Origin: Methylomarinum sp. Ch1-1
Lineage (GTDB): Bacteria; Pseudomonadota; Gammaproteobacteria; Methylococcales; Methylomonadaceae
Length of the DNA: 64,000 nt
Direction: 5' to 3'
Assembly (NCBI RefSeq): GCF_030717995.2
Contig: NZ_CP157743.1
Location: 620,001-684,000, forward strand
Shown here in pieces: positions 1 through 64,000 of the stretch. A program made the position numbers and the translations under genes. The notes under the pieces were generated by a model. The model had not been told where the DNA came from and searched no databases. It was given only the letters and a program-made list of their open reading frames with translations. Numbering within the stretch: the stretch's first letter is position 1; every line of letters starts with the position of its first letter.

Positions 1-76
1 CGCGGAAATCGAACAAATACCGGAGAGTAAAAAAGTACGCTGGTCGCTGGACGTTGATCCGGTCGATCTTTATTAA
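1..76 (+). CDS. priA: Primosomal protein N' (PriA), 3' end only
   Basis: Frame 2 reads through the window edge and stops at TAA 74-76. The last residues include VRWSLDVDP, which matches the conserved C-terminus of the replication-restart helicase PriA (RW-LDVDP in the family). Only about 24 codons are visible, so the call rests on this tail and on its place directly before argS and a SPOR protein, a common gammaproteobacterial order. PriA reloads the replisome at stalled forks. Confidence 0.7.
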   Translation, partial: AEIEQIPESKKVRWSLDVDPVDLY

Positions 77-380
77 CCCGTATTCGGGATCACGTAACCC
101 AAGCCCCCCGGTGCGAGGTTTGGTGGCTTGCTTCGCGAAGCCACCCTACGTTGGCTACGTTGGTGTCGTGACCGTCGGGTGGATTCGCCCGCCTTTGTAC
201 GCACAACGCCAATTTCGCCCCGTGCGCGGGGTTTGGCGGCTTGCTTCGCGAAGCCGCCCTACATATCTGCAATCAAAACCTGATACACTCTAGGTTGCTA
301 AAATCGAACTGAGGTTTATTAGTGGTACATTTTCATGGATAATACGCGGTTATTTTGATCATTTCCACTCATTTAAAGTA
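77..380. repeat. Intergenic region with two family D (REP-like) hairpins
   Basis: No gene. Two hairpins lie at 122-145 and 235-258. The second has the common form: arms GGCGGCTT and AAGCCGCC around GCTTCGCG. The first carries GGTGGC against GCCACC, a paired change that keeps the stem. A module around the second hairpin (about 160-264, containing GGGTGGATTCGCC and TACGCACAACG) recurs near 13500 and 20810. The last 80 bases before argS look unique and should hold its promoter if argS has its own. Confidence 0.75.
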
Positions 381-2141
381 ATGAAATATAAGCTGGAAGG
401 CCTGCTTGGACAGGCGCTTGAAGTTCTTAAATCAGAAGGCATTCTTGATAGAGAATTAGCACCTAAAATCAACATCGAACGGGCTCGGGACTCCCAACAC
501 GGCGATTTCGCCACCAACCTGGCGATGACCCTGGCCAAAGCGGCCAAATCCAACCCTCGGCAACTGGCGGACAAGATTGTCGCCGCGATCCCTGCCGATG
601 CCGCCATTAACAAAATTGAAATTGCCGGTCCCGGTTTCATTAATTTTTTTATCAATCCCGACACCCAGTTCGAAATCATCAAGCAAATTCATGATGCCGG
701 CCGCGAATTCGGCCTGAGCCGGGTGGGCGTCGGCAAGAAGGTCCAGGTCGAATTTGTCTCCGCCAATCCGACCGGTCCCTTGCATGTCGGACATGGTCGA
801 GGCGCGGCCTATGGTTCGGCGGTCGCCGACTTGCTGGAAGCGGCCGGCTTCGACGTCGAACGCGAATATTATGTCAACGACGCCGGTCGGCAAATGGATA
901 TTCTGGCGACCAGCATCTGGCTACGTTACCTGGAAGAATGCGGCGAAATAGTGCCGTTTCCCAGCAACGGCTATCGCGGCGAATACGTCCGGGAAATCGC
1001 CTTCAAGCTGTACAAAAGCGCCGAGAACGAATATCGTCGCCCGGCGGAACTGGTGCTGGAGGATATTCCGGCCGACGAACCTCAAGGCGGCGACAAGGAA
1101 AAACATATCGACGGCTTGATCGAACGCGCCAAGACCCTGTTGGGTTATACCCAATACCGCGACCTGTTCCAAGCCGGCCTGAATGAAATCCTGGAAGACA
1201 TCAAGATCGACCTGGAGGAGTTCGGCGTCAGCTATCAGCACTGGTTTTCCGAGCGCCTGCTGATGGATGACGGCTCTATTAAAAAAGCCTTGAAAAGGCT
1301 GGAGGACGGCGGCCACCTTTATGAAAAAGACGGCGCCACCTGGTTCTCCTCCAGCAAACTCGGCGATGAAAAGGACCGCGTCGTGGTGCGCGATAACGGC
1401 CAAACCACTTATTTTGCCTCCGATATCGCCTATCACATGAACAAGCTGGATCGAGGCTTCGATGAAATCATCAATATCTGGGGCGCAGATCACCATGGCT
1501 ATATCCCCCGGGTCAGAGCGGCGATGCAGGCGCTAGGCGCCGATGAATCGAAACTGAAGGTATTGTTGGTGCAGTTTGCGGTATTGTACCGCGGCGCCGA
1601 GAAGGTGCAGATGTCGACCCGTTCCGGCGAATTCATCACGCTAAGACAATTACGCAACGAAGTCGGCAAAGATGCGGCGCGCTTTTTCTATGTGATGCGC
1701 AAATCCGAACAACATATGGACTTCGACCTGAAACTGGCGACCTCGAGAAGCAATGAGAACCCGGTCTATTATGTGCAGTATGCACACGCCCGGGTATGCA
1801 GCGTGTTCCGCCAATTGGATGAAAAAGGCTGGGAACGCAATCATCTGTTGGGTATGGCCAACCTGAACCTGCTGAACGAAGAACACGAGACGGCGTTGAT
1901 GACGACGTTGTCCAAATATCCCGAAATGCTGGAACGCGCTGCGCTCCAACATGAACCGCATCAGCTGATTCATTATTTGCGTGAATTGGCCAATCAGTTT
2001 CACACCTATTACAACGCCCATCAGTTCCTGGTCGAAGAAGACGGCTTGCGCGACGCCCGTTTGAATTTGATTGCCGCGGTCAGACAGGTGCTGGACAATG
2101 GTTTGACTTTGCTGAAAATCAACACGCCTGAAGCGATGTAA
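381..2141 (+). CDS. argS: Arginyl-tRNA synthetase
   Basis: A 586-residue class I aminoacyl-tRNA synthetase that charges tRNA-Arg in the cytosol; full length for the family (about 575-590). The N-terminal tRNA-binding add-1 domain fills roughly residues 1-110. The HIGH signature is HVGH at 135-138 within [12 protein letters not shown]. The KMSKS loop has the degenerate MSTR form at 411-414, common in bacterial ArgRS. The C-terminal anticodon-binding DALR domain follows from about 460. The start ATG lacks a strong Shine-Dalgarno but agrees with the family N-terminus. The stop overlaps the next start by one base (TAATG), so the two are probably co-transcribed. Confidence 0.97.
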
Positions 2142-2725
2142 TGGCTAGAGACTACAAACACCGAGCACAACCGAAAAAGCCGGCAGCTAAAAAAGCCAGC
2201 GTCGCCTGGTGGAAATGGCTGCTGGTGGTTATGCTGATCACCCTGTTTGTCGTTTTTTTAACTTACTTACGCGATTCGGCGCCGGATCATCCAGCCAAGC
2301 CGTCGACAAAAAAGACGATTGAAACCAGCAAGGCTAAGAAAACGCCGCCGCCCAAGCCTAAACATCAGGACAACAAGGCGAAGGAGCCCCGCTACGACTT
2401 CTACACCATATTGCCGGAGGCCGAAGTCGTCGTACCCGATTACGAAATCAAAACCCGCGCCCGCGAGGAACGGGTCGGCAAGGCCAAGGCCACCCGCTAT
2501 ATGATCCAAGCCGGCTCATTCCGGGATTTCGCCGAAGCTGATAAGCTGCGCGCCAGACTGGCGTTGATGGGCATAGAATCACGCGTGGAAAAGGCGCGGA
2601 TCGGCAATACCACCTGGAACCGCGTTAAAATGGGGCCGTTTACCCGTTCCTCGAGCGTCTCCAGTATCAAGGAACGCTTACGACAAAACGACATCGACGT
2701 CATTGTCACCGAGCAGGAAGGGTAA
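2141..2725 (+). CDS. FtsN-like SPOR domain protein
   Basis: A 194-residue bitopic inner-membrane protein. A short basic cytoplasmic tail precedes one membrane segment at about residues 23-43 (VAWWKWLLVVMLITLF...). A Lys/Pro-rich periplasmic linker follows, then a C-terminal SPOR domain (about 117-194, opening YMIQAGSF). SPOR domains bind denuded septal glycan, and the argS-adjacent gene in gammaproteobacteria is often ftsN, so a role in division is likely. It lacks long FtsN features, so the symbol is left blank. Translational coupling with argS is suggested by the one-base overlap. Confidence 0.85.
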   Translation: MARDYKHRAQPKKPAAKKASVAWWKWLLVVMLITLFVVFLTYLRDSAPDHPAKPSTKKTIETSKAKKTPPPKPKHQDNKAKEPRYDFYTILPEAEVVVPDYEIKTRAREERVGKAKATRYMIQAGSFRDFAEADKLRARLALMGIESRVEKARIGNTTWNRVKMGPFTRSSSVSSIKERLRQNDIDVIVTEQEG

Positions 2726-2969
2726 TAAGGGTTGACTCACTCTTATCGCGCCCCTGAACGACTGCGCAGGACAGGGCTTACAACCTCCACAAAGCCTACT
2801 GTTTCGGGGAGTTATTTTGTGCATATTCCTAAGCTAACCCGGATATTTCACAAAGGCGGTTTAGTCTTTGAAATAAGTATCAAGAATCCATGCATGAGGA
2901 TTAATTAGGAGTCATATTTTCCTGGCACAGTTTGTACCTGGTATGGTTTTCTGAAAAATCCGAACTAAT

Positions 2970-3007
2970 AACGTTCGGAGCGGGCTGAATAACCCGCCCC
3001 AAACGTT
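2970..3007. terminator. Long hairpin with AACGTT ends downstream of the SPOR gene
   Basis: Arms AACGTT-GG-GCGGG and CCCGC-CC-AACGTT pair with one short bulge each side around a gaat loop. It lies 245 bases after the SPOR gene and lacks a clear T-run, so it may be a repeat rather than a strict terminator. Hairpins with the same GGCGGGTT-ATTC-AACCCGCC core occur at 63626-63659 and 63840-63875, followed there by AACGTTTTGG. Confidence 0.5.
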
Positions 3008-3281
3008 TAACTTACTCTAGTGACGGTTGAATCGTTCAGGACCTCGTTGACCTGCATTTCGCATAGCGACATGTGGGCTACTTGCTTTTCGCGCCAAGGG
3101 CGGCTGCCCGTAGGAGGGCGGCGCTCCTACGCAAAGCACCGTGTTGCCTTCGAATGTGCTGAACAGCGTGAAGCGCATCAAAAACCGCTGCGCTTCCTAT
3201 CGTCAGCACACCCTACCGCATCGTAGGGCGGCTTCGCGAAGCAAGCCGCCAAAAACCAGCACACGGGGCGGGTTATTTAAC

Positions 3282-3635
3282 ACACCCCATACCCTAAACC
3301 TCATCGTTATACACATCTTGTCTCGACATCGCGTTGAGCCTCATACGCAATGACGTCGGAGTAAAAAAGCTTGAGCTTTTTTAAGCAAAAGCTCAAGCTT
3401 TTGCACTCCCGGAAGCCTTCCGGCACAGAGCGCAGGAAGGCTTGTGAAGACATCCATAAACATTGAATCTCATCAATCCCCAGCGGAACGCTCACTCTTT
3501 ACGCCAATCAGAATACATCTTATGAATCAATCCTGTGGCAATATAGAAATCGCATTGGTTTTATTGATTTTTTTGACTTATGTATAACGATGAGACCCTA
3601 AACCCTGCAAAAATACTCAAATATGGGAATTGCTG
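3282..3635. mobile_element. Family B element, right part, interrupted by family G
   Basis: The right-hand part of the family B element (ACACACCCCAT-CCCTAAAC, then CTGCAAAAATACTC, ending GGGAATTGCTG at 3635) is recognisable on both sides of a 295-bp insertion. The left end CAGCAATTCCC is absent: the sequence to the left is a family D module, so this copy is truncated. It has no coding capacity. Confidence 0.65.
3300..3594. mobile_element. Family G: 295-bp MITE-like element with 9-bp target duplication
   Basis: The ends CTCATCGTTATACA (3300) and TGTATAACGATGAG (to 3594) are inverted copies. The 9 bases ACCCTAAAC flank it on both sides (3291-3299 and 3595-3603). The interrupted sequence is the family B consensus, which confirms the boundaries. 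Inside is a 52-bp hairpin (3358-3409) with 23-bp arms and two mismatches. There is no transposase, so it is a non-autonomous element that would need a transposase encoded elsewhere. Only one copy is in this window. Confidence 0.8.
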
Positions 3636-3827
3636 CGTATTTGTTGTTAATTTTCTGTTTTGCCACTCATTCATTTAATGAGGTAGCCCTGACATCAAAG
3701 CCTTTCCTTATTTGGCGCCGTTATCGCTGCTAATTAGGATTAATGCAAGACGAATAAAAATGGCGCATAATCGGCGTTAGAACATGTTGCCACAGTCGGC
3801 GCGCCTATCAAACCGGGGAAGCGTCCA

Positions 3828-4745
3828 ATGAAACCTAAAACACCTATCAATCATACCGTTTATCGCCCCGAACTGATCGATGTCGACGGCTTCCAATCTC
3901 TGAACGAACTGGCCCTGGACATACGCTGCGCCTGGAATCATGCAACCGACGAAATATGGCGTCAGCTAGACCCCGAACAATGGGAACTGACGCATAACCC
4001 CTGGGGAATTTTACAAACGGTATCCAGAAAAAGAATAGAACAAGTGGCATCCGACCCGCAGTTCCGCCAAACCATCGCAGAACTACTGCAAAACAAGCGC
4101 CAGTTAATGGAATCGCCCGGCTGGTTTCAGCAAAACCATCCTGACCCACCGCTGAGTTGCGTCGCCTATTTCAGCATGGAGTTCATGCTGGGCGAAGCAC
4201 TGCCGATATATTCCGGCGGCCTGGGCAATGTCGCCGGCGATCAGTTGAAGGCCGCCAGCGATCTCGGCGTGCCGGTAGTCGGCGTGGGTCTGCTCTATCA
4301 ACAAGGCTATTTTCGTCAGCTGATCAATCAAGACGGTTCGCAGCAGGCGTTTTATCCTTATAACGATCCGGGGCAATTGCCGATCACCCCGGTGCGCGAT
4401 GCCGACGGCGAATGGTTGCGTTTTAAAATCGCGCTGCCCGGCTATAATGTCTGGCTGCGGGCCTGGCAAGTCCGGGTCGGACGCACCGTTTTATACTTGC
4501 TGGACAGCAACGATGCAGCCAATTTCCCGGCCCATCAAGGCATCACCAGCGAACTCTACGGCGGCGCCCCGGAGCGCCAGGAGATGCAACTCATACGCGA
4601 GCTGGTCGGCGCGGTCTGCGGCTATGTCTACGGCGCGAACGTTTCCGACCAACGCCCGGCCTCCGACTATACCGTACGCCTCATTCCCTACCATGATGGC
4701 GTGTCAGTCCCGCTGGAAGCCCCTCATATTCTTTGGCCGCACTAA
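3828..4745 (+). pseudogene. glgP: Glycogen (alpha-glucan) phosphorylase with a large in-frame internal deletion
   Basis: The 305-residue product joins the two ends of a long-type bacterial alpha-glucan phosphorylase. Residues 1 to about 253 match the N-terminal region, including YFSMEFMLGEALPIYSGGLG at about 114-133 and GLLYQQGYF at 154-162. From about 259 the sequence is the extreme C-terminus of the same family (LVGAVCGYVY, RPASDYTVRLIPYHDG, ending ILW). Family members are about 830-850 residues, so some 540 are missing, among them the pyridoxal-phosphate lysine and most of the active site. The frame is kept, so a stable short protein could be made, but it cannot be a phosphorylase. The stop TAA lies in the first bases of a family E element. 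A glucokinase and GH15-like pair sits at 13.8-18.1 kb. Confidence 0.85.
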
Positions 4746-4874
4746 CTACTCACCTCCATTTGTAGGGTGGATAAGCGGAGCGCATCCACCGGGTCGGCAT
4801 CTTTGGTGGATGCGCCCTTCAGGCTATCCACCCTACACGCCCTGCCGCGTTCGATAAGTGGGGCGAGCAGTTAC
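4742..4874. mobile_element. Family E element at the 3' end of the phosphorylase remnant
   Basis: Ends TAACTACTCACC and GGCGAGCAGTTA are near inverted copies. An inner inverted repeat, GTAGGGTGGATA at 4762 and TATCCACCCTAC ending 4836, forms a large hairpin. Its sequence matches in reverse the arms of the element at 20770-20988. The element supplies the stop codon of the phosphorylase remnant. No clear target duplication was found here, so this copy may have been placed or rearranged by recombination. Confidence 0.65.
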
Positions 4875-4994
4875 AGTAAAAGAAATATTTTCTCAGTATC
4901 AAGCTGAATAGCGACGGGCAGCGATAATTCGAGTCATCGACGACCTAAGTGAAAAATTGGTTATTGAAACGAGGCTGTTATGCTTTATGCTGTC

Positions 4995-5012
4995 TTCATG
5001 ACTAAGCATGAA
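4995..5012. promoter_or_regulatory. Small palindrome upstream of the HdeD-like gene
   Basis: TTCATG-actaag-CATGAA forms a perfect 6-bp inverted repeat about 38 bases before the start codon at 5050. It could be an operator or a small hairpin in the leader. No known regulator motif was recognised. Confidence 0.3.
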
Positions 5013-5049
5013 TGCACCATGACTTCTTTAAACGGCCGACGAGGACAGC

Positions 5050-5628
5050 ATGACTAAAATGACCGAGATTGATTTACAACAGTTGCAACAGGCGATGCTC
5101 AGTTATCTGCAAAAGCATTGGAAAATCTTTTTCGCCGAAGGCGTCTTTTTCGTGATACTCGGCACGCTGGCCGTGATCGTCCCCCATGTCTTTACAATCG
5201 GCATCACGATATTCCTGGGCTGGCTGTTGTTGCTGGCCGGCATCGTTCAGCTCATCCGAGCCGTCAGATTCATCACGATGCCCGGGTTCAGCCTTTGGTT
5301 TTTGACCGGACTGTTACAGACTGTAGTCGGTTATTTTTTAGTGATGGAACCCGCTCAGGGCAGCCTAACCCTGACCCTGCTATTAACCGTTTTTTTTGCG
5401 ATAGAAGGCTTGGTAAAAACCTATCTAGCGCTGATGATGCGGCCATTGGCTCATTGGGGCTCGATGTTGTTCAGCGGCATCACCGCCTTAGTCCTGGCTA
5501 TTGTCGTTTGGGCCGGATGGCCAAGCACCGGTTTATGGGTGCTCGGCCTATTATTAGGCATCAATATGATCTTCCTCGGCTGGACGCTGGTCAGAATCAG
5601 TTTGCATCATAAAACCAGCGGCGAATAA
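5050..5628 (+). CDS. HdeD-family (DUF308) membrane protein
   Basis: A 192-residue inner-membrane protein with about six hydrophobic segments after a short soluble N-terminus (residues 1-25). The repeated hydrophobic pattern (FFVILGTLAVIVP, GITIFLGWLLLLAGIVQLI, TVFFAIEGLVKTYLAL) is that of the DUF308 family, whose E. coli member HdeD is linked to acid resistance at high cell density. The start follows a GAGG ribosome-binding site (cgacGAGGacagcATG). It stands alone between the phosphorylase remnant and tRNA-Val. The biochemical role is unknown. Confidence 0.8.
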   Translation: MTKMTEIDLQQLQQAMLSYLQKHWKIFFAEGVFFVILGTLAVIVPHVFTIGITIFLGWLLLLAGIVQLIRAVRFITMPGFSLWFLTGLLQTVVGYFLVMEPAQGSLTLTLLLTVFFAIEGLVKTYLALMMRPLAHWGSMLFSGITALVLAIVVWAGWPSTGLWVLGLLLGINMIFLGWTLVRISLHHKTSGE

Positions 5629-5704
5629 AAAGACCGATAGGATCTCTGCTGACCCGAACAGCCATTTTTTTCACCCTGAAGGTTTTCTTTGTGAGAAAAT
5701 CCTG

Positions 5705-5710
5705 TATAAT
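5705..5710 (+). promoter_or_regulatory. -10 element of the tRNA-Val promoter
   Basis: A perfect TATAAT lies 16 bases before the first tRNA base. The -35 region is a weak T-rich stretch (around 5682-5689). This fits a stand-alone tRNA promoter. Confidence 0.6.
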
Positions 5711-5725
5711 TGCGGTCGTTGAGTT

Positions 5726-5801
5726 GGGTGCTTAGCTCAGCTGGGAGAGCATCGCCCTTACAAGGCGAGGGTCGGGGGTTCGATCCCCTCAGCACCCACC
5801 A
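5726..5801 (+). tRNA. tRNA-Val (anticodon UAC)
   Basis: A 76-base cloverleaf with encoded CCA end. The acceptor stem pairs GGGTGCT with AGCACCC, the D-arm holds AGCTCAGCTGGGAGAGC, and the T-arm holds GGGTTCGATCCC. The anticodon loop CTTACAA gives anticodon TAC (5759-5761), reading GTA and probably other Val codons. It appears to be a single-gene transcript. An antisense open frame over this gene is an artefact. Confidence 0.97.
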
Positions 5802-5945
5802 ACTTAACCCCCTTCTTGTTCGATTCCGAACGATATCACCAACCTCCTTGTAGTTACCGTCGCCAGATAAGGACGATGCGCCTGCTAACGTCGGCAGCAT
5901 CCTACTCAGTTTTCAGTGGGTTGATGCTCGCATCATCGTAACCCA

Positions 5946-8333
5946 TTAACCTTCTTCGTGCTCGTGCTCTTTTTCGGCCATTTCCGATATCTCCTTCAGG
6001 CGAGCGACGACTTTTTCGTTGATGCTGCCTTCGGGATAATTGCCGTGCTGATCCATTTCACCGGCTTTTTGCCCCATTAACAATTCCAGAGCTTGATTGA
6101 CGTTGGAAACGGCATAAATGGCGAACAAGCCCTGCTCGACCGCAGCGATCACTTCCCGTTTCAGCATCAGATTGCGCTGGTTGGATGCAGGAATGATGAC
6201 CGCCTGCTGACCGTTCAGCCCTCTGGCCTGGCACAGACTGAAGAAACCTTCGATTTTCTCGTTGACGCCGCCGATGGCCTGCACCTGGCCATACTGATTG
6301 ATCGAACCGGTCATCGCGAAAGCCTGCTTGATCGGAATTTTGGTCAATGCGGAAATCAGACAACAAAACTCGGCCAACGCGGCGCTGTCACCGTCGATAT
6401 AGCCATAGGATTGCTCGATGGCGATACTGGCCGATATCGCCAGCGGAAACTGCTGGGCGTAACTATGACCTAAATATCCGGTCAAGATCATCACCCCCTT
6501 GGAATGAATCGATTGACCCAATTCAGCCTCGCGCTCGATATCGACGATGCCGCGCGAACCGGGATAGACGGTGGCGCTGATTCGGACCGGCGCGCCGAAG
6601 TTGCTGCCGCCGACTTCCAACACGGTAAGGCCGTTAACCTTGCCCATCGCTTCGCCTTCGGTGTCGATCAGGATCGTGCCTTCCAGTATTTCCTCCAGTA
6701 TCTCTTCGGCGATGCGTCCGTTTCTGGCTTCCCGCGCGGCCAAGGCCAACTCGATATGTTGCTTGTCGATTTCCTCGGCGTCGCTGTCGGCGATCAGCAA
6801 ATTGGCTTCGCCGATGATTTCAATCGAATCATTGATGCGCGCGGAAAAACGGTTCTGGCTTTCAGCCAAGCGACAGCTATGTTCGATCAGGCGTACGATG
6901 GCCCCCTTGGTCAACGATTTCGTACCCGCATCCGTTGCTTGTCGGCACATCAGCGCGCTGAACTGAGCGATCGACTCCTCGGTGCGCTTGATATAGTTGT
7001 CGAAATCGGCCAATACCCTGAACATCTCGCTAAACTCGCTGTCCAGCTCTTCCAACAGATAATAGATTTCTCGCGAGCCGACCAGAATGACTTTGACATT
7101 GAGCGGAATCACCTCAGGTTTCAACGTAATCGTGTTGATGCCCAGCTCGGAAAACGGCGACTCGATTTCGATGCGTCCGGCTTTCAGCGCGCGTTTAAGA
7201 CCCTCCCAGACAAACGGATAAGTCAGCACTTTTTCCGCATCGAGTATTAGATAGCCGCCGTTGGCTCGATGCAAAGAACCCGGACAGATGCGCCGATAAT
7301 TGGTAATCAAGGTGCCCTGTTCGTTGATATATTCGATGCGGCCGAACAGATTCTGATAAATCGGATGCGGTTCGTAGATGACTGGCGCGCCGCTGTCTTT
7401 TTTGCAATCGACCAGGATATTGGGCAGATACTGTTCGGTCAAAATTGCCCGCTTAGTGCTGCTATCGGTGCCGTCCTGGGTTCTGGACGGCATCAGAAAA
7501 TCGCCTATCGTGCTGGACAGGTTTTTTTTCAGTTCGCCCAGATAGGTGATGACGTCGTCGATGTTCTGGTACTGCCGGTTCAGCTCTGCGAATAACGGCT
7601 CGATCGCCTGGCTGATCATATCCTTATTCAGTTGTTTGATTTCCTCGACCATGCTGCGGCGCCATTGCGGCAATTCCAGCAGCACATCGCTTAGATAATC
7701 CTCCAGCTCTTCGGTATGCTTATGGAACGCCTCGCGCTCGGGTTGCGGCAGCAGGGTAAATTGGTCCTCATCCAGCGCCTTGTTGTCGCGCACCGGCAAA
7801 AAAGTAATCGTTTCGCTATCTCGATATAACGCCACATTCATCGCGCGGGCTTTCTGATCGACCAGATCGATGGCGGCGTTATAGCGCTGATTGAAACGCC
7901 GTTCGATCGCGGTTTTTTTCTGTTGATAGGTCGGACTTTCAAACACCGCCGGAAAAGTCGCCAACAGGTTATCGATCAGTTTTTCGATATCTTTGCTGAA
8001 GCTTTGCCCTTGTCCGGCAGGCAGCTCGATAGACACCGGTTCCCGGGGGTTGTCGAAATTATCGACATAGGCGTAAGAAGACGGCGCCTCCTGCCGTTCG
8101 GCGTGACTGGTCAGGTGATCGGTAATCATCGACAGGCGGCCGGTGCCGGATTCTCCCATGACATAGATATTATAACCGGGCGACGTCATCGCCACGCCGA
8201 AGGTCAAGGCGGACTTGGCTCGCGATTGCCCTAAAATGGCATGGCCCTGACGCGGTATTGCCGGTATTTCCAGCGAATCTGCATCGACGTTTAATTTCAG
8301 TGCGTTTGCGGGCAATGGTGAATGATCAATCAT
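5946..8333 (-). CDS. Lon-family ATP-dependent protease (LonB/YcbZ-like)
   Basis: A 795-residue protein of the Lon-related AAA protease family lacking the LonA N-domain. A P-loop variant GESGTGR lies at residues 60-66. The Walker B region is GGYLILDAE at 359-367. A long helical insertion occupies about 100-300. The C-terminal peptidase S16 domain spans about 570-770, with the catalytic serine in GDSAALAE (Ser650) and the lysine in GGVNEKI (Lys693). It is predicted to degrade damaged or regulatory proteins in the cytosol. Its start codon follows the ribA stop after one base, so ribA and this gene form an operon. Confidence 0.9.
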   Translation of the reverse strand: MIDHSPLPANALKLNVDADSLEIPAIPRQGHAILGQSRAKSALTFGVAMTSPGYNIYVMGESGTGRLSMITDHLTSHAERQEAPSSYAYVDNFDNPREPVSIELPAGQGQSFSKDIEKLIDNLLATFPAVFESPTYQQKKTAIERRFNQRYNAAIDLVDQKARAMNVALYRDSETITFLPVRDNKALDEDQFTLLPQPEREAFHKHTEELEDYLSDVLLELPQWRRSMVEEIKQLNKDMISQAIEPLFAELNRQYQNIDDVITYLGELKKNLSSTIGDFLMPSRTQDGTDSSTKRAILTEQYLPNILVDCKKDSGAPVIYEPHPIYQNLFGRIEYINEQGTLITNYRRICPGSLHRANGGYLILDAEKVLTYPFVWEGLKRALKAGRIEIESPFSELGINTITLKPEVIPLNVKVILVGSREIYYLLEELDSEFSEMFRVLADFDNYIKRTEESIAQFSALMCRQATDAGTKSLTKGAIVRLIEHSCRLAESQNRFSARINDSIEIIGEANLLIADSDAEEIDKQHIELALAAREARNGRIAEEILEEILEGTILIDTEGEAMGKVNGLTVLEVGGSNFGAPVRISATVYPGSRGIVDIEREAELGQSIHSKGVMILTGYLGHSYAQQFPLAISASIAIEQSYGYIDGDSAALAEFCCLISALTKIPIKQAFAMTGSINQYGQVQAIGGVNEKIEGFFSLCQARGLNGQQAVIIPASNQRNLMLKREVIAAVEQGLFAIYAVSNVNQALELLMGQKAGEMDQHGNYPEGSINEKVVARLKEISEMAEKEHEHEEG

Positions 8334-8334
8334 C

Positions 8335-8943
8335 TCAATCTTTTTTGTGCATGGATAGCATATGGCGCATTTTTTCGACCTTAGTTTTCAAGTAACCCAG
8401 GTTGTCATCATGAACATCGGTCTCAATCGGAATACGTTTGCTGACGGTAATGCCCAGGCGCGTCAACTCATCGATTTTCTGCGGATTATTGGTGATCAGC
8501 GCAACCGACTTCACCTTCAGATGTTCCAACATCAGAGCGGCTATGTCGTATTGCCGTTCATCGGCCAGATGCCCGAGATGAATATTAGCGTCGACGGTAT
8601 CGAGGCCCTGATCCTGCAGGTTATAGGCCTGCAGTTTTTTCAGCAAACCGATGCCGCGTCCTTCCTGACGCAAATAAATCAGAATACCGAAACCGGCTTG
8701 ATCGATCAGCTGTAAAGCCATCTCTAACTGTTCGCCACAATCGCAACGACGCGAACCCAGCACATCGCCGGTAAAACATTCGGAGTGAATCCTAACCCGG
8801 ACATCCTCCTTATCGCGGACATCGCCTTTTACAAACGCGATATGTTCTTTATCATCGATGCTGTTGCTGAAATAATGCAGCATGAATTCGCCGTGCGCGG
8901 TGGGAATGCGTGTTTGAACTAAATCTTCTACTGTTGCTTTCAC
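8335..8943 (-). CDS. ribA: GTP cyclohydrolase II
   Basis: A 202-residue enzyme that opens GTP to 2,5-diamino-6-ribosylamino-4(3H)-pyrimidinone 5'-phosphate, the first step of riboflavin synthesis. The zinc ligands are Cys56, Cys67 and Cys69 (SECFTGDVLGSRRCDC), and the RQEGRGIGLL active-site stretch is at 92-101. It is the stand-alone RibA form, not a RibBA fusion, and matches the usual length of about 196-205. It is followed after one base by the Lon-family gene. Confidence 0.96.
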   Translation of the reverse strand: MKATVEDLVQTRIPTAHGEFMLHYFSNSIDDKEHIAFVKGDVRDKEDVRVRIHSECFTGDVLGSRRCDCGEQLEMALQLIDQAGFGILIYLRQEGRGIGLLKKLQAYNLQDQGLDTVDANIHLGHLADERQYDIAALMLEHLKVKSVALITNNPQKIDELTRLGITVSKRIPIETDVHDDNLGYLKTKVEKMRHMLSMHKKD

Positions 8944-9208
8944 TGCCGTATCTAAAAAACTTTAATTACGGCTATTTTACTATTGTTGATCGAAAATGTT
9001 TGATATTTATCGAAATCCGGCTTATCGTGCAGCAAACTTCGTCCGCTTGATTTATAAGAAGGGCGCAGTTAAGGCTTGATGCCGATATCCTCGCCAAACA
9101 CACCCCATGCCCTTTTTGAACGCCAAAATGGGAATTGCTGACAAATACGCCTAAAGTAAGTTAAACGCTTAGGGTGTGTTAAATAACCCGCCCCGCGTGC
9201 AGGTTTTT

Positions 9209-9232
9209 GGCGGCTTGCTTCGCGAAGCCGCC
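9209..9232. repeat. Family D hairpin
   Basis: GGCGGCTT-GCTTCGCG-AAGCCGCC, an 8-bp perfect stem. It sits in a larger module that also holds GATAGGAAGCGCACCGG and CCGAAGGC, which recur near 3150-3215, 13620 and 26800-26850. Confidence 0.75.
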
Positions 9233-9432
9233 CTACGATGCGCCATGACGATAGGAAGCGCACCGGTTTTTGATACGTTGCTCGCTGCTCAGCACATCCG
9301 AAGGCAAGACGGTGCTCGCCTTCGGCGCGAAAAGAGCCATTCGGCCCGAGGGCGGGTAAATAACCCGCCCCGCCCAGAGGGATGACGCGATATTAACCAA
9401 TGTGTTGGTTCAGGTATTTTTTAATGAGGGAG

Positions 9433-9566
9433 CCCTGACCTAAATTCCATCGCTCTGGACTATATTTTACATTCCAGGATAATTTAGGTGCTGAGTGAAC
9501 GGCGCTCCTCGACAGATACACCACATGCGCTTAATGCATGCTCAAACTGATATATGGGAATTGCTG
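9433..9566. mobile_element. Degenerate family C palindrome plus family B right end
   Basis: The family C left arm is damaged (ccctgACCTAAATTCC) and the right arm is nearly intact (AATTTAGGTGCTGAG). It is followed by GAACGGCGCTCCTCGACAGA and CTCAAACTGATAT-GGGAATTGCTG, the usual right half of family B. No left family B end is found, so the copy is truncated. Confidence 0.6.
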
Positions 9567-9684
9567 ACCGCAAACGTGCAATCAGCAGCTTAAGAATCAT
9601 TACATGACCGACCGCTAATCGGTAAAATAGCGCTACTCGCCGTGAAACGGTGGTGCGACACTATTTAATTGGCCATTTGCCCGC

Positions 9685-10821
9685 ATGAAGACAATACAAT
9701 TAAAGGAAAATGATCTAAGCGTCGGCAGCCCCTTGCCTTGGCCTGTTTATGCGCATGATGGTGAATTGTTGTTGGAACGAGGCCAACTGCTGAGCAGTGA
9801 ACGACAAAAACGCATCTTGCTGACCCGCGGCCTTTACCGGGAGGCCAACGCCGGTGAAACGAAAGAATTGGAAAAGCAGGAAAAATTTTCCCTGGCCTCA
9901 CCGTTTAATGTCCTGGACGCGATCAGGCAAAACGTGACTCGCATTCTCAACGACATGAATCAATCGCTGACCAGCGATTACAATCAACGAGTCACCAAGG
10001 TGGCCTCGGTGATTCAGAAACTCTGCTATGAAAATACCGATGCCGCGTTGGGAGCCATCATCCTCGACCAGCAAGCCCTATACACCGAGATCCACCCGAT
10101 CATGTGCGCGATCCTCAGTGAATTATTGTTGCGGCGAAAAAAAATTCCCCAGCAAGATCGCCTGCTTTATCTGGCCGCCGCGTTAACGCAAAATATCGGC
10201 ATGCTGAATTTGCAAGAACATTTACATAAACAATCGTCGCCGTTAACGGAACAGCAGCAAAAAGACATTGAACAGCATCCGTTCAAAAGCCGAGAGATTC
10301 TGCAAGGACTGGGCATCACCCACAATGAATGGCTCGACACCGTGCAGAATCATCATGAACGTCCCGATGGCCGCGGTTATCCTAACGGCTTGCAAGCCGA
10401 CGACGTTAGCCTTTATGCCCGCACGCTATCATTGACCGATATCTATAGCGCTATGGTGCTGCCTCGCGAGTATCGCGACGGTTTCCACGTCAAGAAAGCG
10501 CTGCGCGATATCTTCATGCAGCGAGGCGGTGCGGTGGACATGGATTTGGCGCAATTACTGATCAAGGAACTCGGTATTTATCCGCCCGGCACCTTCGTGC
10601 AATTGGCAAACGGCGATATCGCCATCGTCATCCGCCGCGGCGTTAAACAGGCCAATGCGCCGATCGTCTTGAATATCATGTCGCCGCGCGGCGCGCCTTA
10701 TAAGAATCCGCAACGCAGGGACACTAAACATCAGGACTTATACGGCATCGTCAAGGTCATCCCTAGAATCGATGATTTAAAACTGGACAGAAACCAGATC
10801 TGGGGTTTGGGCAAAAAATAG
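9685..10821 (+). CDS. HD-GYP-like protein with degenerate HD site
   Basis: A 378-residue protein. The N-terminal ~60 residues resemble the short domain that precedes many HD-GYP phosphodiesterase domains. The HD-GYP part spans about 95-290: an early His (IHPIM, His136), IEQHPFKSREIL (195-206), HHERPDGRGYP (223-233) and LTDIYSAMV (250-258). The metal-binding HD pair is replaced: where the family has LLHDIG this has LTQNIG (Thr168-Gln169). Loss of that pair suggests that cyclic-di-GMP hydrolysis is impaired, and that the protein may act as a sensor or scaffold; this is inference. The C-terminal ~90 residues form a small domain. It stands upstream of nadC in the same direction. Confidence 0.8.
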   Translation: MKTIQLKENDLSVGSPLPWPVYAHDGELLLERGQLLSSERQKRILLTRGLYREANAGETKELEKQEKFSLASPFNVLDAIRQNVTRILNDMNQSLTSDYNQRVTKVASVIQKLCYENTDAALGAIILDQQALYTEIHPIMCAILSELLLRRKKIPQQDRLLYLAAALTQNIGMLNLQEHLHKQSSPLTEQQQKDIEQHPFKSREILQGLGITHNEWLDTVQNHHERPDGRGYPNGLQADDVSLYARTLSLTDIYSAMVLPREYRDGFHVKKALRDIFMQRGGAVDMDLAQLLIKELGIYPPGTFVQLANGDIAIVIRRGVKQANAPIVLNIMSPRGAPYKNPQRRDTKHQDLYGIVKVIPRIDDLKLDRNQIWGLGKK

Positions 10822-10855
10822 CCACGCTTGTTAACATCGTTCATTCGAGATATTT

Positions 10856-11695
10856 ATGCTTTCACAACCTACTACTGAAGAAATAAACGCTTACCTCGCC
10901 GAGGATATCGGCAGCGGCGATGTCACCGCCGGCATCATCCCGGAAACCACGCTGGCCACAGCAACGGTGCTTAGCCGTGAAAAGACCGTTCTGTGCGGAC
11001 GGGCTTGGTTCGATGCGATCTTTCATCGTCTCGATTCGGCCATCACGATCGAATGGCTGGCGGATGAAGGACAAGTCGTCGACAAAGATACCGAGTTATG
11101 TCGTTTGCAGGGGCCGGCGCGGGCCTTATTGAGCGGCGAAAGAACGGCCCTGAACCTGCTACAGACGCTGTCGGCGACGGCGACCGTGGCCAGGACCTAT
11201 GCCGACGCCGTCGCCGGCACCGGCTGCAAGGTGTTGGATACCCGCAAAACCCTGCCGGGCCTGCGCATGGCGCAAAAATACGCAGTTCGTTGCGGCGGCT
11301 GTTTCAATCATCGCATCGGCTTATATGATGCGGTGCTGATCAAGGAAAACCATATCATCGCCGCCGGCTCGATTGCCCAGGCGATAAAAACCGCCCGAAA
11401 TCGTTACGATTTGATGGTCGAAGTGGAAGTGGAAAATATGGCTGAATTTAAACAGGCCATCGCGGAAAAACCCGATCGCATCATGCTGGATAATTTTTCC
11501 CTTGAAGACATGCGCGCCGCAGTCGCCCTCAATGCCGGCGCCGTCGAACTGGAGGCGTCCGGCAACATCGACCTGGATTGCATACGCAAGGTAGCAGAAA
11601 CCGGCGTCAATTATATTTCCATCGGCGCGTTAACCAAAAACATTATCGCGATCGATTTATCGATGCGTATCAAGCTGGATATGAGTGATGATTGA
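10856..11695 (+). CDS. nadC: Nicotinate-nucleotide pyrophosphorylase (quinolinate phosphoribosyltransferase)
   Basis: A 279-residue enzyme that converts quinolinate and PRPP to nicotinate mononucleotide with loss of CO2, in de novo NAD synthesis. It is full length. Active-site motifs are visible: DTRKTLPG (128-135), CGGCFNHRIGLYDAVLIKEN (146-165) and, in the C-terminal part, a Glu-rich barrel strand EVEVEN and the LDNFS motif. It lies 34 bases after the HD-GYP-like gene. The last bases overlap the start region of the following flavin reductase-like gene, so they are likely co-transcribed. Confidence 0.96.
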   Translation: MLSQPTTEEINAYLAEDIGSGDVTAGIIPETTLATATVLSREKTVLCGRAWFDAIFHRLDSAITIEWLADEGQVVDKDTELCRLQGPARALLSGERTALNLLQTLSATATVARTYADAVAGTGCKVLDTRKTLPGLRMAQKYAVRCGGCFNHRIGLYDAVLIKENHIIAAGSIAQAIKTARNRYDLMVEVEVENMAEFKQAIAEKPDRIMLDNFSLEDMRAAVALNAGAVELEASGNIDLDCIRKVAETGVNYISIGALTKNIIAIDLSMRIKLDMSDD

Positions 11696-12182
11696 CCACA
11701 TCGACCAATTAGTCAGACAAATTACCCTCGGCGTCTATGTCATCGGCGTCAACAACGGGACAAAACAAAACGCCTTCACCGCCGCCTGGGTCATGCAGGC
11801 GTCTTTCGATCCGTTGCTGCTTTGCATCAGCATCAACCCGGAGCATTATTCGTGGCAATTGTTACAAGAAGGCGGCATTTGCAGCGTCAATGTGCTGGGA
11901 AAACATCAGTATGCGATCGCCGAGCACTTCGGCGCCTCCGGTCTTAAAGACAAGATGGCCGGTTTTCGCTGGCATCAGGCGGAAACCGGCGCTCCGGTAC
12001 TGTCGGAAAGCCTTGCTTATTTCGATTGCCGAGTCAGCCATTATGCCGACGCCGGAGATCATAAATTAGCCGTCTGTGAAGTCGTAGATGCGGCCTTATT
12101 GAACAACGGCCCATTGCTGCTCTATAACGACACCGGCGACATGGATGGCAGCAGCGAAATATACGCAGACTCGGCAGACTAA
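11688..12182 (+). CDS. Flavin reductase-like (FMN-binding) domain protein
   Basis: About 164 residues covering a single flavin reductase-like domain (DIM6/NTAB type): an N-terminal TLGVYVIGV strand, NAFTAAWVMQASFDP and a central SVNVLGKHQ stretch are typical of the split-barrel FMN fold. Such proteins reduce flavin with NAD(P)H, often for a partner oxygenase; no partner is adjacent. A GTG at 11685 and an ATG at 11688 are both possible starts; the ATG is preferred. It overlaps nadC by eight bases, suggesting translational coupling. Confidence 0.8.
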   Translation: MIDHIDQLVRQITLGVYVIGVNNGTKQNAFTAAWVMQASFDPLLLCISINPEHYSWQLLQEGGICSVNVLGKHQYAIAEHFGASGLKDKMAGFRWHQAETGAPVLSESLAYFDCRVSHYADAGDHKLAVCEVVDAALLNNGPLLLYNDTGDMDGSSEIYADSAD

Positions 12183-12350
12183 AATCCAGTTCACCTCGCG
12201 CCGACGCGGAAACCCTAACTCTCCCGCTGAGTCAGTCAAGCAATCCAATTACATGTATTAGAAAGAAAATTTTACTAATAATATAATACCTTCCTCTTAT
12301 TAATGTTGTGAGCAAATATAACTAGAATAATAATTAAGAGGAGGTTTGCA

Positions 12351-13103
12351 ATGTGTTGGAGTGGCGAAGCGTCGGGCGTTCTTGCCGTCGCCGGGTTAAG
12401 TACAGCGGCTTATGTCGCTTATAAGGGGGAGTCTAAGGAACTGTGGATTCCCCTAACTTATTTTGCCTTAATGGAATTGCTACAGGCGGCAACGTATGCC
12501 TATATCGATCTCTGTGATAATCCCAACAATCAGGTCCTAACCCTGTTTGGTTATATTCATATTGCTTTCCAGCCATTTTTCGTCAACATGGTGGCGATGT
12601 ATTTCATTCCGGAAAGCGTCAAACTCAAAATAAGAACGACCGTCTATACCATCTGCGCCATCGGCTCTTTGGCGATACTGGTCAAGATGTTCCCATTCGA
12701 CTGGGCCGGAAGCTGCAATGCGGGTTTGGAAGGCTTCTGCGGTGCGCAAACCTGTTCCGTATCCGGCGACTGGCATATTGCCTGGCAACTTCCCCTCAAT
12801 GGGTTATTATCTTCTCCGGTCAGCTGGCTGCCCGGTTTTGATTGGGGACTGCACGCCTTTGCCTATATCCTGGTGGCTTTCTACATGCCGATTATATACG
12901 GTTCATGGCGCTTCGTCGGTTTTCATTATTTGATTGGTCCGTTGATTTCCGATCTCACCACCAACGATCCGAACGAATATGCGGCGGTCTGGTGCCTGTT
13001 TTCGATCGCCTTGTGCGTCTCGGTGATCAAAACACCGATCAGAAAACATCTTCATGTTAAAAAATGGCCATATTATCGCCGACAAGTTGCCGACAGCTTG
13101 TAA
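12351..13103 (+). CDS. Polytopic membrane protein with MCWSG N-terminus (DUF5765-like)
   Basis: A 250-residue protein with about seven hydrophobic segments. It has a very strong ribosome-binding site (AGAGGAGG, 7 bases before ATG). The N-terminus MCWSGEAS and the run ELWIPLTYFALMELLQ resemble the uncharacterised DUF5765 family; I am moderately sure of that family. A loop at about residues 123-140 holds three cysteines (CNAGLEGFCGAQTC), possibly for disulfides or metal. It stands alone after nadC and the flavin gene, with a hairpin downstream. Function unknown. Confidence 0.7.
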   Translation: MCWSGEASGVLAVAGLSTAAYVAYKGESKELWIPLTYFALMELLQAATYAYIDLCDNPNNQVLTLFGYIHIAFQPFFVNMVAMYFIPESVKLKIRTTVYTICAIGSLAILVKMFPFDWAGSCNAGLEGFCGAQTCSVSGDWHIAWQLPLNGLLSSPVSWLPGFDWGLHAFAYILVAFYMPIIYGSWRFVGFHYLIGPLISDLTTNDPNEYAAVWCLFSIALCVSVIKTPIRKHLHVKKWPYYRRQVADSL

Positions 13104-13130
13104 ACCGAAACGTCGTGGTTTGAACATTAT

Positions 13131-13158
13131 CCCGGATATTGACCACACCATATCCGGG
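13131..13158 (+). terminator. Hairpin after the DUF5765-like gene
   Basis: CCCGGATAT and ATATCCGGG form a perfect 9-bp stem 27 bases after the stop codon. There is no T-run, so it is a weak or factor-dependent terminator, or an mRNA-stabilising hairpin. Confidence 0.5.
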
Positions 13159-13244
13159 TCATGCTCAGCATAAAAAATCGCTCAACAATGGTGCATATTG
13201 GCCCGATTGGGGCGCCAATATTTACCGAGCGGTCTTATTTTTCG

Positions 13245-13401
13245 GTAACTATTCAGTATCTTTCAGGATTTAGGGAGTAGACCATTGATTTCTCGGGACG
13301 CGTGAATACTTCCATGTAAGCTCTGACTGCAACGTCCTGTTGCAGACAGCCCGATAAATCAATAGCCTACTCCCTCTGATAAAAATACGCTGAATAATTA
13401 C
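13245..13401 (-). mobile_element. Family A element, copy 1 (157 bp), with exact 8-bp target duplication
   Basis: Ends GTAACTATTCAG and CTGAATAATTAC, with inner arms AGGGAGTAG and CTACTCCCT, make a long imperfect palindrome. The element is reversed relative to the other five copies. ATTTTTCG flanks it on both sides (13237-13244 and 13402-13409). It has no coding capacity. GTAA ends with 8-bp duplications are known for the IS66 family, so it may be moved by an IS66-type transposase. Confidence 0.88.
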
Positions 13402-13439
13402 ATTTTTCGTTATGTTAACGATATTGACGGGTATGGAGC

Positions 13440-13730
13440 ATATATTCGCGAAGCCGCCCTACGTTAGCTACGTTGGCGTCGTAATCGTCGGTTGACCACC
13501 GTAGGGTGGATTCGCCGCCAGGCAATCCGACTGGATATGCACAACGGCCAATTTCGCCTCCGGTGGCGGTTTTTGGCGGCTTGCTTCGCGAAGCCGCCCT
13601 ACGATGCGGTAGGGTGTGCTGACGATAGGAAGCGCACCGGTTTTTGATGCGCTTCACCCAGCACCTAAATTATTATCCTGGGATGTAAAATATAGTCCAG
13701 TAGCCATGGCATTAAAAATGCTGTGAATAT
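13440..13730. repeat. Family D modules and a family C half-palindrome
   Basis: A partial D hairpin (CGCGAAGCCGCC at 13447) is followed by a full module with core hairpin 13575-13598, then GATAGGAAGCGCACCGG, and the left arm and loop of a family C element (CCCAGCACCTAAATT from about 13660, with GTAAAATATAGTCCAG). The right C arm is lost. The remaining 90 bases before the GH15-like gene appear unique. Open frames here are repeat artefacts. Confidence 0.65.
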
Positions 13731-13819
13731 TCGACGGATATGGGAACATATCCACTTAGCGAAGATTTATGGCAATAAGCTGAGTCGCCCTTCAAGTTTC
13801 ATTAAAGACCTACTCATTG

Positions 13820-16800
13820 ATGAATCAGGAAACGCGAACAGCTACTAAGATGAACCCATTAACGATAGTTAGGCCGCAGTCTGAAATGATCCTCATTCAA
13901 AAACTCGACAGTTATTACAGAGAGGTGCAGGAAATCATTCTGGACCGGCAAGACCCGGTTAGCGGCCTGCTGCCCGCCAGCACCGCCGTTAACGTCCATG
14001 GCAACTACACCGACGCCTGGGTCCGCGATAATGTCTATAGCATCCTTGCCGCCTGGGGATTGGCGCTGGCCTATCGCCGCATCGACGAAACCGATGGGCG
14101 CACCTATACCCTGGAGCAAAGCGTCGTTAAATTGATGCGAGGCCTATTAACCGCGATGATGCGCCAAGCCGCCAAGGTCGAGCGCTTTAAATACAGCCAG
14201 GACCCGCTGGATGCCTTGCATGCCAAATATGACACGCATAGCGGCACTATCGTCGTCGGCGACCATGAATGGGGGCATTTGCAACTCGATGCGACTTCGC
14301 TTTTTTTACTGATGCTGGCTCAGATGATCGCCTCCGGTCTGAAAATCATCTTCACCCTCGATGAAGTCAATTTCGTCCAAAACCTGGTGCATTATATTTC
14401 CCGCGCCTACCGGACCCCCGATTACGGCATCTGGGAACGCGGCAATAAAAGCAATCACGGCATCGCCGAATTGAACGCCAGTTCGGTGGGCATGGCCAAG
14501 GCGGCTCTGGAGGCGATGTCCGGATTCAACCTGTTCGGTGCGAATGGCGGTCAAGCCTCGGTCATCCATGTGATCAGCGATGAAATTGCCCGTTCCCGCA
14601 TCACGCTGGAATCGCTGCTGCCGCGTGAATCGATGTCCAAGGAGGTGGATTCCGCGCTGCTCGGCGTCATCGGGTATCCGGCTTTCGCCGTTGAAGACCT
14701 GGATTTATTACAGAGAACCGAACAACGAGTTTGTGAAAAACTGCAGGGTCAGTATGGTTGCAAACGCTTCCTGCTCGATGGACACCAGACTGCGATTGAA
14801 GACAGTCATAGGCTGTATTATGAACCGCATGAATTGAAACAATTCATGGATATCGAATGCGAATGGCCGTTGTTTTTTTGTTATTTACTGCTCAATAAGT
14901 TGTTCACCGGCCAGAAGGCCGAAGCAGACGTCTATCGCGGCAAGCTGGACCAGTTGCGCGTTAATCGGGACGGTCGCCAGTTATTGCCGGAACTCTACAG
15001 GGTTCCGGCGGACAAGATCGAGGCGGAACGCAATGATCCCGGCAGCCAGCCGCGCGTCCCCAATGAAAATATACCGCTGGTCTGGGCGCAAAGCCTATAT
15101 ACCTTAGGCGCGATGATCCAGGACGGTTTGCTGGAAATCGGCGACATCGACCCGCTAGGACGCCGCCAATCCATCGGCCGCAGCCGCAGTCGTAAAATCC
15201 AACTCACCCTGCTGGCCCAGGATGCGGCGGTGCAAAACCAATTGGATGAATTCGGTATCGTCACCCAAACTTTCGCCGAAATCGCTCCCATCCAGATCAG
15301 AGAATCCGGTGAATTGGCCGCCGCCTACACCCAGGTTGGCCGCAACAAACGTCTCGGATTAAGCGGCAGACCCAATCGACAGGTTCGCGCTCTGGGCACG
15401 GCCTTGCTCTATAAACTAGCCAATAATCGCATCCTCTTCTTGCCTCAGTTCATGAACCAACGCGGCTTTTATCTGGCTTTGGACAACCGTTTGCTGGTTG
15501 AACGCCTGCGTCACGAGTTGGCCTATATTTATCAACACTGGGACCGTCCCGGCCGTCCTCTGGTGGTCATGGTGATCAAACATAATATGCTGGATAACGA
15601 AGGCTATCGAGTATTGCTGGAATTCATGGCGGAATTGCAACAAGGCTCGATCCTCGGCGTACCGGTGCAACTGGGACGCCTGGCCGAATTCATCCCCACC
15701 GCCAGCCATGAGCAAATCGACCATCTGCATGATTTTCGTTTTTCCGAGCCCAGCTGGCAAGAAGCCGAGCGTCCCGGTCGACGCTTATTGACGGCTTGCG
15801 CGGATGCGAACATAGCCGTCGATGCCGAAACCTTGAGCCGTTGGGAAAAGTCGGACGACGATTTCTTGCTCGGACAGTTGACGAGCAACGCCAATCTCTA
15901 TGCCCAACTGGAGATCTTAGCACTACTAAACTCGCGCCATGGCCCGGATCACGCCGTCATTTTAAGCGTCTTCGACCAGCGGCCTTGTCGGCTACGCGAT
16001 TTGCTCGAAGAGGTTTACGCCCGGGCCGGCGACTTGCATGAATGGACGCTGGTTCGGCGCAGCGCCGGCTTATTGGGTAAATATGATGTCGACCTGGAAC
16101 AGGCCGCCGCCGAAATACTGGTGCGCCTGAAGCGCTTGAGCGTCGGCCGCGAATACAGCAACCGAGCGACCTTTAAACGGCCGCCCAATGCCCAGGAAAT
16201 TCTGTCGACGATACGCACTTACAACAACAATGATGTCGCCATCCATATTATCATCCAAGAACTCATCATCTATCTGGGCATTCTGATCAAGTCCCATCCG
16301 GAATTGTTTACCGATATGCATACGGTGCGGGTCGGTCATATCATGCAGCTGATTGTCGCCCGACAACGGCGCAAACTGGATTGCGAAATGGATGTAGCCT
16401 TTAACACGCTGTTGGCGCTGCCGCCTCATCAACTGGCCCAATTGGTCAAAGAGACGCTGGCCGATTACCAAAACTCGGAAAGCGAATTGAATCAGGCGGA
16501 AACGCTTCGTTACGAGGGACGATACAAACATCTGGGCAGCGCCCGTTTTTCCGAACAGCTCAATCCTAAAGATCGCGGCAGCGCCGAGGACTGGCATGAG
16601 TGGCGCGAACAACTCGGCAGCGTCGGAAGAGAACCGGCTGCCTTCTTCGCCGCCGTCTGGGAGATTCTGCAGCACTGTAAGGGGTTGGTTATCGATGATA
16701 AACTGAACAGCAAACGCCTGCTCGACAGCGAAGATATACTGGCGCAGATGACCGCCGAGGAACAAAGTTTCGAATTGTTGATTAATCACCGACTGGATAA

Positions 16801-17104
16801 GATTCAGTCGCCCGATTATCGACAATTGACCGTTGAAGCCTTGCAGGCGCTGGCATTGATCTTCAAGGACGATCCCGAACTCTATGTCGATGACACCTTA
16901 ATGACCGATACGCTGATCAATCATGCCGTGCGCATCAGTTGGCTGCAAAAACATCCGGACCGCGCGCACCAATACGAACAGGATCATGCCTTTTCGTGGC
17001 AGGAATTTTATCAGCTGCCGCCCAACGAGGTTGCAAATGCGATCATCGACGCATTGAATTATCTGCTGGATAACGACAACGAAACCCCGGGAGTGTGCAT
17101 ATGA
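13820..17104 (+). CDS. GH15 / phosphorylase-kinase alpha-beta-like protein
   Basis: About 1094 residues. The N-terminal ~450 match the glucoamylase-like fold of glycoside hydrolase family 15 in its phosphorylase b kinase regulatory subunit branch: NYTDAWVRDNVYSILAAWGL, WGHLQLDATSLFLLML and IWERGNKSNHGIAELNASSV are characteristic. The rest is a long, mostly helical region also found in the kinase subunits. Bacterial members are uncharacterised; hydrolysis or binding of alpha-glucan is plausible. The next gene is glucokinase with a 4-base overlap (ATGA), which supports a role in glucose or glycogen metabolism. A TTG at 13817 is an alternative start; the ATG at 13820 is chosen. Confidence 0.8.
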   Translation: MNQETRTATKMNPLTIVRPQSEMILIQKLDSYYREVQEIILDRQDPVSGLLPASTAVNVHGNYTDAWVRDNVYSILAAWGLALAYRRIDETDGRTYTLEQSVVKLMRGLLTAMMRQAAKVERFKYSQDPLDALHAKYDTHSGTIVVGDHEWGHLQLDATSLFLLMLAQMIASGLKIIFTLDEVNFVQNLVHYISRAYRTPDYGIWERGNKSNHGIAELNASSVGMAKAALEAMSGFNLFGANGGQASVIHVISDEIARSRITLESLLPRESMSKEVDSALLGVIGYPAFAVEDLDLLQRTEQRVCEKLQGQYGCKRFLLDGHQTAIEDSHRLYYEPHELKQFMDIECEWPLFFCYLLLNKLFTGQKAEADVYRGKLDQLRVNRDGRQLLPELYRVPADKIEAERNDPGSQPRVPNENIPLVWAQSLYTLGAMIQDGLLEIGDIDPLGRRQSIGRSRSRKIQLTLLAQDAAVQNQLDEFGIVTQTFAEIAPIQIRESGELAAAYTQVGRNKRLGLSGRPNRQVRALGTALLYKLANNRILFLPQFMNQRGFYLALDNRLLVERLRHELAYIYQHWDRPGRPLVVMVIKHNMLDNEGYRVLLEFMAELQQGSILGVPVQLGRLAEFIPTASHEQIDHLHDFRFSEPSWQEAERPGRRLLTACADANIAVDAETLSRWEKSDDDFLLGQLTSNANLYAQLEILALLNSRHGPDHAVILSVFDQRPCRLRDLLEEVYARAGDLHEWTLVRRSAGLLGKYDVDLEQAAAEILVRLKRLSVGREYSNRATFKRPPNAQEILSTIRTYNNNDVAIHIIIQELIIYLGILIKSHPELFTDMHTVRVGHIMQLIVARQRRKLDCEMDVAFNTLLALPPHQLAQLVKETLADYQNSESELNQAETLRYEGRYKHLGSARFSEQLNPKDRGSAEDWHEWREQLGSVGREPAAFFAAVWEILQHCKGLVIDDKLNSKRLLDSEDILAQMTAEEQSFELLINHRLDKIQSPDYRQLTVEALQALALIFKDDPELYVDDTLMTDTLINHAVRISWLQKHPDRAHQYEQDHAFSWQEFYQLPPNEVANAIIDALNYLLDNDNETPGVCI

Positions 17105-18087
17105 TACTCGCTGGCGACATTGGCGGCACTAAGACCGTGTTGGCGTTATACGGCCGCAATAATCAAGGGGAATTGCAATGCGAATTCGAGCAGACCTATT
17201 TCAGCGCCGAATATCCCCATTTCCATGACATCTTGTCGGTTTTTATCCCCGCCGATACAACGCTCAACGCCGCCTGTTTCGGCATCGCCGGACCGATCGT
17301 CGAACAACGCTGCCAAATCACCAATCTGCCCTGGCTTATCGATGCCGCGGAGCTGTCCATCAAACTTCGCTGCAACCGCGTCAAACTGTTGAACGACCTC
17401 GAAGCGACGGCGATTGGCATGTTGAATATTCCGTCCGAAGACCTGGTCGAACTTAACCCCAGCGCCCAACGCCAACAAGGCAATATTGCCGTGATCGCCG
17501 CCGGCACCGGTCTGGGCGAAGCGATACTGTACTGGGACGGACAACGCCATCACCCGATGGCGACCGAAGGCGGCCACTGCGATTTCGCGCCTCAAACCCA
17601 GCAGCAGGATCTCTTACTGAGTTATCTACGCAAACAGTTTAACGGTCATGTGAGCTGGGAACGCGTGCTTTCCGGCGCCGGTTTCGGTCATCTCTATGAT
17701 TTCCTCGTTGACATAAACTATGCGCCGGCCTGCCCGGCAGTGCCGGCGGCTAACTCCGTCAACGCCTTAAGCGATGACCGGAACGCCATCATCTCGCGTC
17801 TGGGCCTTAACGTCGAGGATCGGGGTTGCGCGGAAGCGCTGCGCCTGTTTGTCGAATTATACGGCGCCGAAGCCGGCAACTTGGCGCTGAAATGTCTGGC
17901 GACCGGCGGCGTTTATATCGGCGGCGGCATCGCGCCTAAAATCCGTCCCGTGTTGGAGAACGGCGACTTCCTGCGCGCCTTCAGCGACAAAGGTCGCTTC
18001 CAAACCTTGCTCAGCGGCCTATCGGTCAAACTGTCTCTGAACCCAAATACCGCCTTGATCGGCGCGGCTCATTACTTTTCAGATTGA
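17101..18087 (+). CDS. glk: Glucokinase
   Basis: A 328-residue ATP-dependent glucokinase (Glk family) phosphorylating glucose at O6. It opens with the phosphate-binding motif GDIGGTKT and includes NDLEATAIGM, AAGTGLGEA and EGGHCDFAP, which line the glucose and ATP sites in the family. A GTG at 17095 would extend it by two codons. The ATG at 17101 is preferred because it gives the classic ATGA overlap with the GH15-like gene and sits properly behind GGGAG. The pair probably channels released glucose to glucose-6-phosphate. Confidence 0.92.
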   Translation: MILAGDIGGTKTVLALYGRNNQGELQCEFEQTYFSAEYPHFHDILSVFIPADTTLNAACFGIAGPIVEQRCQITNLPWLIDAAELSIKLRCNRVKLLNDLEATAIGMLNIPSEDLVELNPSAQRQQGNIAVIAAGTGLGEAILYWDGQRHHPMATEGGHCDFAPQTQQQDLLLSYLRKQFNGHVSWERVLSGAGFGHLYDFLVDINYAPACPAVPAANSVNALSDDRNAIISRLGLNVEDRGCAEALRLFVELYGAEAGNLALKCLATGGVYIGGGIAPKIRPVLENGDFLRAFSDKGRFQTLLSGLSVKLSLNPNTALIGAAHYFSD

Positions 18088-18166
18088 TCGTAGCGTAACC
18101 TGTGAAAACCGTCGATTGCGTGCGGAACATTCCGTCTATCCACCGATAATGGAGGAGGTAGCAAGC

Positions 18167-20589
18167 ATGTGCAGAAATTTCAGTAATCATAGGCGCTATT
18201 TTGACCTTCTGTTCTTTTGCGGACTGCTGCTAGCATCTGCATCTATCCGCGCTATCGAGCCGCCCTCCCCGTCTTCTCCTCAACCAAGCAAAGAACCCGC
18301 TGTCCAGCAACGGCTGGCCGAGATCAAACAGCGGCAAGCCGCTTTGACCAAGCAAAACGATTCGTTTGCCCGCCGCCTGTCGGTCGCCAAAAACGAACAA
18401 CGCAGCGATGCAGCCCAACAACTGCAAACGATACTGACGACTCTCGCACGGCTCAATGCCAGCTATGATCAACAGCTCATCGCGCTAGAGCGACACCATT
18501 CACTGACTAGCAAAAAACAACAATATCAAGAACCAAGCTGGAAAAATCGACGGCGCCCAAGCAACCCTTTTCCTTCATAGAACTGGACCAAGCCCGCGAG
18601 GAGCTGAATGTGGAATCACGCCGGGACGCGGCTTTGGCGGCTGGAATCGAACTAGCCGAAGAAGCCTTGAAGACGGCTGACGAAGCGCTGCAACAACGAC
18701 AAGAAACGGTTTCCGAACTAGCGGCCGAACAGGCCCAGGCAGATACTGAATCGAAACAACCGGAGCTCGCCTTGGAAAAGGCGCGTTGGCAATTGACGTT
18801 GGCGGAACAAAACCAAAGACTACGCCAGCTTGAACTGGATAACGAACAACTGGCGAAATCCGTTCACCAGCTTCATCTGGACTTGTTGCGCAGCCAGGTC
18901 AAGTTTCTCCAGACCCATGCAGCCTTTGGCGCCGACGAACTAAAAGAGCAATTGCGGCGCATCGACAAGGAACAATTTGCGTTGAATCGTCAGGTGGCGC
19001 GTGCAAAAAGCCAGCTGAGCACGGTCAAAACCCTGCTGGAACAGAGCAGAAAAAAATTACACACCGACCCCAGCCTTGAAGCGGACAGCGACGCCCTGCA
19101 ACTGCAATACGAGGCGTTAAAGACCCAAATAGACAACGACAGCCGCCGCATCGAGTTGCTCAACGATTCGAAGCAAGTCTGGCAACGGCGTTACGATGTG
19201 TTCAATCAGGCTGTCAATCAAGCGATGCTGCCAAAATGGCGCAGCCAAGCGAAGCAAAAATTGACCGAAATTGACCAGGAACAGGCCGCCCTGAAACTTT
19301 GGCTTGCCGACTGGCAAAGCCGTCAAATCACACTGCTGAACAAGATCGATGACGGCCAGACAAGCCGTGGAATCGAACAACAACGCGATGCAGTAAAGCA
19401 AATTCTCGCCTCGTTACAGGCCTTGCATAACGCCCTGGAAAACAGTCGCCGACTGCATAATAAACTGATCGATGAAATCAATATCCGCACGTCTCAGCGA
19501 TCCCTGCGTGAATGGGTCGAGTTGGCGTTAAATTACCAGATCTATCAAAACATGGTGCTGGATTGGTGTTACGCCTTCGCCACGGCTCTAACCACCTTCC
19601 TGCTGCTGTATTTTCTCCGCTGGATTCTGATTCTCAGGCTGAAACGCCTGGAAAAGCCGAGCAAGGCTTCATTGATCAACGCCTTTTTGTCCGTCATCCA
19701 ACGCGCGAACAGTTTTTTCTTCTTGATGCTCGCCGTCTTCGCCGCCTCCCAGTTGCTGACGCTGACGACTGCCACCCAAACCACGATCAGCAATTTGACG
19801 AAAGTGGCTACCGTGTTTCAAGTCGCCGTATGGGCCAGCAGTTTCGTCAGCGCCTGGGTGTTTCGCATTCTCGCTCGTCGCACCAAAGGCGACGGCGCCA
19901 GCATGAGCGCCTTATCGATTTTCAACTTTTCCAGCCAAGTGATAGTCTGGTCGATCGCCTTATTGCTGATCCTGCAGAACTTCGGCATCGATGTCACCGC
20001 GTTGGTCGCCGGTCTGGGCATCGGCGGCGTCGCTATCGCGCTGGCCTTGCAGCGCATACTCGGCGACCTGTTCTCGTCCTTCTCGATCGTGTTGGACAAA
20101 CCCTTTGTCGTCGGCGATTTCATCATCTTCGACGATTTCCTCGGCAGTGTCGAACACATCGGCATCAAAACCACCCGCATCCGCAGCCTGAGCGGGGAAC
20201 AGATCATTTGCGCCAACGGCGACCTGCTCAACACCCGTATACGCAATTACAAGCGCATGAACGAACGCCGCGTCACCTTTAAAATCGGCGTGGTTTACCA
20301 AACCCCGCCGGAAAAACTGCAACAAATCCCCGCCATGATCCGGGAAATCATCGAGGCGCAACAGCCCACTCGTTTCGATCGCGCCCATTTCAGCGCTTAT
20401 GACGATTTCGCCCTGCTCTTCGAAATCGTCTATTACGTGTTGGATCCCGATTACAACCTCTACATGGATATCCAACAAGCAATCAACCTGGAGATCTTCA
20501 CGCGTTTTCAAGCCGCCGGCATCCAATTCGCCTATCCGACCCAATCGCTTTACCTGCAGAACCTGCCCAGCCAGGAAAACTTGCAGTGA
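18167..20589 (+). pseudogene. MscS/MscK-type mechanosensitive channel gene with a frameshift
   Basis: Two frames together encode one long channel protein. The first begins at ATG 18167 behind GGAGGAGG, with a signal peptide (FDLLFFCGLLLASASIRA) and coiled coil, and runs off-frame near 18530. The second is open from 18511 and continues the coiled coil (KLEKSTAPKQ, FIELDQAREEL) with no start of its own before GTG 18610. Then come about five membrane segments and a full MscS domain (VAGLGIGGVAIALALQ, then IKTTRIRSLSGEQI). A single missing base in roughly 18512-18534 explains the break. The six-A run at 18512-18517 is not in the register for a canonical -1 slippery site. It could be an inactivating mutation or a sequencing error. 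Confidence 0.8.
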
Positions 20590-20769
20590 TTGGACCCATG
20601 AGCGTCAGTGGCAAGACGCAACCATTGTAGGAATGTAGGAACGATCGCGGCCGTGTAGACTCGAAGACAACATCTAACGCCAAGGAAAGCCTTCCGGGAG
20701 CTTATGCGTTAGAAATCAAAATCTACTCTGCCTTAAGTGAATAATTACTGCAGCATAGATACATTTTGT
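20590..20769. other. Unique intergenic DNA after the channel gene
   Basis: No gene or recognised repeat up to the left end of the family E element. CCTTCCGGGAGCTTATGCG near 20690 resembles other GC-rich intergenic stretches. The bases at 20762-20769 (CATTTTGT) are the left target duplication of the element that follows. Confidence 0.5.
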
Positions 20770-20988
20770 GTAACTGCTCGCCCCACTTATCGAACGCGGC
20801 AGGGCATGTGGATTCGCCGCCAGGTAATCCGCCTGGTACGCACAACGGCTAATTTTGCCCCGGTGGCGGTTTTTGGCGGCTTGCTTCGCGAAGCCGCCCT
20901 ACGCGTTATATTGCAACCGTCGGATGGCCCCACCGGGTGGATAAGCCTGAAGGGCGCATCCACCCTACGAATGGGGGTGAGTAGTTAC
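20770..20988. mobile_element. Family E element (219 bp) containing a family D module
   Basis: Ends GTAACTGCTCGCCCC and GGGGGTGAGTAGTTAC are imperfect inverted copies. The left flank is CATTTTGT (20762-20769). The matching right copy CATTTTGT is found after the adjacent family A element (21260-21267), because A inserted into E's right flank. A family D module with core hairpin 20875-20898 lies inside, flanked by sequence matching the other E copy at 4742-4874. GTAA ends and an 8-bp duplication again recall IS66-type elements. Confidence 0.78.
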
Positions 20989-20995
20989 CATTTTG

Positions 20996-21258
20996 GTAAT
21001 TATTCAGCGTATTTTTATCAGAGGGAGTAGGTTATTGATTTATCGGGCTGTCTGCAACAGGACGTTGCAGTCAGAGCTTACGCCGCACAGGGAAGTGCAA
21101 GTGCCGCGTGAAGCAGGATGCTGTTAGCTGCCATGGAAGTATTCACCCAGCACCTAAATACCATAGACTATTGGCAATGATTTATAATCGTCGTTTATTT
21201 AGGTGCTGGGAAATCAATGACCTACTCCCTAACCCCCTGAAAGATACTGAATAGTTAC
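20996..21258 (+). mobile_element. Family A element, copy 2 (263 bp), with exact 8-bp target duplication
   Basis: Ends GTAATTATTCAGCG and CTGAATAGTTAC. CCATTTTG flanks it at 20988-20995 and 21259-21266. The core is enlarged by a GCCGCACAGGGAAGTGC unit, also seen tandemly at 36667-36819, and by a family C palindrome at 21146-21210. It inserted at the right edge of the family E element. Confidence 0.88.
21146..21210. repeat. Family C palindrome (65 bp)
   Basis: CCCAGCACCTAAAT and ATTTAGGTGCTGGG form a perfect inverted repeat around a loop of the second type (contains ATAGACTATTGGC). It replaces the short spacer GCGTCCCGAG found at this position in simple family A copies. Confidence 0.85.
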
Positions 21259-21304
21259 CCATTTTGTTTGGATTATTTACCTACCGAGACCCGAAGGAGG
21301 TCAA

Positions 21305-21634
21305 ATGAACAAAAAGCATCAATACATCGCTGTCGCGATCACCGTCCTCACATTATCGATCTCTGCAAACGCAGAAGCACAAACTTCCGCTCGAAAACTC
21401 GGTAGGGGACTGGCCGCAATGACCTGCGGTTTTCTCGAAATCCCCGGCAACATTATCGCCGAAACCAGGGCGCAAGGCGCTGTCGGGGTCCCGATTGGGC
21501 TCGCCATAGGCTTAGGCATGACCGTCACCCGGGAACTAGTCGGCGTTTATGAATTTGTCAGCGCGCCATTTCCGATGCCGGCGGGATTTCAGCCGATACT
21601 AAGGCCCGAGTATCCTTGGGATTATTTCGATTAA
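21305..21634 (+). CDS. Exosortase system-associated protein, TIGR04073 family
   Basis: A 109-residue exported protein. A signal peptide covers about residues 1-25 (cleavage after ANAEA) and a GGAGG site precedes the ATG. The mature part RKLGRGLAAMTCGFLEIPGN and the Gly-rich VPIGLAIGLGMTV match TIGR04073, a small family whose members occur in genomes with exosortase/EpsH sorting. The family's job is unknown. Its presence suggests that exosortase and PEP-CTERM proteins occur elsewhere in this genome. Confidence 0.8.
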   Translation: MNKKHQYIAVAITVLTLSISANAEAQTSARKLGRGLAAMTCGFLEIPGNIIAETRAQGAVGVPIGLAIGLGMTVTRELVGVYEFVSAPFPMPAGFQPILRPEYPWDYFD

Positions 21635-21738
21635 ACCCGCCAACAACACTTTCAATTTGCAGGACCCCATTTTATTAGGGTGCGCCGAAAGAGGTCGTTT
21701 GTTGATACGCCATGCGCAGCATCGGCGGAAACCCATCT

Positions 21739-21771
21739 CCGGCGTAATTCGGCTTGCGTCGATTACGCCGG
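21739..21771. terminator. Perfect 10-bp hairpin between convergent genes
   Basis: CCGGCGTAAT and ATTACGCCGG pair perfectly around a 13-base loop. It lies between the TIGR04073 gene and the convergent parB, and could act for both. There is no T-run on either side. Confidence 0.5.
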
Positions 21772-21795
21772 CGAGTCATTTCCTTTAAGGTGGTT

Positions 21796-22665
21796 TCAGC
21801 TGATTTTACCGACGATCCCTTCCAGTTCTTCCAGGCTGGTGTAGCTGATCACCAGCTTGCCTTTGCCGCTCTGTTGATGATTGATTTCGACCTTGGCGCC
21901 GGTTTTCGCGCTCAATTCTTCCTGCAACCTGAGAGTATCGGGATCTTTTCTCGGCTTCTCCGCTTTCTTGCCATCGTCTTCCCGCTGCAACTCCTTGACC
22001 AGCTTTTCCACGGCGCGCACCGACAGACCTTGTTTTACCGTCTTATAGGCGACATCGATCTGTTGTTTTTCCTCCAGACTGAGCATCGCCCTGGCGTGAC
22101 CCATTTCCAGCAGGCCCTTGGCCATCAAATTTTTGACCTCGGCATGTAAATCCAACAATCTGAGCAAATTGGAGACCGTCGCCCTGGATTTACCGACCGC
22201 GGATGCAATCTGCTGATGAGTCAAGCCGAATTCATCCAGCAGCCTTTGCAAGGCTTCCGATTCCTCCAACGGATTCAGATCTTCCCGCTGGATATTTTCA
22301 ATCAGCGCGATCGCCATCACCGATTGGTCGTCAATATCCTTAACGATCACCGGCACTTCATGTAACTCGGCCAACTGCGCCGCGCGCCAGCGTCGTTCGC
22401 CGGCGATGATTTCATATTTTTCGTCTGCCAGATGACGCACGATAATCGGTTGAATAATGCCCTGCGCGGCGATGGAATCGGACAATTCCTTGAGTTTTTC
22501 CGGGTCCATGTCCTTGCGCGGCTGATATTTACCACGCTGCAAGAGTTCGATCGGCAGGGTCTGCGTATCATGCCGCTTTTTCTGTTCCGTCTCGCCGGCA
22601 GGCGGCGCTACCTCACCCAACAAAGCATCCAAACCGCGCCCTAAACCTCGTTTTTTTACGGCCAT
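21796..22665 (-). CDS. parB: Chromosome partitioning protein ParB
   Basis: A 289-residue CTPase and DNA-binding protein that loads on parS sites near the origin. It shows the N-terminal RGLGRGLDALL box, the ParB/Srx-like domain with GERRWRAAQLA, the LIENIQREDLNPLEEA-like stretch (ENIQREDLNP), a helix-turn-helix (LTHQQIASAVGKSRATVSNL) and a C-terminal dimer domain. It starts eight bases after parA. No perfect parS sequence was found by eye in the window. Confidence 0.96.
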   Translation of the reverse strand: MAVKKRGLGRGLDALLGEVAPPAGETEQKKRHDTQTLPIELLQRGKYQPRKDMDPEKLKELSDSIAAQGIIQPIIVRHLADEKYEIIAGERRWRAAQLAELHEVPVIVKDIDDQSVMAIALIENIQREDLNPLEESEALQRLLDEFGLTHQQIASAVGKSRATVSNLLRLLDLHAEVKNLMAKGLLEMGHARAMLSLEEKQQIDVAYKTVKQGLSVRAVEKLVKELQREDDGKKAEKPRKDPDTLRLQEELSAKTGAKVEINHQQSGKGKLVISYTSLEELEGIVGKIS

Positions 22666-22673
22666 ATCGTTCT

Positions 22674-23444
22674 TTAACTCTGTTTTTCTTTTCTGATCAT
22701 TTCACCGGCCAGCGCAATATAAGCGACTGCGCCGCGCGAAGCCTTATCATACATCAGCACAGGCACTCCATGGCTGGGCGCCTCGGCGAGACGGATATTG
22801 CGCGGTACGCAGGTTCTAAACACCTTGTCGCCAAAGTATTCCATCAGCTGATCGGAAACGTCTTTGGTCAGACGACTGCGGTTGTCGAACATCGTGCGCA
22901 AGATGCCTTCCAGATGCAGACCCGGATTGACCGCTTCGCGAATATTTTTCAGCGTCGCCATCAGCGCCGACAAACCTTCCAAGGCGTAATATTCACACTG
23001 CATCGGTATCAATACGCTGTTGGCGGCCACCATCGCGTTCAGGGTCAACATGTTCAAGGAAGGTGGACAATCGATCAGAATATAGTCGTAGTTGTTTTTA
23101 ACCTGTAACAAGGCGTCGGCCAGGCGGCGTTCGCGATGAGGCGCATCCATCAGCTGCACTTCCGCCGCAGTCAAGTCGCCATTGCCGGGAATGATATCGA
23201 AGCCGATTTCCTGGTTATGGATAATCGTTTCCGCCACCGGCACTTCTTCCAACAGCAATTCACAGCTGGAATATTTGCTTTCTTCTTTGACGACGCCGCA
23301 GCCCATCGCCGCATTGCCTTGTGGGTCCATGTCGATCAACAAGACTTTGCGCTTGGCCGCGGCCAGTGATGCCGCCAGATTGACACTGGTGGTCGTTTTC
23401 CCGACCCCACCCTTTTGATTGGTAACGGCAATTATCTTAGCCAT
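22674..23444 (-). CDS. parA: Chromosome partitioning ATPase ParA (Soj)
   Basis: A 256-residue deviant-Walker ATPase that drives origin segregation with ParB. KGGVGKTT near the N-terminus is the deviant Walker A motif, with the signature lysine, followed by LLIDMDPQGNAA and DYILIDCPPSL. Its start overlaps the rsmG stop by eight bases, consistent with one mnmG-rsmG-parA-parB operon. It is a short, chromosomal-type ParA without an N-terminal DNA-binding domain. Confidence 0.96.
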   Translation of the reverse strand: MAKIIAVTNQKGGVGKTTTSVNLAASLAAAKRKVLLIDMDPQGNAAMGCGVVKEESKYSSCELLLEEVPVAETIIHNQEIGFDIIPGNGDLTAAEVQLMDAPHRERRLADALLQVKNNYDYILIDCPPSLNMLTLNAMVAANSVLIPMQCEYYALEGLSALMATLKNIREAVNPGLHLEGILRTMFDNRSRLTKDVSDQLMEYFGDKVFRTCVPRNIRLAEAPSHGVPVLMYDKASRGAVAYIALAGEMIRKEKQS

Positions 23445-24066
23445 GCTTGCTTTGCCTCTCTATTCGCACCAGACACCTTTCCGCCGCTATTCCCGGCACA
23501 TCGATCGGTATTACTGTATATTTTTCGGTTAGTTGCATTAATTCCTGCTCAGGATTCTGACCTTTCATCGCCAATAACACAGCCTCTTCGGCCAATAAAT
23601 GACGGGTCAGATTGATGATAGTTTCCAGGCTGGCGAAGGCCCGCATAATCACGGTGGAAAAACGTTCGGACGGGGTGAATTGCTCGACCCGACTGTGTTT
23701 TACCGTGACATTTTTCAGTTTCAGTTCCAAAATCGCCTGCTGTACGAAACGCGTTTTCTTGGAATTGGAATCCACCAGCGTAAATTCCACCTGCGGCAAA
23801 AAAATCGCCAGTGGAATTCCCGGCAAACCTGCGCCAGTGCCGATATCGGCGACCCTGCTTCCTTGCACATAGGGGAGGATGGCCAAGCTGTCCAGAATGT
23901 GCAACGTCGCCATTTCCCGCTCGTCGCGGACAGCAGTCAAATTATAAGCTTTATTCCATTTGCCGATCAGTTTTATGAATGCCAGCAGCCGATCGATTTT
24001 CTCCTCATCGACCGGCAACGCCAATTGCTGCAGCCCCTGCCGCAGTATATGCCGACATTTATCCAT
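23437..24066 (-). CDS. rsmG: 16S rRNA (guanine-527-N7)-methyltransferase
   Basis: A 209-residue SAM-dependent methyltransferase for m7G527 of 16S rRNA (GidB). The SAM-binding motif VADIGTGAGLPGIPLAI and the acidic FTLVDSNSKKT strand are clear. The length is normal. Start and mnmG stop share one base (TGATG), which indicates tight coupling. Confidence 0.95.
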   Translation of the reverse strand: MDKCRHILRQGLQQLALPVDEEKIDRLLAFIKLIGKWNKAYNLTAVRDEREMATLHILDSLAILPYVQGSRVADIGTGAGLPGIPLAIFLPQVEFTLVDSNSKKTRFVQQAILELKLKNVTVKHSRVEQFTPSERFSTVIMRAFASLETIINLTRHLLAEEAVLLAMKGQNPEQELMQLTEKYTVIPIDVPGIAAERCLVRIERQSKHG

Positions 24067-25940
24067 CAGGCGCTTTTCTTCTTCAAATGAACCAATAGCA
24101 GCGAAATCGCGGCCGGAGTCACGCCGGGAATTCGCGAGGCCTGACCCAGCGTCTCCGGTCTTTGCTGACGCAGCTTTTCGCTGACTTCGTTGGACAATCC
24201 CGAAACATTGCGGTAATCGACATCATCCGGCAGGGGCAGATGATCGTAACGCCGGGTTCTGTTGATCTCGGTTTGCTGACGGTCGATATAACCGGCATAT
24301 TTGGCCTGAATCGCCACCTGCTCGGCCACCTGTTCCGGTACGTCTCCGGCCTCTGCGAAACCGAGCAGGCGGCCGACATCCACTTCGGGGCGACGCAATA
24401 ATTCCATTAAACTGGCCTCCTTCTGCAATTTTTTGCCCCAGTATTGTTCCGCCTGCGCGGCCTGTTCGCTGCCGGCCCTGATCCATTTTTTCGCCAGTTC
24501 GCCTTGCAAGCGGGCGATGGCCTCGCGTTTCTCGCTGAAAGTCCGCCAGCGCTGCTCGTCGACCAAGCCTAATTCACGCCCTTTCTCGGTCAAACGCAGA
24601 TCGGCATTATCCTCTCTAAGCAACAGCCGATATTCCGCCCGGCTGGTGAACATGCGATAGGGCTCCTGCGTGCCGCGGGTGATGAGATCGTCGATCATCA
24701 CGCCGATATAGGCCTCGTCGCGCGCAGGACACCAGCTTTCCAGTCCCAGCACTCGGCGCGCCGCATTCAGGCCGGCGATCAAACCTTGCGCCGCCGCTTC
24801 CTCATAGCCGGTGGTGCCGTTGATCTGACCGGCAAAAAACAGACCGTCCATGTGTTTCGTTTCCAATGACGATTTCAGATCGCGCGGATCGAAAAAGTCA
24901 TATTCGATCGCATAACCGGGGCGGATGATCTCGGCCTGTTCGAAACCGAGCATCGAGCGGACAAATTGATACTGCACCTCGAACGGCAGACTGGTGGAAA
25001 TGCCGTTCGGATAGATCTCATTGGTGTTCAGGCCTTCCGGTTCGACAAAGATCTGATGAGAATCGCGCTCTGCGAAGCGCATCACCTTGTCTTCGATCGA
25101 CGGACAATAGCGCGGCCCAACCCCTTCGATGACGCCGGTATACATCGGCGAACGATCCAAGCCGGAACGTATGATGTCATGTGTCTCGCTGTTTGTGCGG
25201 GTGATGTAACAGGGAATTTGGCGCGGATGATCTTCCCGTTTGCCCAGAAACGAGAATACCGGCACAGGATCATCGCCATGTTGCACCTGCAGCTTGCTGT
25301 AATCGATGGTTCTGCCGTCTATACGCGGCGGCGTGCCGGTCTTCAAGCGATCGACTCGGAACGGCAATTCTCTTAGCCTTTCCGCCAGCGCAATCGACGC
25401 CGCATCGCCGGCCCTGCCGCCACTGTAATTCTGCAAACCGATATGAATCTTGCCGCCCAGGAAGGTGCCGGTGGTCAACACCACTGCGCGAGCATAAAAT
25501 TCCAAGCCCATCTGGGTTTTAACGCCAACCGCCTCGCCTGATTCTACGATCAAGTCGGCGACGGTCTGTTGAAACAAGGCCAGATTAGGCTGGTTTTCCA
25601 GCGTACTTCTGACCGCCTGTTTATACAGGTTGCGATCAGCCTGAGCGCGCGTTGCGCGGACCGCGGGTCCCTTGCTGGCATTGAGAATGCGGAACTGAAT
25701 GCCGGCTTGGTCTATCGCGCTAGCCATCACGCCGCCCAGCGCGTCGATTTCCTTGACCAGGTGTCCCTTGCCGATACCGCCGATCGCCGGATTGCAACTC
25801 ATCTGTCCGAGAGTTTCAATATTCTGGGTCAATAATAAAGTCTGCGCGCCGCATCGTGCCGCGGCAAGAGCCGCTTCGGTACCGGCGTGGCCGCCACCGA
25901 CAACGATTACATCAAAAATTTTCTGGAATTTCACAGTCAA
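24066..25940 (-). CDS. mnmG: tRNA uridine-5-carboxymethylaminomethyl synthase, FAD subunit
   Basis: A 624-residue FAD protein (GidA) that with MnmE makes the cmnm5U34 wobble modification. The dinucleotide-binding motif [19 protein letters not shown] opens the protein, [16 protein letters not shown] and [13 protein letters not shown] follow, and a C-terminal helical domain recruits MnmE. It is full length. MnmE itself is encoded 21 kb away at 47-48.3 kb instead of next door. It is the first gene of the mnmG-rsmG-parA-parB operon. Confidence 0.97.
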
Positions 25941-25989
25941 ACTATGGTCTGATAAAACGTGTATCTTAATAGTTTACGGCGAAAAAATC

Positions 25990-26256
25990 ATGAAAAAACG
26001 TAAGAAATCAAACGGCTTGCAGATAGCCGAGCAACGAAACCCGGTGGCGAAATATGCTCACCGCTTCAATAAGGCGAGGGTTTTCAAAGATAAAAGCAAA
26101 TATCAACGCCAAGCCAAACATAAAGGCCGGGAGCCTTTTCCAATCAAGTCGGCGGACTTTATCGGAAAAGGTTCCCGCCTTATTGCTTATCCCCCTCTTG
26201 GGCGCAATGCATACATCGGCTGGAATAGGGCATGGCCTTCAGGCGCGCTTTTTTAA
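25990..26256 (+). CDS. Small basic conserved-looking protein
   Basis: An 88-codon frame divergent from mnmG. The first ~55 residues are strongly basic and carry NPVAKYAHRFNKARVFKDK followed by KHKGREPF, which I recall from a small family of uncharacterised gammaproteobacterial proteins; I cannot name the function. The last ~25 residues overlap the 3' end of the convergent DksA-like gene by 77 bases and look atypical, so the true C-terminus may differ. A ribosome-binding site is not obvious. Confidence 0.55.
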   Translation: MKKRKKSNGLQIAEQRNPVAKYAHRFNKARVFKDKSKYQRQAKHKGREPFPIKSADFIGKGSRLIAYPPLGRNAYIGWNRAWPSGALF

Positions 26257-26548
26257 TCGGGCTACCGCAAATCAGACAAATGCCGTAAGTTCCGCTGTCT
26301 ATTCGTGAAATAGCCTGTTTCACCTGTGCTATTTCCTCCCGGGCCGCATTGCCCAGCGCATCCAACACCTGGTCATTTTCCGTTTCCACGGCCTGTTCGG
26401 AAAAATCCTGGTCCAGCGGCTTATCGGTATGTTTTACGTCATCGGTAATTTTTTTCAACCGCTCGTCGAGATCTTCCAGCATTTCGATTAAATTACTGCG
26501 TACGTCGTTGTATTCTGCCAAAACCGTTACCTGCCTTCTCGTTAACAA
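26180..26548 (-). CDS. DksA/TraR-type C4 zinc-finger protein
   Basis: Up to 122 residues: an N-terminal coiled coil (about 10-75) and a C-terminal DksA/TraR zinc finger with CLICG and CMHC as the four cysteines. Members bind the RNA polymerase secondary channel. The coiled-coil tip lacks an obvious DksA-type Asp-Ala pair, so it resembles the shorter DksA-like proteins rather than DksA itself. The start is uncertain. The TTG at 26546-26548 gives the listed length; a TTG at 26519-26521, spaced well from AAGGCAGG, is an alternative. Confidence 0.8.
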   Translation of the reverse strand: MLTRRQVTVLAEYNDVRSNLIEMLEDLDERLKKITDDVKHTDKPLDQDFSEQAVETENDQVLDALGNAAREEIAQVKQAISRIDSGTYGICLICGSPIKKARLKAMPYSSRCMHCAQEGDKQ

Positions 26549-26683
26549 CCTCGATCAATAATGTCTCGGTTTTTATGGTTTGTCATCGTGTAATTATTCA
26601 GCGTACTTTTATCAGAGGGATTAGGTTATTGATTTATCGGGCTGTCTGCAACAAGCGGATTTTTGCTCTGACCGCCAACGTAG

Positions 26684-26707
26684 GGCGGCTTCGCGAAGCA
26701 AGCCGCC
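26684..26707. repeat. Family D hairpin inside family A copy 3
   Basis: GGCGGCTT-CGCGAAGC-AAGCCGCC, the reverse orientation of the usual form, at the start of a module that continues to about 26910 with GTGTCGAACAGCGTGAAGCG and CCGTAGGAGGC, as near 3115-3180. Confidence 0.75.
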
Positions 26708-26952
26708 AAAAACCGCCACCGGAGGCAAAATTGGTCATTGTGGTTTCCAGGCGCATTGTCTATCGGCGAACCACCCGACGGTTGCATGCCAATGTAGCCT
26801 TGCCTTCGGATGTGTCGAACAGCGTGAAGCGCATCAAAACAAGGTGCGCTTGCTCCGCCAAAGTCTGCCCGTAGGAGGCCCGCCCTCGGGCCGAATGGCT
26901 CTTTTCGCGCCGAAATCAATGACCTGCTGCCTTGAAAGACACCGAATCGCTA

Positions 26953-27190
26953 CAGCAATTCCCACTTTGGCGTTCAAAAAGGGCATGGGGTGTGTTTGGC
27001 GAGGATGTCGGCAGCAAGGATGCTGCCGTCAAGCCCCCAGGGATGGGTTTACCCAGCACCTAAATTCCATGGCTACTGGACTATATTTTACATTCCAGCA
27101 TAATTTAGGTGCTGGGTGAACGGCGCTCCTCGACAGACACACCCCATGCCCTAAACACCGCAAAAATACTCAAACTGATGGGAATTGCTG
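26953..27190 (+). mobile_element. Family B element, full copy (238 bp) with exact 9-bp target duplication
   Basis: Ends CAGCAATTCCCA and TGGGAATTGCTG are perfect 12-bp inverted repeats. GAATCGCTA flanks it on both sides (26944-26952 and 27191-27199). The duplicated bases are the end of the family A element it entered. Inner arms pair AAAAAGGGCATGGGGTGTG-type sequence with CACACCCCATGCCC, and a family C palindrome occupies 27052-27116. It has no coding capacity. Confidence 0.9.
27052..27116. repeat. Family C palindrome (65 bp)
   Basis: CCCAGCACCTAAATT and AATTTAGGTGCTGGG surround the common loop (ATGGCTACTGGACTATATTT and onward). Both arms are intact. Confidence 0.85.
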
Positions 27191-27317
27191 GAATCGCTAC
27201 GTCTTCGTTAACATATCAATAGATTGAACTATACTGGGTTTTAACCGACTAATCATCGTTATTTTAACGCCTGACCGTCATAAAATTTTCAGTTAACGGA
27301 AATCACGCTTCCCGATT

Positions 27318-28223
27318 ATGGACAATTCTCTCAATCAACTGCTCGACTCGGCCAACCAAATCATCCTCGGCAAACAGCAACAAATCCGACTGGCGGTGTG
27401 TTGTCTGCTGGCGAAGGGTCATCTACTGATAGAAGACATTCCCGGCGTCGGCAAAACGACTCTCTCCCATACCCTGGCGCAACTGTTCGGCCTTAACTAT
27501 CAACGCATTCAGTTCACCAGCGATATTTTACCGGCCGACATCATCGGTTCCTCGGTATTCGACGCGGAAAACCACCGCTTCACATTCCATCCCGGTCCGA
27601 TCTTCAAGCAAATGATTCTGGCCGACGAAATCAACCGTTCCACTCCGAAAGCCCAAAGCGCATTGCTGGAAGCGATGGAGGAACATCAAGTTACCGTGGA
27701 AGGCGAAACCTATCCACTGCCTCAGCCTTTTTTCGTCGTCGCCACACAAAACCCGTCTCATCAAATCGGCACCTTTCCGCTACCGGAATCGCAACTGGAT
27801 CGTTTTTTGATGCGTATCGAACTGGGTTACCCTAATCAACAAGCCGAACGGGAACTGCTGACCGGTCGACGGCGCTATGATTTGATCGATTCGCTGGAGG
27901 TTAAATTACCGCCGGAACAATTGAGCCAAATGCAGCAGGCTGTCGGCGAAGTCCACGTGTCTCCGGCGTTGCTCGATTATCTGCAAGCCATCATTGCCTT
28001 CACCCGCCAGTCCGGTGAATATCATTGCGGCCTGTCCCCTAGGGCTGGCTTGGCGCTGCTGACTGCGGCCAAGGCCTGGGCTTTCATGGATCAACGCAAT
28101 GCGGTGATTCCGGAGGACGTACAAGCGGTGCTGGCCGCCGTCGCCGGCCACCGTATTCGTTCCGGCAGCACCGATTCCGACGCGATCGTCGCGCCCATAC
28201 TGAATCAGGTGGCGATTCCTTGA
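27318..28223 (+). CDS. MoxR-family AAA ATPase
   Basis: A 301-residue AAA+ ATPase. Walker A is IPGVGKTT (about residues 39-46), Walker B is LADEINRS (around 100-107), and sensor 1 lies in VVATQNP. MoxR proteins act as chaperones, often with a DUF58 protein. The next genes encode a DUF58 protein (4-base TTGA overlap) and a transglutaminase-like membrane protein. That trio is a widespread operon of unknown exact role, sometimes linked to envelope stress. The gene lies just after the A/B repeat cluster. Confidence 0.92.
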   Translation: MDNSLNQLLDSANQIILGKQQQIRLAVCCLLAKGHLLIEDIPGVGKTTLSHTLAQLFGLNYQRIQFTSDILPADIIGSSVFDAENHRFTFHPGPIFKQMILADEINRSTPKAQSALLEAMEEHQVTVEGETYPLPQPFFVVATQNPSHQIGTFPLPESQLDRFLMRIELGYPNQQAERELLTGRRRYDLIDSLEVKLPPEQLSQMQQAVGEVHVSPALLDYLQAIIAFTRQSGEYHCGLSPRAGLALLTAAKAWAFMDQRNAVIPEDVQAVLAAVAGHRIRSGSTDSDAIVAPILNQVAIP

Positions 28224-29170
28224 GCGAAACAGCGTTAAGCTTAACGGAACGATTCCAGCGCAGTCGTTTCATGAGCGGTGAAAAACCGATCGACCGTCCT
28301 TTGACCCTGAACCACCGCCGGATCTTCATTCTGCCGACCCTGCGGGGCATGGGTTTTGTCCTGTTGATTGCGTTGTTATTGTTGATCGCCTTCGTCTATA
28401 ACAATAACCTGGCTTATCTGCTGGCTTTCCTGCTGGCCAGCGTGTTCTTCGTGACCATATTACACAGCTATAAGTCGCTGGCTGGCCTGGTGATCCAAGC
28501 GGGCCACAGTCATGCCGCCTTTGCCGGCGAAGCGGCCGGATTCACGCTGCATATCAGTAATCCTGTTCAGCAGTCACGCATTAATCTGCAATTATCGATG
28601 CAATCGCAGCAGAACATAAGCTTGGCCGACCATGAGCAAACGACCGTCACCCTATATGCCGCGGCTCATAAACGGGGCTGGCTAGCCTGCGATACCGTCA
28701 CCGTCTCCAGCTGTTATCCGTTAGGGCTATTCCGCGCCTGGTCCCCGCTGCGCTTTAATTTGCAGGCTTTGGTCTATCCGCACCCGGCCAATGCTGAACT
28801 GCCGTTTCCGGAAACGGGCGGCTTAAGCGGTGAACAGGACCGAGGCCCCAAGGATGGCGATGACTTTTATGGCATCAAAAGCTATCAAGGCGGTGACCCG
28901 ATACGCCAAATCCATTGGAAAGCGTTCGCCAAGGGTCAAGGTCTGTTCAGCAAGGAATACGCCGGCGCAGCGACCACCGAATGCTGGCTGGATTACCAGG
29001 CAACGCCGGGACACGACCTTGAACAGCGTCTGAGCCAATTGTGTCGCTGGGTCGTCGATGCCGAACAGGCGGGAATCCGCTATGGCTTGATATTGCCGGG
29101 AACCCGAACCGCGCCCAGCCACGGTAGGCAACACTATACGAAATGCCTGGAAACCCTGGCATTGTTTTAG
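28220..29170 (+). CDS. DUF58 domain protein
   Basis: A 316-residue protein with two adjacent membrane segments (about residues 48-85: GMGFVLLIALLLLIAFVYNNN then LLAFLLASVFFVTI). The DUF58 region is marked by YPLGLFRAW and by the conserved GDDFYGIKSYQGGDPIRQIHWK stretch near 215-240, given here in part as QGGDPIRQIHWKAFAKG. A TTG start overlapping the moxR stop fits operon structure; the next in-frame ATG (28271) is an alternative. It is the usual partner of MoxR. Confidence 0.9.
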   Translation: MSETALSLTERFQRSRFMSGEKPIDRPLTLNHRRIFILPTLRGMGFVLLIALLLLIAFVYNNNLAYLLAFLLASVFFVTILHSYKSLAGLVIQAGHSHAAFAGEAAGFTLHISNPVQQSRINLQLSMQSQQNISLADHEQTTVTLYAAAHKRGWLACDTVTVSSCYPLGLFRAWSPLRFNLQALVYPHPANAELPFPETGGLSGEQDRGPKDGDDFYGIKSYQGGDPIRQIHWKAFAKGQGLFSKEYAGAATTECWLDYQATPGHDLEQRLSQLCRWVVDAEQAGIRYGLILPGTRTAPSHGRQHYTKCLETLALF

Positions 29171-29182
29171 GATATCAACATC

Positions 29183-31138
29183 ATGGCATTGGACAAGCGC
29201 ATCCTGATCTTTCTGCTGGTCTCGATAGGCCTGATTGCCCTGCCGCATATTAATCATATTCCGGCGCCATTATTCGCATTTTTTTCGCTGTTGTTGACTT
29301 GGCGCTTCGCCGGGATCTGGAAACCCACCTGGTTGCCGAAACCGAAACTGGTGTTTTTACTGACTATCGCCGGCATAGGCCTGTTGTACGGCCAACATCA
29401 AGGCGTACTGGGCCGGGATGCCGGCACCGCCTTGTTTATCACCGCACTGGGCCTTAAGTTATTGGAAATCCGTTCCCCGCGCGATATTTATCTGATTACT
29501 TACCTGGCCTTCATCGTCGCCAGCTCGCAGTTTCTTTATCAACAAAGCATTCTGATGGCCGGCTATACCCTGCTCGTCTGCTGCGTGCTGTTGGCCACAC
29601 TGGTCGCGATCAACAGCCGACAAGCGCAGACCTTGGCCGCCTTAAGGACAGCGGCGCAAATCATCGCCCAAGCCTTACCCCTGGCCGCGGTGCTTTTCAT
29701 CTTGTTTCCCCGGGTCGAGGCGCCGCGCTGGATGTTGTTTGACGATAAACATCAGGCCAGAAGCGGTCTCAGCGACACCCTGGAGCCTGGTTCGATCAGC
29801 CGTCTTGGGCTGTCGGACGAACTGGCCTTCCGGGTGAAATTCAACGGCGACCTCCCTCCGCCGAAACAACGTTACTGGCGCGGCCCGGTGTTTTCCTATA
29901 CCGACGGCAAGCGCTGGCGAGAAAGCAAGAACCGTTATTTCAAACGCTACATGGATCAACCGCGTTACCACGGCAAGGCTTACCAATATACCTTGATGAT
30001 GGAACCGCATGACCAGCCTTGGGTGTATGCGTTGGATATGGCCGCCGAATACGGCGATGGCTTGCGCAGAAATGCATTTTATCAGCTGATTAGTCGCCGC
30101 GACCCCCAAGATCGCGCCGAATATCAGGTGACCTCCTTTCCAGATTACAACACCGGCTACCTGACCAAAACCGAACTGAAAGACAATTTGCAACTACCGG
30201 ACGAGCCCTCGGCCAGAATGAAGCAGTTGGTCCAGCGATTGCAAGGTTTCGATGCGGAACCGGAAGTCTTTATCAGACAATTGCTGGGGCATTTTCGCAA
30301 CGAAGACTTCCATTACACGTTGATGCCCGATTTAATGGAAGAAAATCCGATAGAAAGCTTTTTGTTTGAAAACCGTTATGGCTTTTGCAGCCATTATGCG
30401 ACCGCCTTTGTCTACCTGATGCGGATAGCGGGCATTCCGGCAAGGGTTGTCGGCGGCTACCAGGGCGGAGAATTGAACGAGGTCGGCGGTTTTATCGAGG
30501 TCAGACAGGCCAACGCCCATGCATGGGCCGAAGTATGGCTGCAAGGCCAGGGCTGGGTCCGCTATGATCCGACTACCGCCATCGCTCCGCAACGCGTGGA
30601 GCAGGATGTCAACATCGACCTGCAAATCGCCAGCGGCGCGGTGAATTTTACCCCGGATGAAGCTAGTGCCGCGCTGGACTGGCTGAAACGCGGCCGACAA
30701 CTATGGAACAGTATCGATTACAGCTGGCAGCGTTGGGTGATCAACTATAACGGCGTCAATCAATCCAGCTTTCTGGCCTCGCTGGGGATCGACAATCTGA
30801 CAAAAATCGCCTATTGGCTAGTCGCCAGTTTTGCCGCGGTCTCGTCGCTGCTCGCCTGGCTGGTATTAAGGCGAAAACAGGTAAAAACCGATCCGGCCAT
30901 GGCGTTATACCGACGATTCTGCGCCAGATTGGCCAAACAAACCGGTATCCGCATTAGCACCGGCGAAGGCCCGCTAAGTTTTGCTCGACGAGTCGAAAAG
31001 CAACGTCCGGAACTCGCTGAGCGGATCAATCGTATTACCGCGCTGCTTATCAAGCTGCGTTACCAGCCAGACGGCAGTGACGAGGACCTGTTGCAGTTAA
31101 AACAACAGGTCAGGCGTTTTAAAGTTTCTAGCCGTTAA
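29183..31138 (+). CDS. Transglutaminase-like membrane protein (DUF3488/TgpA type)
   Basis: A 651-residue inner-membrane protein. About six membrane segments fill residues 5-175. A periplasmic transglutaminase-like domain follows with the triad Cys402 (YGFCSHYA), His446 (NAHAWAEVW) and Asp462 (RYDPT). One more membrane segment at about 540-560 and a cytoplasmic DUF4129-like tail (MALYRRFCARLAKQTG) close it. Its Pseudomonas relative TgpA is essential for viability in that species; the substrate is unknown. It sits 12 bases after the DUF58 gene in the moxR operon. Confidence 0.9.
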   Translation: MALDKRILIFLLVSIGLIALPHINHIPAPLFAFFSLLLTWRFAGIWKPTWLPKPKLVFLLTIAGIGLLYGQHQGVLGRDAGTALFITALGLKLLEIRSPRDIYLITYLAFIVASSQFLYQQSILMAGYTLLVCCVLLATLVAINSRQAQTLAALRTAAQIIAQALPLAAVLFILFPRVEAPRWMLFDDKHQARSGLSDTLEPGSISRLGLSDELAFRVKFNGDLPPPKQRYWRGPVFSYTDGKRWRESKNRYFKRYMDQPRYHGKAYQYTLMMEPHDQPWVYALDMAAEYGDGLRRNAFYQLISRRDPQDRAEYQVTSFPDYNTGYLTKTELKDNLQLPDEPSARMKQLVQRLQGFDAEPEVFIRQLLGHFRNEDFHYTLMPDLMEENPIESFLFENRYGFCSHYATAFVYLMRIAGIPARVVGGYQGGELNEVGGFIEVRQANAHAWAEVWLQGQGWVRYDPTTAIAPQRVEQDVNIDLQIASGAVNFTPDEASAALDWLKRGRQLWNSIDYSWQRWVINYNGVNQSSFLASLGIDNLTKIAYWLVASFAAVSSLLAWLVLRRKQVKTDPAMALYRRFCARLAKQTGIRISTGEGPLSFARRVEKQRPELAERINRITALLIKLRYQPDGSDEDLLQLKQQVRRFKVSSR

Positions 31139-31145
31139 AATTCGT

Positions 31146-31448
31146 TTATTTCGTATTTAGCAGTTCCTGCGCAGTCGGCATATCTTTGATATCTTTGGAC
31201 GGACGTTCAACTTTTTGTTCAACTTTTTGCTCAACTTTCTGTTCAGTCGCCGCCGCCTCAGCTTCTTGTTTACGCTTATTGCCTTCACCGAACAATGTGG
31301 CGGCTATCATGAACAGCACGCTGGCAATCATGATAATCGGCATTCTGCCTGGCTTATCGATCCAAAACAATATCCATTTGGGTTTAATTAACCCAACAAT
31401 CAGAATTAAAATCGAGAGGATGAGTATGTTGATAGCCGCTATTATCAT
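31146..31448 (-). CDS. Small two-segment membrane protein with EQKV repeats
   Basis: A 100-residue protein with two hydrophobic segments (about residues 2-22 and 35-53) and a charged cytoplasmic tail. The tail holds three tandem EQKV units followed by ERPSKD, coded by a 12-bp DNA repeat at about 31208-31245, so length variation between strains is likely. It converges on the transglutaminase gene with seven bases between stops. No family was recognised. Confidence 0.6.
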   Translation of the reverse strand: MIIAAINILILSILILIVGLIKPKWILFWIDKPGRMPIIMIASVLFMIAATLFGEGNKRKQEAEAAATEQKVEQKVEQKVERPSKDIKDMPTAQELLNTK

Positions 31449-31483
31449 GAGTGTCGCCTTGTTAGCTTATAATTAAAAAAATG

Positions 31484-31641
31484 GTAATTATTCAGCGTAG
31501 TTTTACTAAGAGGGAGTAGGTTATTGATTTATCGGGCTGTCTGCAACAGGACGTTGCAGTCAGAGCTTACATGGATGTATTCACGCGTCCCGAGAAATCA
31601 ATGACCTACTGCCTAAAACCCGAAAGATACTGAATAGTTAC
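31484..31641 (+). mobile_element. Family A element, copy 4 (158 bp), with exact 8-bp target duplication
   Basis: Ends GTAATTATTCAGCG and CTGAATAGTTAC, arms AGGGAGTAGG and CCTACTGCCT. AAAAAATG is duplicated (31476-31483 and 31642-31649). This is the simple form, with an inner hairpin CTGCAAC-aggac-GTTGCAG and the spacer GCGTCCCGAG, no family C insert. Confidence 0.88.
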
Positions 31642-31953
31642 AAAAAATGTACATTATTATTAGACGGCTGGCGGTTTGCAATACACAATCGTTTTTAATT
31701 GCGCCGTTCAATGAACTGAACCGCCGATAACGAAGTCTATGACTCACAATAGCCGCTGGGTGGCCGTGTGTCGCAATCTACGACCAGCTCCTTATGCATC
31801 GAAAATTCCACCGAGTTGCCATTAAATAATGGGTAATTTAAGAATTCCTTAAGCTTAGTTATTTATCGTCGTTCGCGCATCAATCAAAATAGCCCCGCTT
31901 CATGGCGGAAAACCTCCCTCCCTAATTAATGAACACAGCAAAAAACAAATACC
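31642..31953. other. Intergenic region before the two-component genes
   Basis: No gene. Apart from the family A target duplication at its left edge it looks unique. It contains the direct-repeat box at 31837-31853 and presumably the promoter of the response regulator gene. Confidence 0.5.
31837..31853 (+). promoter_or_regulatory. PmrA/QseB-type direct-repeat box
   Basis: TTTAAG-aattc-CTTAAG fits the published PmrA/QseB box pattern of two YTTAAK half-sites separated by five bases. It lies about 100 bases before the response regulator start, so autoregulation is likely. Because the half-sites also pair as an inverted repeat around GAATTC, the match is suggestive, not proof. Confidence 0.55.
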
Positions 31954-32613
31954 ATGCGTTTACTATTGGTTGAAGATGATGAAATTCTCGGCGATGGCCT
32001 GAAAACCGGCTTGTCTATGGAAGGTTATGCCGTCGACTGGGTCACAGACGGCAAACTGGCCAATGAAGCGTTAAAAACCAACCTCTATGAACTGGTGGTT
32101 TTGGACCTGAACTTGCCTAGGATGAACGGCATCCACATTCTGAAGGAGCTGCGCAAGCGCAAGGACCATACCCCGGTGCTGGTATTGACCGCCAAGGATA
32201 CCATCAAGGACAGGGTGCATGGCCTGGACAGCGGCGCCGATGATTTTGTCGTCAAACCTTTCGACCTGGCCGAAATCTGCGCCCGCCTCAGGGCCTTGTA
32301 CCGCCGTTATGGCACAGGCAAAATGCCGGCGATCGAACATAAAGGGATCAAACTGGATCCGGCTTCACATCAGGTTTTTTACCACGACGAACCGATCGAT
32401 TTATCGCAGAAAGAATTTGAAATACTCAGCTTCCTGATGAATCATATCGGTCAAGTCGCCTCCCGCGCCCGTCTGGAAGAAACCTTGTATTCCTGGAATT
32501 CCGAAGTGGAAAGCAATACCGTCGAGGTTCATATCCATCACTTGCGCAAAAAACTGGACAGCAACCTGATCCGCACCATCCGCGGTGTCGGCTATATCAT
32601 CGACGAAAATTAA
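31954..32613 (+). CDS. OmpR-family response regulator (QseB/PmrA-like)
   Basis: A 219-residue regulator. The receiver domain has acidic residues EDD at 7-9, the phosphoacceptor Asp51 in VVLDLNLPRMNG, and the conserved Lys in LTAKDTIKD (about 101). The C-terminal winged helix runs from about 125 to 219 (LSQKEFEILSFLM, then NTVEVHIHHLRKKL and RGVGYII). A QseB/PmrA-like direct repeat upstream suggests self-regulation. The histidine kinase gene follows after 20 bases. Confidence 0.94.
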   Translation: MRLLLVEDDEILGDGLKTGLSMEGYAVDWVTDGKLANEALKTNLYELVVLDLNLPRMNGIHILKELRKRKDHTPVLVLTAKDTIKDRVHGLDSGADDFVVKPFDLAEICARLRALYRRYGTGKMPAIEHKGIKLDPASHQVFYHDEPIDLSQKEFEILSFLMNHIGQVASRARLEETLYSWNSEVESNTVEVHIHHLRKKLDSNLIRTIRGVGYIIDEN

Positions 32614-32633
32614 CTCGGCAAGCATTTATCGTC

Positions 32634-34076
32634 ATGTCCATTCGCGTGCTGCCAAATTCGTTAAAAAAACAACTGCTGTTTTATCTGCTGTTTTGCACCT
32701 TAATCGTCTGGGGAGCCACCGCCTATATCAGCTTCAAGGAAACCCAGCGCGAAGTCGCCAAGGTGTTCAGGGAAGAACTTGCCCAGTCGGCCGGGGTCTT
32801 GCACGCCTTCGTTGAAAGCATGCTGCATGAGGGCTCATTATCGGAACACTGGGACCCGGAGCACGCCTCTAATCTGCTGCATACCCACGATCTCACTTAT
32901 CAATACGCCGGAAAAATCGCTTTCCAACTGTGGTCGGTGGATGAAGGTTTGATACTCCGCTCTGCCAGCGCCCCCAAATTCGCCTTGTCATCAATTCGAA
33001 ACGGCTATAGCCAGGCCACGTTGGACGAACATCTCTGGTATGTGTTCAGCATCGCCAATCATGATGGCGAATATATTATTCATGTCGGCCAACGTGAAGA
33101 TGTCCGCGAATCCATCACCTATGATGTTACCCGACAACTGATGCAGAATTTTTTAATCGGTTTGCCGATATTGGGCATGATGATTTGGTTCATCGTCAGC
33201 CACACCCTTGCCCCGCTCAATCATCTGACCAAACAGCTGGCCAAGCGCGAAGCCGGTTATCTTAAACCCTTGCCGATTAATGATCTGCCGGAAGAAATCA
33301 TACCGGTCGTCAAAGAGCTCAACACGCTGTTTGTGCAACTCGAACAGGCTTTCGAAAACGAGCGCAATTTTACTTCGGACGCTTCCCATGAATTACGCAC
33401 CCCCTTAGCCGGTTTATTAACCCAGGTTCAGGTGGCGCAAAAAACACAAGATGAGAGCGTACGTACTCAAGCGTTAAACAAAGCGCAACAGGCCGTGCAA
33501 CGCATGACCCGGATGGTGCAACAGCTATTGACGCTGTCGAGAATCCAAAGCCAAAACGAAAAAATGGACCAAGCCGTCATCAATATCAATCAGGAAATCG
33601 TCAATCTCATCAGTGAAATCGAACCACTGGCTCATCGTAAAAATATCGACATTGAATATCAATCCGCGGAAACTCTGAACATCAGCGGTAACCAGCAATT
33701 GATCGACATTCTGATCAGAAACCTGATCGAAAACGCATTGAAATATTCACCGCAAAACGGCAAGGTTAAAATCCGCTCGATGCGAGAAAAAAACCAATTA
33801 TGGCTCAGCGTCGAAGATAACGGCCCCGGCATCAAGGAAAAAGACCGAAAACGCCTGACTCGGCGTTTTTTCCGCAGCGTAGAAACGGCTAGCACTACCG
33901 AGGGGAGTGGTCTTGGCTTGTCGATCGTGCAACGCATTGCCACCCTACACGATGCCGAGATTCATTTTTCCAAATCAAGCATGGGAGGACTGCTTGTCTT
34001 ATTGATTTTTGATTTACCGTTCGCAACGTCCACCGCGATCAAACACAAACGAACGCATTTATTCAGAAAAAAATAA
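32634..34076 (+). CDS. Sensor histidine kinase (QseC/PmrB-like)
   Basis: A 480-residue membrane kinase. It has membrane segments at about residues 14-34 and 168-190, with a periplasmic sensor of about 130 residues between them. A HAMP-like linker follows. The phosphoacceptor is His252 in SDASHELRTPLAGLL. The ATP-binding domain shows N (LIENALKYSP), G1 (VEDNGPGI) and G2 (GSGLGLSIV) boxes. It is paired with the upstream OmpR-type regulator. The signal cannot be read from sequence. Confidence 0.94.
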   Translation: MSIRVLPNSLKKQLLFYLLFCTLIVWGATAYISFKETQREVAKVFREELAQSAGVLHAFVESMLHEGSLSEHWDPEHASNLLHTHDLTYQYAGKIAFQLWSVDEGLILRSASAPKFALSSIRNGYSQATLDEHLWYVFSIANHDGEYIIHVGQREDVRESITYDVTRQLMQNFLIGLPILGMMIWFIVSHTLAPLNHLTKQLAKREAGYLKPLPINDLPEEIIPVVKELNTLFVQLEQAFENERNFTSDASHELRTPLAGLLTQVQVAQKTQDESVRTQALNKAQQAVQRMTRMVQQLLTLSRIQSQNEKMDQAVININQEIVNLISEIEPLAHRKNIDIEYQSAETLNISGNQQLIDILIRNLIENALKYSPQNGKVKIRSMREKNQLWLSVEDNGPGIKEKDRKRLTRRFFRSVETASTTEGSGLGLSIVQRIATLHDAEIHFSKSSMGGLLVLLIFDLPFATSTAIKHKRTHLFRKK

Positions 34077-34100
34077 TGCCTTCATTGACTACGCACAAGA

Positions 34101-34232
34101 TCACCAGTCTTTCCATTTAAACTGCTTTAAGCGTTGCTTGAACTTTTCCTTGTCATTGAAATACAAAATCACCAAAAACAATAAAGGCCAGATTAACAGC
34201 AACAGTATTTTGCCGAATGTTGCAAAGCTCAT
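34101..34232 (-). CDS. 43-residue single-span membrane protein
   Basis: A short frame beginning MSFATFGKILLLLIWPLLFL, with one membrane segment and a basic tail ending FKWKDW. A good ribosome-binding site (GGGAGGT) stands nine bases before the ATG, which supports it as real. It is convergent with the kinase gene and too short for usual gene callers. No family was recognised. Confidence 0.6.
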   Translation of the reverse strand: MSFATFGKILLLLIWPLLFLVILYFNDKEKFKQRLKQFKWKDW

Positions 34233-34298
34233 GATGTACTTACCTCCCGTGACGCCATCGTTTGATTGCGGCTATCAAGCTTTATCCATGATAAATAG

Positions 34299-34463
34299 CA
34301 GCAATTCCTAGTTTGAGTATTTTTGCGGGGTTAGGGCATGGGGTGTGTCTGTCGAGGAGCGCCGTAAACCCATCCCTGGGGGCTTGACGGCAGCATCCTT
34401 GCTGCCGACATCCTCGCCAAATACACCCCATGCCCTTTTTGAATACCAAAGTGGGAATTGCTG
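34299..34463 (+). mobile_element. Family B element, full copy (165 bp) without family C
   Basis: Ends CAGCAATTCC and GGGAATTGCTG. Flanks GATAAATAG (34290-34298) and GATAAAATAG (34464-34473) are a 9-bp duplication differing by one A. Inner arms GGCATGGGGTGTGTCTG and CACCCCATGCCC pair, as do CGGCAGCA and TGCTGCCG. This copy shows the state without the family C palindrome. Confidence 0.82.
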
Positions 34464-34545
34464 GATAAAATAGCCAATACTACCCTATTTCGGCCCGGAT
34501 TCGATACAATAGTAAAGATTTATATTTCATCGCACTCCATTATTC

Positions 34546-35292
34546 ATGAAAATTTCTTTCGAGATAGTCCCCCGCAGCAAAGAGGCATTTGCGGAACAAT
34601 ACCGTTTTGTTCAGTCCCTCGGCCCATCGATCGATCTGATCAATGTGCCCGACATTCAACGCTTTACCATCCGCAGCTGGGAAACCATCAAACATATCGA
34701 TCGTAGCCGGCATCAGTTCATCCCGCATTTAAGAGCGATCGATTTCGATATCAAGTCCGGAGAAATTTTCAAAATCATCGAGGAATATCAACTGGATAAT
34801 GTCCTGCTGGTATCCGGTGATCCGCCGGAAGGGCTAAAACGCAGCTTTTATAAGACCAATGTATTGGATTTAATCCGTGCGGTAAAACAGCAATTTCCCG
34901 ATATCAATGTCTACGCCGGCTTCGATTCTCATCGCAACGGCGTACAGGATGAATGCAACTATATCAAACATAAGGCCGACGCCGGCGTCTGCGGCTTCTT
35001 CTCACAGCCCTTTTACGACATCCGCATGATCGAAATCTACGCCGAGCAAATGCAGGGCTTGGAAACCTTCATCGGCCTGAGCCCAATCACCACCGAAGCT
35101 TCGATGAAATATTGGGAAGTCAAGAACAAAGTCCAGTTTCCGGCCGATTTCAGATGCGATTACCCGTGGAATATCGACTTCGCCAACCGTGCGATAAAAC
35201 TGGCCCACGAAGCCGGCATGAATATCTATTTCATGCCGATCCGTATCGATCTGGAAAAATACTTCGGTCAGCTTGAATTGTCTCAAAGCTAA
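34546..35292 (+). CDS. Methylenetetrahydrofolate reductase-fold protein
   Basis: A 248-residue protein with the MTHFR-like TIM barrel of COG0685: FEIVPRSKEAF near the N-terminus, the VLLVSGDPPEG strand (about 84-94) and GFFSQPFYD (about 151-159). It is shorter than MetF (about 290) and diverges from it, so it may be a specialised paralog acting on another folate or pterin. C1 metabolism would fit the suspected lifestyle, but the substrate is not shown. It is monocistronic between a family B element and the convergent trpC. Confidence 0.75.
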   Translation: MKISFEIVPRSKEAFAEQYRFVQSLGPSIDLINVPDIQRFTIRSWETIKHIDRSRHQFIPHLRAIDFDIKSGEIFKIIEEYQLDNVLLVSGDPPEGLKRSFYKTNVLDLIRAVKQQFPDINVYAGFDSHRNGVQDECNYIKHKADAGVCGFFSQPFYDIRMIEIYAEQMQGLETFIGLSPITTEASMKYWEVKNKVQFPADFRCDYPWNIDFANRAIKLAHEAGMNIYFMPIRIDLEKYFGQLELSQS

Positions 35293-35365
35293 TATCCCCC
35301 GACAGGTCACCGAGAGCGTCGTGTTTTAATCGCACTTTCGATGTTCCGGCGACTTGGCGGTTTAG

Positions 35366-36163
35366 TTAAAAGAAAAGCTCGCGCATCTTCTGCCCTGGAT
35401 GTTCGGCGCGCATGAAGGCTTCGCCGACCAGGAAGGCATAGACGCCGTTATCGGTCATCAACTTCACATCGTCCGGCGTATGAATGCCGCTTTCGGTTAC
35501 CAATAAGCGGTCTTCCGGCACCATTTTCATTAAATCCAGTGTGGTTTGCAGCGAGGTTTCGAAGCTGCGCAGATTGCGGTTATTGACGCCGACCAACTTG
35601 CTGTCTAAGCGCAATGCCCTTTCCATCTCGTTGGCATCATGCACTTCGACCAGCACATCCATGCCCAATTGGTTCGCCAATCCAGACAACTCTTGCATCT
35701 GCGCATCGGTCAGCGCGGAGACGATCAACAGAATGCAATCGGCGCCTAAAGCGCGCGCCTCGTAGACCTGATAGGGATCGATCATGAAATCCTTGCGCAA
35801 CACCGGCAGCGGGCAGCGGTCATGGACCAATTGCAGATAGACTTCCGAGCCCTGAAAATAGTCCTTGTCGGTCAACACCGACAGACAGGTCGCGCCGTTC
35901 ATCGCATAATCCTGGGCGATTTCGACCGGACGGAAATCCTCGCGAATCACGCCTTTGCTGGGCGAGGCTTTTTTGATTTCGGCGATGATGGCCGGCTTTT
36001 TCGCCAACGCCTTGTCCTTCAACGCCCGATAGAAGCCACGCGGCGTTTCGACGCCGGAAGCGATTTCTTGTAGCATCTCGACCGAGTTTTTCGCCTTGCG
36101 GCGCTCGACTTCTTCGGCTTTGGTTTCGAGGATTTTTTTTAGGATATCGGGAGTGTCTGTCAT
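35366..36163 (-). CDS. trpC: Indole-3-glycerol phosphate synthase
   Basis: A 265-residue TIM-barrel enzyme closing the indole ring in tryptophan synthesis. Motifs are [17 protein letters not shown], the catalytic-region [31 protein letters not shown] and VTESGI. It is the stand-alone form, not fused to TrpF. In the usual trpEGDC order it would follow trpD closely. Here 828 bases separate them, mostly a family A composite, so trpC may need its own promoter or depend on read-through. Confidence 0.96.
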
Positions 36164-36390
36164 GATTGAGTCAGTGATTTTTTATCGATGGGTTTCACGA
36201 GGTTCTACCCATCTTACGTTTATTAAAGTGTAATTATTCAGCGTAGTTTTACTAAGAGGGAGTAGGTTATTGATTTATCGGGCTGTCTGCAACAGGCAGA
36301 TTTTTGCTCTGACCGCCAAGGAAGGCGGAAATGTAGAAAATGCAGGAGCAATTTTCTACCTGCAAAATCTGCATTTCCATCGTTCCTGAC

Positions 36391-36640
36391 GGTCTACCTC
36401 ACCGGTTCCCGACCGGTGTGGCATTCCCACCCTCCCTGGCGGTCTACCTCACCGGTTCCCGACCGGTGTGGCATTCCCACCCTCCCTGGCGGTCTACCTC
36501 ACCGGTTCCCGACCGGTGTGGCATTCCCACCCTCCCTGGCAGTCTACCTCACCGGTTCCCGACCGGTGTGGCATTCCCACCCTCCCTGGCAGTCTACCTC
36601 ACCGGTTCCCGACCGGTGTGGCATTCCCACCCTCCCTGGC
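36391..36640 (+). repeat. Five tandem 50-bp repeats, each with an ACCGGT hairpin
   Basis: Each unit contains GTCTACCTC, then ACCGGT-tcccg-ACCGGT (a self-complementary 6-mer repeated to form a stem-loop), then GTGGCATTCCCACC. Units are almost identical; the first base is g in copies 1-3 and a in copies 4-5. There are no unique spacers, so it is not a CRISPR array. Near-identity points to recent expansion. Confidence 0.95.
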
Positions 36641-36666
36641 AGTCAGACGTTGCAGTCTGAGCTTAC

Positions 36667-36819
36667 GCCGCACAGGGAAGTGCAAGTGCCGCGTGAGATA
36701 GGACATCGCTAGCGGCCGCCGCACAGGGAAGTGCAAGTGCCGCGTGAGATAGGACATCGCTAGCGGCCGCCGCACAGGGAAGTGCAAGTGCCGCGTGAGG
36801 CAGGATGCCGTTAGCTGCC
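36667..36819 (+). repeat. Three tandem 51-bp repeats
   Basis: Units begin GCCGCACAGGGAAGTGC, continue AAGTGCCGCGTGA and end near CATCGCTAGCG; starts are at 36667, 36718 and 36769. The first two are identical and the third diverges at its end. A single copy of this unit sits at the same place in family A copy 2 (from 21084). Confidence 0.92.
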
Positions 36820-36832
36820 ATGGATGCATTCA

Positions 36833-36897
36833 CCCAGCACCTAAATTAACGAAGATTATAAATCATAGCCAATAACCTAGGGTATTTAGGTGCTGGG
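36833..36897. repeat. Family C palindrome (65 bp) in family A copy 5
   Basis: CCCAGCACCTAAAT and ATTTAGGTGCTGGG surround a loop that is close to the reverse complement of the loop at 21146-21210, so the palindrome is in the opposite orientation. Confidence 0.82.
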
Positions 36898-36991
36898 AAA
36901 TCAATGACCTATTGCCTAAAACCCGAAAGATACTAAATAGTTACATTAAGGTTTGTGCTTGAGTTAGGCGACAGCCGTAACCCAACATCAA

Positions 36992-38008
36992 TTAATGTTT
37001 GTTCGAATAGGCCACCAAAGCATCGAGTTTCCGCAGTGCCGCGCCACTAGCCAACACCTGTTGCGCCTTGTCTATGCCGGCAGCCAACGTGGCGCTGAGG
37101 TTGGCCGCGTATATCGCCGCACCGGCATTCAGCGCCACGATGTCCCTGGCCGGACCGGGCTCGTTATTCAACACCGTTTTCACCATCGCCAGACTGGATT
37201 CCGCGCCATCCACCGCCAAGCTATCCAAGCTTTGCCTTTGCAGACCGAATTGTTCCGGCGTGATCGTATAAGTTTTGATCTCGCCGTTGTGCAGTTCGGC
37301 GATATGGGTCGGCGCGGCGATACTGATTTCATCCAGACCGTCTTCGGCGTTGACCACTAACACATGCTTGCTGCCCAATTTTTTCAATACCTGGGCCAAG
37401 GGCTCCAGCCATTGGCTGGCGAACACGCCGATCAGCTGATTCGGCGCAGAGGCCGGATTGGACAGTGGGCCTAGCAGATTGAACAGGGTTCTCACGCCCA
37501 TTTCCTTGCGCGGGCCGATCGCGTGCTTCATCGCACCATGATGTTTCGGCGCGAACAAAAAGCCGACACCGATTTCATCCACGCATGAGCCGACTTGTTC
37601 GGCGGATAAATCCAAATTGACCCCTGCCGCCTCCAACACATCGGCGCTGCCGGAACTGCTGGATACCGAACGGTTGCCGTGCTTGGCCACCTGCCCGCCT
37701 GCCGCCGCGACCACGAAGGCGCAGGTCGTCGAGATGTTGAAGGTATTGGCGCCGTCGCCGCCGGTGCCGCAAGTATCGATGACATGTTCGCCGCGTACCG
37801 GCACGTTGACGGCCAATTCACGCATCACCGACGCGGCCGCGGCAATTTCATCGACCGTTTCGCCTTTGCAACGCAAGGCGATCAGAAAAGCACCGATCTG
37901 GGCGTCGCTGGCGCCGCCGGTCATGATCAGTCGCATCACCTGCCGCATTTCTTCGGCGCCTAAGTTTTGTCTGTCCAGCAAGCGCTGAATCGCCTCTTGC
38001 ATCGTCAT
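36992..38008 (-). CDS. trpD: Anthranilate phosphoribosyltransferase
   Basis: A 338-residue enzyme joining anthranilate and PRPP. The glycine-rich PRPP site [17 protein letters not shown], then [19 protein letters not shown] and the [10 protein letters not shown] motif are intact. Length is normal. It starts two bases after trpG and is the last gene of the compact trpE-trpG-trpD unit before the family A composite. Confidence 0.97.
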
Positions 38009-38010
38009 GC

Positions 38011-38601
38011 TTATCGCTCCAGGAAATTGCGCAGCATATCGTGGCCCTGCTCAGTCAATATCGATTCCGGATGAAACTGCACGCCTTCGACATCCAGCGT
38101 CTTATGTCTTATACCCATAATTTCGTCGATGTTGCCGGCTTCATCCTGGGTCCAGGCGGTGATTTCCAGGCAATCGGGCAGGGTCGCCTGATCGATCACC
38201 AGCGAATGATAACGCGTCGCGGTAAACGGATTACTGAGGCCCTTGAACACCCCGACATCATGATGATAAACGGGCGATGTTTTGCCGTGCATGATGCTTT
38301 TGGCATGGACGATGCGGCCGCCGTAGGCATAACCGATGCTCTGATGACCCAAACAGACGCCCAGTATCGGATATTTTCCAGCGAACCGGATAATGGCTTC
38401 GACCGAGATGCCAGCCTCCTTAGGCGTGCAAGGCCCCGGAGAAATCACTAGCTTGTCGGGCCGCATCGCGTCGATCTGTTCGATTGTCACCTCATCGTTA
38501 CGCACCACGGTCACATCCGCGCCCAATTCACCGAAATATTGCACCAGGTTGTAAGTAAATGAATCGTAGTTATCGACCATGACGACTCTTACTGCAGTCA
38601 T
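38011..38601 (-). CDS. trpG: Anthranilate synthase component II (glutamine amidotransferase)
   Basis: A 196-residue class I amidotransferase supplying ammonia to TrpE. The oxyanion-loop SPGPCTP, the nucleophile Cys in [11 protein letters not shown], and the His-Glu pair in VQFHPESI are present. It is a separate subunit, not a TrpGD fusion. Its start overlaps the trpE stop by four bases, consistent with coupled expression of the two subunits. It could also serve p-aminobenzoate synthesis. Confidence 0.95.
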
Positions 38602-40085
38602 GACTTCTCTCCTTCCAGCCCTGCTTCGGCCATACTGACAGCGCGGAAAATCGCCCGGCCTTTATTCATCGTTTCATCCCATTCGTTACGCGGCACCGAA
38701 TCGTAGACGATTCCGGCCCCCGCTTGTATGTGTAAGGTTTGATCTTTGATCACGGCGGTTCTGATCGCAATTGCCGTATCCAAATTGCCCGACCAGGAAA
38801 TATAGCCGACCGCGCCGGAATAGACGCCGCGTTTGACCGGCTCCAGCTCGTCGATGATTTCCATCGCACGGATCTTCGGCGCGCCGCTGACGGTGCCGGC
38901 CGGAAACGTCGCCGCCAACACATCGAAGGCGTCTTTGCCTTGCTGCAATTCCCCGGTTACGTTCGAGACGATGTGCATGACATGCGAATAACGCTCGATA
39001 ATCATCTTATCGGTCAACTTGACCGAGCCGATTTTCGCCACCCGGCCGGTATCGTTGCGGCCCAGGTCGATCAGCATCAAATGTTCGGCCAGCTCCTTCG
39101 GGTCGGCCAGCAAATCCTGCTCCAGTTCATGGTCCTCTTCCATCGTCGTTCCGCGCGGACGGGTGCCGGCGATCGGTCTGACGGTAATCTGCTCATCTTC
39201 CAGCCTAACCAAAATTTCCGGCGACGAACCGACGATATGAAAATCGCCCAGATTCAGAAAATACATATAAGGCGACGGATTCAGACAACGCAATGCTCGA
39301 TACAGATTCAGCGGCGCGGCTTGATAAGGGATCGACAGGCGCTGAGACAACACCACCTGCATGATATCGCCGGCGACGATATAGTCTTTAGCCTTCAACA
39401 CCGCGCTCTCGAAGCCTTCCTGGGTAAAGCCGGAGACGAAATCGGATTCATTCACCTGCTTAGGCGAAGCATGACTGTCGGGTCTGGCCTTCAGCTCGCG
39501 CAGCTTGACGATCAAGTCCTCCAGTCGAGCCACGGCCTTGGCATAGGCATCCTGCTGAGCCGGATCCGCATGTGTCAACAGCAACACCTTGCCGGACAGG
39601 TTATCGAACACCAACATTTCTTCCGACACCATCAACAATATATCGGGATTCCCGATCGGATCAGGCTTGCCGGTCGACTGCAACCGTTTTTCGATATAAC
39701 CGATAGTCTCATAGCCGAAATAACCGACCAATCCGCCGTTGAAGCGCGGCAGATCTTCGACATCCGGCACCTTGTACTGCTGGCGGAATGTCTCTATCCA
39801 CTGCAGAGGCTGCGGATGATTAAGGCTTTGCGTTATCCGTCCCTCCTGCTCCAGGGTGATTTCATGTCCGTAAACCTTGACCAGCGTTTTACATGGCAAT
39901 CCGATAATGGAATAACGTCCCCACTGCTCGCCGCCGTGTACCGACTCGAATAAATAGGAATAGGGTCCGTCCGCCAGTTTCATATAGGCGCTTAACGGCG
40001 TATCCAGATCGGCCAACACTTCCCGACTGACGGGAATGCGGTTGTAGCCTTGCCGGGCGTATTGGTTAAATTGCTCTGGTGTCAT
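38598..40085 (-). CDS. trpE: Anthranilate synthase component I
   Basis: A 495-residue chorismate-using enzyme. The N-terminal part carries [16 protein letters not shown], the region of the LLES feedback site for tryptophan. The C-terminal catalytic domain shows [31 protein letters not shown] and AGAGIVYDS. Upstream on the minus strand a TATAAT lies at 40157-40162. A 30-codon frame from there overlaps the start but has no run of Trp codons, so classical leader-peptide attenuation is not supported. Confidence 0.96.
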
Positions 40086-40156
40086 TATTGTTATTCAAGG
40101 GTTGTTTGGCGGCCCGATTGCCACCATGACTGACAGCATACTCATAAAAGCCTTTC

Positions 40157-40162
40157 ATTATA
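40157..40162 (-). promoter_or_regulatory. Possible -10 element of the trpEGD promoter
   Basis: TATAAT on the minus strand, about 72 bases before the trpE start. No convincing -35 hexamer was found at normal spacing, so confidence is low. Confidence 0.35.
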
Positions 40163-40335
40163 TCTTTTCGCGGCGGTTAACTGAATACAGTTCAACGCCA
40201 ATTGTATTCATTATCGGCTGGGAAACAGGATATGCGGAAAAAAATCGACGGCCGGCTTGCGCCCATCGGTGACGAGGCGACGCCTCCTAAAACCAGCAAG
40301 TCTCAGTTTGAGCATTTTTGTTGTGTTTAGGCCAT

Positions 40336-40492
40336 GTAATTATTCAGCGTAGTTTTATAAGAGGGAGTAGGCTATTGATTTATCGGGCTGTCTGCAACAG
40401 GACGTTGCAGTCAGAGCTTACATGGAAGTATTCACGCGTCCCGAGAAATCAATGGTCTACTCCCTAAACCCTGAAAGATACTGAATAGTTAC
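40336..40492 (+). mobile_element. Family A element, copy 6 (157 bp), inside family B
   Basis: Simple form with ends GTAATTATTCAGCG and CTGAATAGTTAC. Flanks TAGGCCAT (40328-40335) and TAGGGCAT (40493-40500) are the 8-bp duplication with one mismatch. The interrupted sequence is the family B arm TTTAGGGCATGGGGTG, which confirms both borders. Confidence 0.9.
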
Positions 40493-40529
40493 TAGGGCAT
40501 AAGGTGTGTCTGTCGAGGAGCGCCGTTCA

Positions 40530-40594
40530 CCCAGCACCTAAATTATCCTGGAATGTAAAGTATAGTCCAGTAGTCATGGAATTTAGGTGCTGGG
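40530..40594. repeat. Family C palindrome (65 bp)
   Basis: CCCAGCACCTAAATT and AATTTAGGTGCTGGG around the common loop in the orientation ATCCTGGAATGTAAAG. It sits in family B between GGCGCT-type and AAACCCATCC sequence. Confidence 0.85.
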
Positions 40595-40770
40595 TAAACC
40601 CATCCTTAGGGGCTTGACGACAGCATTCTTGCTGCCGACATCCTCGCCAAACACACCCCATGCCCTTTTTGAACTCCAAACCGGGAATTGCTGTCCTAAA
40701 ACACGCTAAACCTATCAAACCGCAAATTGTTGATACAATGGCCAGTTTATATTGTGCAATCGAATCCGCG

Positions 40771-41643
40771 ATGAAACTGGTCACTTTTCGTTATAAGCAA
40801 CATATCGGCATCGGCGCCATTGACGGCGACAACATCGTAGATGGCGCAGGCTATCTCGATATTCCCAACAATATGATCGATTTTCTAGCCGCCGGCGAAA
40901 CCGCCAAAGCCGCTCTGCAACGATTGATAGACGACGACGGCCGCCGCATTCCATTGGCAGAGGTCAAATTGCTGGCCCCGGTGCCGAGACCGGGTAAATT
41001 CCTTGGCATCAGCCTCAATTACGCAGACCATATCGGCGAAACCGGACTGGACAAACCACAATATCCGACTTTCTTTACCAAACAAAGCAGCTGTGTCATT
41101 GGCCAGAACGACGCGATTCATAGACCGAAAGTCTCGGAAAAAGTCGATTACGAGGGTGAATTGGCCTTCGTGATCGGCAAACGCTGCCGTCATGTGCCTT
41201 TAGACAAAGCCCATGAGGTCATCGCCGGCTACACCATCGCCAATGACGTCTCGGTGCGAGATTGGCAAATCCGTTCACCGACCTGGATGCTGGGAAAATC
41301 CTTCGATACCCATGGTCCGTTAGGTCCTTGGCTGGTCACCCGCGAGCAAATCAGCGACCCGCATAATCTGGCCATTAAAACCTGGGTCGACGACGAACTG
41401 AGGCAGGACTCCAATACCCGATACATGATTTTCAATTGCTTCGAGATGATCGCCTATCTGAGTCAGGCGATGACCTTGGAGCCCGGCGATGTCATCGCCA
41501 CCGGCACGCCCAGCGGGGTCGGCGTCAAAATGAAGCCTCGCGGTTACTTGAAGCCCGGACAAACCGTGAAAATTGAGATCGAAAGCATAGGCGCCTTGAT
41601 TAATCCGGTAATCGAGGAACCGGAAAGCACGATGATGTTCTGA
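40771..41643 (+). CDS. Fumarylacetoacetate hydrolase-family protein
   Basis: A 290-residue FAH-fold protein. The chosen ATG gives MKLVTFRYKQHIGIGAIDG, the usual N-terminus; an upstream extension would run into family B. Metal-site and fold motifs are LGISLNYADH, VDYEGELAFVIGK, NDVSVRDWQ and the C-terminal GDVIATGTPSGVG. Members hydrolyse acylpyruvates or decarboxylate related keto acids; the substrate here is not evident. It is divergent from trpE and stands alone. Confidence 0.88.
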   Translation: MKLVTFRYKQHIGIGAIDGDNIVDGAGYLDIPNNMIDFLAAGETAKAALQRLIDDDGRRIPLAEVKLLAPVPRPGKFLGISLNYADHIGETGLDKPQYPTFFTKQSSCVIGQNDAIHRPKVSEKVDYEGELAFVIGKRCRHVPLDKAHEVIAGYTIANDVSVRDWQIRSPTWMLGKSFDTHGPLGPWLVTREQISDPHNLAIKTWVDDELRQDSNTRYMIFNCFEMIAYLSQAMTLEPGDVIATGTPSGVGVKMKPRGYLKPGQTVKIEIESIGALINPVIEEPESTMMF

Positions 41644-42087
41644 ACCACTCGGTTTGTATTTATTCAATGTTATACGTTTTTCGGCAATAGCTTATTGATT
41701 TGGCCGCACTAACTAAGTGCCTAGAAAAAAGTCAGACGGTCTTAGGTTCTCCGTCATTCCGGCATGGACTGCCGGAATCCAGTTATCATGGATGATGGCT
41801 TATACAACCATACTTATTACCAATCACTTATTCAGCTTGATACTGCAGCAATTCCCACTTTGGCGTTCAAAAAGGGCATGGGGTGTGTTTGGCGAGGATG
41901 TCGGCAGCAAGGATGGGCTTACCCAGCACCTAAATTCCATAGGCTAATGGCTGCGATACATCTTCCTTTATTTAGGTGCTGGGGACTTGAAGCACCGATT
42001 AATTAAACAACGTTCATTTTTTATTCAGCATGCCTCCGCTAATCTGTAACCAAGCTAAAACAACGCTGGAAACAGCAGGAGGCCGAG
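41644..42087. other. Intergenic region with repeat fragments
   Basis: No gene. At 41656-41700 there is a degraded sequence resembling a family A left arm (GTATTTATTCA, then CTTATTGATTT). A truncated family B element follows (from 41846). The 80 bases before the next gene look unique. Confidence 0.55.
41846..41990 (+). mobile_element. Truncated family B element with family C palindrome
   Basis: The left end CAGCAATTCCCAC and the arm GGGCATGGGGTGTG are intact, then AGGATGGGCTTA and a 62-bp family C palindrome (41922-41983) with the second loop type. The right half of family B is missing. Confidence 0.75.
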
Positions 42088-42537
42088 ATGAAAAAGTTTC
42101 TTATAATCATCAGTTTAATCGCTTTCCCTTTAGCCGGTTATGGCGATTGGGGAGAATTTCATCCTTCTAGAGGCTATCATTCTCATCATTATTGGAAAAA
42201 AGTGGATAGACGCCTGAACCGCCAATATCATCGCATTGACAGCGGCATTATCAACGGTGATTTAACTCACAGGGAAGCCAAAAAATTACAGCGCGAACAA
42301 CGCAAAATGGCCAAGCGTATTGCCCGCATGCGCGATAAACGCTGGTTGACAAAGTTTGAAAAACGGCGAATTATGTCCTACTTGGATAAAGCCAGCGACA
42401 ATATTTACCGGTCACGAAACAATGACCGTTATGTCCATCATCATAAGCGGGATCGTAGAGATGCTGGACACAGAAACTGGAAACGAATGTCAGGGATTAG
42501 CCGTGACGACTCATGGAAATTTTATTTAAGGTTTTGA
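42088..42537 (+). CDS. Secreted basic hypothetical protein
   Basis: A 149-residue protein with a signal peptide (about residues 1-19, MKKFLIIISLIAFPLAGYG) and a well-spaced AGGAGG site. The mature part is rich in Arg, Lys, His and Tyr, with a helical EAKKLQREQRKMAKRIARMR core and a His/Arg-rich tail. It may bind nucleic acid, metal or polysaccharide; I do not recognise the family. The following secreted protein gene is convergent, with a shared hairpin between the two. Confidence 0.65.
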   Translation: MKKFLIIISLIAFPLAGYGDWGEFHPSRGYHSHHYWKKVDRRLNRQYHRIDSGIINGDLTHREAKKLQREQRKMAKRIARMRDKRWLTKFEKRRIMSYLDKASDNIYRSRNNDRYVHHHKRDRRDAGHRNWKRMSGISRDDSWKFYLRF

Positions 42538-42544
42538 GTCGGGC

Positions 42545-42579
42545 GGGTGACGATCTCACAGCAGAGAGACTCGTCACCC
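42545..42579. terminator. Bidirectional hairpin between convergent genes
   Basis: GGGTGACGA and TCGTCACCC pair perfectly (9 bp) eight bases after one stop codon and 16 bases from the convergent one. A shared transcription end is the simplest reading. Confidence 0.6.
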
Positions 42580-42594
42580 GACACCACCTGCCGA

Positions 42595-42927
42595 TTATTT
42601 ATTCATCATTTTTTTATGCATTTTTTTCATTTGCTGCTTATGCTCCCTCATTTTTCTGTGATGGGCCTTCATTAACTCCAATTGCTCATCTTTCAGTTTC
42701 TGTTTCTTTGCCGGATCCTCTTCGGCCAGAATTCTATTATAATAATCATGCATGATGAGCATTTGTTCCTGTTTGGCGCGCATATGAGCATCGCGTTGCT
42801 CTTCGCTCATCTGCATCTGTCCCTTTCCTTGCATTCCTTGCATTCCTGACATGGAACCCGGCTTATCTTGCGCCTGTAAACTCAAACTGAAAAGAACCAA
42901 ACCCATTATCGCTATTAACCTTTTCAT
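42595..42927 (-). CDS. Secreted Met/Lys-rich hypothetical protein
   Basis: About 110 residues from the chosen ATG (42927), spaced five bases from GGAGG. The signal peptide MKRLIAIMGLVLFSLSLQA is followed by a Gly/Met/Gln-rich stretch (GSMSGMQGMQGKGQMQM). A charged helical region rich in Met, His and Lys ends KKMHKKMMNK. Met/His richness suggests periplasmic metal (perhaps copper) binding, as in CpxP/Spy-like small proteins, but no LTxxQ motif is seen. Function unassigned. Confidence 0.65.
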   Translation of the reverse strand: MKRLIAIMGLVLFSLSLQAQDKPGSMSGMQGMQGKGQMQMSEEQRDAHMRAKQEQMLIMHDYYNRILAEEDPAKKQKLKDEQLELMKAHHRKMREHKQQMKKMHKKMMNK

Positions 42928-43263
42928 CATCCCCTCCACTTATGTAGTACACTAGGCCATCAACTGATGACAGGTACTATAGTAACTGAAGATATTGAGC
43001 GGTCAAACAACTATATTCCTGGTTTGAAAATAGCCCGGCGCCGCACGCCCTTCCCTAGAGTCGATAATGCCGACTGTCTCGATATTTTCTCAGCGAGACA
43101 TAATTTTTAAGGCCTTATCTGCCGCGACAATATGTCGCATTTTATAAACTTAGTTTAGGTACTAGAATTACTAGAACTCTTCCATTCTTCCTTCTCGGAA
43201 ACAGAGTTTGCCACCCTTCCTTGTTGCGGCCGCAAGGCCGCTCTTTCTTTTAGGGATAACGCG
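42928..43263. other. Divergent intergenic region with a leader
   Basis: No gene. It serves as promoter region for both neighbours. The right end contains a strong plus-strand terminator hairpin (43226-43251) before the next start codon. Confidence 0.5.
43226..43251 (+). terminator. Strong terminator in the leader of the FtsH-peptidase-like gene
   Basis: GCGGCC-gcaa-GGCCGC is followed directly by TCTTTCTTTT, a good intrinsic terminator on the plus strand. No plus-strand gene lies just upstream, so it would act on the leader of the next gene, 13 bases ahead. An alternative pairing CCTTG (43219-43223) with CAAGG (43233-43237) would exclude it, as in an attenuator. Confidence 0.6.
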
Positions 43264-43896
43264 ATGCAGAGAAATTATCATACAGATACCAGCCAATTGC
43301 CCAACCATTACGAACTCGCCAAACAAACCGCCTTTCATGAAGCGGGACACGCCGCCGCCATCCACCTCCGCAACAAACAAAAGCGTCTAGCACCGGTCAA
43401 TTTTGAAATCCAAATCAACAAACCATCTCAGCCGAATCAACAATTTTCCGCAAAAGTCGTCGATGGCCTGTTAATACATAACCTGTCTTCCGCTCTCGAC
43501 ACTCGCCTGTCCGAACGAGAACGACGTGATCAACAACGCGCCTTCGAGGCCGATGTTGTCAATCTACTGGTCGGGCCGCTAGCGGAAGCGCGTTATGTCT
43601 CTATCAGAGATGACGAGATTTTTAATCAACGTCTGGTTAACACCAAAGCGCTGCAAAATTATGGCGGGCTTAGCGATGTCGAACACGCGACCCATTATCT
43701 TTCGGCCTTCATTAGCGACCATAAACAACGCGAAAAAAAAATGCTCGAACTTTTCAATGAAGCTTATCGCTTCATTGATAATTCCAGTCATTGGCAATGC
43801 ATTCTGAACCTTGCCCAATATATACTTCAGTGCAAGCAAGACAGGCTGAGCTGCGAGGAAGTCATCGGGATATTTGACCGTTGTTGCAACACTTAG
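43264..43896 (+). CDS. FtsH-peptidase (M41)-like zinc protein without AAA domain
   Basis: A 210-residue protein. The zinc signature HEAGH occurs near residue 26 in TAFHEAGHAAAIHL. A later acidic stretch GGLSDVEHATHYL (about 139-151) resembles the third metal ligand region of the FtsH peptidase (GASNDLxxAT). There is no AAA domain or membrane segment. It could be a soluble metalloprotease or a catalytically altered relative. A terminator in its leader hints at attenuation. A DUF2905 gene follows after 46 bases. Confidence 0.65.
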   Translation: MQRNYHTDTSQLPNHYELAKQTAFHEAGHAAAIHLRNKQKRLAPVNFEIQINKPSQPNQQFSAKVVDGLLIHNLSSALDTRLSERERRDQQRAFEADVVNLLVGPLAEARYVSIRDDEIFNQRLVNTKALQNYGGLSDVEHATHYLSAFISDHKQREKKMLELFNEAYRFIDNSSHWQCILNLAQYILQCKQDRLSCEEVIGIFDRCCNT

Positions 43897-43942
43897 CAAA
43901 ACTGAGTACGCTATGACAACGACAATCGCTTGGTGAGGCAAC

Positions 43943-44158
43943 ATGGATATTGGCAAGTTTTTGATAACCGCCGGCGCCTTCATATTGTTCGTTGGCCTGT
44001 CGATTCAATTCGCACCCTGGCTGATCAACTGGTTTGGCAAGCTGCCAGGTGATATCCACATCAAACACGAACACAGCACCGTGTTTATACCGATCACTTC
44101 AATGATCGTCATCAGCCTTTTGCTGACCTTGCTGGTAAATTTTTTTTTCAGAAAATAA
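43943..44158 (+). CDS. DUF2905 family small membrane protein
   Basis: A 71-residue protein with two membrane segments (about 5-27 and 48-68). The loop WFGKLPGDIHIK is the hallmark of DUF2905, a widespread family of unknown function. Its stop is immediately adjacent to the stop of the convergent DUF2784 gene. Confidence 0.88.
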   Translation: MDIGKFLITAGAFILFVGLSIQFAPWLINWFGKLPGDIHIKHEHSTVFIPITSMIVISLLLTLLVNFFFRK

Positions 44159-44533
44159 TCAACGCCTTGCTCGTCTTATTATCGAAAAGATAAGATACGC
44201 GTAGATCAACAAATTGACCGCAACCACCAATATACCCAACAAAATTTGTGTGTCTGCAGTCAATCCCGCAGGATAAATCAGTGGGATCAGATAATGCTCG
44301 ACAAATCCACCGCTATAACCAGCCTGATTGGCTGACTGCCTAAAATCATTCTCCCACCCGGTCAACGGACAATACCAGCCCCTGAACTCGAGCAATGTCC
44401 CCCAGATCACGGCCGGCACATGCAACAAGGCCATCCAGCGATATTTCAACAACAATAAGCCGCCTAGCATGACGAAAACGATAAAACCTAAATGGAGCAC
44501 AACCAGTAAATCGGCAATTATTCTATACGGCAT
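44159..44533 (-). CDS. DUF2784 family membrane protein
   Basis: A 124-residue protein with about four membrane segments. MPYRIIADLLVVLHLGFIVF and RGWYCPLTGWEN are typical of DUF2784. A longer reading to 44662 would add 43 residues coded by the family B/C repeat; the inner ATG at 44533 is therefore chosen. Function unknown. The repeat lies only about 17 bases upstream, so the promoter may be within or altered by it. Confidence 0.85.
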   Translation of the reverse strand: MPYRIIADLLVVLHLGFIVFVMLGGLLLLKYRWMALLHVPAVIWGTLLEFRGWYCPLTGWENDFRQSANQAGYSGGFVEHYLIPLIYPAGLTADTQILLGILVVAVNLLIYAYLIFSIIRRARR

Positions 44534-44549
44534 ACAAGGGTCTATTTTC

Positions 44550-44710
44550 CAGTAATTCCCATCAGTTTGAGTATTTTTGCGTTGCTTAGGACATGGGGAG
44601 TGCCTGTCGAGGAGCCCAGCACCTAAATTATCCTGGAGTGTAAAATATCGTCCAGTAGCCATGGAATTTAGGTGCTGGGTAAACCCATCCTTGGGGGGGC
44701 TTGACGGCCT
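44550..44710 (+). mobile_element. Truncated family B element with family C palindrome
   Basis: Left end CAGTAATTCCCATCAG, then GTATTTTTGCG and ACATGGGGAGTGCCTG, a 65-bp family C palindrome (44615-44679) and AAACCCATCC-TTGGGGG. The right half, including GGGAATTGCTG, is missing. It lies directly upstream of the DUF2784 gene. Confidence 0.75.
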
Positions 44711-44841
44711 TCACCTCATAGCTTGCACATCGATACGAATAAAGCAAGAAAATTTATGCAAGTTCGATCACATTTTACCCGCGACTTCAATCCTATACTT
44801 CTAAGCTTGTAAAATTATTGACGGATCAGAGGTATATAACC

Positions 44842-45837
44842 ATGAAAGTAGAATTCCTTATTCCTGCGTTTTTAAGCGCTGTTTTACTAGCGAGCGGCCA
44901 GGCCTCGTTTGCAGCGACAGAGGACGATGGCGAAAATCTAGAAGTTTCCGAATCTAAATTTAATGACTCCGATCTACTCATCGAAACCTTATCAGCCGAT
45001 GACGCTCAGGACGTAGAAGACGCTCAGACAACACTCGACGGATTGCAGGAGGAATTAACCAGCACTCAAGAGGAACTCCAGACTCTCCAGAATTCAGACA
45101 GCGCCAGCGAAGAAGAAATTCAGGCATTGGAAGAAAAAGTAAACACTCTTGAAGGCGAAGTCGAACAAGCCATTTCAAACCTGTCTACAGCAGAACAGAC
45201 CTTGGAAGATGAAACATCTGCCATTAGCGCACAGGTCGAACAGTTATCCGATGAACAAATTACCGCTTTAAACCAGAAATTGAATAACGCCGTCTCGAGC
45301 AATTTACTTGTCGATATTGACTCGGAAGACTTACAAGCGGTAATCGATGGCGATTATAACTTCCAGCAAATCAGTATGTTCACTAAGGCTTACGAAGAAG
45401 AAGCAAAATTTACCAGTCTTGCCGATAAGTTCGCAGCCAAAGCCGACGAAAAAGATAACGATATGTTTCTCAGACAAGCCGACCGCATGTCTGAGAAAAG
45501 TCAAATTCAGAAAGACAGCTTCATTAGCAAGATTGACAGGTTTAATTCCAAAGATCAATTGAAGGCCGAATTCAAGAACGTCGCAAAGCAGGCGGCTAAA
45601 GACGCTGCCAAGAATGAGGCAAAAAACAACGCCAAACATTCAGCTAAAGATGCTGCCAAACAGGCTGCCAAAGATGCCGCTAAACAGATTGCTAAAGCAG
45701 CTGCCAAACAAGCAGCCAAGAACCAAGCAAAGGAAGATGCGAAAGACAACGCCAAAAATGTTGCCAAACAAATCATCAAGGAAGAAGTGTGTTCTTCGGT
45801 GTTCTTCGGGGTCAGACTCGATTCAAATAAACATTGA
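44842..45837 (+). CDS. Secreted coiled-coil protein with Ala/Lys-repeat tail
   Basis: About 331 residues. A signal peptide (MKVEFLIPAFLSAVLLASG, cleavage near ASFA) precedes an acidic region. Coiled coil runs over about 55-150 (LDGLQEELTSTQEELQTL), and the final ~90 residues are rich in AAKQAAKDAAK-type repeats, like LEA or histone-H1-type tails. The acidic head and basic tail give a strongly polarised protein. The last codons (GVRLDSNKH) are encoded by a REP-like palindrome, so the original C-terminus may have been altered. I do not recognise the family. Confidence 0.7.
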   Translation: MKVEFLIPAFLSAVLLASGQASFAATEDDGENLEVSESKFNDSDLLIETLSADDAQDVEDAQTTLDGLQEELTSTQEELQTLQNSDSASEEEIQALEEKVNTLEGEVEQAISNLSTAEQTLEDETSAISAQVEQLSDEQITALNQKLNNAVSSNLLVDIDSEDLQAVIDGDYNFQQISMFTKAYEEEAKFTSLADKFAAKADEKDNDMFLRQADRMSEKSQIQKDSFISKIDRFNSKDQLKAEFKNVAKQAAKDAAKNEAKNNAKHSAKDAAKQAAKDAAKQIAKAAAKQAAKNQAKEDAKDNAKNVAKQIIKEEVCSSVFFGVRLDSNKH

Positions 45838-45894
45838 CTCATGTTTATTTATCGGAAGCAGATAGAAAAAATGTCAAATGTAAGGCTTGACCCC
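45808..45894. repeat. REP-like palindrome (GGGGTCAG ... TTGACCCC)
   Basis: GGGGTCAG at one end and CTTGACCCC at the other enclose AAATAAACAT-tgactc-ATGTTTATTT, a perfect 10-bp stem. ATGTCAAATGTAAGGCTTGA near the right end resembles REP elements linked to RAYT transposases in many proteobacteria. It overlaps the 3' end of the coiled-coil gene by 30 bases and may also act as its terminator. Confidence 0.65.
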
Positions 45895-45922
45895 AGTGTC
45901 GACCTATTCGTTATGCGACGGT

Positions 45923-46210
45923 TCAAGCAGCCACAAGCTTTTTAACGTGTAATTCATTGCGGTGCTGCTCAGCATGCCATAGATCGTATTGGGTCTGTTG
46001 CATAAGCCAGCTCTCTGATGACGTATTAAAAGCTATGGACAATCGAATTGCCATTTCAGGACTGATGCCTGCACGGCCATTGAGCACAGCACTCAGGGTT
46101 TTCCGGCTGACGCCAAGGGCCTTAGAAGCCTCAGTAACAGAAAGGTTAAGCGGATCAAGGCAAAACTCTTTGATAATTTCGCCAGGATGCGGCGGATTGT
46201 GCATTAACAT
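45923..46210 (-). CDS. higA: HigA-family antitoxin
   Basis: A 95-residue XRE-type helix-turn-helix protein: [12 protein letters not shown] opens it, [20 protein letters not shown] is the DNA-binding motif, and [12 protein letters not shown] follows. It pairs with the toxin gene nine bases upstream. HigA binds and neutralises HigB and represses the shared promoter. Toxin-first order is typical of this family. Confidence 0.92.
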
Positions 46211-46219
46211 GGTGACACC

Positions 46220-46498
46220 TCAATGATAGTCTTCGTAATTCACTACCTCAACATCCTCACCTTCAAAACGAAAAGTAACACGCCAATTGCCACTAACCGT
46301 GACTGACCATGTACCAGAGCGGTTACCTGTCAATTCATGCAATCGAAGCCCTGGTAAATCCATGTCTTTAGGAGCTATAGAGACGTTGAGTCTGCCGAGA
46401 ATGAGGCGAAGCTTATTAGCATGGGCTGCCTGTATACCAGCAGTGCTGCCGGATTTGAAAAACGTGGCTAAACCTTTATGTTTGAAGCTTCGAATCAT
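46220..46498 (-). CDS. higB: HigB-family toxin (RelE superfamily)
   Basis: A 92-residue ribosome-dependent mRNA endonuclease-type toxin. It shows the family opening MIRSFKHKGLATFF, then LRLHELTGNRSGTWSVTVSG and the NWRVTFRFEG strand with a basic residue. The start codon lies about two bases after the predicted transcription start, so the mRNA may be leaderless. The pair sits among variable small genes next to mnmE, a usual setting for mobile toxin-antitoxin loci. Confidence 0.93.
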   Translation of the reverse strand: MIRSFKHKGLATFFKSGSTAGIQAAHANKLRLILGRLNVSIAPKDMDLPGLRLHELTGNRSGTWSVTVSGNWRVTFRFEGEDVEVVNYEDYH

Positions 46499-46506
46499 AG
46501 AAGCAG

Positions 46507-46535
46507 ATCGTAACCCGGTACGTATCAGGTGTCAA
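46507..46535 (-). promoter_or_regulatory. Promoter of higBA
   Basis: TTGACA (46530-46535), a 17-base spacer and TACGAT (46507-46512) on the minus strand: a near-consensus sigma-70 promoter. The spacer region holds GTACC-GGGTTAC, a partial palindrome that could be the HigA operator. Confidence 0.7.
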
Positions 46536-46993
46536 GCAGCATAAGTTATTATCTAGATCTGCATATCTCGTACACTAGACCCGCAATTTAAGTCAATTTC
46601 TTTCTGAAGACCTTGTAGTTCTAAACGGGATAACATACATTTTTAGCATGATAACCAGATCCGGATAATTACGATGCTTAGCCTTCTCGATGAGGTAAAG
46701 GTAGCCTGAAAAGTAGCCTGTCCCCTTTTCCCAGGCGAAGCTGCTGTAGCCCCTTCGAGTTGGGGTTCCGCTTGTTAACAGATACTTTCATGTTTGCTCC
46801 AATCTTGATCCCATTGCTCCCAGATTCTAACCTTGGAGCAAATACGGATCAATTTTTGGAGAAACAAAGCTAAACAAGGCGAACGACCGCAAAGTACTAT
46901 TTTTCTTTTTTCTAAATTAACCGTTTTAAAACAATGATGTATGTTCGCAATGTTTAGCAATAGTTTGCAATGGTTGGGGATAAAATAACTACT
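46536..46993. other. Intergenic region between higBA and mnmE
   Basis: I see no credible gene or known repeat. It has a lower GC content than its surroundings. A partial inverted repeat GTTTGCTCCAA / CTTGGAGCAAAT lies near 46791-46845. Minus-strand frames here lack start signals. Confidence 0.5.
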
Positions 46994-48337
46994 TCACTTC
47001 CCTATGCAGAACGAGCTGAAGATCCTGCCGAGCAGGTCGTCCGAGGTGAATTCACCGGTGATTTCAGACAAGCTGTTTTGGGCCTGGCGCAGGTCTTCGG
47101 CGACTAGCTCGCCTGACCGATGTTCTAGTTGACTCAGCGCGCTTTCGATACTCTGCTCGCCTCTGTTCAAGGCTTCGATGTGCCGCCTTCTGGCGATAAA
47201 GACATCGCCGGCGGCATCGTTATAGCCGACGCTTTTCTTCAGATGTTCGCGCAATAATTCCATGCCGGCGCCAGTCCTGATCGACAAATAGATTTGCGCG
47301 CCATGTTCCGATTCGACGATTTCCGGCTCTATGCCGAGCAGGTCGATTTTGTTGTAGACTTTGGTGATGTCGACGCCTGGCGGCAACGTTCTGATCACCG
47401 ATTCCGATTCCGGCTCCCTGCAATCGATCAGCAGCAAAATTTTGTCGGCCTTTTCGATTTCGGCATGAGCGCGGCGGACGCCCTCCTGCTCAACAACATT
47501 GTCGCTGTCGCGCAGGCCGGCGGTATCGATGATATGCAGCGGCATGCCGTCGATCTGTATGCGCTCCTTCAACACATCGCGGGTGGTGCCGGCGATATCG
47601 GTGACGATAGCCGCCTCGTGCCCGGCCAAGGCATTGAGCAGACTGGATTTGCCGGCGTTCGGCTTGCCGGCCAATACGACGGTCATGCCGTCGCGCAGCA
47701 ACCTGCCCTGCTGCGCGGTTTTCAATATTGTGCGCACCTTTTCTAACAAGCGGCTGATCCTGCTTTCGACAAGGCCGTCGCTTAAGAAGTCGATTTCCTC
47801 GTCGACAAAATCGATCGCCGCTTCGACATAAACTCTCAGCTCGGTCAGTTCTTCGACCAGTTGATGAATTTGATCGGAAAAGACGCCCTGCATCGATTTT
47901 TGCGCCGACCGCACCGATTGTTCGGTGCTGCTTTCGATCAGGTCGGCGACTGCTTCGGCCTGGGCCAAGTCGAGTTTATTATTGAGAAAAGCTCTTTCGG
48001 TGAATTCGCCGGGATTGGCCAGGCGGGCTCCCAGCGACAGAACTCTTCTCAATAACATATCCAACACCACGCTACCGCCATGTCCCTGCAATTCCAGGGT
48101 GTCTTCACCGGTATAGGAATGGGGGCCGGGAAAATAGATCATCAATCCCGAGTCGATGACGACATGATCGGCATCGAGGAAATGACTATAAATAGCGTAG
48201 CGGGGGTGTAAGGATTTGTTGCTGAGTTGTCCGGCGATGCTCTGCACCGCCGGACCGGAGATACGTACGATACCGACACCGCCGTTGCCCGGCGGTGTTG
48301 CGATGGCCGCAATGGTATCGTTAGCCAGTGGGCTCAC
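46994..48337 (-). CDS. mnmE: tRNA modification GTPase MnmE
   Basis: A 447-residue GTPase that with MnmG forms cmnm5U34 on tRNAs. The N-terminal folate-binding domain begins [19 protein letters not shown]. The G domain has [11 protein letters not shown] (G1), DIAGTTRD (G2), DTAGLRD (G3) and NKID (G4). The C-terminus ends FCIGK, the catalytic Cys motif. It starts two bases after the yidC stop. In many gammaproteobacteria mnmG would follow; here higBA and 21 kb intervene. Confidence 0.97.
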
Positions 48338-48339
48338 CG

Positions 48340-50034
48340 TTATTTATTACCCTCGGCTTCGATCTGACGAGTGATATACCACTGCTGAATAATCGACAGC
48401 GTGTTATTGCAAACCCAGTACAGCACCAAACCGGCTGGAAAGAACAGGAAGAACACGGTGAAAACGATCGGGAACATTTTCATGACTTTGGCCTGTAACG
48501 GATCGATAGGCGCCGGATTCAGACTCTGCTGAATCTTCATCGTGATCCCCATCAGGAGCGGCAGGATATAGAAAGGATCCTGCGCGGACAAATCCTGTAT
48601 CCACAAGGCGAAATCAGCCTGGCGCAGTTCCACCGTTTCCACCAACACCCAATACAGCGAAATAAATACCGGGATCTGCACCATGATCGGTAGACAGCCG
48701 CCCAACGGGTTGACTTTTTCCCGCTTGTACATCGCCATCATTTCGGTATTGAAACGCTGTCTGTCGTCTTTGTATTTTTCCTGCAATTCTTTCAGCTTGG
48801 GCTGAATCTTGCGCATCTTGGCCATCGAGCGATAACTGGCCTGAGACAGTTTAAAGAACAACAGTTTAATCACCAGCGTCACGCCCATGATCGCCAGCCC
48901 CCAGTTACCGACGTAACCGTGAATGATATTCAGTAACTTGTAAATCGGCTTGGCGATGATGGTCAACCAACTGTAATCGACGGTCAGTTCCAGGCCTTCC
49001 GCGACCTCTTCCATCGCCGGCTGTATTTTCGGACCGGCATACAATTGTGAGCTGAAAACGGTCTTATCGTTTGCGCTGACTTCTCGAGCCGGGGAATATG
49101 ACCCGATCACATAACGCCAATCTTTCAACTCCTTGGTATAAAAGTGATTTTTCTGGTCTTGCGGTGGAATCCATGCCGCAGCGAAATAATGCTGAATCAT
49201 CGCGCTCCAACCGCCGACGGAAGCCACATTTAGATTTTCATCGGCCATGTCTTCAAAATCGACTTTTTGGTACTTGTCCTCTTCGGTATAGACTACGCCG
49301 CCGGCATAGGTACGGATGAAGTTGTTGCCATTGCTTTCGGAAAATGGTTTTCTTAACAGCTGGTTGTATTGTCTGCCGGACCAAACGACGCCGGTATTAT
49401 TGATGACTTCATGACGCAATTCGACATCGTAGCTGCCGCGCTTAAAAGTATAGACTTTGTTAACCACCAAACCCTGTTCATCGGTCCAAGTCAACGGCAC
49501 GACCAGCGTATCTTCACCGGTTTGCAGCTTATAACTGTCTTTTTCGGAAGCATAGACGGCATGATGATCAGGTGCGCTTGAATTTTCCCCTGCAATCAAA
49601 CCGCTTTGCGCCAAATATAAATTGTCTAGACTGCTGTCGAACAGGCGGATAGGCGAAACATCGGTTTCTTCATGTTCCAGGCCAACCATGCGATATAGCT
49701 TGTTGACGACGGTATTTTTTTTATCCTTGGGATACTGGAGCAAATCAAGATTGCGTAAGGTTCCCCCCTGCGTATCGATTTCCAAGTCAACGACATCGGT
49801 TTTCACCCGAATAATTTTTTCCGCAGTGACTGTCGACAATGGCACTGCTTCTTTATTGGTAGCGTCTTGTTGTGCGCCGTCCGCAGCCGGCAGGTCTTCC
49901 CCGCCGCTGACCACGGCCGGCGTGTCGGAAACCGGCAACTGCGGCTTGGGGCCGTAATCGAACTGCCAGGCTTCCCAAAGCATATAAGAGATCATCACGA
50001 ACGCCATGATGAGTACAAATCTAAGATTATCCAT
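48340..50034 (-). CDS. yidC: Membrane protein insertase YidC
   Basis: A 564-residue Oxa1-family insertase. It has an N-terminal membrane anchor ([17 protein letters not shown]), a large periplasmic domain (about 45-345) and five C-terminal segments with [17 protein letters not shown] and [20 protein letters not shown]. It works with or without SecYEG to insert inner-membrane proteins. Its start overlaps the yidD stop by eight bases. Confidence 0.97.
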
Positions 50035-50260
50035 TATTATCTACCAAATTGTTTGGAACAGGGTGAATGCCACCATGGTATAGAAGGTGGCATTTTAACA
50101 GTCGTCTGAGAGCGGGGTAAGAATCTTTGTCGGCTCCATGAAGCGGAATCGCTTCTAAGCCATAACTTGAACAGCCCGGGAAAAACTGTAAAGTTCCTCC
50201 AGGCCGGCGATTTATAAGGTGTTTATAAATCTTAGTGCGGGTTATGAGCAGGAATCGCAT
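50027..50260 (-). CDS. yidD: Membrane protein insertion efficiency factor YidD
   Basis: A 77-residue protein with the family pattern FFPGCSSYGLEAIPLHGA and CHLLYHGGIHPVP. YidD proteins aid insertion of inner-membrane proteins beside YidC. It overlaps rnpA by 19 bases and yidC by eight, fitting the conserved rpmH-rnpA-yidD-yidC order. Confidence 0.92.
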   Translation of the reverse strand: MRFLLITRTKIYKHLINRRPGGTLQFFPGCSSYGLEAIPLHGADKDSYPALRRLLKCHLLYHGGIHPVPNNLVDNNG

Positions 50261-50610
50261 CGATTTACCAGTTTAAGCCAATGCCTTTCCAATGACTTTC
50301 TCAAAACAACCGGGGGCGCAGCGGCTGCGTCCCTTCGTGCTAATACAACAATATCTATATTAATGAGTTCTTGTTGTCGTAACCGAAAGTTTTCCCTGAC
50401 AGTTCTTTTGATCAGATTCCTTGTGACTGCCTTTTTTATATTTTTTTTCGCAATCGCCAAACCCAGGCGCGGATGATCGAGATCATTCCGAATGGCCAAC
50501 AGGGTAAAGTATTTATCCGTCGACCTGACCGGGTTTGCAAAGACTTTTTTATAATCAGCCGGCGTCCGTAACCTTAGCTGAACGGGAAAACCGTATGCTT
50601 CCGCCGACAA
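50242..50610 (-). CDS. rnpA: Ribonuclease P protein component
   Basis: A 122-residue basic protein that binds the RNase P RNA and helps mature tRNA 5' ends. The RNR-type motif is AVTRNLIKRTVREN, with FTLLAIRN and LGLAIAKKNIKKA before it. The start is TTG, directly after the rpmH stop. A later start would cut into the conserved N-terminus, although the first few residues are variable. Confidence 0.94.
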   Translation of the reverse strand: MSAEAYGFPVQLRLRTPADYKKVFANPVRSTDKYFTLLAIRNDLDHPRLGLAIAKKNIKKAVTRNLIKRTVRENFRLRQQELINIDIVVLARRDAAAAPPVVLRKSLERHWLKLVNRCDSCS

Positions 50611-50745
50611 TTAAACTGTCAGCGCAGCGCGACCTCTCGCTCTGCGAGCGTTCAGCACTTTGCGACCGCCTTTGGTCGCCATTCTGGCGCGGAAACCGTG
50701 AGTTCTGGCGCGTTTGATTTTGCTTGGTTGATAAGTTCTTTTCAT
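50611..50745 (-). CDS. rpmH: 50S ribosomal protein L34
   Basis: A 44-residue ribosomal protein starting [20 protein letters not shown] and ending RGRAALTV, full length and highly conserved. It is too short for common gene-length cutoffs. It is the first gene of the rpmH-rnpA-yidD-yidC-mnmE unit and has a good promoter about 55 bases upstream. No dnaA gene follows on the far side, unlike the usual arrangement. Confidence 0.98.
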
Positions 50746-50968
50746 TTGTTTACAGCCTAATTAGTGATTAACAAAAAACGGATAAAAAAGACATCGGATG
50801 ATACGGTAAATAACTGTATTCTGTCAATTTTTATTCATTACCACCCGCAATTCCCAGTCTGAGCATTGCTACTTTTCCCCCCATCCCTTCTCCAGCGCTG
50901 CTTTTTCGCCGGCGCTGTTGGCGGACACGCTGAAACCCCTATTAAAATGAAGCATGTACGACAGTTGT
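50746..50968. other. Intergenic region upstream of rpmH
   Basis: No gene. It contains the rpmH promoter and a family B-like fragment at about 50848-50870 (CGCAATTCCCAGTCTGAGCAT). No cluster of DnaA boxes was seen. Confidence 0.55.
50798..50827 (-). promoter_or_regulatory. Promoter of rpmH operon
   Basis: TTGACA (50822-50827), 18-base spacer, TATCAT (50798-50803) on the minus strand, about 52 bases before the L34 start codon. Strong sigma-70 match, as expected for a ribosomal operon. Confidence 0.75.
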
Positions 50969-51568
50969 TTACAACAGCGGCTGTAAATATTGCCAAACCT
51001 TGTCGGCGATCATCGCTTGAGCCTTGGCGTTCGGATGCAGGCCGTCGTGCTGCATCAATTCCTTAACCAGCGCGACATCTTCCAATATGAAGGGCACATA
51101 AATGACCTGCATTTCCTTTGCCAATTGCGGATAGACATTATAAAACATCTCGGTATAGCGTTTGCCATAATTGGGCGGAATGCGCATGCTCAGCAGCAGC
51201 ACGCTGGCTCCGCTTTTTTGAGCGCGTTTGATGATTTCGGCCAGATTCGCCTTCATCCGCTTCGGCGACAAGCCGCGTAAGCCGTCATTAGCGCCCAATT
51301 CCAAGATCAAAAATTTGGGATGATACCGGTCCAACGCCTGATCGATGCGCGCCAGCCCGCCAGCCGTGGTGTCTCCGCTGATGCTTTCGTTAAAGACATT
51401 GTAGCCGCTATCATGCTGATCCAAGCGTTTTTGCAACAGGGCCACCCAGCCTTGTTGAACTTCCATGCCGTAGCCGGCACTAATGCTATCACCTAACACG
51501 ACGATTGATTTAGCCGTGACCGTAGCCGAAAATAAACACAATACCGCCGCAAATATCAATTTAAACAT
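50969..51568 (-). CDS. tesA: TesA-like SGNH esterase (acyl-CoA thioesterase I / arylesterase)
   Basis: A 199-residue exported hydrolase. The signal peptide is residues 1-19. The GDS block is VVLGDSISAGYG with Ser28, the block III Asn is in LELGANDGLRG, and the Asp-His pair is in HDGLHPNA. TesA cleaves acyl thioesters and esters in the periplasm. Its start codon overlaps that of the divergent ABC ATPase, the same layout as tesA-ybbA in E. coli. Confidence 0.93.
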   Translation of the reverse strand: MFKLIFAAVLCLFSATVTAKSIVVLGDSISAGYGMEVQQGWVALLQKRLDQHDSGYNVFNESISGDTTAGGLARIDQALDRYHPKFLILELGANDGLRGLSPKRMKANLAEIIKRAQKSGASVLLLSMRIPPNYGKRYTEMFYNVYPQLAKEMQVIYVPFILEDVALVKELMQHDGLHPNAKAQAMIADKVWQYLQPLL

Positions 51569-52250
51569 GCCTGAAACTTACTCCGATCAACCGATCATTA
51601 ATACCGAAAACCTGGGAAAAACCGTCACGACAGCCGACGGCCCACTGCATATCTTGTCATCTGTCGATTTAACAATCAAACGCGGAGACAGCATCGCTAT
51701 CGTCGGCTCATCCGGTTCCGGGAAGTCCACGCTGTTAAGTCTGTTGGCTGGATTGGACACGCCCAGCACCGGCGCCGTTCAATTGAACGGCCTGGAACTG
51801 ACGACGATGGATGAGGATGGTCGGGCCGATGTCCGCAATCGCTACATCGGTTTTGTGTTTCAATCATTCCAACTTCTGCCGGGCCTGACCGCGCTGGAAA
51901 ATGTCATGCTGCCGCTGGAACTGGGCGGCGATCATTACGCCGAGGACAAGGCCTCGGCATTGCTGGACAGAGTCGGCCTCAGTCATCGTTTATCGCATAC
52001 GCCCAAGCAATTGTCCGGCGGCGAACAGCAAAGAGTGGCTTTGGCCAGGGCCTTCGTCACCGAACCGGCCATTCTGTTCGCCGACGAACCGACCGGCAAC
52101 CTGGACAGTAAAACCGGCGCCCAGATTATCGAGCTGCTGTTTGAGCTGAATCAGGAAAAACACACGACACTGGTGCTGGTCACTCACGATAACGCGCTAG
52201 CCGGCCGTTGCCAACGCACCGTTAAACTGGAAGCCGGGTATCTGCTATGA
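51567..52250 (+). CDS. ybbA: ABC transporter ATP-binding protein, YbbA type
   Basis: A 227-residue ATPase of the LolD/MacB-like class. Walker A is GSSGSGKST, the signature is LSGGEQQRVALARA, and Walker B is ILFADEPTG followed by NLDSKTG. The start MPETYSDQP is chosen because an upstream extension would lie wholly within tesA. The starts of tesA and this gene share two bases. It forms a transporter with the FtsX-like permease that follows with a 4-base overlap. Confidence 0.92.
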   Translation: MPETYSDQPIINTENLGKTVTTADGPLHILSSVDLTIKRGDSIAIVGSSGSGKSTLLSLLAGLDTPSTGAVQLNGLELTTMDEDGRADVRNRYIGFVFQSFQLLPGLTALENVMLPLELGGDHYAEDKASALLDRVGLSHRLSHTPKQLSGGEQQRVALARAFVTEPAILFADEPTGNLDSKTGAQIIELLFELNQEKHTTLVLVTHDNALAGRCQRTVKLEAGYLL

Positions 52251-54730
52251 GCCGTTTTAATCTGGCCCTGCGGCTGTTATGGCGCGACGCACGTTCCGGC
52301 GAACTAACGATTCTATTGCTGGCGTTGATCATCGCGGTAACCAGCGCCACCGCGATCAGCCTGTTTGCCGATCGCCTGCATCGCACGATGAGCAATCAGG
52401 CCGCCGAATTTCTCGCCGCCGATCTCGTGATCACCAGCCCTGCTCCAATTCCGCAACACTGGTTGAAAAAAGCCCGCGAATTGCATCTGCAAACGGCTAA
52501 AACCGCGGAATTTTCCAGCGTACTGATCGAGAACGATGAGATGCTTTTAGCCGGCGTCAAGGCCGTCAGCGCCCATTATCCGTTGCGCGGTTATCTGAAA
52601 ACCATGACCGATGACTACAAACAGGAAACCCTGCGCCATAGCGGCCCTGAAATCGGCAAGGCCTGGGTTGAAAAACGCGTCCTGTCGGCCTTGAAACTAA
52701 CGCTAGGCGATACCTTAACGGTCGGAGAGCAGCCACTCACCATCAGCCAACTGATCACTTACGAACCGGACAAGCGCGGCGATCTTTACAGCTTATCGCC
52801 CAGGGTCATGATTAACGGCGCCGACCTGGCCGCCACCCATGTTTTACAGCCCGGCAGTCATGTCCATTATTTTTTCCAGTTCAGTGGCGACAAAACATCG
52901 CTGCTCGCCTTTAACCGCTGGGTCAAGCCCCATCTGAACGCTTCCCAGCGCCTGATGGATATTCATGAGGATAGGCCGGAACTAGGCGCCGCATTGAACC
53001 GGGCCGAACGCTATCTGGGCCTATCCAGCATCGTCGTGATCGTCATTGCCGGCGTCGCCATCGCGATGACCACACGACGTTATAGCGAACGCCATTTCAA
53101 TGCCACCGCGATCCTTCGTTGCCTGGGGTGCAAACAGCATGAAGTGTTGTGGCTATATATCTGCCAGTTTCTGGCGCTGGGCGTCGTTGCCAGCGCCATC
53201 GCCTGCATCCTGGGCTGGTTGGCGCAAGAGGCCCTGTTTCATTTATTGAGAAATCTGTTTCCGGCGCGAGTCGCCGACCCAGGTTTCTTTGCCGTCATTT
53301 TCGGTTTTCTCAGCGGGCTGGCGATTTTGTTCGGCTTCGCGCTACCGCCTTTGTTAAGACTGAAGAAGGTCTCCCCTCTTAGAGTCCTCCGTCGCGACCT
53401 GGAGCCATTGCCGACTAGCGCCTGGCTGATTTACGGCCTGGCTTTGGCGCTGATCGGCGTATTGACCTGGCGTTATACCGAAGACCTTAAAATGACCGCC
53501 ATCATCATCGGCGGCGGTTTGCTGACGACATTGTTGCTGGGCTTGCTGGTCTACACCTTATTAATACAATTGCGCAGACTGCCTCCCAGTCTAAGCCTAA
53601 GCTGGCGTTTCGGCTTACAAAACCTGACTCGCCATGCACAAACCACCAGCAGCCAGATTCTGGCCTTCAGCATCACCTTGGTCGCGATGATTCTGAGCCT
53701 GACGGTGCGCACCGACCTGTTGAACGACTGGCAGCGACAATTACCCGAAAATGCTCCCAACCATTTTGCGTTGAATATTTTCCCCAACCAAAAAGAGGAC
53801 CTGCGTCGGCAATTAGTGGAGCAAGGCATCACCGGCAGTCGATTTTATCCGGTGGTGCGGGGCAGACTGGTCAAGATCAACGGCTTGCCGGTACAACGGA
53901 TAGTATCCAAGGACTCCCAAGGCGAGCGAGCCACTCACCGTGATTTAAGTCTGACCTGGTCCAACGCGCTGCCCGAGGACAACAAACTGGTCGCCGGGCA
54001 ATGGTGGACTGGCGATAAAACAGGTCTGGTTTCGATAGAGTCCAAGCTGGCGAAAAGCCTAAAAGTCGGCCTGCAAGATGAACTGACTTTTACGATCGGC
54101 AGCCGGCAGTTGACCGCAACCGTCAGCAGTATCCGGCAAGTGCAATGGGATACGATGAAACCCAATTTTTACATGATATTTTCACCGGGCACGCTGGACA
54201 ATTACGCCAATACCTATATCACCAGCTTCTATCTGCCCGATGAAAAAAAGAACTATTTGAACACGCTGGTAAAAAACCACCCCGGCATCACGATACTCGA
54301 GGTCGATCTGATCTTAAAGCAATTTAAAAGTATCCTGACGCAACTGACCGAGGCAATCAATTATCTGCTGTATTTCGCCTTGCTGGCGGGATTTACCGTC
54401 TTGTTCGCGGCCATTTACGCAACGCTGGACAGCCGCATTTATGAAGGCGCGCTGATGCGCACGCTGGGCGCCAATCGCACTTTATTGAGAAAAGCCCATC
54501 TGCTGGAATTCGTCTCATTGGGCCTGCTATCGGCCGTGCTGGCACTGATCATGTCGGAAAGCCTGCTGCTGGCCTTATACCATTTCGTCCTGCATATTGA
54601 ATATCAGCCCAGCCTCACCCAATGGCTGGTCACCTTAACATGTGGAAGCTTTTTCATTGCCTTGGCCGGTTATTGGGGCGTGCGCGGCGTCGTGAAAAAA
54701 TCGCCGATGCGGATTTTTCGCGAACTTTAG
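52247..54730 (+). CDS. ybbP: FtsX-like ABC transporter permease, YbbP type
   Basis: An 827-residue inner-membrane permease. It has an N-terminal segment (LTILLLALIIAVTSATAIS), a periplasmic domain, then two FtsX-type modules, the first near residues 255-370 (LGLSSIVVIVIAGVAIAM) and the second near 695-820 (YLLYFALLAGFTVLFAAIY). This is the YbbP layout. The ATGA overlap with the ATPase gene shows an operon. Such type VII ABC systems usually do mechanotransmission or lipoprotein and lipid release; the substrate is not known. Confidence 0.9.
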   Translation: MSRFNLALRLLWRDARSGELTILLLALIIAVTSATAISLFADRLHRTMSNQAAEFLAADLVITSPAPIPQHWLKKARELHLQTAKTAEFSSVLIENDEMLLAGVKAVSAHYPLRGYLKTMTDDYKQETLRHSGPEIGKAWVEKRVLSALKLTLGDTLTVGEQPLTISQLITYEPDKRGDLYSLSPRVMINGADLAATHVLQPGSHVHYFFQFSGDKTSLLAFNRWVKPHLNASQRLMDIHEDRPELGAALNRAERYLGLSSIVVIVIAGVAIAMTTRRYSERHFNATAILRCLGCKQHEVLWLYICQFLALGVVASAIACILGWLAQEALFHLLRNLFPARVADPGFFAVIFGFLSGLAILFGFALPPLLRLKKVSPLRVLRRDLEPLPTSAWLIYGLALALIGVLTWRYTEDLKMTAIIIGGGLLTTLLLGLLVYTLLIQLRRLPPSLSLSWRFGLQNLTRHAQTTSSQILAFSITLVAMILSLTVRTDLLNDWQRQLPENAPNHFALNIFPNQKEDLRRQLVEQGITGSRFYPVVRGRLVKINGLPVQRIVSKDSQGERATHRDLSLTWSNALPEDNKLVAGQWWTGDKTGLVSIESKLAKSLKVGLQDELTFTIGSRQLTATVSSIRQVQWDTMKPNFYMIFSPGTLDNYANTYITSFYLPDEKKNYLNTLVKNHPGITILEVDLILKQFKSILTQLTEAINYLLYFALLAGFTVLFAAIYATLDSRIYEGALMRTLGANRTLLRKAHLLEFVSLGLLSAVLALIMSESLLLALYHFVLHIEYQPSLTQWLVTLTCGSFFIALAGYWGVRGVVKKSPMRIFREL

Positions 54731-55090
54731 ATGTTTGATATTACCGCAGAGGCGCCGAGGCGCAGAGTCTGTTATAAAGAGACCTTTGCCTCTCCGTGAC
54801 CCTGCGGTATTAATCTAACCTCAGTTCGGGATAAAAGAATCATATATTGCAAAGAGTTAAGACAGTATCAGGTAGCTCTGGAGGAAGTGTGCGCGGCATG
54901 GCCGATTTTTGTTTATTTAGGTGCTGGGTGAACGGCGTCTTCTGGAAGAGCTGCCTGATACAGGCTGGTTTGTTAACCCAAACTCAGGTTAATCTAAAAT
55001 TTAAAGCAATGCATGCGGCAACTATTCATTAATCATTCACTCAAAATAGGTTATTGTGATTATTAATTTTTCCAGGAGGCATAGTAGACC
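54731..55090. other. Intergenic region with a large hairpin and a family C fragment
   Basis: No gene. TACCGCAG at about 54742 pairs with CTGCGGTA at about 54802-54809 as a large hairpin just after ybbP, likely its transcription end or a repeat. A right arm of family C followed by family B sequence (TTTAGGTGCTGGGTGAACGG) lies at about 54915-54935. The last 100 bases are AT-rich and should hold the promoter of the lipoprotein gene. Confidence 0.6.
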
Positions 55091-55486
55091 ATGAAAAAGA
55101 TATTCCCGATCAATATAATTTCAGTCAGCCTGCTGTTATCGGGTTGCGCCACCCAAACCGGTTGGACGCCAACCGTTGACCCTTACGGTGATCCGAATGC
55201 CTATCGCCTGGAACAGGATATGGCTGAATGCCGACAACTGGCCCTGCGTTCTTCCGGGGGCACAGTGAAAGAAACGGCCAAAGGGACCGCGGTCGGTGGC
55301 TTGTTAGGCGCCGCCACCGGGGCTGCGGTAGGCGCCGTTTCCGGCGATGCCGGCGCCGGCGCCGCTTATGGCGCAGCAATCGGCGGCATCGGCGGCGGCG
55401 CTAAGCAGGGCATTGAATCGGAAGAACAATATAAACGAGCTTACATCAACTGCATGAGACACCGCGGCCATTATGTCGTTGATTGA
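55091..55486 (+). CDS. Glycine-zipper lipoprotein
   Basis: A 131-residue outer-membrane-type lipoprotein. The lipobox LLSGC places the lipidated Cys at about residue 19. The central region (about 55-105) is a glycine zipper: GTAVGGLLGAATGAAVGAVSG and the GAGAAYGAAIGGIGGG stretch in overlapping parts. The tail has a Cys in YINCMRHRGHYVVD. An AGGAGG site precedes the ATG. Related proteins influence envelope integrity. Stand-alone gene. Confidence 0.82.
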   Translation: MKKIFPINIISVSLLLSGCATQTGWTPTVDPYGDPNAYRLEQDMAECRQLALRSSGGTVKETAKGTAVGGLLGAATGAAVGAVSGDAGAGAAYGAAIGGIGGGAKQGIESEEQYKRAYINCMRHRGHYVVD

Positions 55487-55532
55487 TAGCCTATGACCCC
55501 GGTTTCCTGAAATATTCTGCGTCCAAATAAAA

Positions 55533-55596
55533 ACCTGTTCAGGCTTTATCACCGCTCTATTCGAAATAAATCGCGGCTAAAAGGAACTGAACAGGT
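55533..55596. other. Possible structured RNA or terminator between genes
   Basis: ACCTGTTCAG (55533-55542) and CTGAACAGGT (55587-55596) pair perfectly over 10 bp. Inside, ACCGC and GCGGC-type arms can form a second stem. It lies after the lipoprotein gene and before the chemoreceptor promoter. It may be a branched terminator or part of a small RNA. Confidence 0.4.
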
Positions 55597-55674
55597 CGCC
55601 TGTGCTTCGGATAGAAATCTATCTTCAATCCCCTATCAAGTCCGTTCGGTTCCTGCCGATACCCAAGTTTAGAC

Positions 55675-55702
55675 TTACAAGACATAAGTAAAAGCTTATA
55701 AT
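55675..55702 (+). promoter_or_regulatory. Promoter for the PAS/chemoreceptor pair
   Basis: TTACAA (55675-55680), 16-base spacer, TATAAT (55697-55702), about 65 bases before the PAS gene start. It resembles sigma-70, not the flagellar sigma-28 type that often drives chemoreceptor genes. Confidence 0.55.
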
Positions 55703-55769
55703 TTATAAAAATATAGAACATCATTCGTCTTTCTTCGAAAGCGGAACCTAACTATCAAAGCGACAGTGT

Positions 55770-56312
55770 ATGAAACCCAATATTAGCCCTAATGATCACG
55801 AGCGTCGGCTCGGCGATGAGGACTTCATCGTCTCTAAAACCGATACGCGTGGCCGTATCACCTACGCTAACCGTATATTCATGGAAATAGCCGGTTACTC
55901 CGAACAAGATCTCTTGGGCGTGCAACATAATTTGATACGACATCCGGACATGCCGCGCGGTGTATTTCGTTTCATGTGGGACACGTTGAAGGCCGGCGAC
56001 GAATTTTTCGGCTTCGCCAAAAACCTTTGCGCGGACGGCAGCTTTTATTGGGTATTCGCCAATATCACCCCCGATTATGACAAAAATGGTGAATTGCAAG
56101 GCTATTATTCGGTTCGACGTAAACCGCCGCAATCGGCGTTGTCCGCATTGATTCCGATTTATCAACAAATGCTGGCGATAGAAAAAGGCTGTTCCGCTAA
56201 GGAAGCCCCGACTAAGTCATTGGCCTATTTACTCGATACGGTGGCTCAGACCGGTGCCAAAAATTATGATTGTTTCGTTCTAGATCTTTATAAACCGAAC
56301 GGTGTGCTATGA
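55770..56312 (+). CDS. Aer-like PAS domain protein
   Basis: A 180-residue cytosolic protein. The PAS domain (about 17-120) has the pattern of the Aer aerotaxis sensor: [19 protein letters not shown], then [20 protein letters not shown] and [13 protein letters not shown], including residues that hold FAD in Aer. The last ~55 residues are helical. It overlaps the chemoreceptor gene by four bases (ATGA). The two probably form a split redox or oxygen receptor: sensor as one chain, signalling unit as another. That is inference from position. Confidence 0.85.
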
Positions 56313-57775
56313 AAAACTCCAATGCTAACATTCCATTCTTGGCTACCAAAGTCAATTATGCGGTCATCGGCATTTTCGCGCTCACCTTAGCTTTGTTCGC
56401 TTACAGCACCTTTCTATCTGGCTTTTCATGGCCAATATTGCTGTTATCGTTGCCCCTATTAATTATAGCCATCTACATTAAAAGGACCGCGCAACAAAAT
56501 CTAGCTGTGTTGGCGAAAATGCAGGACGTGTTAACACACACCAATCAAGGCGAACTCTATCATCGGGTCACGCAAACCAAAGGCTTGGGAGAAGTCGGCA
56601 AGGTTGCCTGGGAGCTCAATGAAACATTGGATATCATTGAGTCCTACTTCAAGGAAATAAATACCTGCTTCAGCCAGGCGGCAAAAGGCAATCACAACCG
56701 TTATGCGTTAACGGATGGATTTCCCGGCGTTCTAAAACAATCGGCCCAAAACATCAACCAAGCGCTGCATCATATGAATGACAATGAAGTGCTAATGATC
56801 AAAAACCGATTGTCGGCCGGACTGCATAATCTCAATACCAGTAATTTGCTGGATAACTTGAAGGCCAATCAAAATGACCTGCTCAATGTGACCGAGCAAA
56901 TGCAGAAGGTTGAAGATATCGCGACCGAAACCGGGCAAAATGCCGAAGCCAGCTTATCGACGGTAGAAACCATCAGCTCGTCTCTGATCAATATCAATGA
57001 CAACATTCATAGCGTAACCGATGTCATCACCGCGTTGATCAATGACAGTAAGAAGGTGACCGAATCACTGTCGATGATCACCGGGATTGCCGACCAGACC
57101 AATTTGCTGGCTCTGAATGCGTCGATAGAGGCGGCCAGAGCCGGCGAACATGGCCGCGGTTTCGCTGTGGTCGCCGATGAGGTTAAGAATCTGTCCGAAC
57201 ACACCAAAAATGCCGCGCTGGAGGTTTCTCAAACCCTGACATCATTCAACCAACGCGTTGAGCAAATGCATCAGGAAGCGGAAAATTCCGCCAACCTGTC
57301 TCAGGAAGTCATGGACCAGGTCAGCTCTTTTCGTCATCAGTTTTCCGGTTTGTCGGAATCGGCTCAGGCTTCCGTCGGTTATATTTCCTACGCCAAGGAC
57401 AAATCCTTCGCCCTGTTAACGAAACTGGACCATATCATATACAAACAAAACGCCTATATCGCGATCGAAAATCCGGAAGATTGTCCGCAGCATGACGCCA
57501 TTACCGTGGACAGTCATCACTGCCGCCTCGGTAAATGGTATGACACCGGCATCGGCTATGATAAATTCCGCCATACTTCTTCCTACGCCAAATTGGCAGC
57601 GCCACATGCCGATGTTCACCAATTTACCCAGGAAGCCTATGAGGTTTCCCGGAAAAACTGGCAAGAGAATTTGGATTTATTGGATAACATACTCACGCAC
57701 ATGCAACATACCGAAGACGCCAGCGCCGATGTGATGAATTACATCGACGCGATGGTGGAAGAAAAACACCGCTGA
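56309..57775 (+). CDS. Methyl-accepting chemotaxis protein with CZB zinc-binding domain
   Basis: A 488-residue receptor. Two close membrane segments (about 10-55) leave almost no periplasmic domain, as in Aer. A HAMP-like linker follows. The signalling hairpin tip lies in [20 protein letters not shown] and [16 protein letters not shown]. The C-terminal ~120 residues form a CZB domain: a His near 371, [18 protein letters not shown], which binds zinc through three His and a Cys. CZB receptors respond to zinc or hypochlorous acid in other bacteria. Pairing with the PAS protein suggests redox sensing. Confidence 0.9.
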
Positions 57776-57783
57776 AGTTATTA

Positions 57784-57812
57784 ACCCGGATTCCACGTCG
57801 CTTCATCCGGGT
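57784..57812 (+). terminator. Hairpin after the chemoreceptor gene
   Basis: ACCCGGAT and ATCCGGGT pair perfectly (8 bp) nine bases after the stop codon. No T-run follows. Confidence 0.5.
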
Positions 57813-57824
57813 CAAGCTATACCC

Positions 57825-57910
57825 CAGCAATTCCCATCAGTTTGAGCGTTTTGCCGGTGTTTAGGGCCTGGGGTGTGTTTGGCGAGGATGTCGGCGGCTG
57901 GGAACTGCTG
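57825..57910 (+). mobile_element. Short family B element (86 bp)
   Basis: Ends CAGCAATTCCCA and TGGGAACTGCTG, with one mismatch. The centre is shortened: only TTTAGGGCCTGGGGTGTG and GGCGAGGATGTCGGC remain. Flanks AGCTATACCC and AGCTACCCCC are a possible target duplication with two differences. It lies between convergent genes. Confidence 0.7.
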
Positions 57911-57929
57911 AGCTACCCCCTCTTTGCTT

Positions 57930-60900
57930 TCATTTGCTCTCTTTTACGGTCCGCTGCTTCCATAGCGCGCCGGAGGAAAAACAGCGCCACCCCCATTTCA
58001 ACCAGTCGAGCAAAGCCACCGCCAACCATAGAGACCATAACAGCATCAGGATCCGATAAATCATCAACGGCGCCGAAACCACCGTGGCGGTCGGCAACGA
58101 TGCTGCATTGCGGTCCTGATACCAATTTAATCGATATGCCGAGGATTGATTACCGCTGATCTGCATATCCGGCGAACCCAGCAAACCCTGCTGCACTGCA
58201 TAAAATAACAATAGCAACGCAATCAAAGTCAAACCTCCCAACAACACTTGAAAAAAATTAAAGTATGCGGGCGTCGACACTGTCTTTTTCGCCCTAATAC
58301 CCAGCGCCATCAGCCAGATCACCACCAACAAACCGGCTGCGACCGGTATTTGACTGAGGCCGATCAACAACAAAAACCATTGCCAATGCTTTAACGGCGT
58401 CAATTCGATTTTAGCCAAGCCGACGGCCAGCAACGCCAATACAATCAACACGCCCCAGATCAACGCGGCCGGTCCGAATTTCGGACCCAGGGTGAACAAA
58501 ACCCAGCGATCCCGTCCCAAAATCACCCTGATATGGCTGTTGACGCTGCCGGCGCCGAGGTTGATTTCCGATGTCGTCAACCAGCTGCGCTGTTCCTTGT
58601 TTTCATGCCAGTTCAATACAAACTGCTGCTCTCCCGGTTTTACCGGTAATGTCACCGCTCTGCCTTTTTGCCGGATAGGCTGGGTGACGCCGTCGATCGA
58701 CACCGATTGTAAAACCGCCTGCTCGGGCAGGGTCACGGCATGCTGAACGCCTTTTGAACTTCTGATCTGCAGTGTCAGTTTCGCCGTCTGGGAACGTTTG
58801 CCCGGCTTGATTTCCAGTTCGGTTTTATCTATCGTCAAGGTCTCTCCGGCAATGGCTTCGGGACGGCTTATGCGTAACGTCACCGTTTCCCCTGGCCAGG
58901 GCCGCCATTCCGGCAACCATCGTCCTTGCCGGTCTTGATGATGGACGACGGCGATGCCGTCGGTTTCAAGATGCCAGGTGGGACTGATGTCGGCGCGCCA
59001 CACTTCGGTCCACTGTGACGTCTCGCCTGCATGCAGCTCGATCCGTTCGTTCTTTTCTAACAGCGATTGCCAATGCATGACCTGTTGTTCCGCCGGCATA
59101 TTGACCAAGACGCGCTGATCTTTAACGCGGACATTCGCGGTGGTCACCGATTCACCTGGTAATAACGGGAATTCCAGCATAACCGGCGCATTCGTGCGTT
59201 CAACGCGGACGATGCGTGTATTGATGCGCCAATCCAGACCCAGCTGCAATGTTCTTTCTATCCTTATGAACGGCGGCAGCGCGTTTTGCTGCAACGTTGC
59301 AATCTCCTTCTGCTGTTGCCGCGTTTTCAAGCGGGTAAATTGCAATTGATCATCGACCCGACCGTTTTCATAGACCCCTTCGACGCTCCAGCCTGTCGCC
59401 TCCACCAAGACGCGATGGGGCTTTAACGGCAACGGCAGGGTAAATTTATAGTCGGGCGGGTTCAGACCCCGCAATTCGACCTGATGAAGTCCGCGACTCA
59501 AGCTCAACCATAAGCGACCGTCTTCCTGCCTCAGCCAGGCGTGTGTTGTCTCTCCATCGACCCGGACTTGCGCCGGAAACCACTGCTCATATCGGGCCGG
59601 CAAAGGCACGGCGACAGCCTGTCGGGCATGAATTTGCAGCTCAATACGCATGTCCTGTACGCCGATATTCACCTTCATCGCAGCAATCTGCGCACAGTCC
59701 GGGACACAGTCCGGCGCTTTTAGCAAACGGCCCTTCAGCTCATCGAGCATTTGCTGATCGGGAAAATCGGCATAGACCTTTTCCACCGGCGCGGCCAGCA
59801 TCGGCATGATCAGCATAAGACTCCAAACCGGCATCGATAATTTCAGTTTTTTATCCAGCACACCGAACATCAACAACGATAAAACCAACACCAGCGCGAC
59901 GCGTAAAAAATTCAACAACATCGTCAGCGGCGGCGACAAATACCACAGTTCGATCTGTTGCGATGGATCCACTCTGCCGTTCCAGGACAAATGAACTTTA
60001 TGCCATTGCCATTGCGGCAAACCGGGGCCGGTCTGCACCTTGGCATCCGGATCGATGCGATCGAAATCGACCGACTTGTCCTGATAACTGGCCATCGGAT
60101 AGGCGCTCCGACTCTTCGATAGAGCTCTTCCGGCCGCCTGTTGTTCGGCCAGCATCGGTTCGGCCTTTTTTTGTGCGGCATCGGTCAACACATAAGGCGA
60201 CGGGGCAATCGGTTGCCAGCGTTTTTCCAGTTGCGGATACAACCCTACCCTTACTTGGTCGACCATGAACGGGATCGCGATGACCAGCAATCCCAACCAG
60301 CTGAGATTTCTGTAGCTTTTAACCCAGTGCAACAAGCGACCGGCAGGCAGAACCCGGATCAATGCCAGCGCCGCCAAGATATTGAGCCAGACAAAACGCG
60401 GCGCATCGGCTTCATGCCATATCAATACCAAGGTGAGCAAGGCCAACAACCCCCAATAATAATTCCACAAGCGACTCATCGCCAGCGCGGCAATCAACAC
60501 CAAAAACAGATCCAACAAAGTCCAGCGTGAAATCCAACTGCTCGGGTCATTATCGACCCCGCCGGCCGCTAGCAAACGCCAGCCCGGCGGTATGTTCAAT
60601 TCCGCATTGACCTGATGAAAATCCTGTTGCCAACCCACCGCACTGAGGCTATCGATCGCGCCATTGATTCGGCTATCGGCCTTGATTTGCAACTGCCCCT
60701 TACGCACCTCTACGCCCTCCGTGGAACCGTCCAATCGGGTAATCAACTGATTCCGGCCATTCAACTTGACTTGGCCTAATTGCATTTCCGGCAACACATT
60801 CAAGCGCCATCCCTTGGTCATCTTGCCGCTAATATGATCTTCGACGCTATAACCGCCGCCGTCGAAATCGAGCCATAATTTACGCGTTAAATTCAAACGA

Positions 60901-61940
60901 TTCGGTTCGGGTTGCGGATCGCCGCGTCTGATCACCTTAAACGCCATGCTATCGCCCTGCTTGACCCGATAAGCCGGCAGATTACGCCATTGCGCCGGTA
61001 AATTGGTCTGACTGGGATCGACAGCGGGCAAATTTTCGATCTCCACCAAACGCTGATACGGCAGACCTTGAAACACCCAGATTTCCGCTGCCGGCCAACT
61101 TTCATCGTCGACATTAAAAGTCAATTTTTGCAGATGATCGGGATGGCGGGCATTCAATTCGATATGCCACCGTCCTGGCCTGACCTGTACCCGTAGACTG
61201 CCGTCGGCCTCGATTCGGGCCGGCAGCGGACTGTTCAACGAAATCGGAATGAAAGACGTCAACAGCGCATGCGGCAATTGAATTTCGCGCTGATCGCCGG
61301 AGACCTCCAGCTCCAGATAGGTAATCAGCTGCAGAGGCACATTATCATAGACTTTTCTGAAAACCTGCAGATCGATCCGGTTACGCACGCTGTCGGACTT
61401 TTTCCGACCGATATCGCTTTCCTTTAACCACACCGAACCTTGTTTGATCGTCGGGTAGGAGATTTGCTTGCCCGCCACGATCAGACTCAGCAAACCGGTG
61501 CCGTCCGCGAGCGCTAGATTCTCGGGTATAGCGTCCCAGAGAAATTCGCCGTCAATCAGATAGTCGCCTTGCGGCAGCAACAGGGCTGGTTTGCCATGTC
61601 GCTTGATCACCGTCGCCGGCCGATCATTAACTGTTACATTCTGCGGCCAATGTTTATCGCCGCCCGGCAACATCACCCAATCTTGCCGAAACAGCGTCCA
61701 GCTAGCGCTGAACTTTCCCTGGCGTTCCTGTAAATCCAGCGTCAACAGGCCGGGCCAACTGCAATGCTTTCGCTCGTAGTTGTTGAACAAAAATGGACAG
61801 CCGTACTCTTTTTCCTCCTCCAACACCCAACCTATCCATGGCTTTAACGGCTCGGGAACCTTGTCCATCGTCATGGCATCGCCCCGGAAACTCAAGAAAA
61901 AAAAGATTAGAACAAGGAAGATTCGGCCTAAACGCAGCAT
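57930..61940 (-). CDS. Uncharacterised 1336-residue membrane protein
   Basis: I do not recognise a named family. It opens with a signal peptide (about 1-22). A periplasmic beta-rich domain of about 440 residues follows. A group of about four membrane segments (WTLLDLFLVLIAALAMSRL, YWGLLALLTLVLIWH and others) comes next. After a linker there are two further segments near 685-740, a second periplasmic beta-rich domain of about 400 residues, and four C-terminal segments. The two beta-rich halves contain similar Trp-rich strands. It is a single gene between the chemoreceptor and mpl. An envelope-polysaccharide or sortase-related role is only a guess. Confidence 0.8.
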   Translation of the reverse strand: MLRLGRIFLVLIFFFLSFRGDAMTMDKVPEPLKPWIGWVLEEEKEYGCPFLFNNYERKHCSWPGLLTLDLQERQGKFSASWTLFRQDWVMLPGGDKHWPQNVTVNDRPATVIKRHGKPALLLPQGDYLIDGEFLWDAIPENLALADGTGLLSLIVAGKQISYPTIKQGSVWLKESDIGRKKSDSVRNRIDLQVFRKVYDNVPLQLITYLELEVSGDQREIQLPHALLTSFIPISLNSPLPARIEADGSLRVQVRPGRWHIELNARHPDHLQKLTFNVDDESWPAAEIWVFQGLPYQRLVEIENLPAVDPSQTNLPAQWRNLPAYRVKQGDSMAFKVIRRGDPQPEPNRLNLTRKLWLDFDGGGYSVEDHISGKMTKGWRLNVLPEMQLGQVKLNGRNQLITRLDGSTEGVEVRKGQLQIKADSRINGAIDSLSAVGWQQDFHQVNAELNIPPGWRLLAAGGVDNDPSSWISRWTLLDLFLVLIAALAMSRLWNYYWGLLALLTLVLIWHEADAPRFVWLNILAALALIRVLPAGRLLHWVKSYRNLSWLGLLVIAIPFMVDQVRVGLYPQLEKRWQPIAPSPYVLTDAAQKKAEPMLAEQQAAGRALSKSRSAYPMASYQDKSVDFDRIDPDAKVQTGPGLPQWQWHKVHLSWNGRVDPSQQIELWYLSPPLTMLLNFLRVALVLVLSLLMFGVLDKKLKLSMPVWSLMLIMPMLAAPVEKVYADFPDQQMLDELKGRLLKAPDCVPDCAQIAAMKVNIGVQDMRIELQIHARQAVAVPLPARYEQWFPAQVRVDGETTHAWLRQEDGRLWLSLSRGLHQVELRGLNPPDYKFTLPLPLKPHRVLVEATGWSVEGVYENGRVDDQLQFTRLKTRQQQKEIATLQQNALPPFIRIERTLQLGLDWRINTRIVRVERTNAPVMLEFPLLPGESVTTANVRVKDQRVLVNMPAEQQVMHWQSLLEKNERIELHAGETSQWTEVWRADISPTWHLETDGIAVVHHQDRQGRWLPEWRPWPGETVTLRISRPEAIAGETLTIDKTELEIKPGKRSQTAKLTLQIRSSKGVQHAVTLPEQAVLQSVSIDGVTQPIRQKGRAVTLPVKPGEQQFVLNWHENKEQRSWLTTSEINLGAGSVNSHIRVILGRDRWVLFTLGPKFGPAALIWGVLIVLALLAVGLAKIELTPLKHWQWFLLLIGLSQIPVAAGLLVVIWLMALGIRAKKTVSTPAYFNFFQVLLGGLTLIALLLLFYAVQQGLLGSPDMQISGNQSSAYRLNWYQDRNAASLPTATVVSAPLMIYRILMLLWSLWLAVALLDWLKWGWRCFSSGALWKQRTVKESK

Positions 61941-62181
61941 AACGACTTACCCATTGCAATAACAATTGAATTAATTGTAGACCTATTGATCCGCTAATGG
62001 GGAAAAATGTCTATTCACTCAGCAATTCCGAATTTGAGCGTTTTAGCGGTGTTTAGGGCCAGGGTGTGTCTGTCGAGAAACCCAGCACCTAAATTCCATG
62101 GCTATAGGACTATATTTTACATTCCAGGATAATTTAGGTGCTGGGTGAACCCCATCGATGACCTTGTCGCATTTGCGTTAT
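61941..62181. mobile_element. Intergenic region with truncated family B element and family C palindrome
   Basis: The left family B end CAGCAATTCC is at 62020, followed by TTTAGGGCCAGGGTGTGTCTG and a complete 65-bp family C palindrome (62081-62145) with GTGAACCCCAT after it. The right family B end is missing and mpl begins soon after. The 61941-62019 part is AT-rich and upstream of the large membrane protein gene. Confidence 0.75.
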
Positions 62182-63531
62182 TCAAAGCTCATCGCGCAAA
62201 CGCTGATAGATCCCGCCGAAACTGCCGTTACTCATCAACACCGCATGCGCGCCGGTCGCTTTTTCTTTTTTCAGTCTGGCGATAATATCATCCAACTTGC
62301 TATGAATCTCTATATTGTCGGCGTATTGCTGTAACGCGCTTAAATCCCAATTTAAATTTTCCGGCTGATAGATGATCGCGATATCTGCCTCCGCCAGCGA
62401 TTGCGCCAACGATTGCGTGTGTATCCCCATGCGCATCGTGTTCGATCGCGGCTCGACGATCGCGATGATTTTTTCGTCGCCGACCTGCTTACGCAAGCCG
62501 TCCAGCGTCATCTTTATCGCGGTCGGATGATGGGCGAAGTCGTCATATAAAGTCATGCCGTCGACTCTGGCAATCACCTCCATGCGCCGCTTGACGTTTT
62601 TAAACCGCGCCAGCGCCTTGATCGCATCGCCGGGCAGTATGCCGATATGTCTGGCCGCCGCAATCGCCGCCAAGGCGTTATATACATTATGCCGGCCGGT
62701 CAGCGGCCAATGCAGTACGCCTTGCGGAATCTGGTCAAACAATACCTCGAATTCACTGCCGTCCTGTTTGATCAACTCGGCCCGCCATAAGGCATCGTCA
62801 TCGATCGCTGTTTTTTGCACCGGCGTCCAGCATCCCATTTCTAACACATCGGCAATATTATCTTCATGTTGCGGCGCGATAATTAAGCCCTCGCCTGGCA
62901 CCGTTCGGACCAAATGATGAAACTGTTTCTTGATCGCGTCCAGATCATCGAAAATATCTGCATGATCGAATTCCAGGTTATTCAAGATCGCCGTTCTGGG
63001 GCGGTAATGAACGAATTTCGAACGCTTGTCGAAAAAAGCGGAATCATATTCATCGGCTTCGATGACGAAAAAATCCGATTCCCCCAGCCTGGCCGAAATA
63101 CCGAAATTAAGCGGTATGCCGCCAATCAAAAAACCCGGTTTGAAGCCCTGATATTCCAGTATCCAACTGAGCATACTGGTGGTGGTGGTTTTACCATGTG
63201 TGCCGGCGACGCCCAGCACCCACTTATGCTGCAATACATGTTCGGACAACCATTGCGGACCGGAAACATAGGCCATACCGCGGTTTAGCACCGCCTCCAC
63301 TTCGGGATTGCCTCTCGACATGGCGTTGCCGATGATCACCAGGTCCGGCTTGCAATCCAGATTTTCGGCCTTATAGTCGGACATCAATTCGATGCCTTGC
63401 TCCGCCAATTGAGTGCTCATCGGCGGATAAACGTTCTGATCCGAACCGCTAACCCGATGGCCCATTTGTCTGGCAATCAAGGCCAGTCCGCCCATGAAGG
63501 TGCCGCAGATTCCGAGTATATGTATATGCAT
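62182..63531 (-). CDS. mpl: UDP-MurNAc:L-Ala-gamma-D-Glu-meso-DAP ligase
   Basis: A 449-residue Mur-ligase-family enzyme that attaches recycled murein tripeptide to UDP-MurNAc in peptidoglycan recycling. It begins MHIHILGICGTFMGGLALI. The ATP loop is AGTHGKTTTTSML, then the central-domain IEADEYDSAFFD and YDDFAHHPTAIKMTL. An ATG at 63552 would add seven residues; the inner ATG fits the family. Its first ~25 bases are repeated upstream in tandem, creating short decoy frames. Confidence 0.94.
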   Translation of the reverse strand: MHIHILGICGTFMGGLALIARQMGHRVSGSDQNVYPPMSTQLAEQGIELMSDYKAENLDCKPDLVIIGNAMSRGNPEVEAVLNRGMAYVSGPQWLSEHVLQHKWVLGVAGTHGKTTTTSMLSWILEYQGFKPGFLIGGIPLNFGISARLGESDFFVIEADEYDSAFFDKRSKFVHYRPRTAILNNLEFDHADIFDDLDAIKKQFHHLVRTVPGEGLIIAPQHEDNIADVLEMGCWTPVQKTAIDDDALWRAELIKQDGSEFEVLFDQIPQGVLHWPLTGRHNVYNALAAIAAARHIGILPGDAIKALARFKNVKRRMEVIARVDGMTLYDDFAHHPTAIKMTLDGLRKQVGDEKIIAIVEPRSNTMRMGIHTQSLAQSLAEADIAIIYQPENLNWDLSALQQYADNIEIHSKLDDIIARLKKEKATGAHAVLMSNGSFGGIYQRLRDEL

Positions 63532-64000
63532 CGATTGTTTTTTTGGCATCATTGTTTTGGTGCTTGCTGTTGATCTTCGGCGTCGGCCTGTGCTTCGTCC
63601 TGGCTGCCCGCCTCGTTTTCTTCTATTTCTGCGCGAGGCGGGTTATTCAACCCGCCCCGAACGTTTTGGTTTTTAGTTTGGCTTAGGATTGAAAGATTCA
63701 GGCCGGGGTTACAACCCCCGGCCTGCTCAGATTCCGAGTATATGTATATGCATCGATTGTTTATTGGGGGTCATTGTTTGGTGCTTGCTGTTGATCTTCG
63801 GCGTCGGCCTGTGCTTCGTCCTGGCTGCCCGCCTCGTTTTCTTCTATTTCTGCGCGGGGCGGGTTATTCAACCCGCCCCGAACGTTTTGGTTTTTAGTTT
63901 GGCTTAGGGTTGAAAGATTCAGGCCGGGGTTACAACCCGCCTGCTCAAGAATATGCCTATGCATCGATTGTTTATTGGGGGTCATTGTTTGGTGCTTGCT
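63508..64000. repeat. Tandem duplication (about 220-bp unit) of the mpl 5' end and upstream DNA
   Basis: Units start at 63508, 63730 and about 63948; the third runs off the window. Each has the mpl start region (GAATC...ATGCATATACA on the minus strand), a tail with acidic codons (EIEENEAGSQDEAQADAEDQ), the hairpin GGCGGGTT-attc-AACCCGCC followed by AACGTTTTGG, and GGCCGGGGTTACAACCC. The second unit encodes a 15-codon mpl start followed by a stop. The repeated part probably includes the 3' end of the next gene upstream of mpl. Confidence 0.85.

Follow-up and report, generated by a model that had tools for sequence, protein, structure and literature searches.

How did a non-coding unit with common ends come to lie at six places within a single 64,000-nt stretch of the genome of Methylomarinum sp. 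Ch1-1 (NZ_CP157743.1, positions 620,001 to 684,000; assembly GCF_030717995.2; hereafter the window, in whose coordinates positions are given), and what does it carry? Here we present an analysis of this repeat, family A. Its most probable explanation, to which we give a probability of roughly 0.85, is that single-ORF, ISBst12-like transposases of the IS66 family mobilize family A in trans, as a non-autonomous MITE whose interior is captured cargo.

Copies, ends and target duplications

An earlier note had described six copies sharing a terminal 12-mer and flanked by 8-bp duplications. Re-examination of the window sequence confirmed all six (Table 1); five had been placed exactly, and the copy assigned to 36231 begins at 36230. 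The 12-mer, GTAAYTATTCAG, is present at both ends of five copies, with one mismatch at the right end of copy 5, but copy 3 has a degenerate right end, in which GTAAYTATTCAG is not found within one mismatch. Allowing one mismatch, GTAAYTATTCAG has 12 matches in the window, compared with 0.39 expected from shuffled sequence, and 11 of the 12 are element ends. The flanking 8-mers are as had been claimed, exact at three copies and with one mismatch at the other three. The description as a palindromic 157-bp unit holds for the short copies, where the palindrome is strong (z -7.9) and the fold pairs the two ends; the copies at 20996, 26590 and 36230, however, are longer and contain other repeats. 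Copies of 157-158 bp are too short for a transposase gene, and a genome-wide search placed no PF03050 match in the window. Copy 5 lies between a gene with PF00218 (indole-3-glycerol phosphate synthase) and one with PF00591/PF02885 (glycosyl transferase family 3), and copy 6 has an identical counterpart elsewhere in the genome.

Table 1. Family A copies, their flanking 8-mers and related cores in the window
Feature	Position	Strand	Remarks
Target duplication ATTTTTCG, 8 bp	13237..13244	.	exact; second copy 13402-13409
Copy 1, 157-bp element	13245..13401	- (core)	core by covariance model at 13267-13375
Target duplication CCATTTTG, 8 bp	20988..20995	.	exact; second copy 21259-21266
Copy 2, 263 bp	20996..21258	+	extra hairpin module and CAGCACCTAAAT repeat inside
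Copy 2 core	21023-21160		weak covariance model match, E 2e-4
Flanking 8-mer GTCATCGT	26582..26589	.	one mismatch to GTCTTCGT at 27201-27208
Copy 3, composite, 611 bp	26590..27200	+	left end typical; right end GTAGCGATTCCAG, degenerate
Target duplication AAAAAATG, 8 bp	31476..31483	.	exact; second copy 31642-31649; empty site in G001
Copy 4, 158-bp element	31484..31641	+	core 31511-31619; part of the covariance model's alignment
Related core	34328..34436	-	outside any end-12-mer unit; covariance model E 7e-17
Flanking 8-mer ATTAAAGT	36222..36229	.	one mismatch to ATTAAGGT at 36945-36952; empty site in G001
Copy 5, 715 bp	36230..36944	+	tandem 50-bp and 51-bp units inside
Flanking 8-mer TAGGCCAT	40328..40335	.	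one mismatch to TAGGGCAT at 40493-40500; paralogous empty sites 34320-34372, 27113-27165
Copy 6, 157-bp element	40336..40492	+	core 40362-40470; part of the covariance model's alignment
Related core	40559..40666	-	in the repeat that received the copy 6 insertion; covariance model E 1e-4

Across the whole genome the end 12-mer occurs 302 times, against no occurrence of a backward control. At least 40 copies of 152-158 bp were found, plus one 36-bp fragment; the 40 is a lower bound, being the number scored out of 225 candidates. The 157-bp unit belongs to a larger non-coding group, 50 to about 700 bp long, whose members have the end 12-mer in common and vary in how long they are and in what adjoins it; subfamilies A and B, for example, are identical over the first 12 bp and different beyond. 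One 50-bp version (L067:130-179) is flanked by the exact duplication GAAATATA, and a near-identical one at another place (L063) has its own duplication after an 8-base tail. These 50-bp copies could be internal deletions that arose after insertion.

Duplications were scored in 30 fetched copies. The 8-mers were exact in 22 and carried one mismatch in 4, while the remaining 4 had 5-8 mismatches; in three of these last (L018, L021 and L024) the match ends before the normal end of the element. When each left flank was paired with the right flanks of the other copies (870 combinations in all), one mismatch or fewer was seen in about 0.2%. Exact pairs were likewise found in 15 of 20 stretches from other genomes (7/9 in G005, 4/6 in G003 and 4/5 in G015), a set that includes one stretch, L210, fetched without its left flank.

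The claim of transposition with target duplication also withstood comparison with a genome of another species of the genus (G001). This covered two of the six window loci, those of the copies at 31484 and 36230; G001 is without either copy and at each has an uninterrupted site with a single near-identical 8-mer (one mismatch). For the copy at 40336, an empty site with the exact 8-mer is present in a paralogous repeat. Insertion is thereby confirmed. The strong palindrome and the existence of composite copies might suggest that recombination between palindromic repeats, or replication slippage between them, multiplied the copies, the flanking 8-mers being coincidental. We consider this to have a negligible probability, given the proportion of exact 8-mers, the single-copy empty sites at three loci and an element (L127) nested inside another with its own exact duplication. 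Family A therefore shows the features by which a MITE is recognized: terminal inverted repeats, fixed 8-bp duplications, small size, no transposase gene, many copies and empty sites.

IS66 elements with matching ends

The earlier note had proposed a search for IS66-family elements with the same termini, and elements with matching ends are present both in the same genome and in relatives. The resident element, IS-A, occupies 12 places at 1670-1673 bp, has GTAATTATTCAG at one end and is flanked by exact 8-bp duplications at 11 of the 12. Its transposase is assigned to IS66 by both Pfam and NCBIfam, and the longest frame (547 aa) is kept at only three places. IS-A agrees with family A over 12/12 bp at one end, differs at 2/12 at the other, and has nothing further in common with it. 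No IS of this genome was found to match a family A end beyond 12 bp, and no autonomous element with a family A-like left end was found among 24 PF03050 matches (20 loci fetched) or at the genome's 19 GTAAYTATTCAGR sites.

A better fit to the left end is found in IS66 elements from other members of the bacterial family. In a second IS66 group from this family, L231 and L255 carry GTAAYTAYTCAGCGTA at each end and L253 carries it at one; these three loci and L091 all have exact 8-bp duplications. The family A end agrees with an IS of G074 over 17/20 bp, and a MITE end from G003 agrees with IS of G116 and G004 over 19/19 bp. In a hand-chosen comparison of 13 MITE ends with 20 IS66 ends, the best matches paired CAGC-type with CAGC-type and CACCC-type with CACCC-type ends, at up to 19/19 bp. 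The IS66 elements at home in G005 (ends GTAACCGTTCAC) and G003 (ends GTAACTACTCACCCC) match the resident MITEs poorly, and the IS that do match those MITEs were found in other genomes. In G001 neither the 157-bp unit nor the IS-A transposase had a match, a joint absence in favor of the link to IS66; against it, this genome has matches to the repeats inside copy 5 and, for the second IS66 group, two matches, both broken.

Trans-mobilization by an IS66-type transposase, as the earlier note had suggested, is thus supported, though not proven, by matching ends and identical duplication length. A transposase of some other family that makes 8-bp duplications might instead move the element, its GTAA ends being IS66-like by convergence. 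The lack of an own-genome match beyond 12 bp, in a search covering IS66 (PF03050) transposases only, leans that way; the identity of 12 to 19 bp with several IS66 elements, in two matched end classes, and the duplication length in common with them make it a very improbable account.

Matching ends would also be expected if family A had arisen from a single IS66-family IS by internal deletion, its interior being leftover IS, and a 1872-bp unit with family ends and a transposase gene (L046) at first resembled the autonomous parent. L046 was rejected as such: it is a 158-bp-type copy into which a different IS66-family IS has inserted, with its own ends (GTAACTTCTCAA) and duplication (GGTTTTAG). 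Furthermore, identity to complete IS66 elements extends over no more than the first 12-19 bp, and the 14-16 base core motif (up to one mismatch) is absent inside the IS66 elements of the scanned loci, its matches in L043, L047, L091 and L046 all lying outside the IS. The core is not leftover IS. An internal-deletion origin is largely refuted, and we regard it as unlikely, if slightly less so than a transposase of another family.

In the MITE reading, the ends, the duplications and the empty sites are observed, as are the conserved core and the IS66 elements, resident or in relatives, whose ends match; the acting transposase, the sufficiency of the ends and the capture step are inferred. Recognition by an IS66 transposase would involve the outermost 12 to 16 bp (GTAAYTATTCAG; GTAAYTATTCAGCGTA on the left), and insertion of the unit into cuts staggered by 8 bp would produce the duplications. 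The interior would be cargo, a three-way-junction hairpin core taken up between IS66 ends; that the core occurs with two end classes may mean that this happened more than once.

A three-way-junction core with GGA loops

The core, carried by the 157-bp copies, folds as a three-way junction in which 22 of 28 pairs have changes on both sides; alignment A1, whose row L084 runs in the wrong orientation, contributed nothing to this count. The core is seen together with either of two end classes, and elsewhere in the bacterial class, distantly related bacteria included, it occurs without such ends. The window itself holds two related cores (Table 1), and no end 12-mer occurs between 31641 and 36230, where the first of these lies. 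Matches to the core motif (up to one mismatch) were obtained in 103 of 274 genomes, many with one or two only, and a reversed control also gave single matches in some genomes. Seven of 20 motif loci fetched match the covariance model, but five of these (L258, L260, L263, L272 and L273) are in the model's own alignment, which leaves L266 and L267 as independent matches; to judge by context, several of the remaining 13 seem to match by chance. G005 gave no match with one query and dozens of core matches with another.

At gathering score, Rfam found only a tRNA in the window and no match for the element or the core. Below threshold, group II introns apart, the palindromes matched only models such as mir-1256 (41.5 bits, cut-off 70, E 2e-6) and Ysr224 (27.7 bits, cut-off 70), identities that we do not credit. 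Judged from compensatory changes across distant genomes and from the GGA that all 18 first-hairpin loops of alignment A2 contain, the core is probably a functional structure, and it may be an unrecognized structured RNA. Among 30 copies, 7 are sense to both neighboring genes, 12 antisense to both, 7 convergent and 4 divergent; the absence of a sense bias speaks, if anything, against a simple cis-regulatory role.

In 54 related copies, GGA loops make up 59/118 on the core strand versus 3/122 on the other. Copy 5 is an exception, with 0/10 on the core strand and 5/13 on the other, and in single window copies GGA loops are not significant, with 3 to 5 of 50 shuffles equalling the single such loop found in a simple copy. 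CsrA/RsmA sites and CsrB-type RNAs likewise present GGA in hairpin loops; unlike CsrB/RsmZ-type RNAs, the core has no match to known Rfam models. The CsrA site selected by SELEX is RUACARGGAUGU, with ACA and GGA invariant (PMC4347634). Among 14 cores it is exact in two distant copies (L258 and L273), has one mismatch in two (L272 and L267) and more in 10, among them the three window copies, with 2-3 mismatches. A tentative and rather doubtful possibility is that the core is a widespread structured RNA of the class, with one or more CsrA/RsmA-binding GGA hairpins, captured and spread by IS66-type MITEs as a decoy or regulatory module. If so, a transposable module would titrate or redirect a global post-transcriptional regulator as its copy number rises.

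Relation to known elements and significance

The closest described IS is ISDge4 of Deinococcus geothermalis (IS66 family, ISBst12 group), which has a single transposase ORF and an 8-base direct repeat and has been observed to transpose (PMC12898284). Its reported ends, GTGACTACTCAGCA and GTAACTGCTCAGCA (PMC12898284), resemble GTAAYTATTCAG and GTAAYTAYTCAGCG of the present genome. Unlike ISDge4, family A is without a transposase gene, so that it would have to travel as a passenger of such an IS. Likewise gene-less (100 nt), MITEPsy1 of Pseudomonas syringae was shown to transpose in a bacterium (PMC3189936), presumably by means of a resident IS transposase; the element likely derives from ISPsy2 (listed as 'IS5?'), and six copies with 4-nt duplications are described (PMC3189936), whereas family A has 8-bp duplications and a structured core. 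MITEPsy3 of P. syringae pv. actinidiae (102 bp, 78 copies; PMC6053426) has a high copy number as does family A, but its suggested helper, ISPsy25 (PMC6053426), is listed as IS630 (PMC3189936) and not IS66. Like MITEPsy3, MITEAba12, a mobile non-autonomous miniature element of a gammaproteobacterium (PMC6382973), was compared by description only. In a literature search largely outside subscription journals we met no MITE tied to the IS66 family.

Family A is thus most likely a gene-less miniature transposon of a methane-oxidizing bacterium, moved, as its ends and duplications suggest, by borrowed IS66-family enzymes. The core poses a separate question, as a structure kept across distant genomes without an Rfam family. 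IS66 transposition itself has been called insufficiently characterized (PMC12898284). This genome provides a natural series, with a common 12-bp end, varied subterminal sequence, lengths down to 50 bp, exact duplications and empty sites, which makes it possible to test how small a substrate an IS66 transposase accepts.

Copies of family A and their target sites

All six copies of family A, the gene-less 157-bp-type MITE of the window, were recovered where the earlier note had placed them, except that the start of copy 5 moved from 36231 to 36230. The common ends claimed for every copy were found as GTAAYTATTCAG at both ends of five, the right end of the sixth being degenerate, and the flanking 8-mers agree as claimed, three exactly and three with one mismatch. 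With at most one mismatch, the end 12-mer has 12 matches in the window, compared with 0.39 expected; the whole genome contains 302 exact matches and none to the control pattern read backward.

A search of the genome (4.77 Mb, three contigs) yielded at least 40 copies of 152-158 bp and one fragment, with 40 scored of 225 candidates. Flank comparison of the 30 best copies revealed exact 8-bp duplications at 22, duplications with one mismatch at four and none at four; when left and right flanks were paired across different copies as a control, about 0.2% of 870 pairs agreed with at most one mismatch. A simple ORF caller found no frame of 90 aa or more enclosing any of these 30 copies. Forty additional stretches around genomic matches to the end 12-mer contained subfamily B and a variant of subfamily A, non-coding elements of 50 to ~580 bp in which the first 12 bp are common and the adjoining sequence differs. 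Exact duplications were seen in 20 of the 63 rows of the end-match table, many of the other rows being internal or unpaired matches. L127 has two nested elements, both flanked by exact duplications of their own.

The empty-site comparison called for in the earlier note was carried out against G001, another species of the genus; the 157-bp element has no match there, and matches to the repeats inside copy 5 do exist. The flanks of copy 5 are 13 bp apart in G001 versus 731 in the window, and the alignment gives a single ATTTTAAT against ACCTTAAT and ACTTTAAT on that strand of the window. For copy 31484-31641, the G001 flanks are uninterrupted, with a single AAAAAATA versus the window's AAAAAATG. 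The copy at 40336 is hosted by a repeat of which uninterrupted relatives are present in the window (see table). In substance, the first account of family A was right.

Coordinates of the elements and related features (bare coordinates, window; L, fetched loci)
Feature	Location	Remarks
Family A copy	13245-13401	
Family A copy	20996-21258	
Family A copy	26590-27200	right end GTAGCGATTCCAG, degenerate
Family A copy	31484-31641	
Family A copy (copy 5)	36230-36944	
Tandem units in copy 5	36321-36818	50-bp units plus three 51-bp units; 50-bp units are hairpins with CGGGA loops, - strand
Family A copy	40336-40492	
Relatives of the repeat hosting copy 40336	34320-34372; 27113-27165	uninterrupted, single TAGGGCAT
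Second dispersed repeat	26952-27153; 34355-34463; 40493-40694; 41843-41933	copies near 26980, 34328 and 40559 fit the core model
New core-model matches outside end-12-mer units	34328-34436; 40559-40666	
Weak core-model match	54862-54969	E 0.0046
50-bp element	L067:130-179	exact duplication GAAATATA
1546-bp family A copy	L068:116-1661	~1.4 kb insert with the CAGCACCTAAAT repeat at both of its ends
29-bp palindrome (G004)	L214:1282-1310	two facing GTAACTACTCAGC ends, 79 bp from IS66 end; no duplication seen
IS-A	12 places in genome, 1670-1673 bp	ends GTAATTATTCAGACACCC and GTAAGTATTCACACACCC; PF03050 matches

Several copies adjoin or contain other sequences. At L137 and L146 of the same genome, a group II intron starting GTGCGGCCAGGCAAGG comes immediately after the GTTA of element ends, and L149, with an identical start, is a putative further case; in the longer stretches L151 and L152 the intron is matched by Rfam RF02005 and RF00029. 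At four of the 15 GAATARTTAGTGNGG sites (L136, L138, L141 and L142, from subfamilies A and B), GTTA is followed by an 8-base tail, with an exact 8-bp target duplication directly after it; in three copies this tail is GTGCGGCC, identical to the intron's first 8 bases, and in one it is GTGTGGCC. At L046/L051, a family A copy is interrupted by an IS66-family IS with ends GTAACTTCTCAA and duplication GGTTTTAG.

Relation to IS66-family elements

A PF03050 profile search of the genome gave 24 matches. The IS66 element with matching ends that had been anticipated there was found in IS-A, but only in part: no IS found in the genome matches the family A ends beyond 12 bp. IS-A has exact 8-bp target duplications at 11 of its 12 places, its longest frame is intact at 3, and both Pfam and NCBIfam (229.5 bits against a cut-off of 180) assign its transposase to the IS66 family. 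Relatives were identified in methanotrophs (one MAG each of Methylomonas, Methylococcaceae and Methylobacter, plus a mussel endosymbiont); at least one end of their elements carries GTAATTATTCAG or differs from it by a single mismatch, and one element has an exact duplication. A search for IS-D, a second IS66 group in the bacterial family, produced matches (E ≤ 1e-20), many being distant ones, in 27 of 151 genomes of that family. Its GTAAYTAYTCAGCGTA ends are both present in L231 and L255, and one in L253, with exact duplications, and its transposase is likewise IS66 by NCBIfam (297 bits).

In an author-selected comparison of 13 MITE ends with 20 IS ends, the best partner of the family A left end was IS-D (17/20 bp); the G003 MITE was identical to IS-D over 19/19 bp, and the MITEs of G005 and G010 matched CACCC-ending IS66 elements. 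Running counter to this, the IS66 elements detected in G005 itself end GTAACCGTTCAC and the one detected in G003 ends GTAACTACTCACCCC. Excerpts of a published study describe ISDge4, of the ISBst12 group, with ends GTGACTACTCAGCA / GTAACTGCTCAGCA, an 8-base repeat and observed transposition (PMC12898284). Given the end matches, the 8-bp duplications of IS-A and IS-D and the likeness to ISDge4, IS66 mobilisation is the best reading, and family A most likely belongs to a group of MITEs mobilised by IS66-family transposases.

The structured core and its loops

Despite different ends, the MITEs of five genomes (G000, G003, G005, G010 and G015) have a common interior. When 18 cores, drawn from these genomes and another five in the class, were aligned, the result was a three-way junction of 28 pairs, 22 of them changed on both sides, with 91% of cells paired. 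The covariation score was 0.667, versus 0.245 after shuffling and no more than 0.121 when the structure was slid, figures with some lean built in because the rows were picked by motif match and the structure came from the same alignment. Run on 93 sources, the covariance model gave 81 matches (E ≤ 0.01), many within, or related to, its own alignment; a diverged core was also detected in subfamily B (L069). With at most one mismatch allowed, G015 has 536 occurrences of a 16-base core motif, G000 95, G249 72 and G404 60; the reversed control of the motif is absent from these four. Eleven cores lying outside family A-type MITEs were inspected together with 100 bp on each side; 9 of them lack an end-like 12-mer (up to two mismatches), and the core therefore exists apart from IS66 ends. 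The matches at L081 and L091 are ascribed to a neighbouring MITE and IS.

Hairpin loops were counted in 54 of the 81 matches, near-duplicates and most weak ones having been dropped. GGA occurred in 59/118 loops on the core strand versus 3/122 on the other, counts that are not independent since the copies are related; at least one GGA loop was present in 50 of the 54, in 31 different loop contexts. In the 18-row alignment the figures were 21/37 versus 0/36, with a mean of 1.8 and a maximum of 5 over 100 shuffled sets. All 18 rows show GGA in the loop columns of the first hairpin, whose stem has changes on both sides at 6 of 7 pairs. Loop sequences like AGGAC, AGGAA, TGGA and GGA suggest that the feature kept is GGA rather than a GNRA tetraloop.

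These loops raise a candidate role for the core in CsrA binding. The SELEX site of CsrA, RUACARGGAUGU in excerpts of PMC4347634, occurs exactly in the cores of L258 and L273, with one mismatch in L272 and L267 and with two or three in the window copies. Against such a role, a GGA loop is rare in the second hairpin (4/18 rows), the GGA loops of copy 5 sit on the opposite strand, orientation bias is absent and Rfam returned no match. Whatever its role, this structured passenger of a MITE merits a study of its own.
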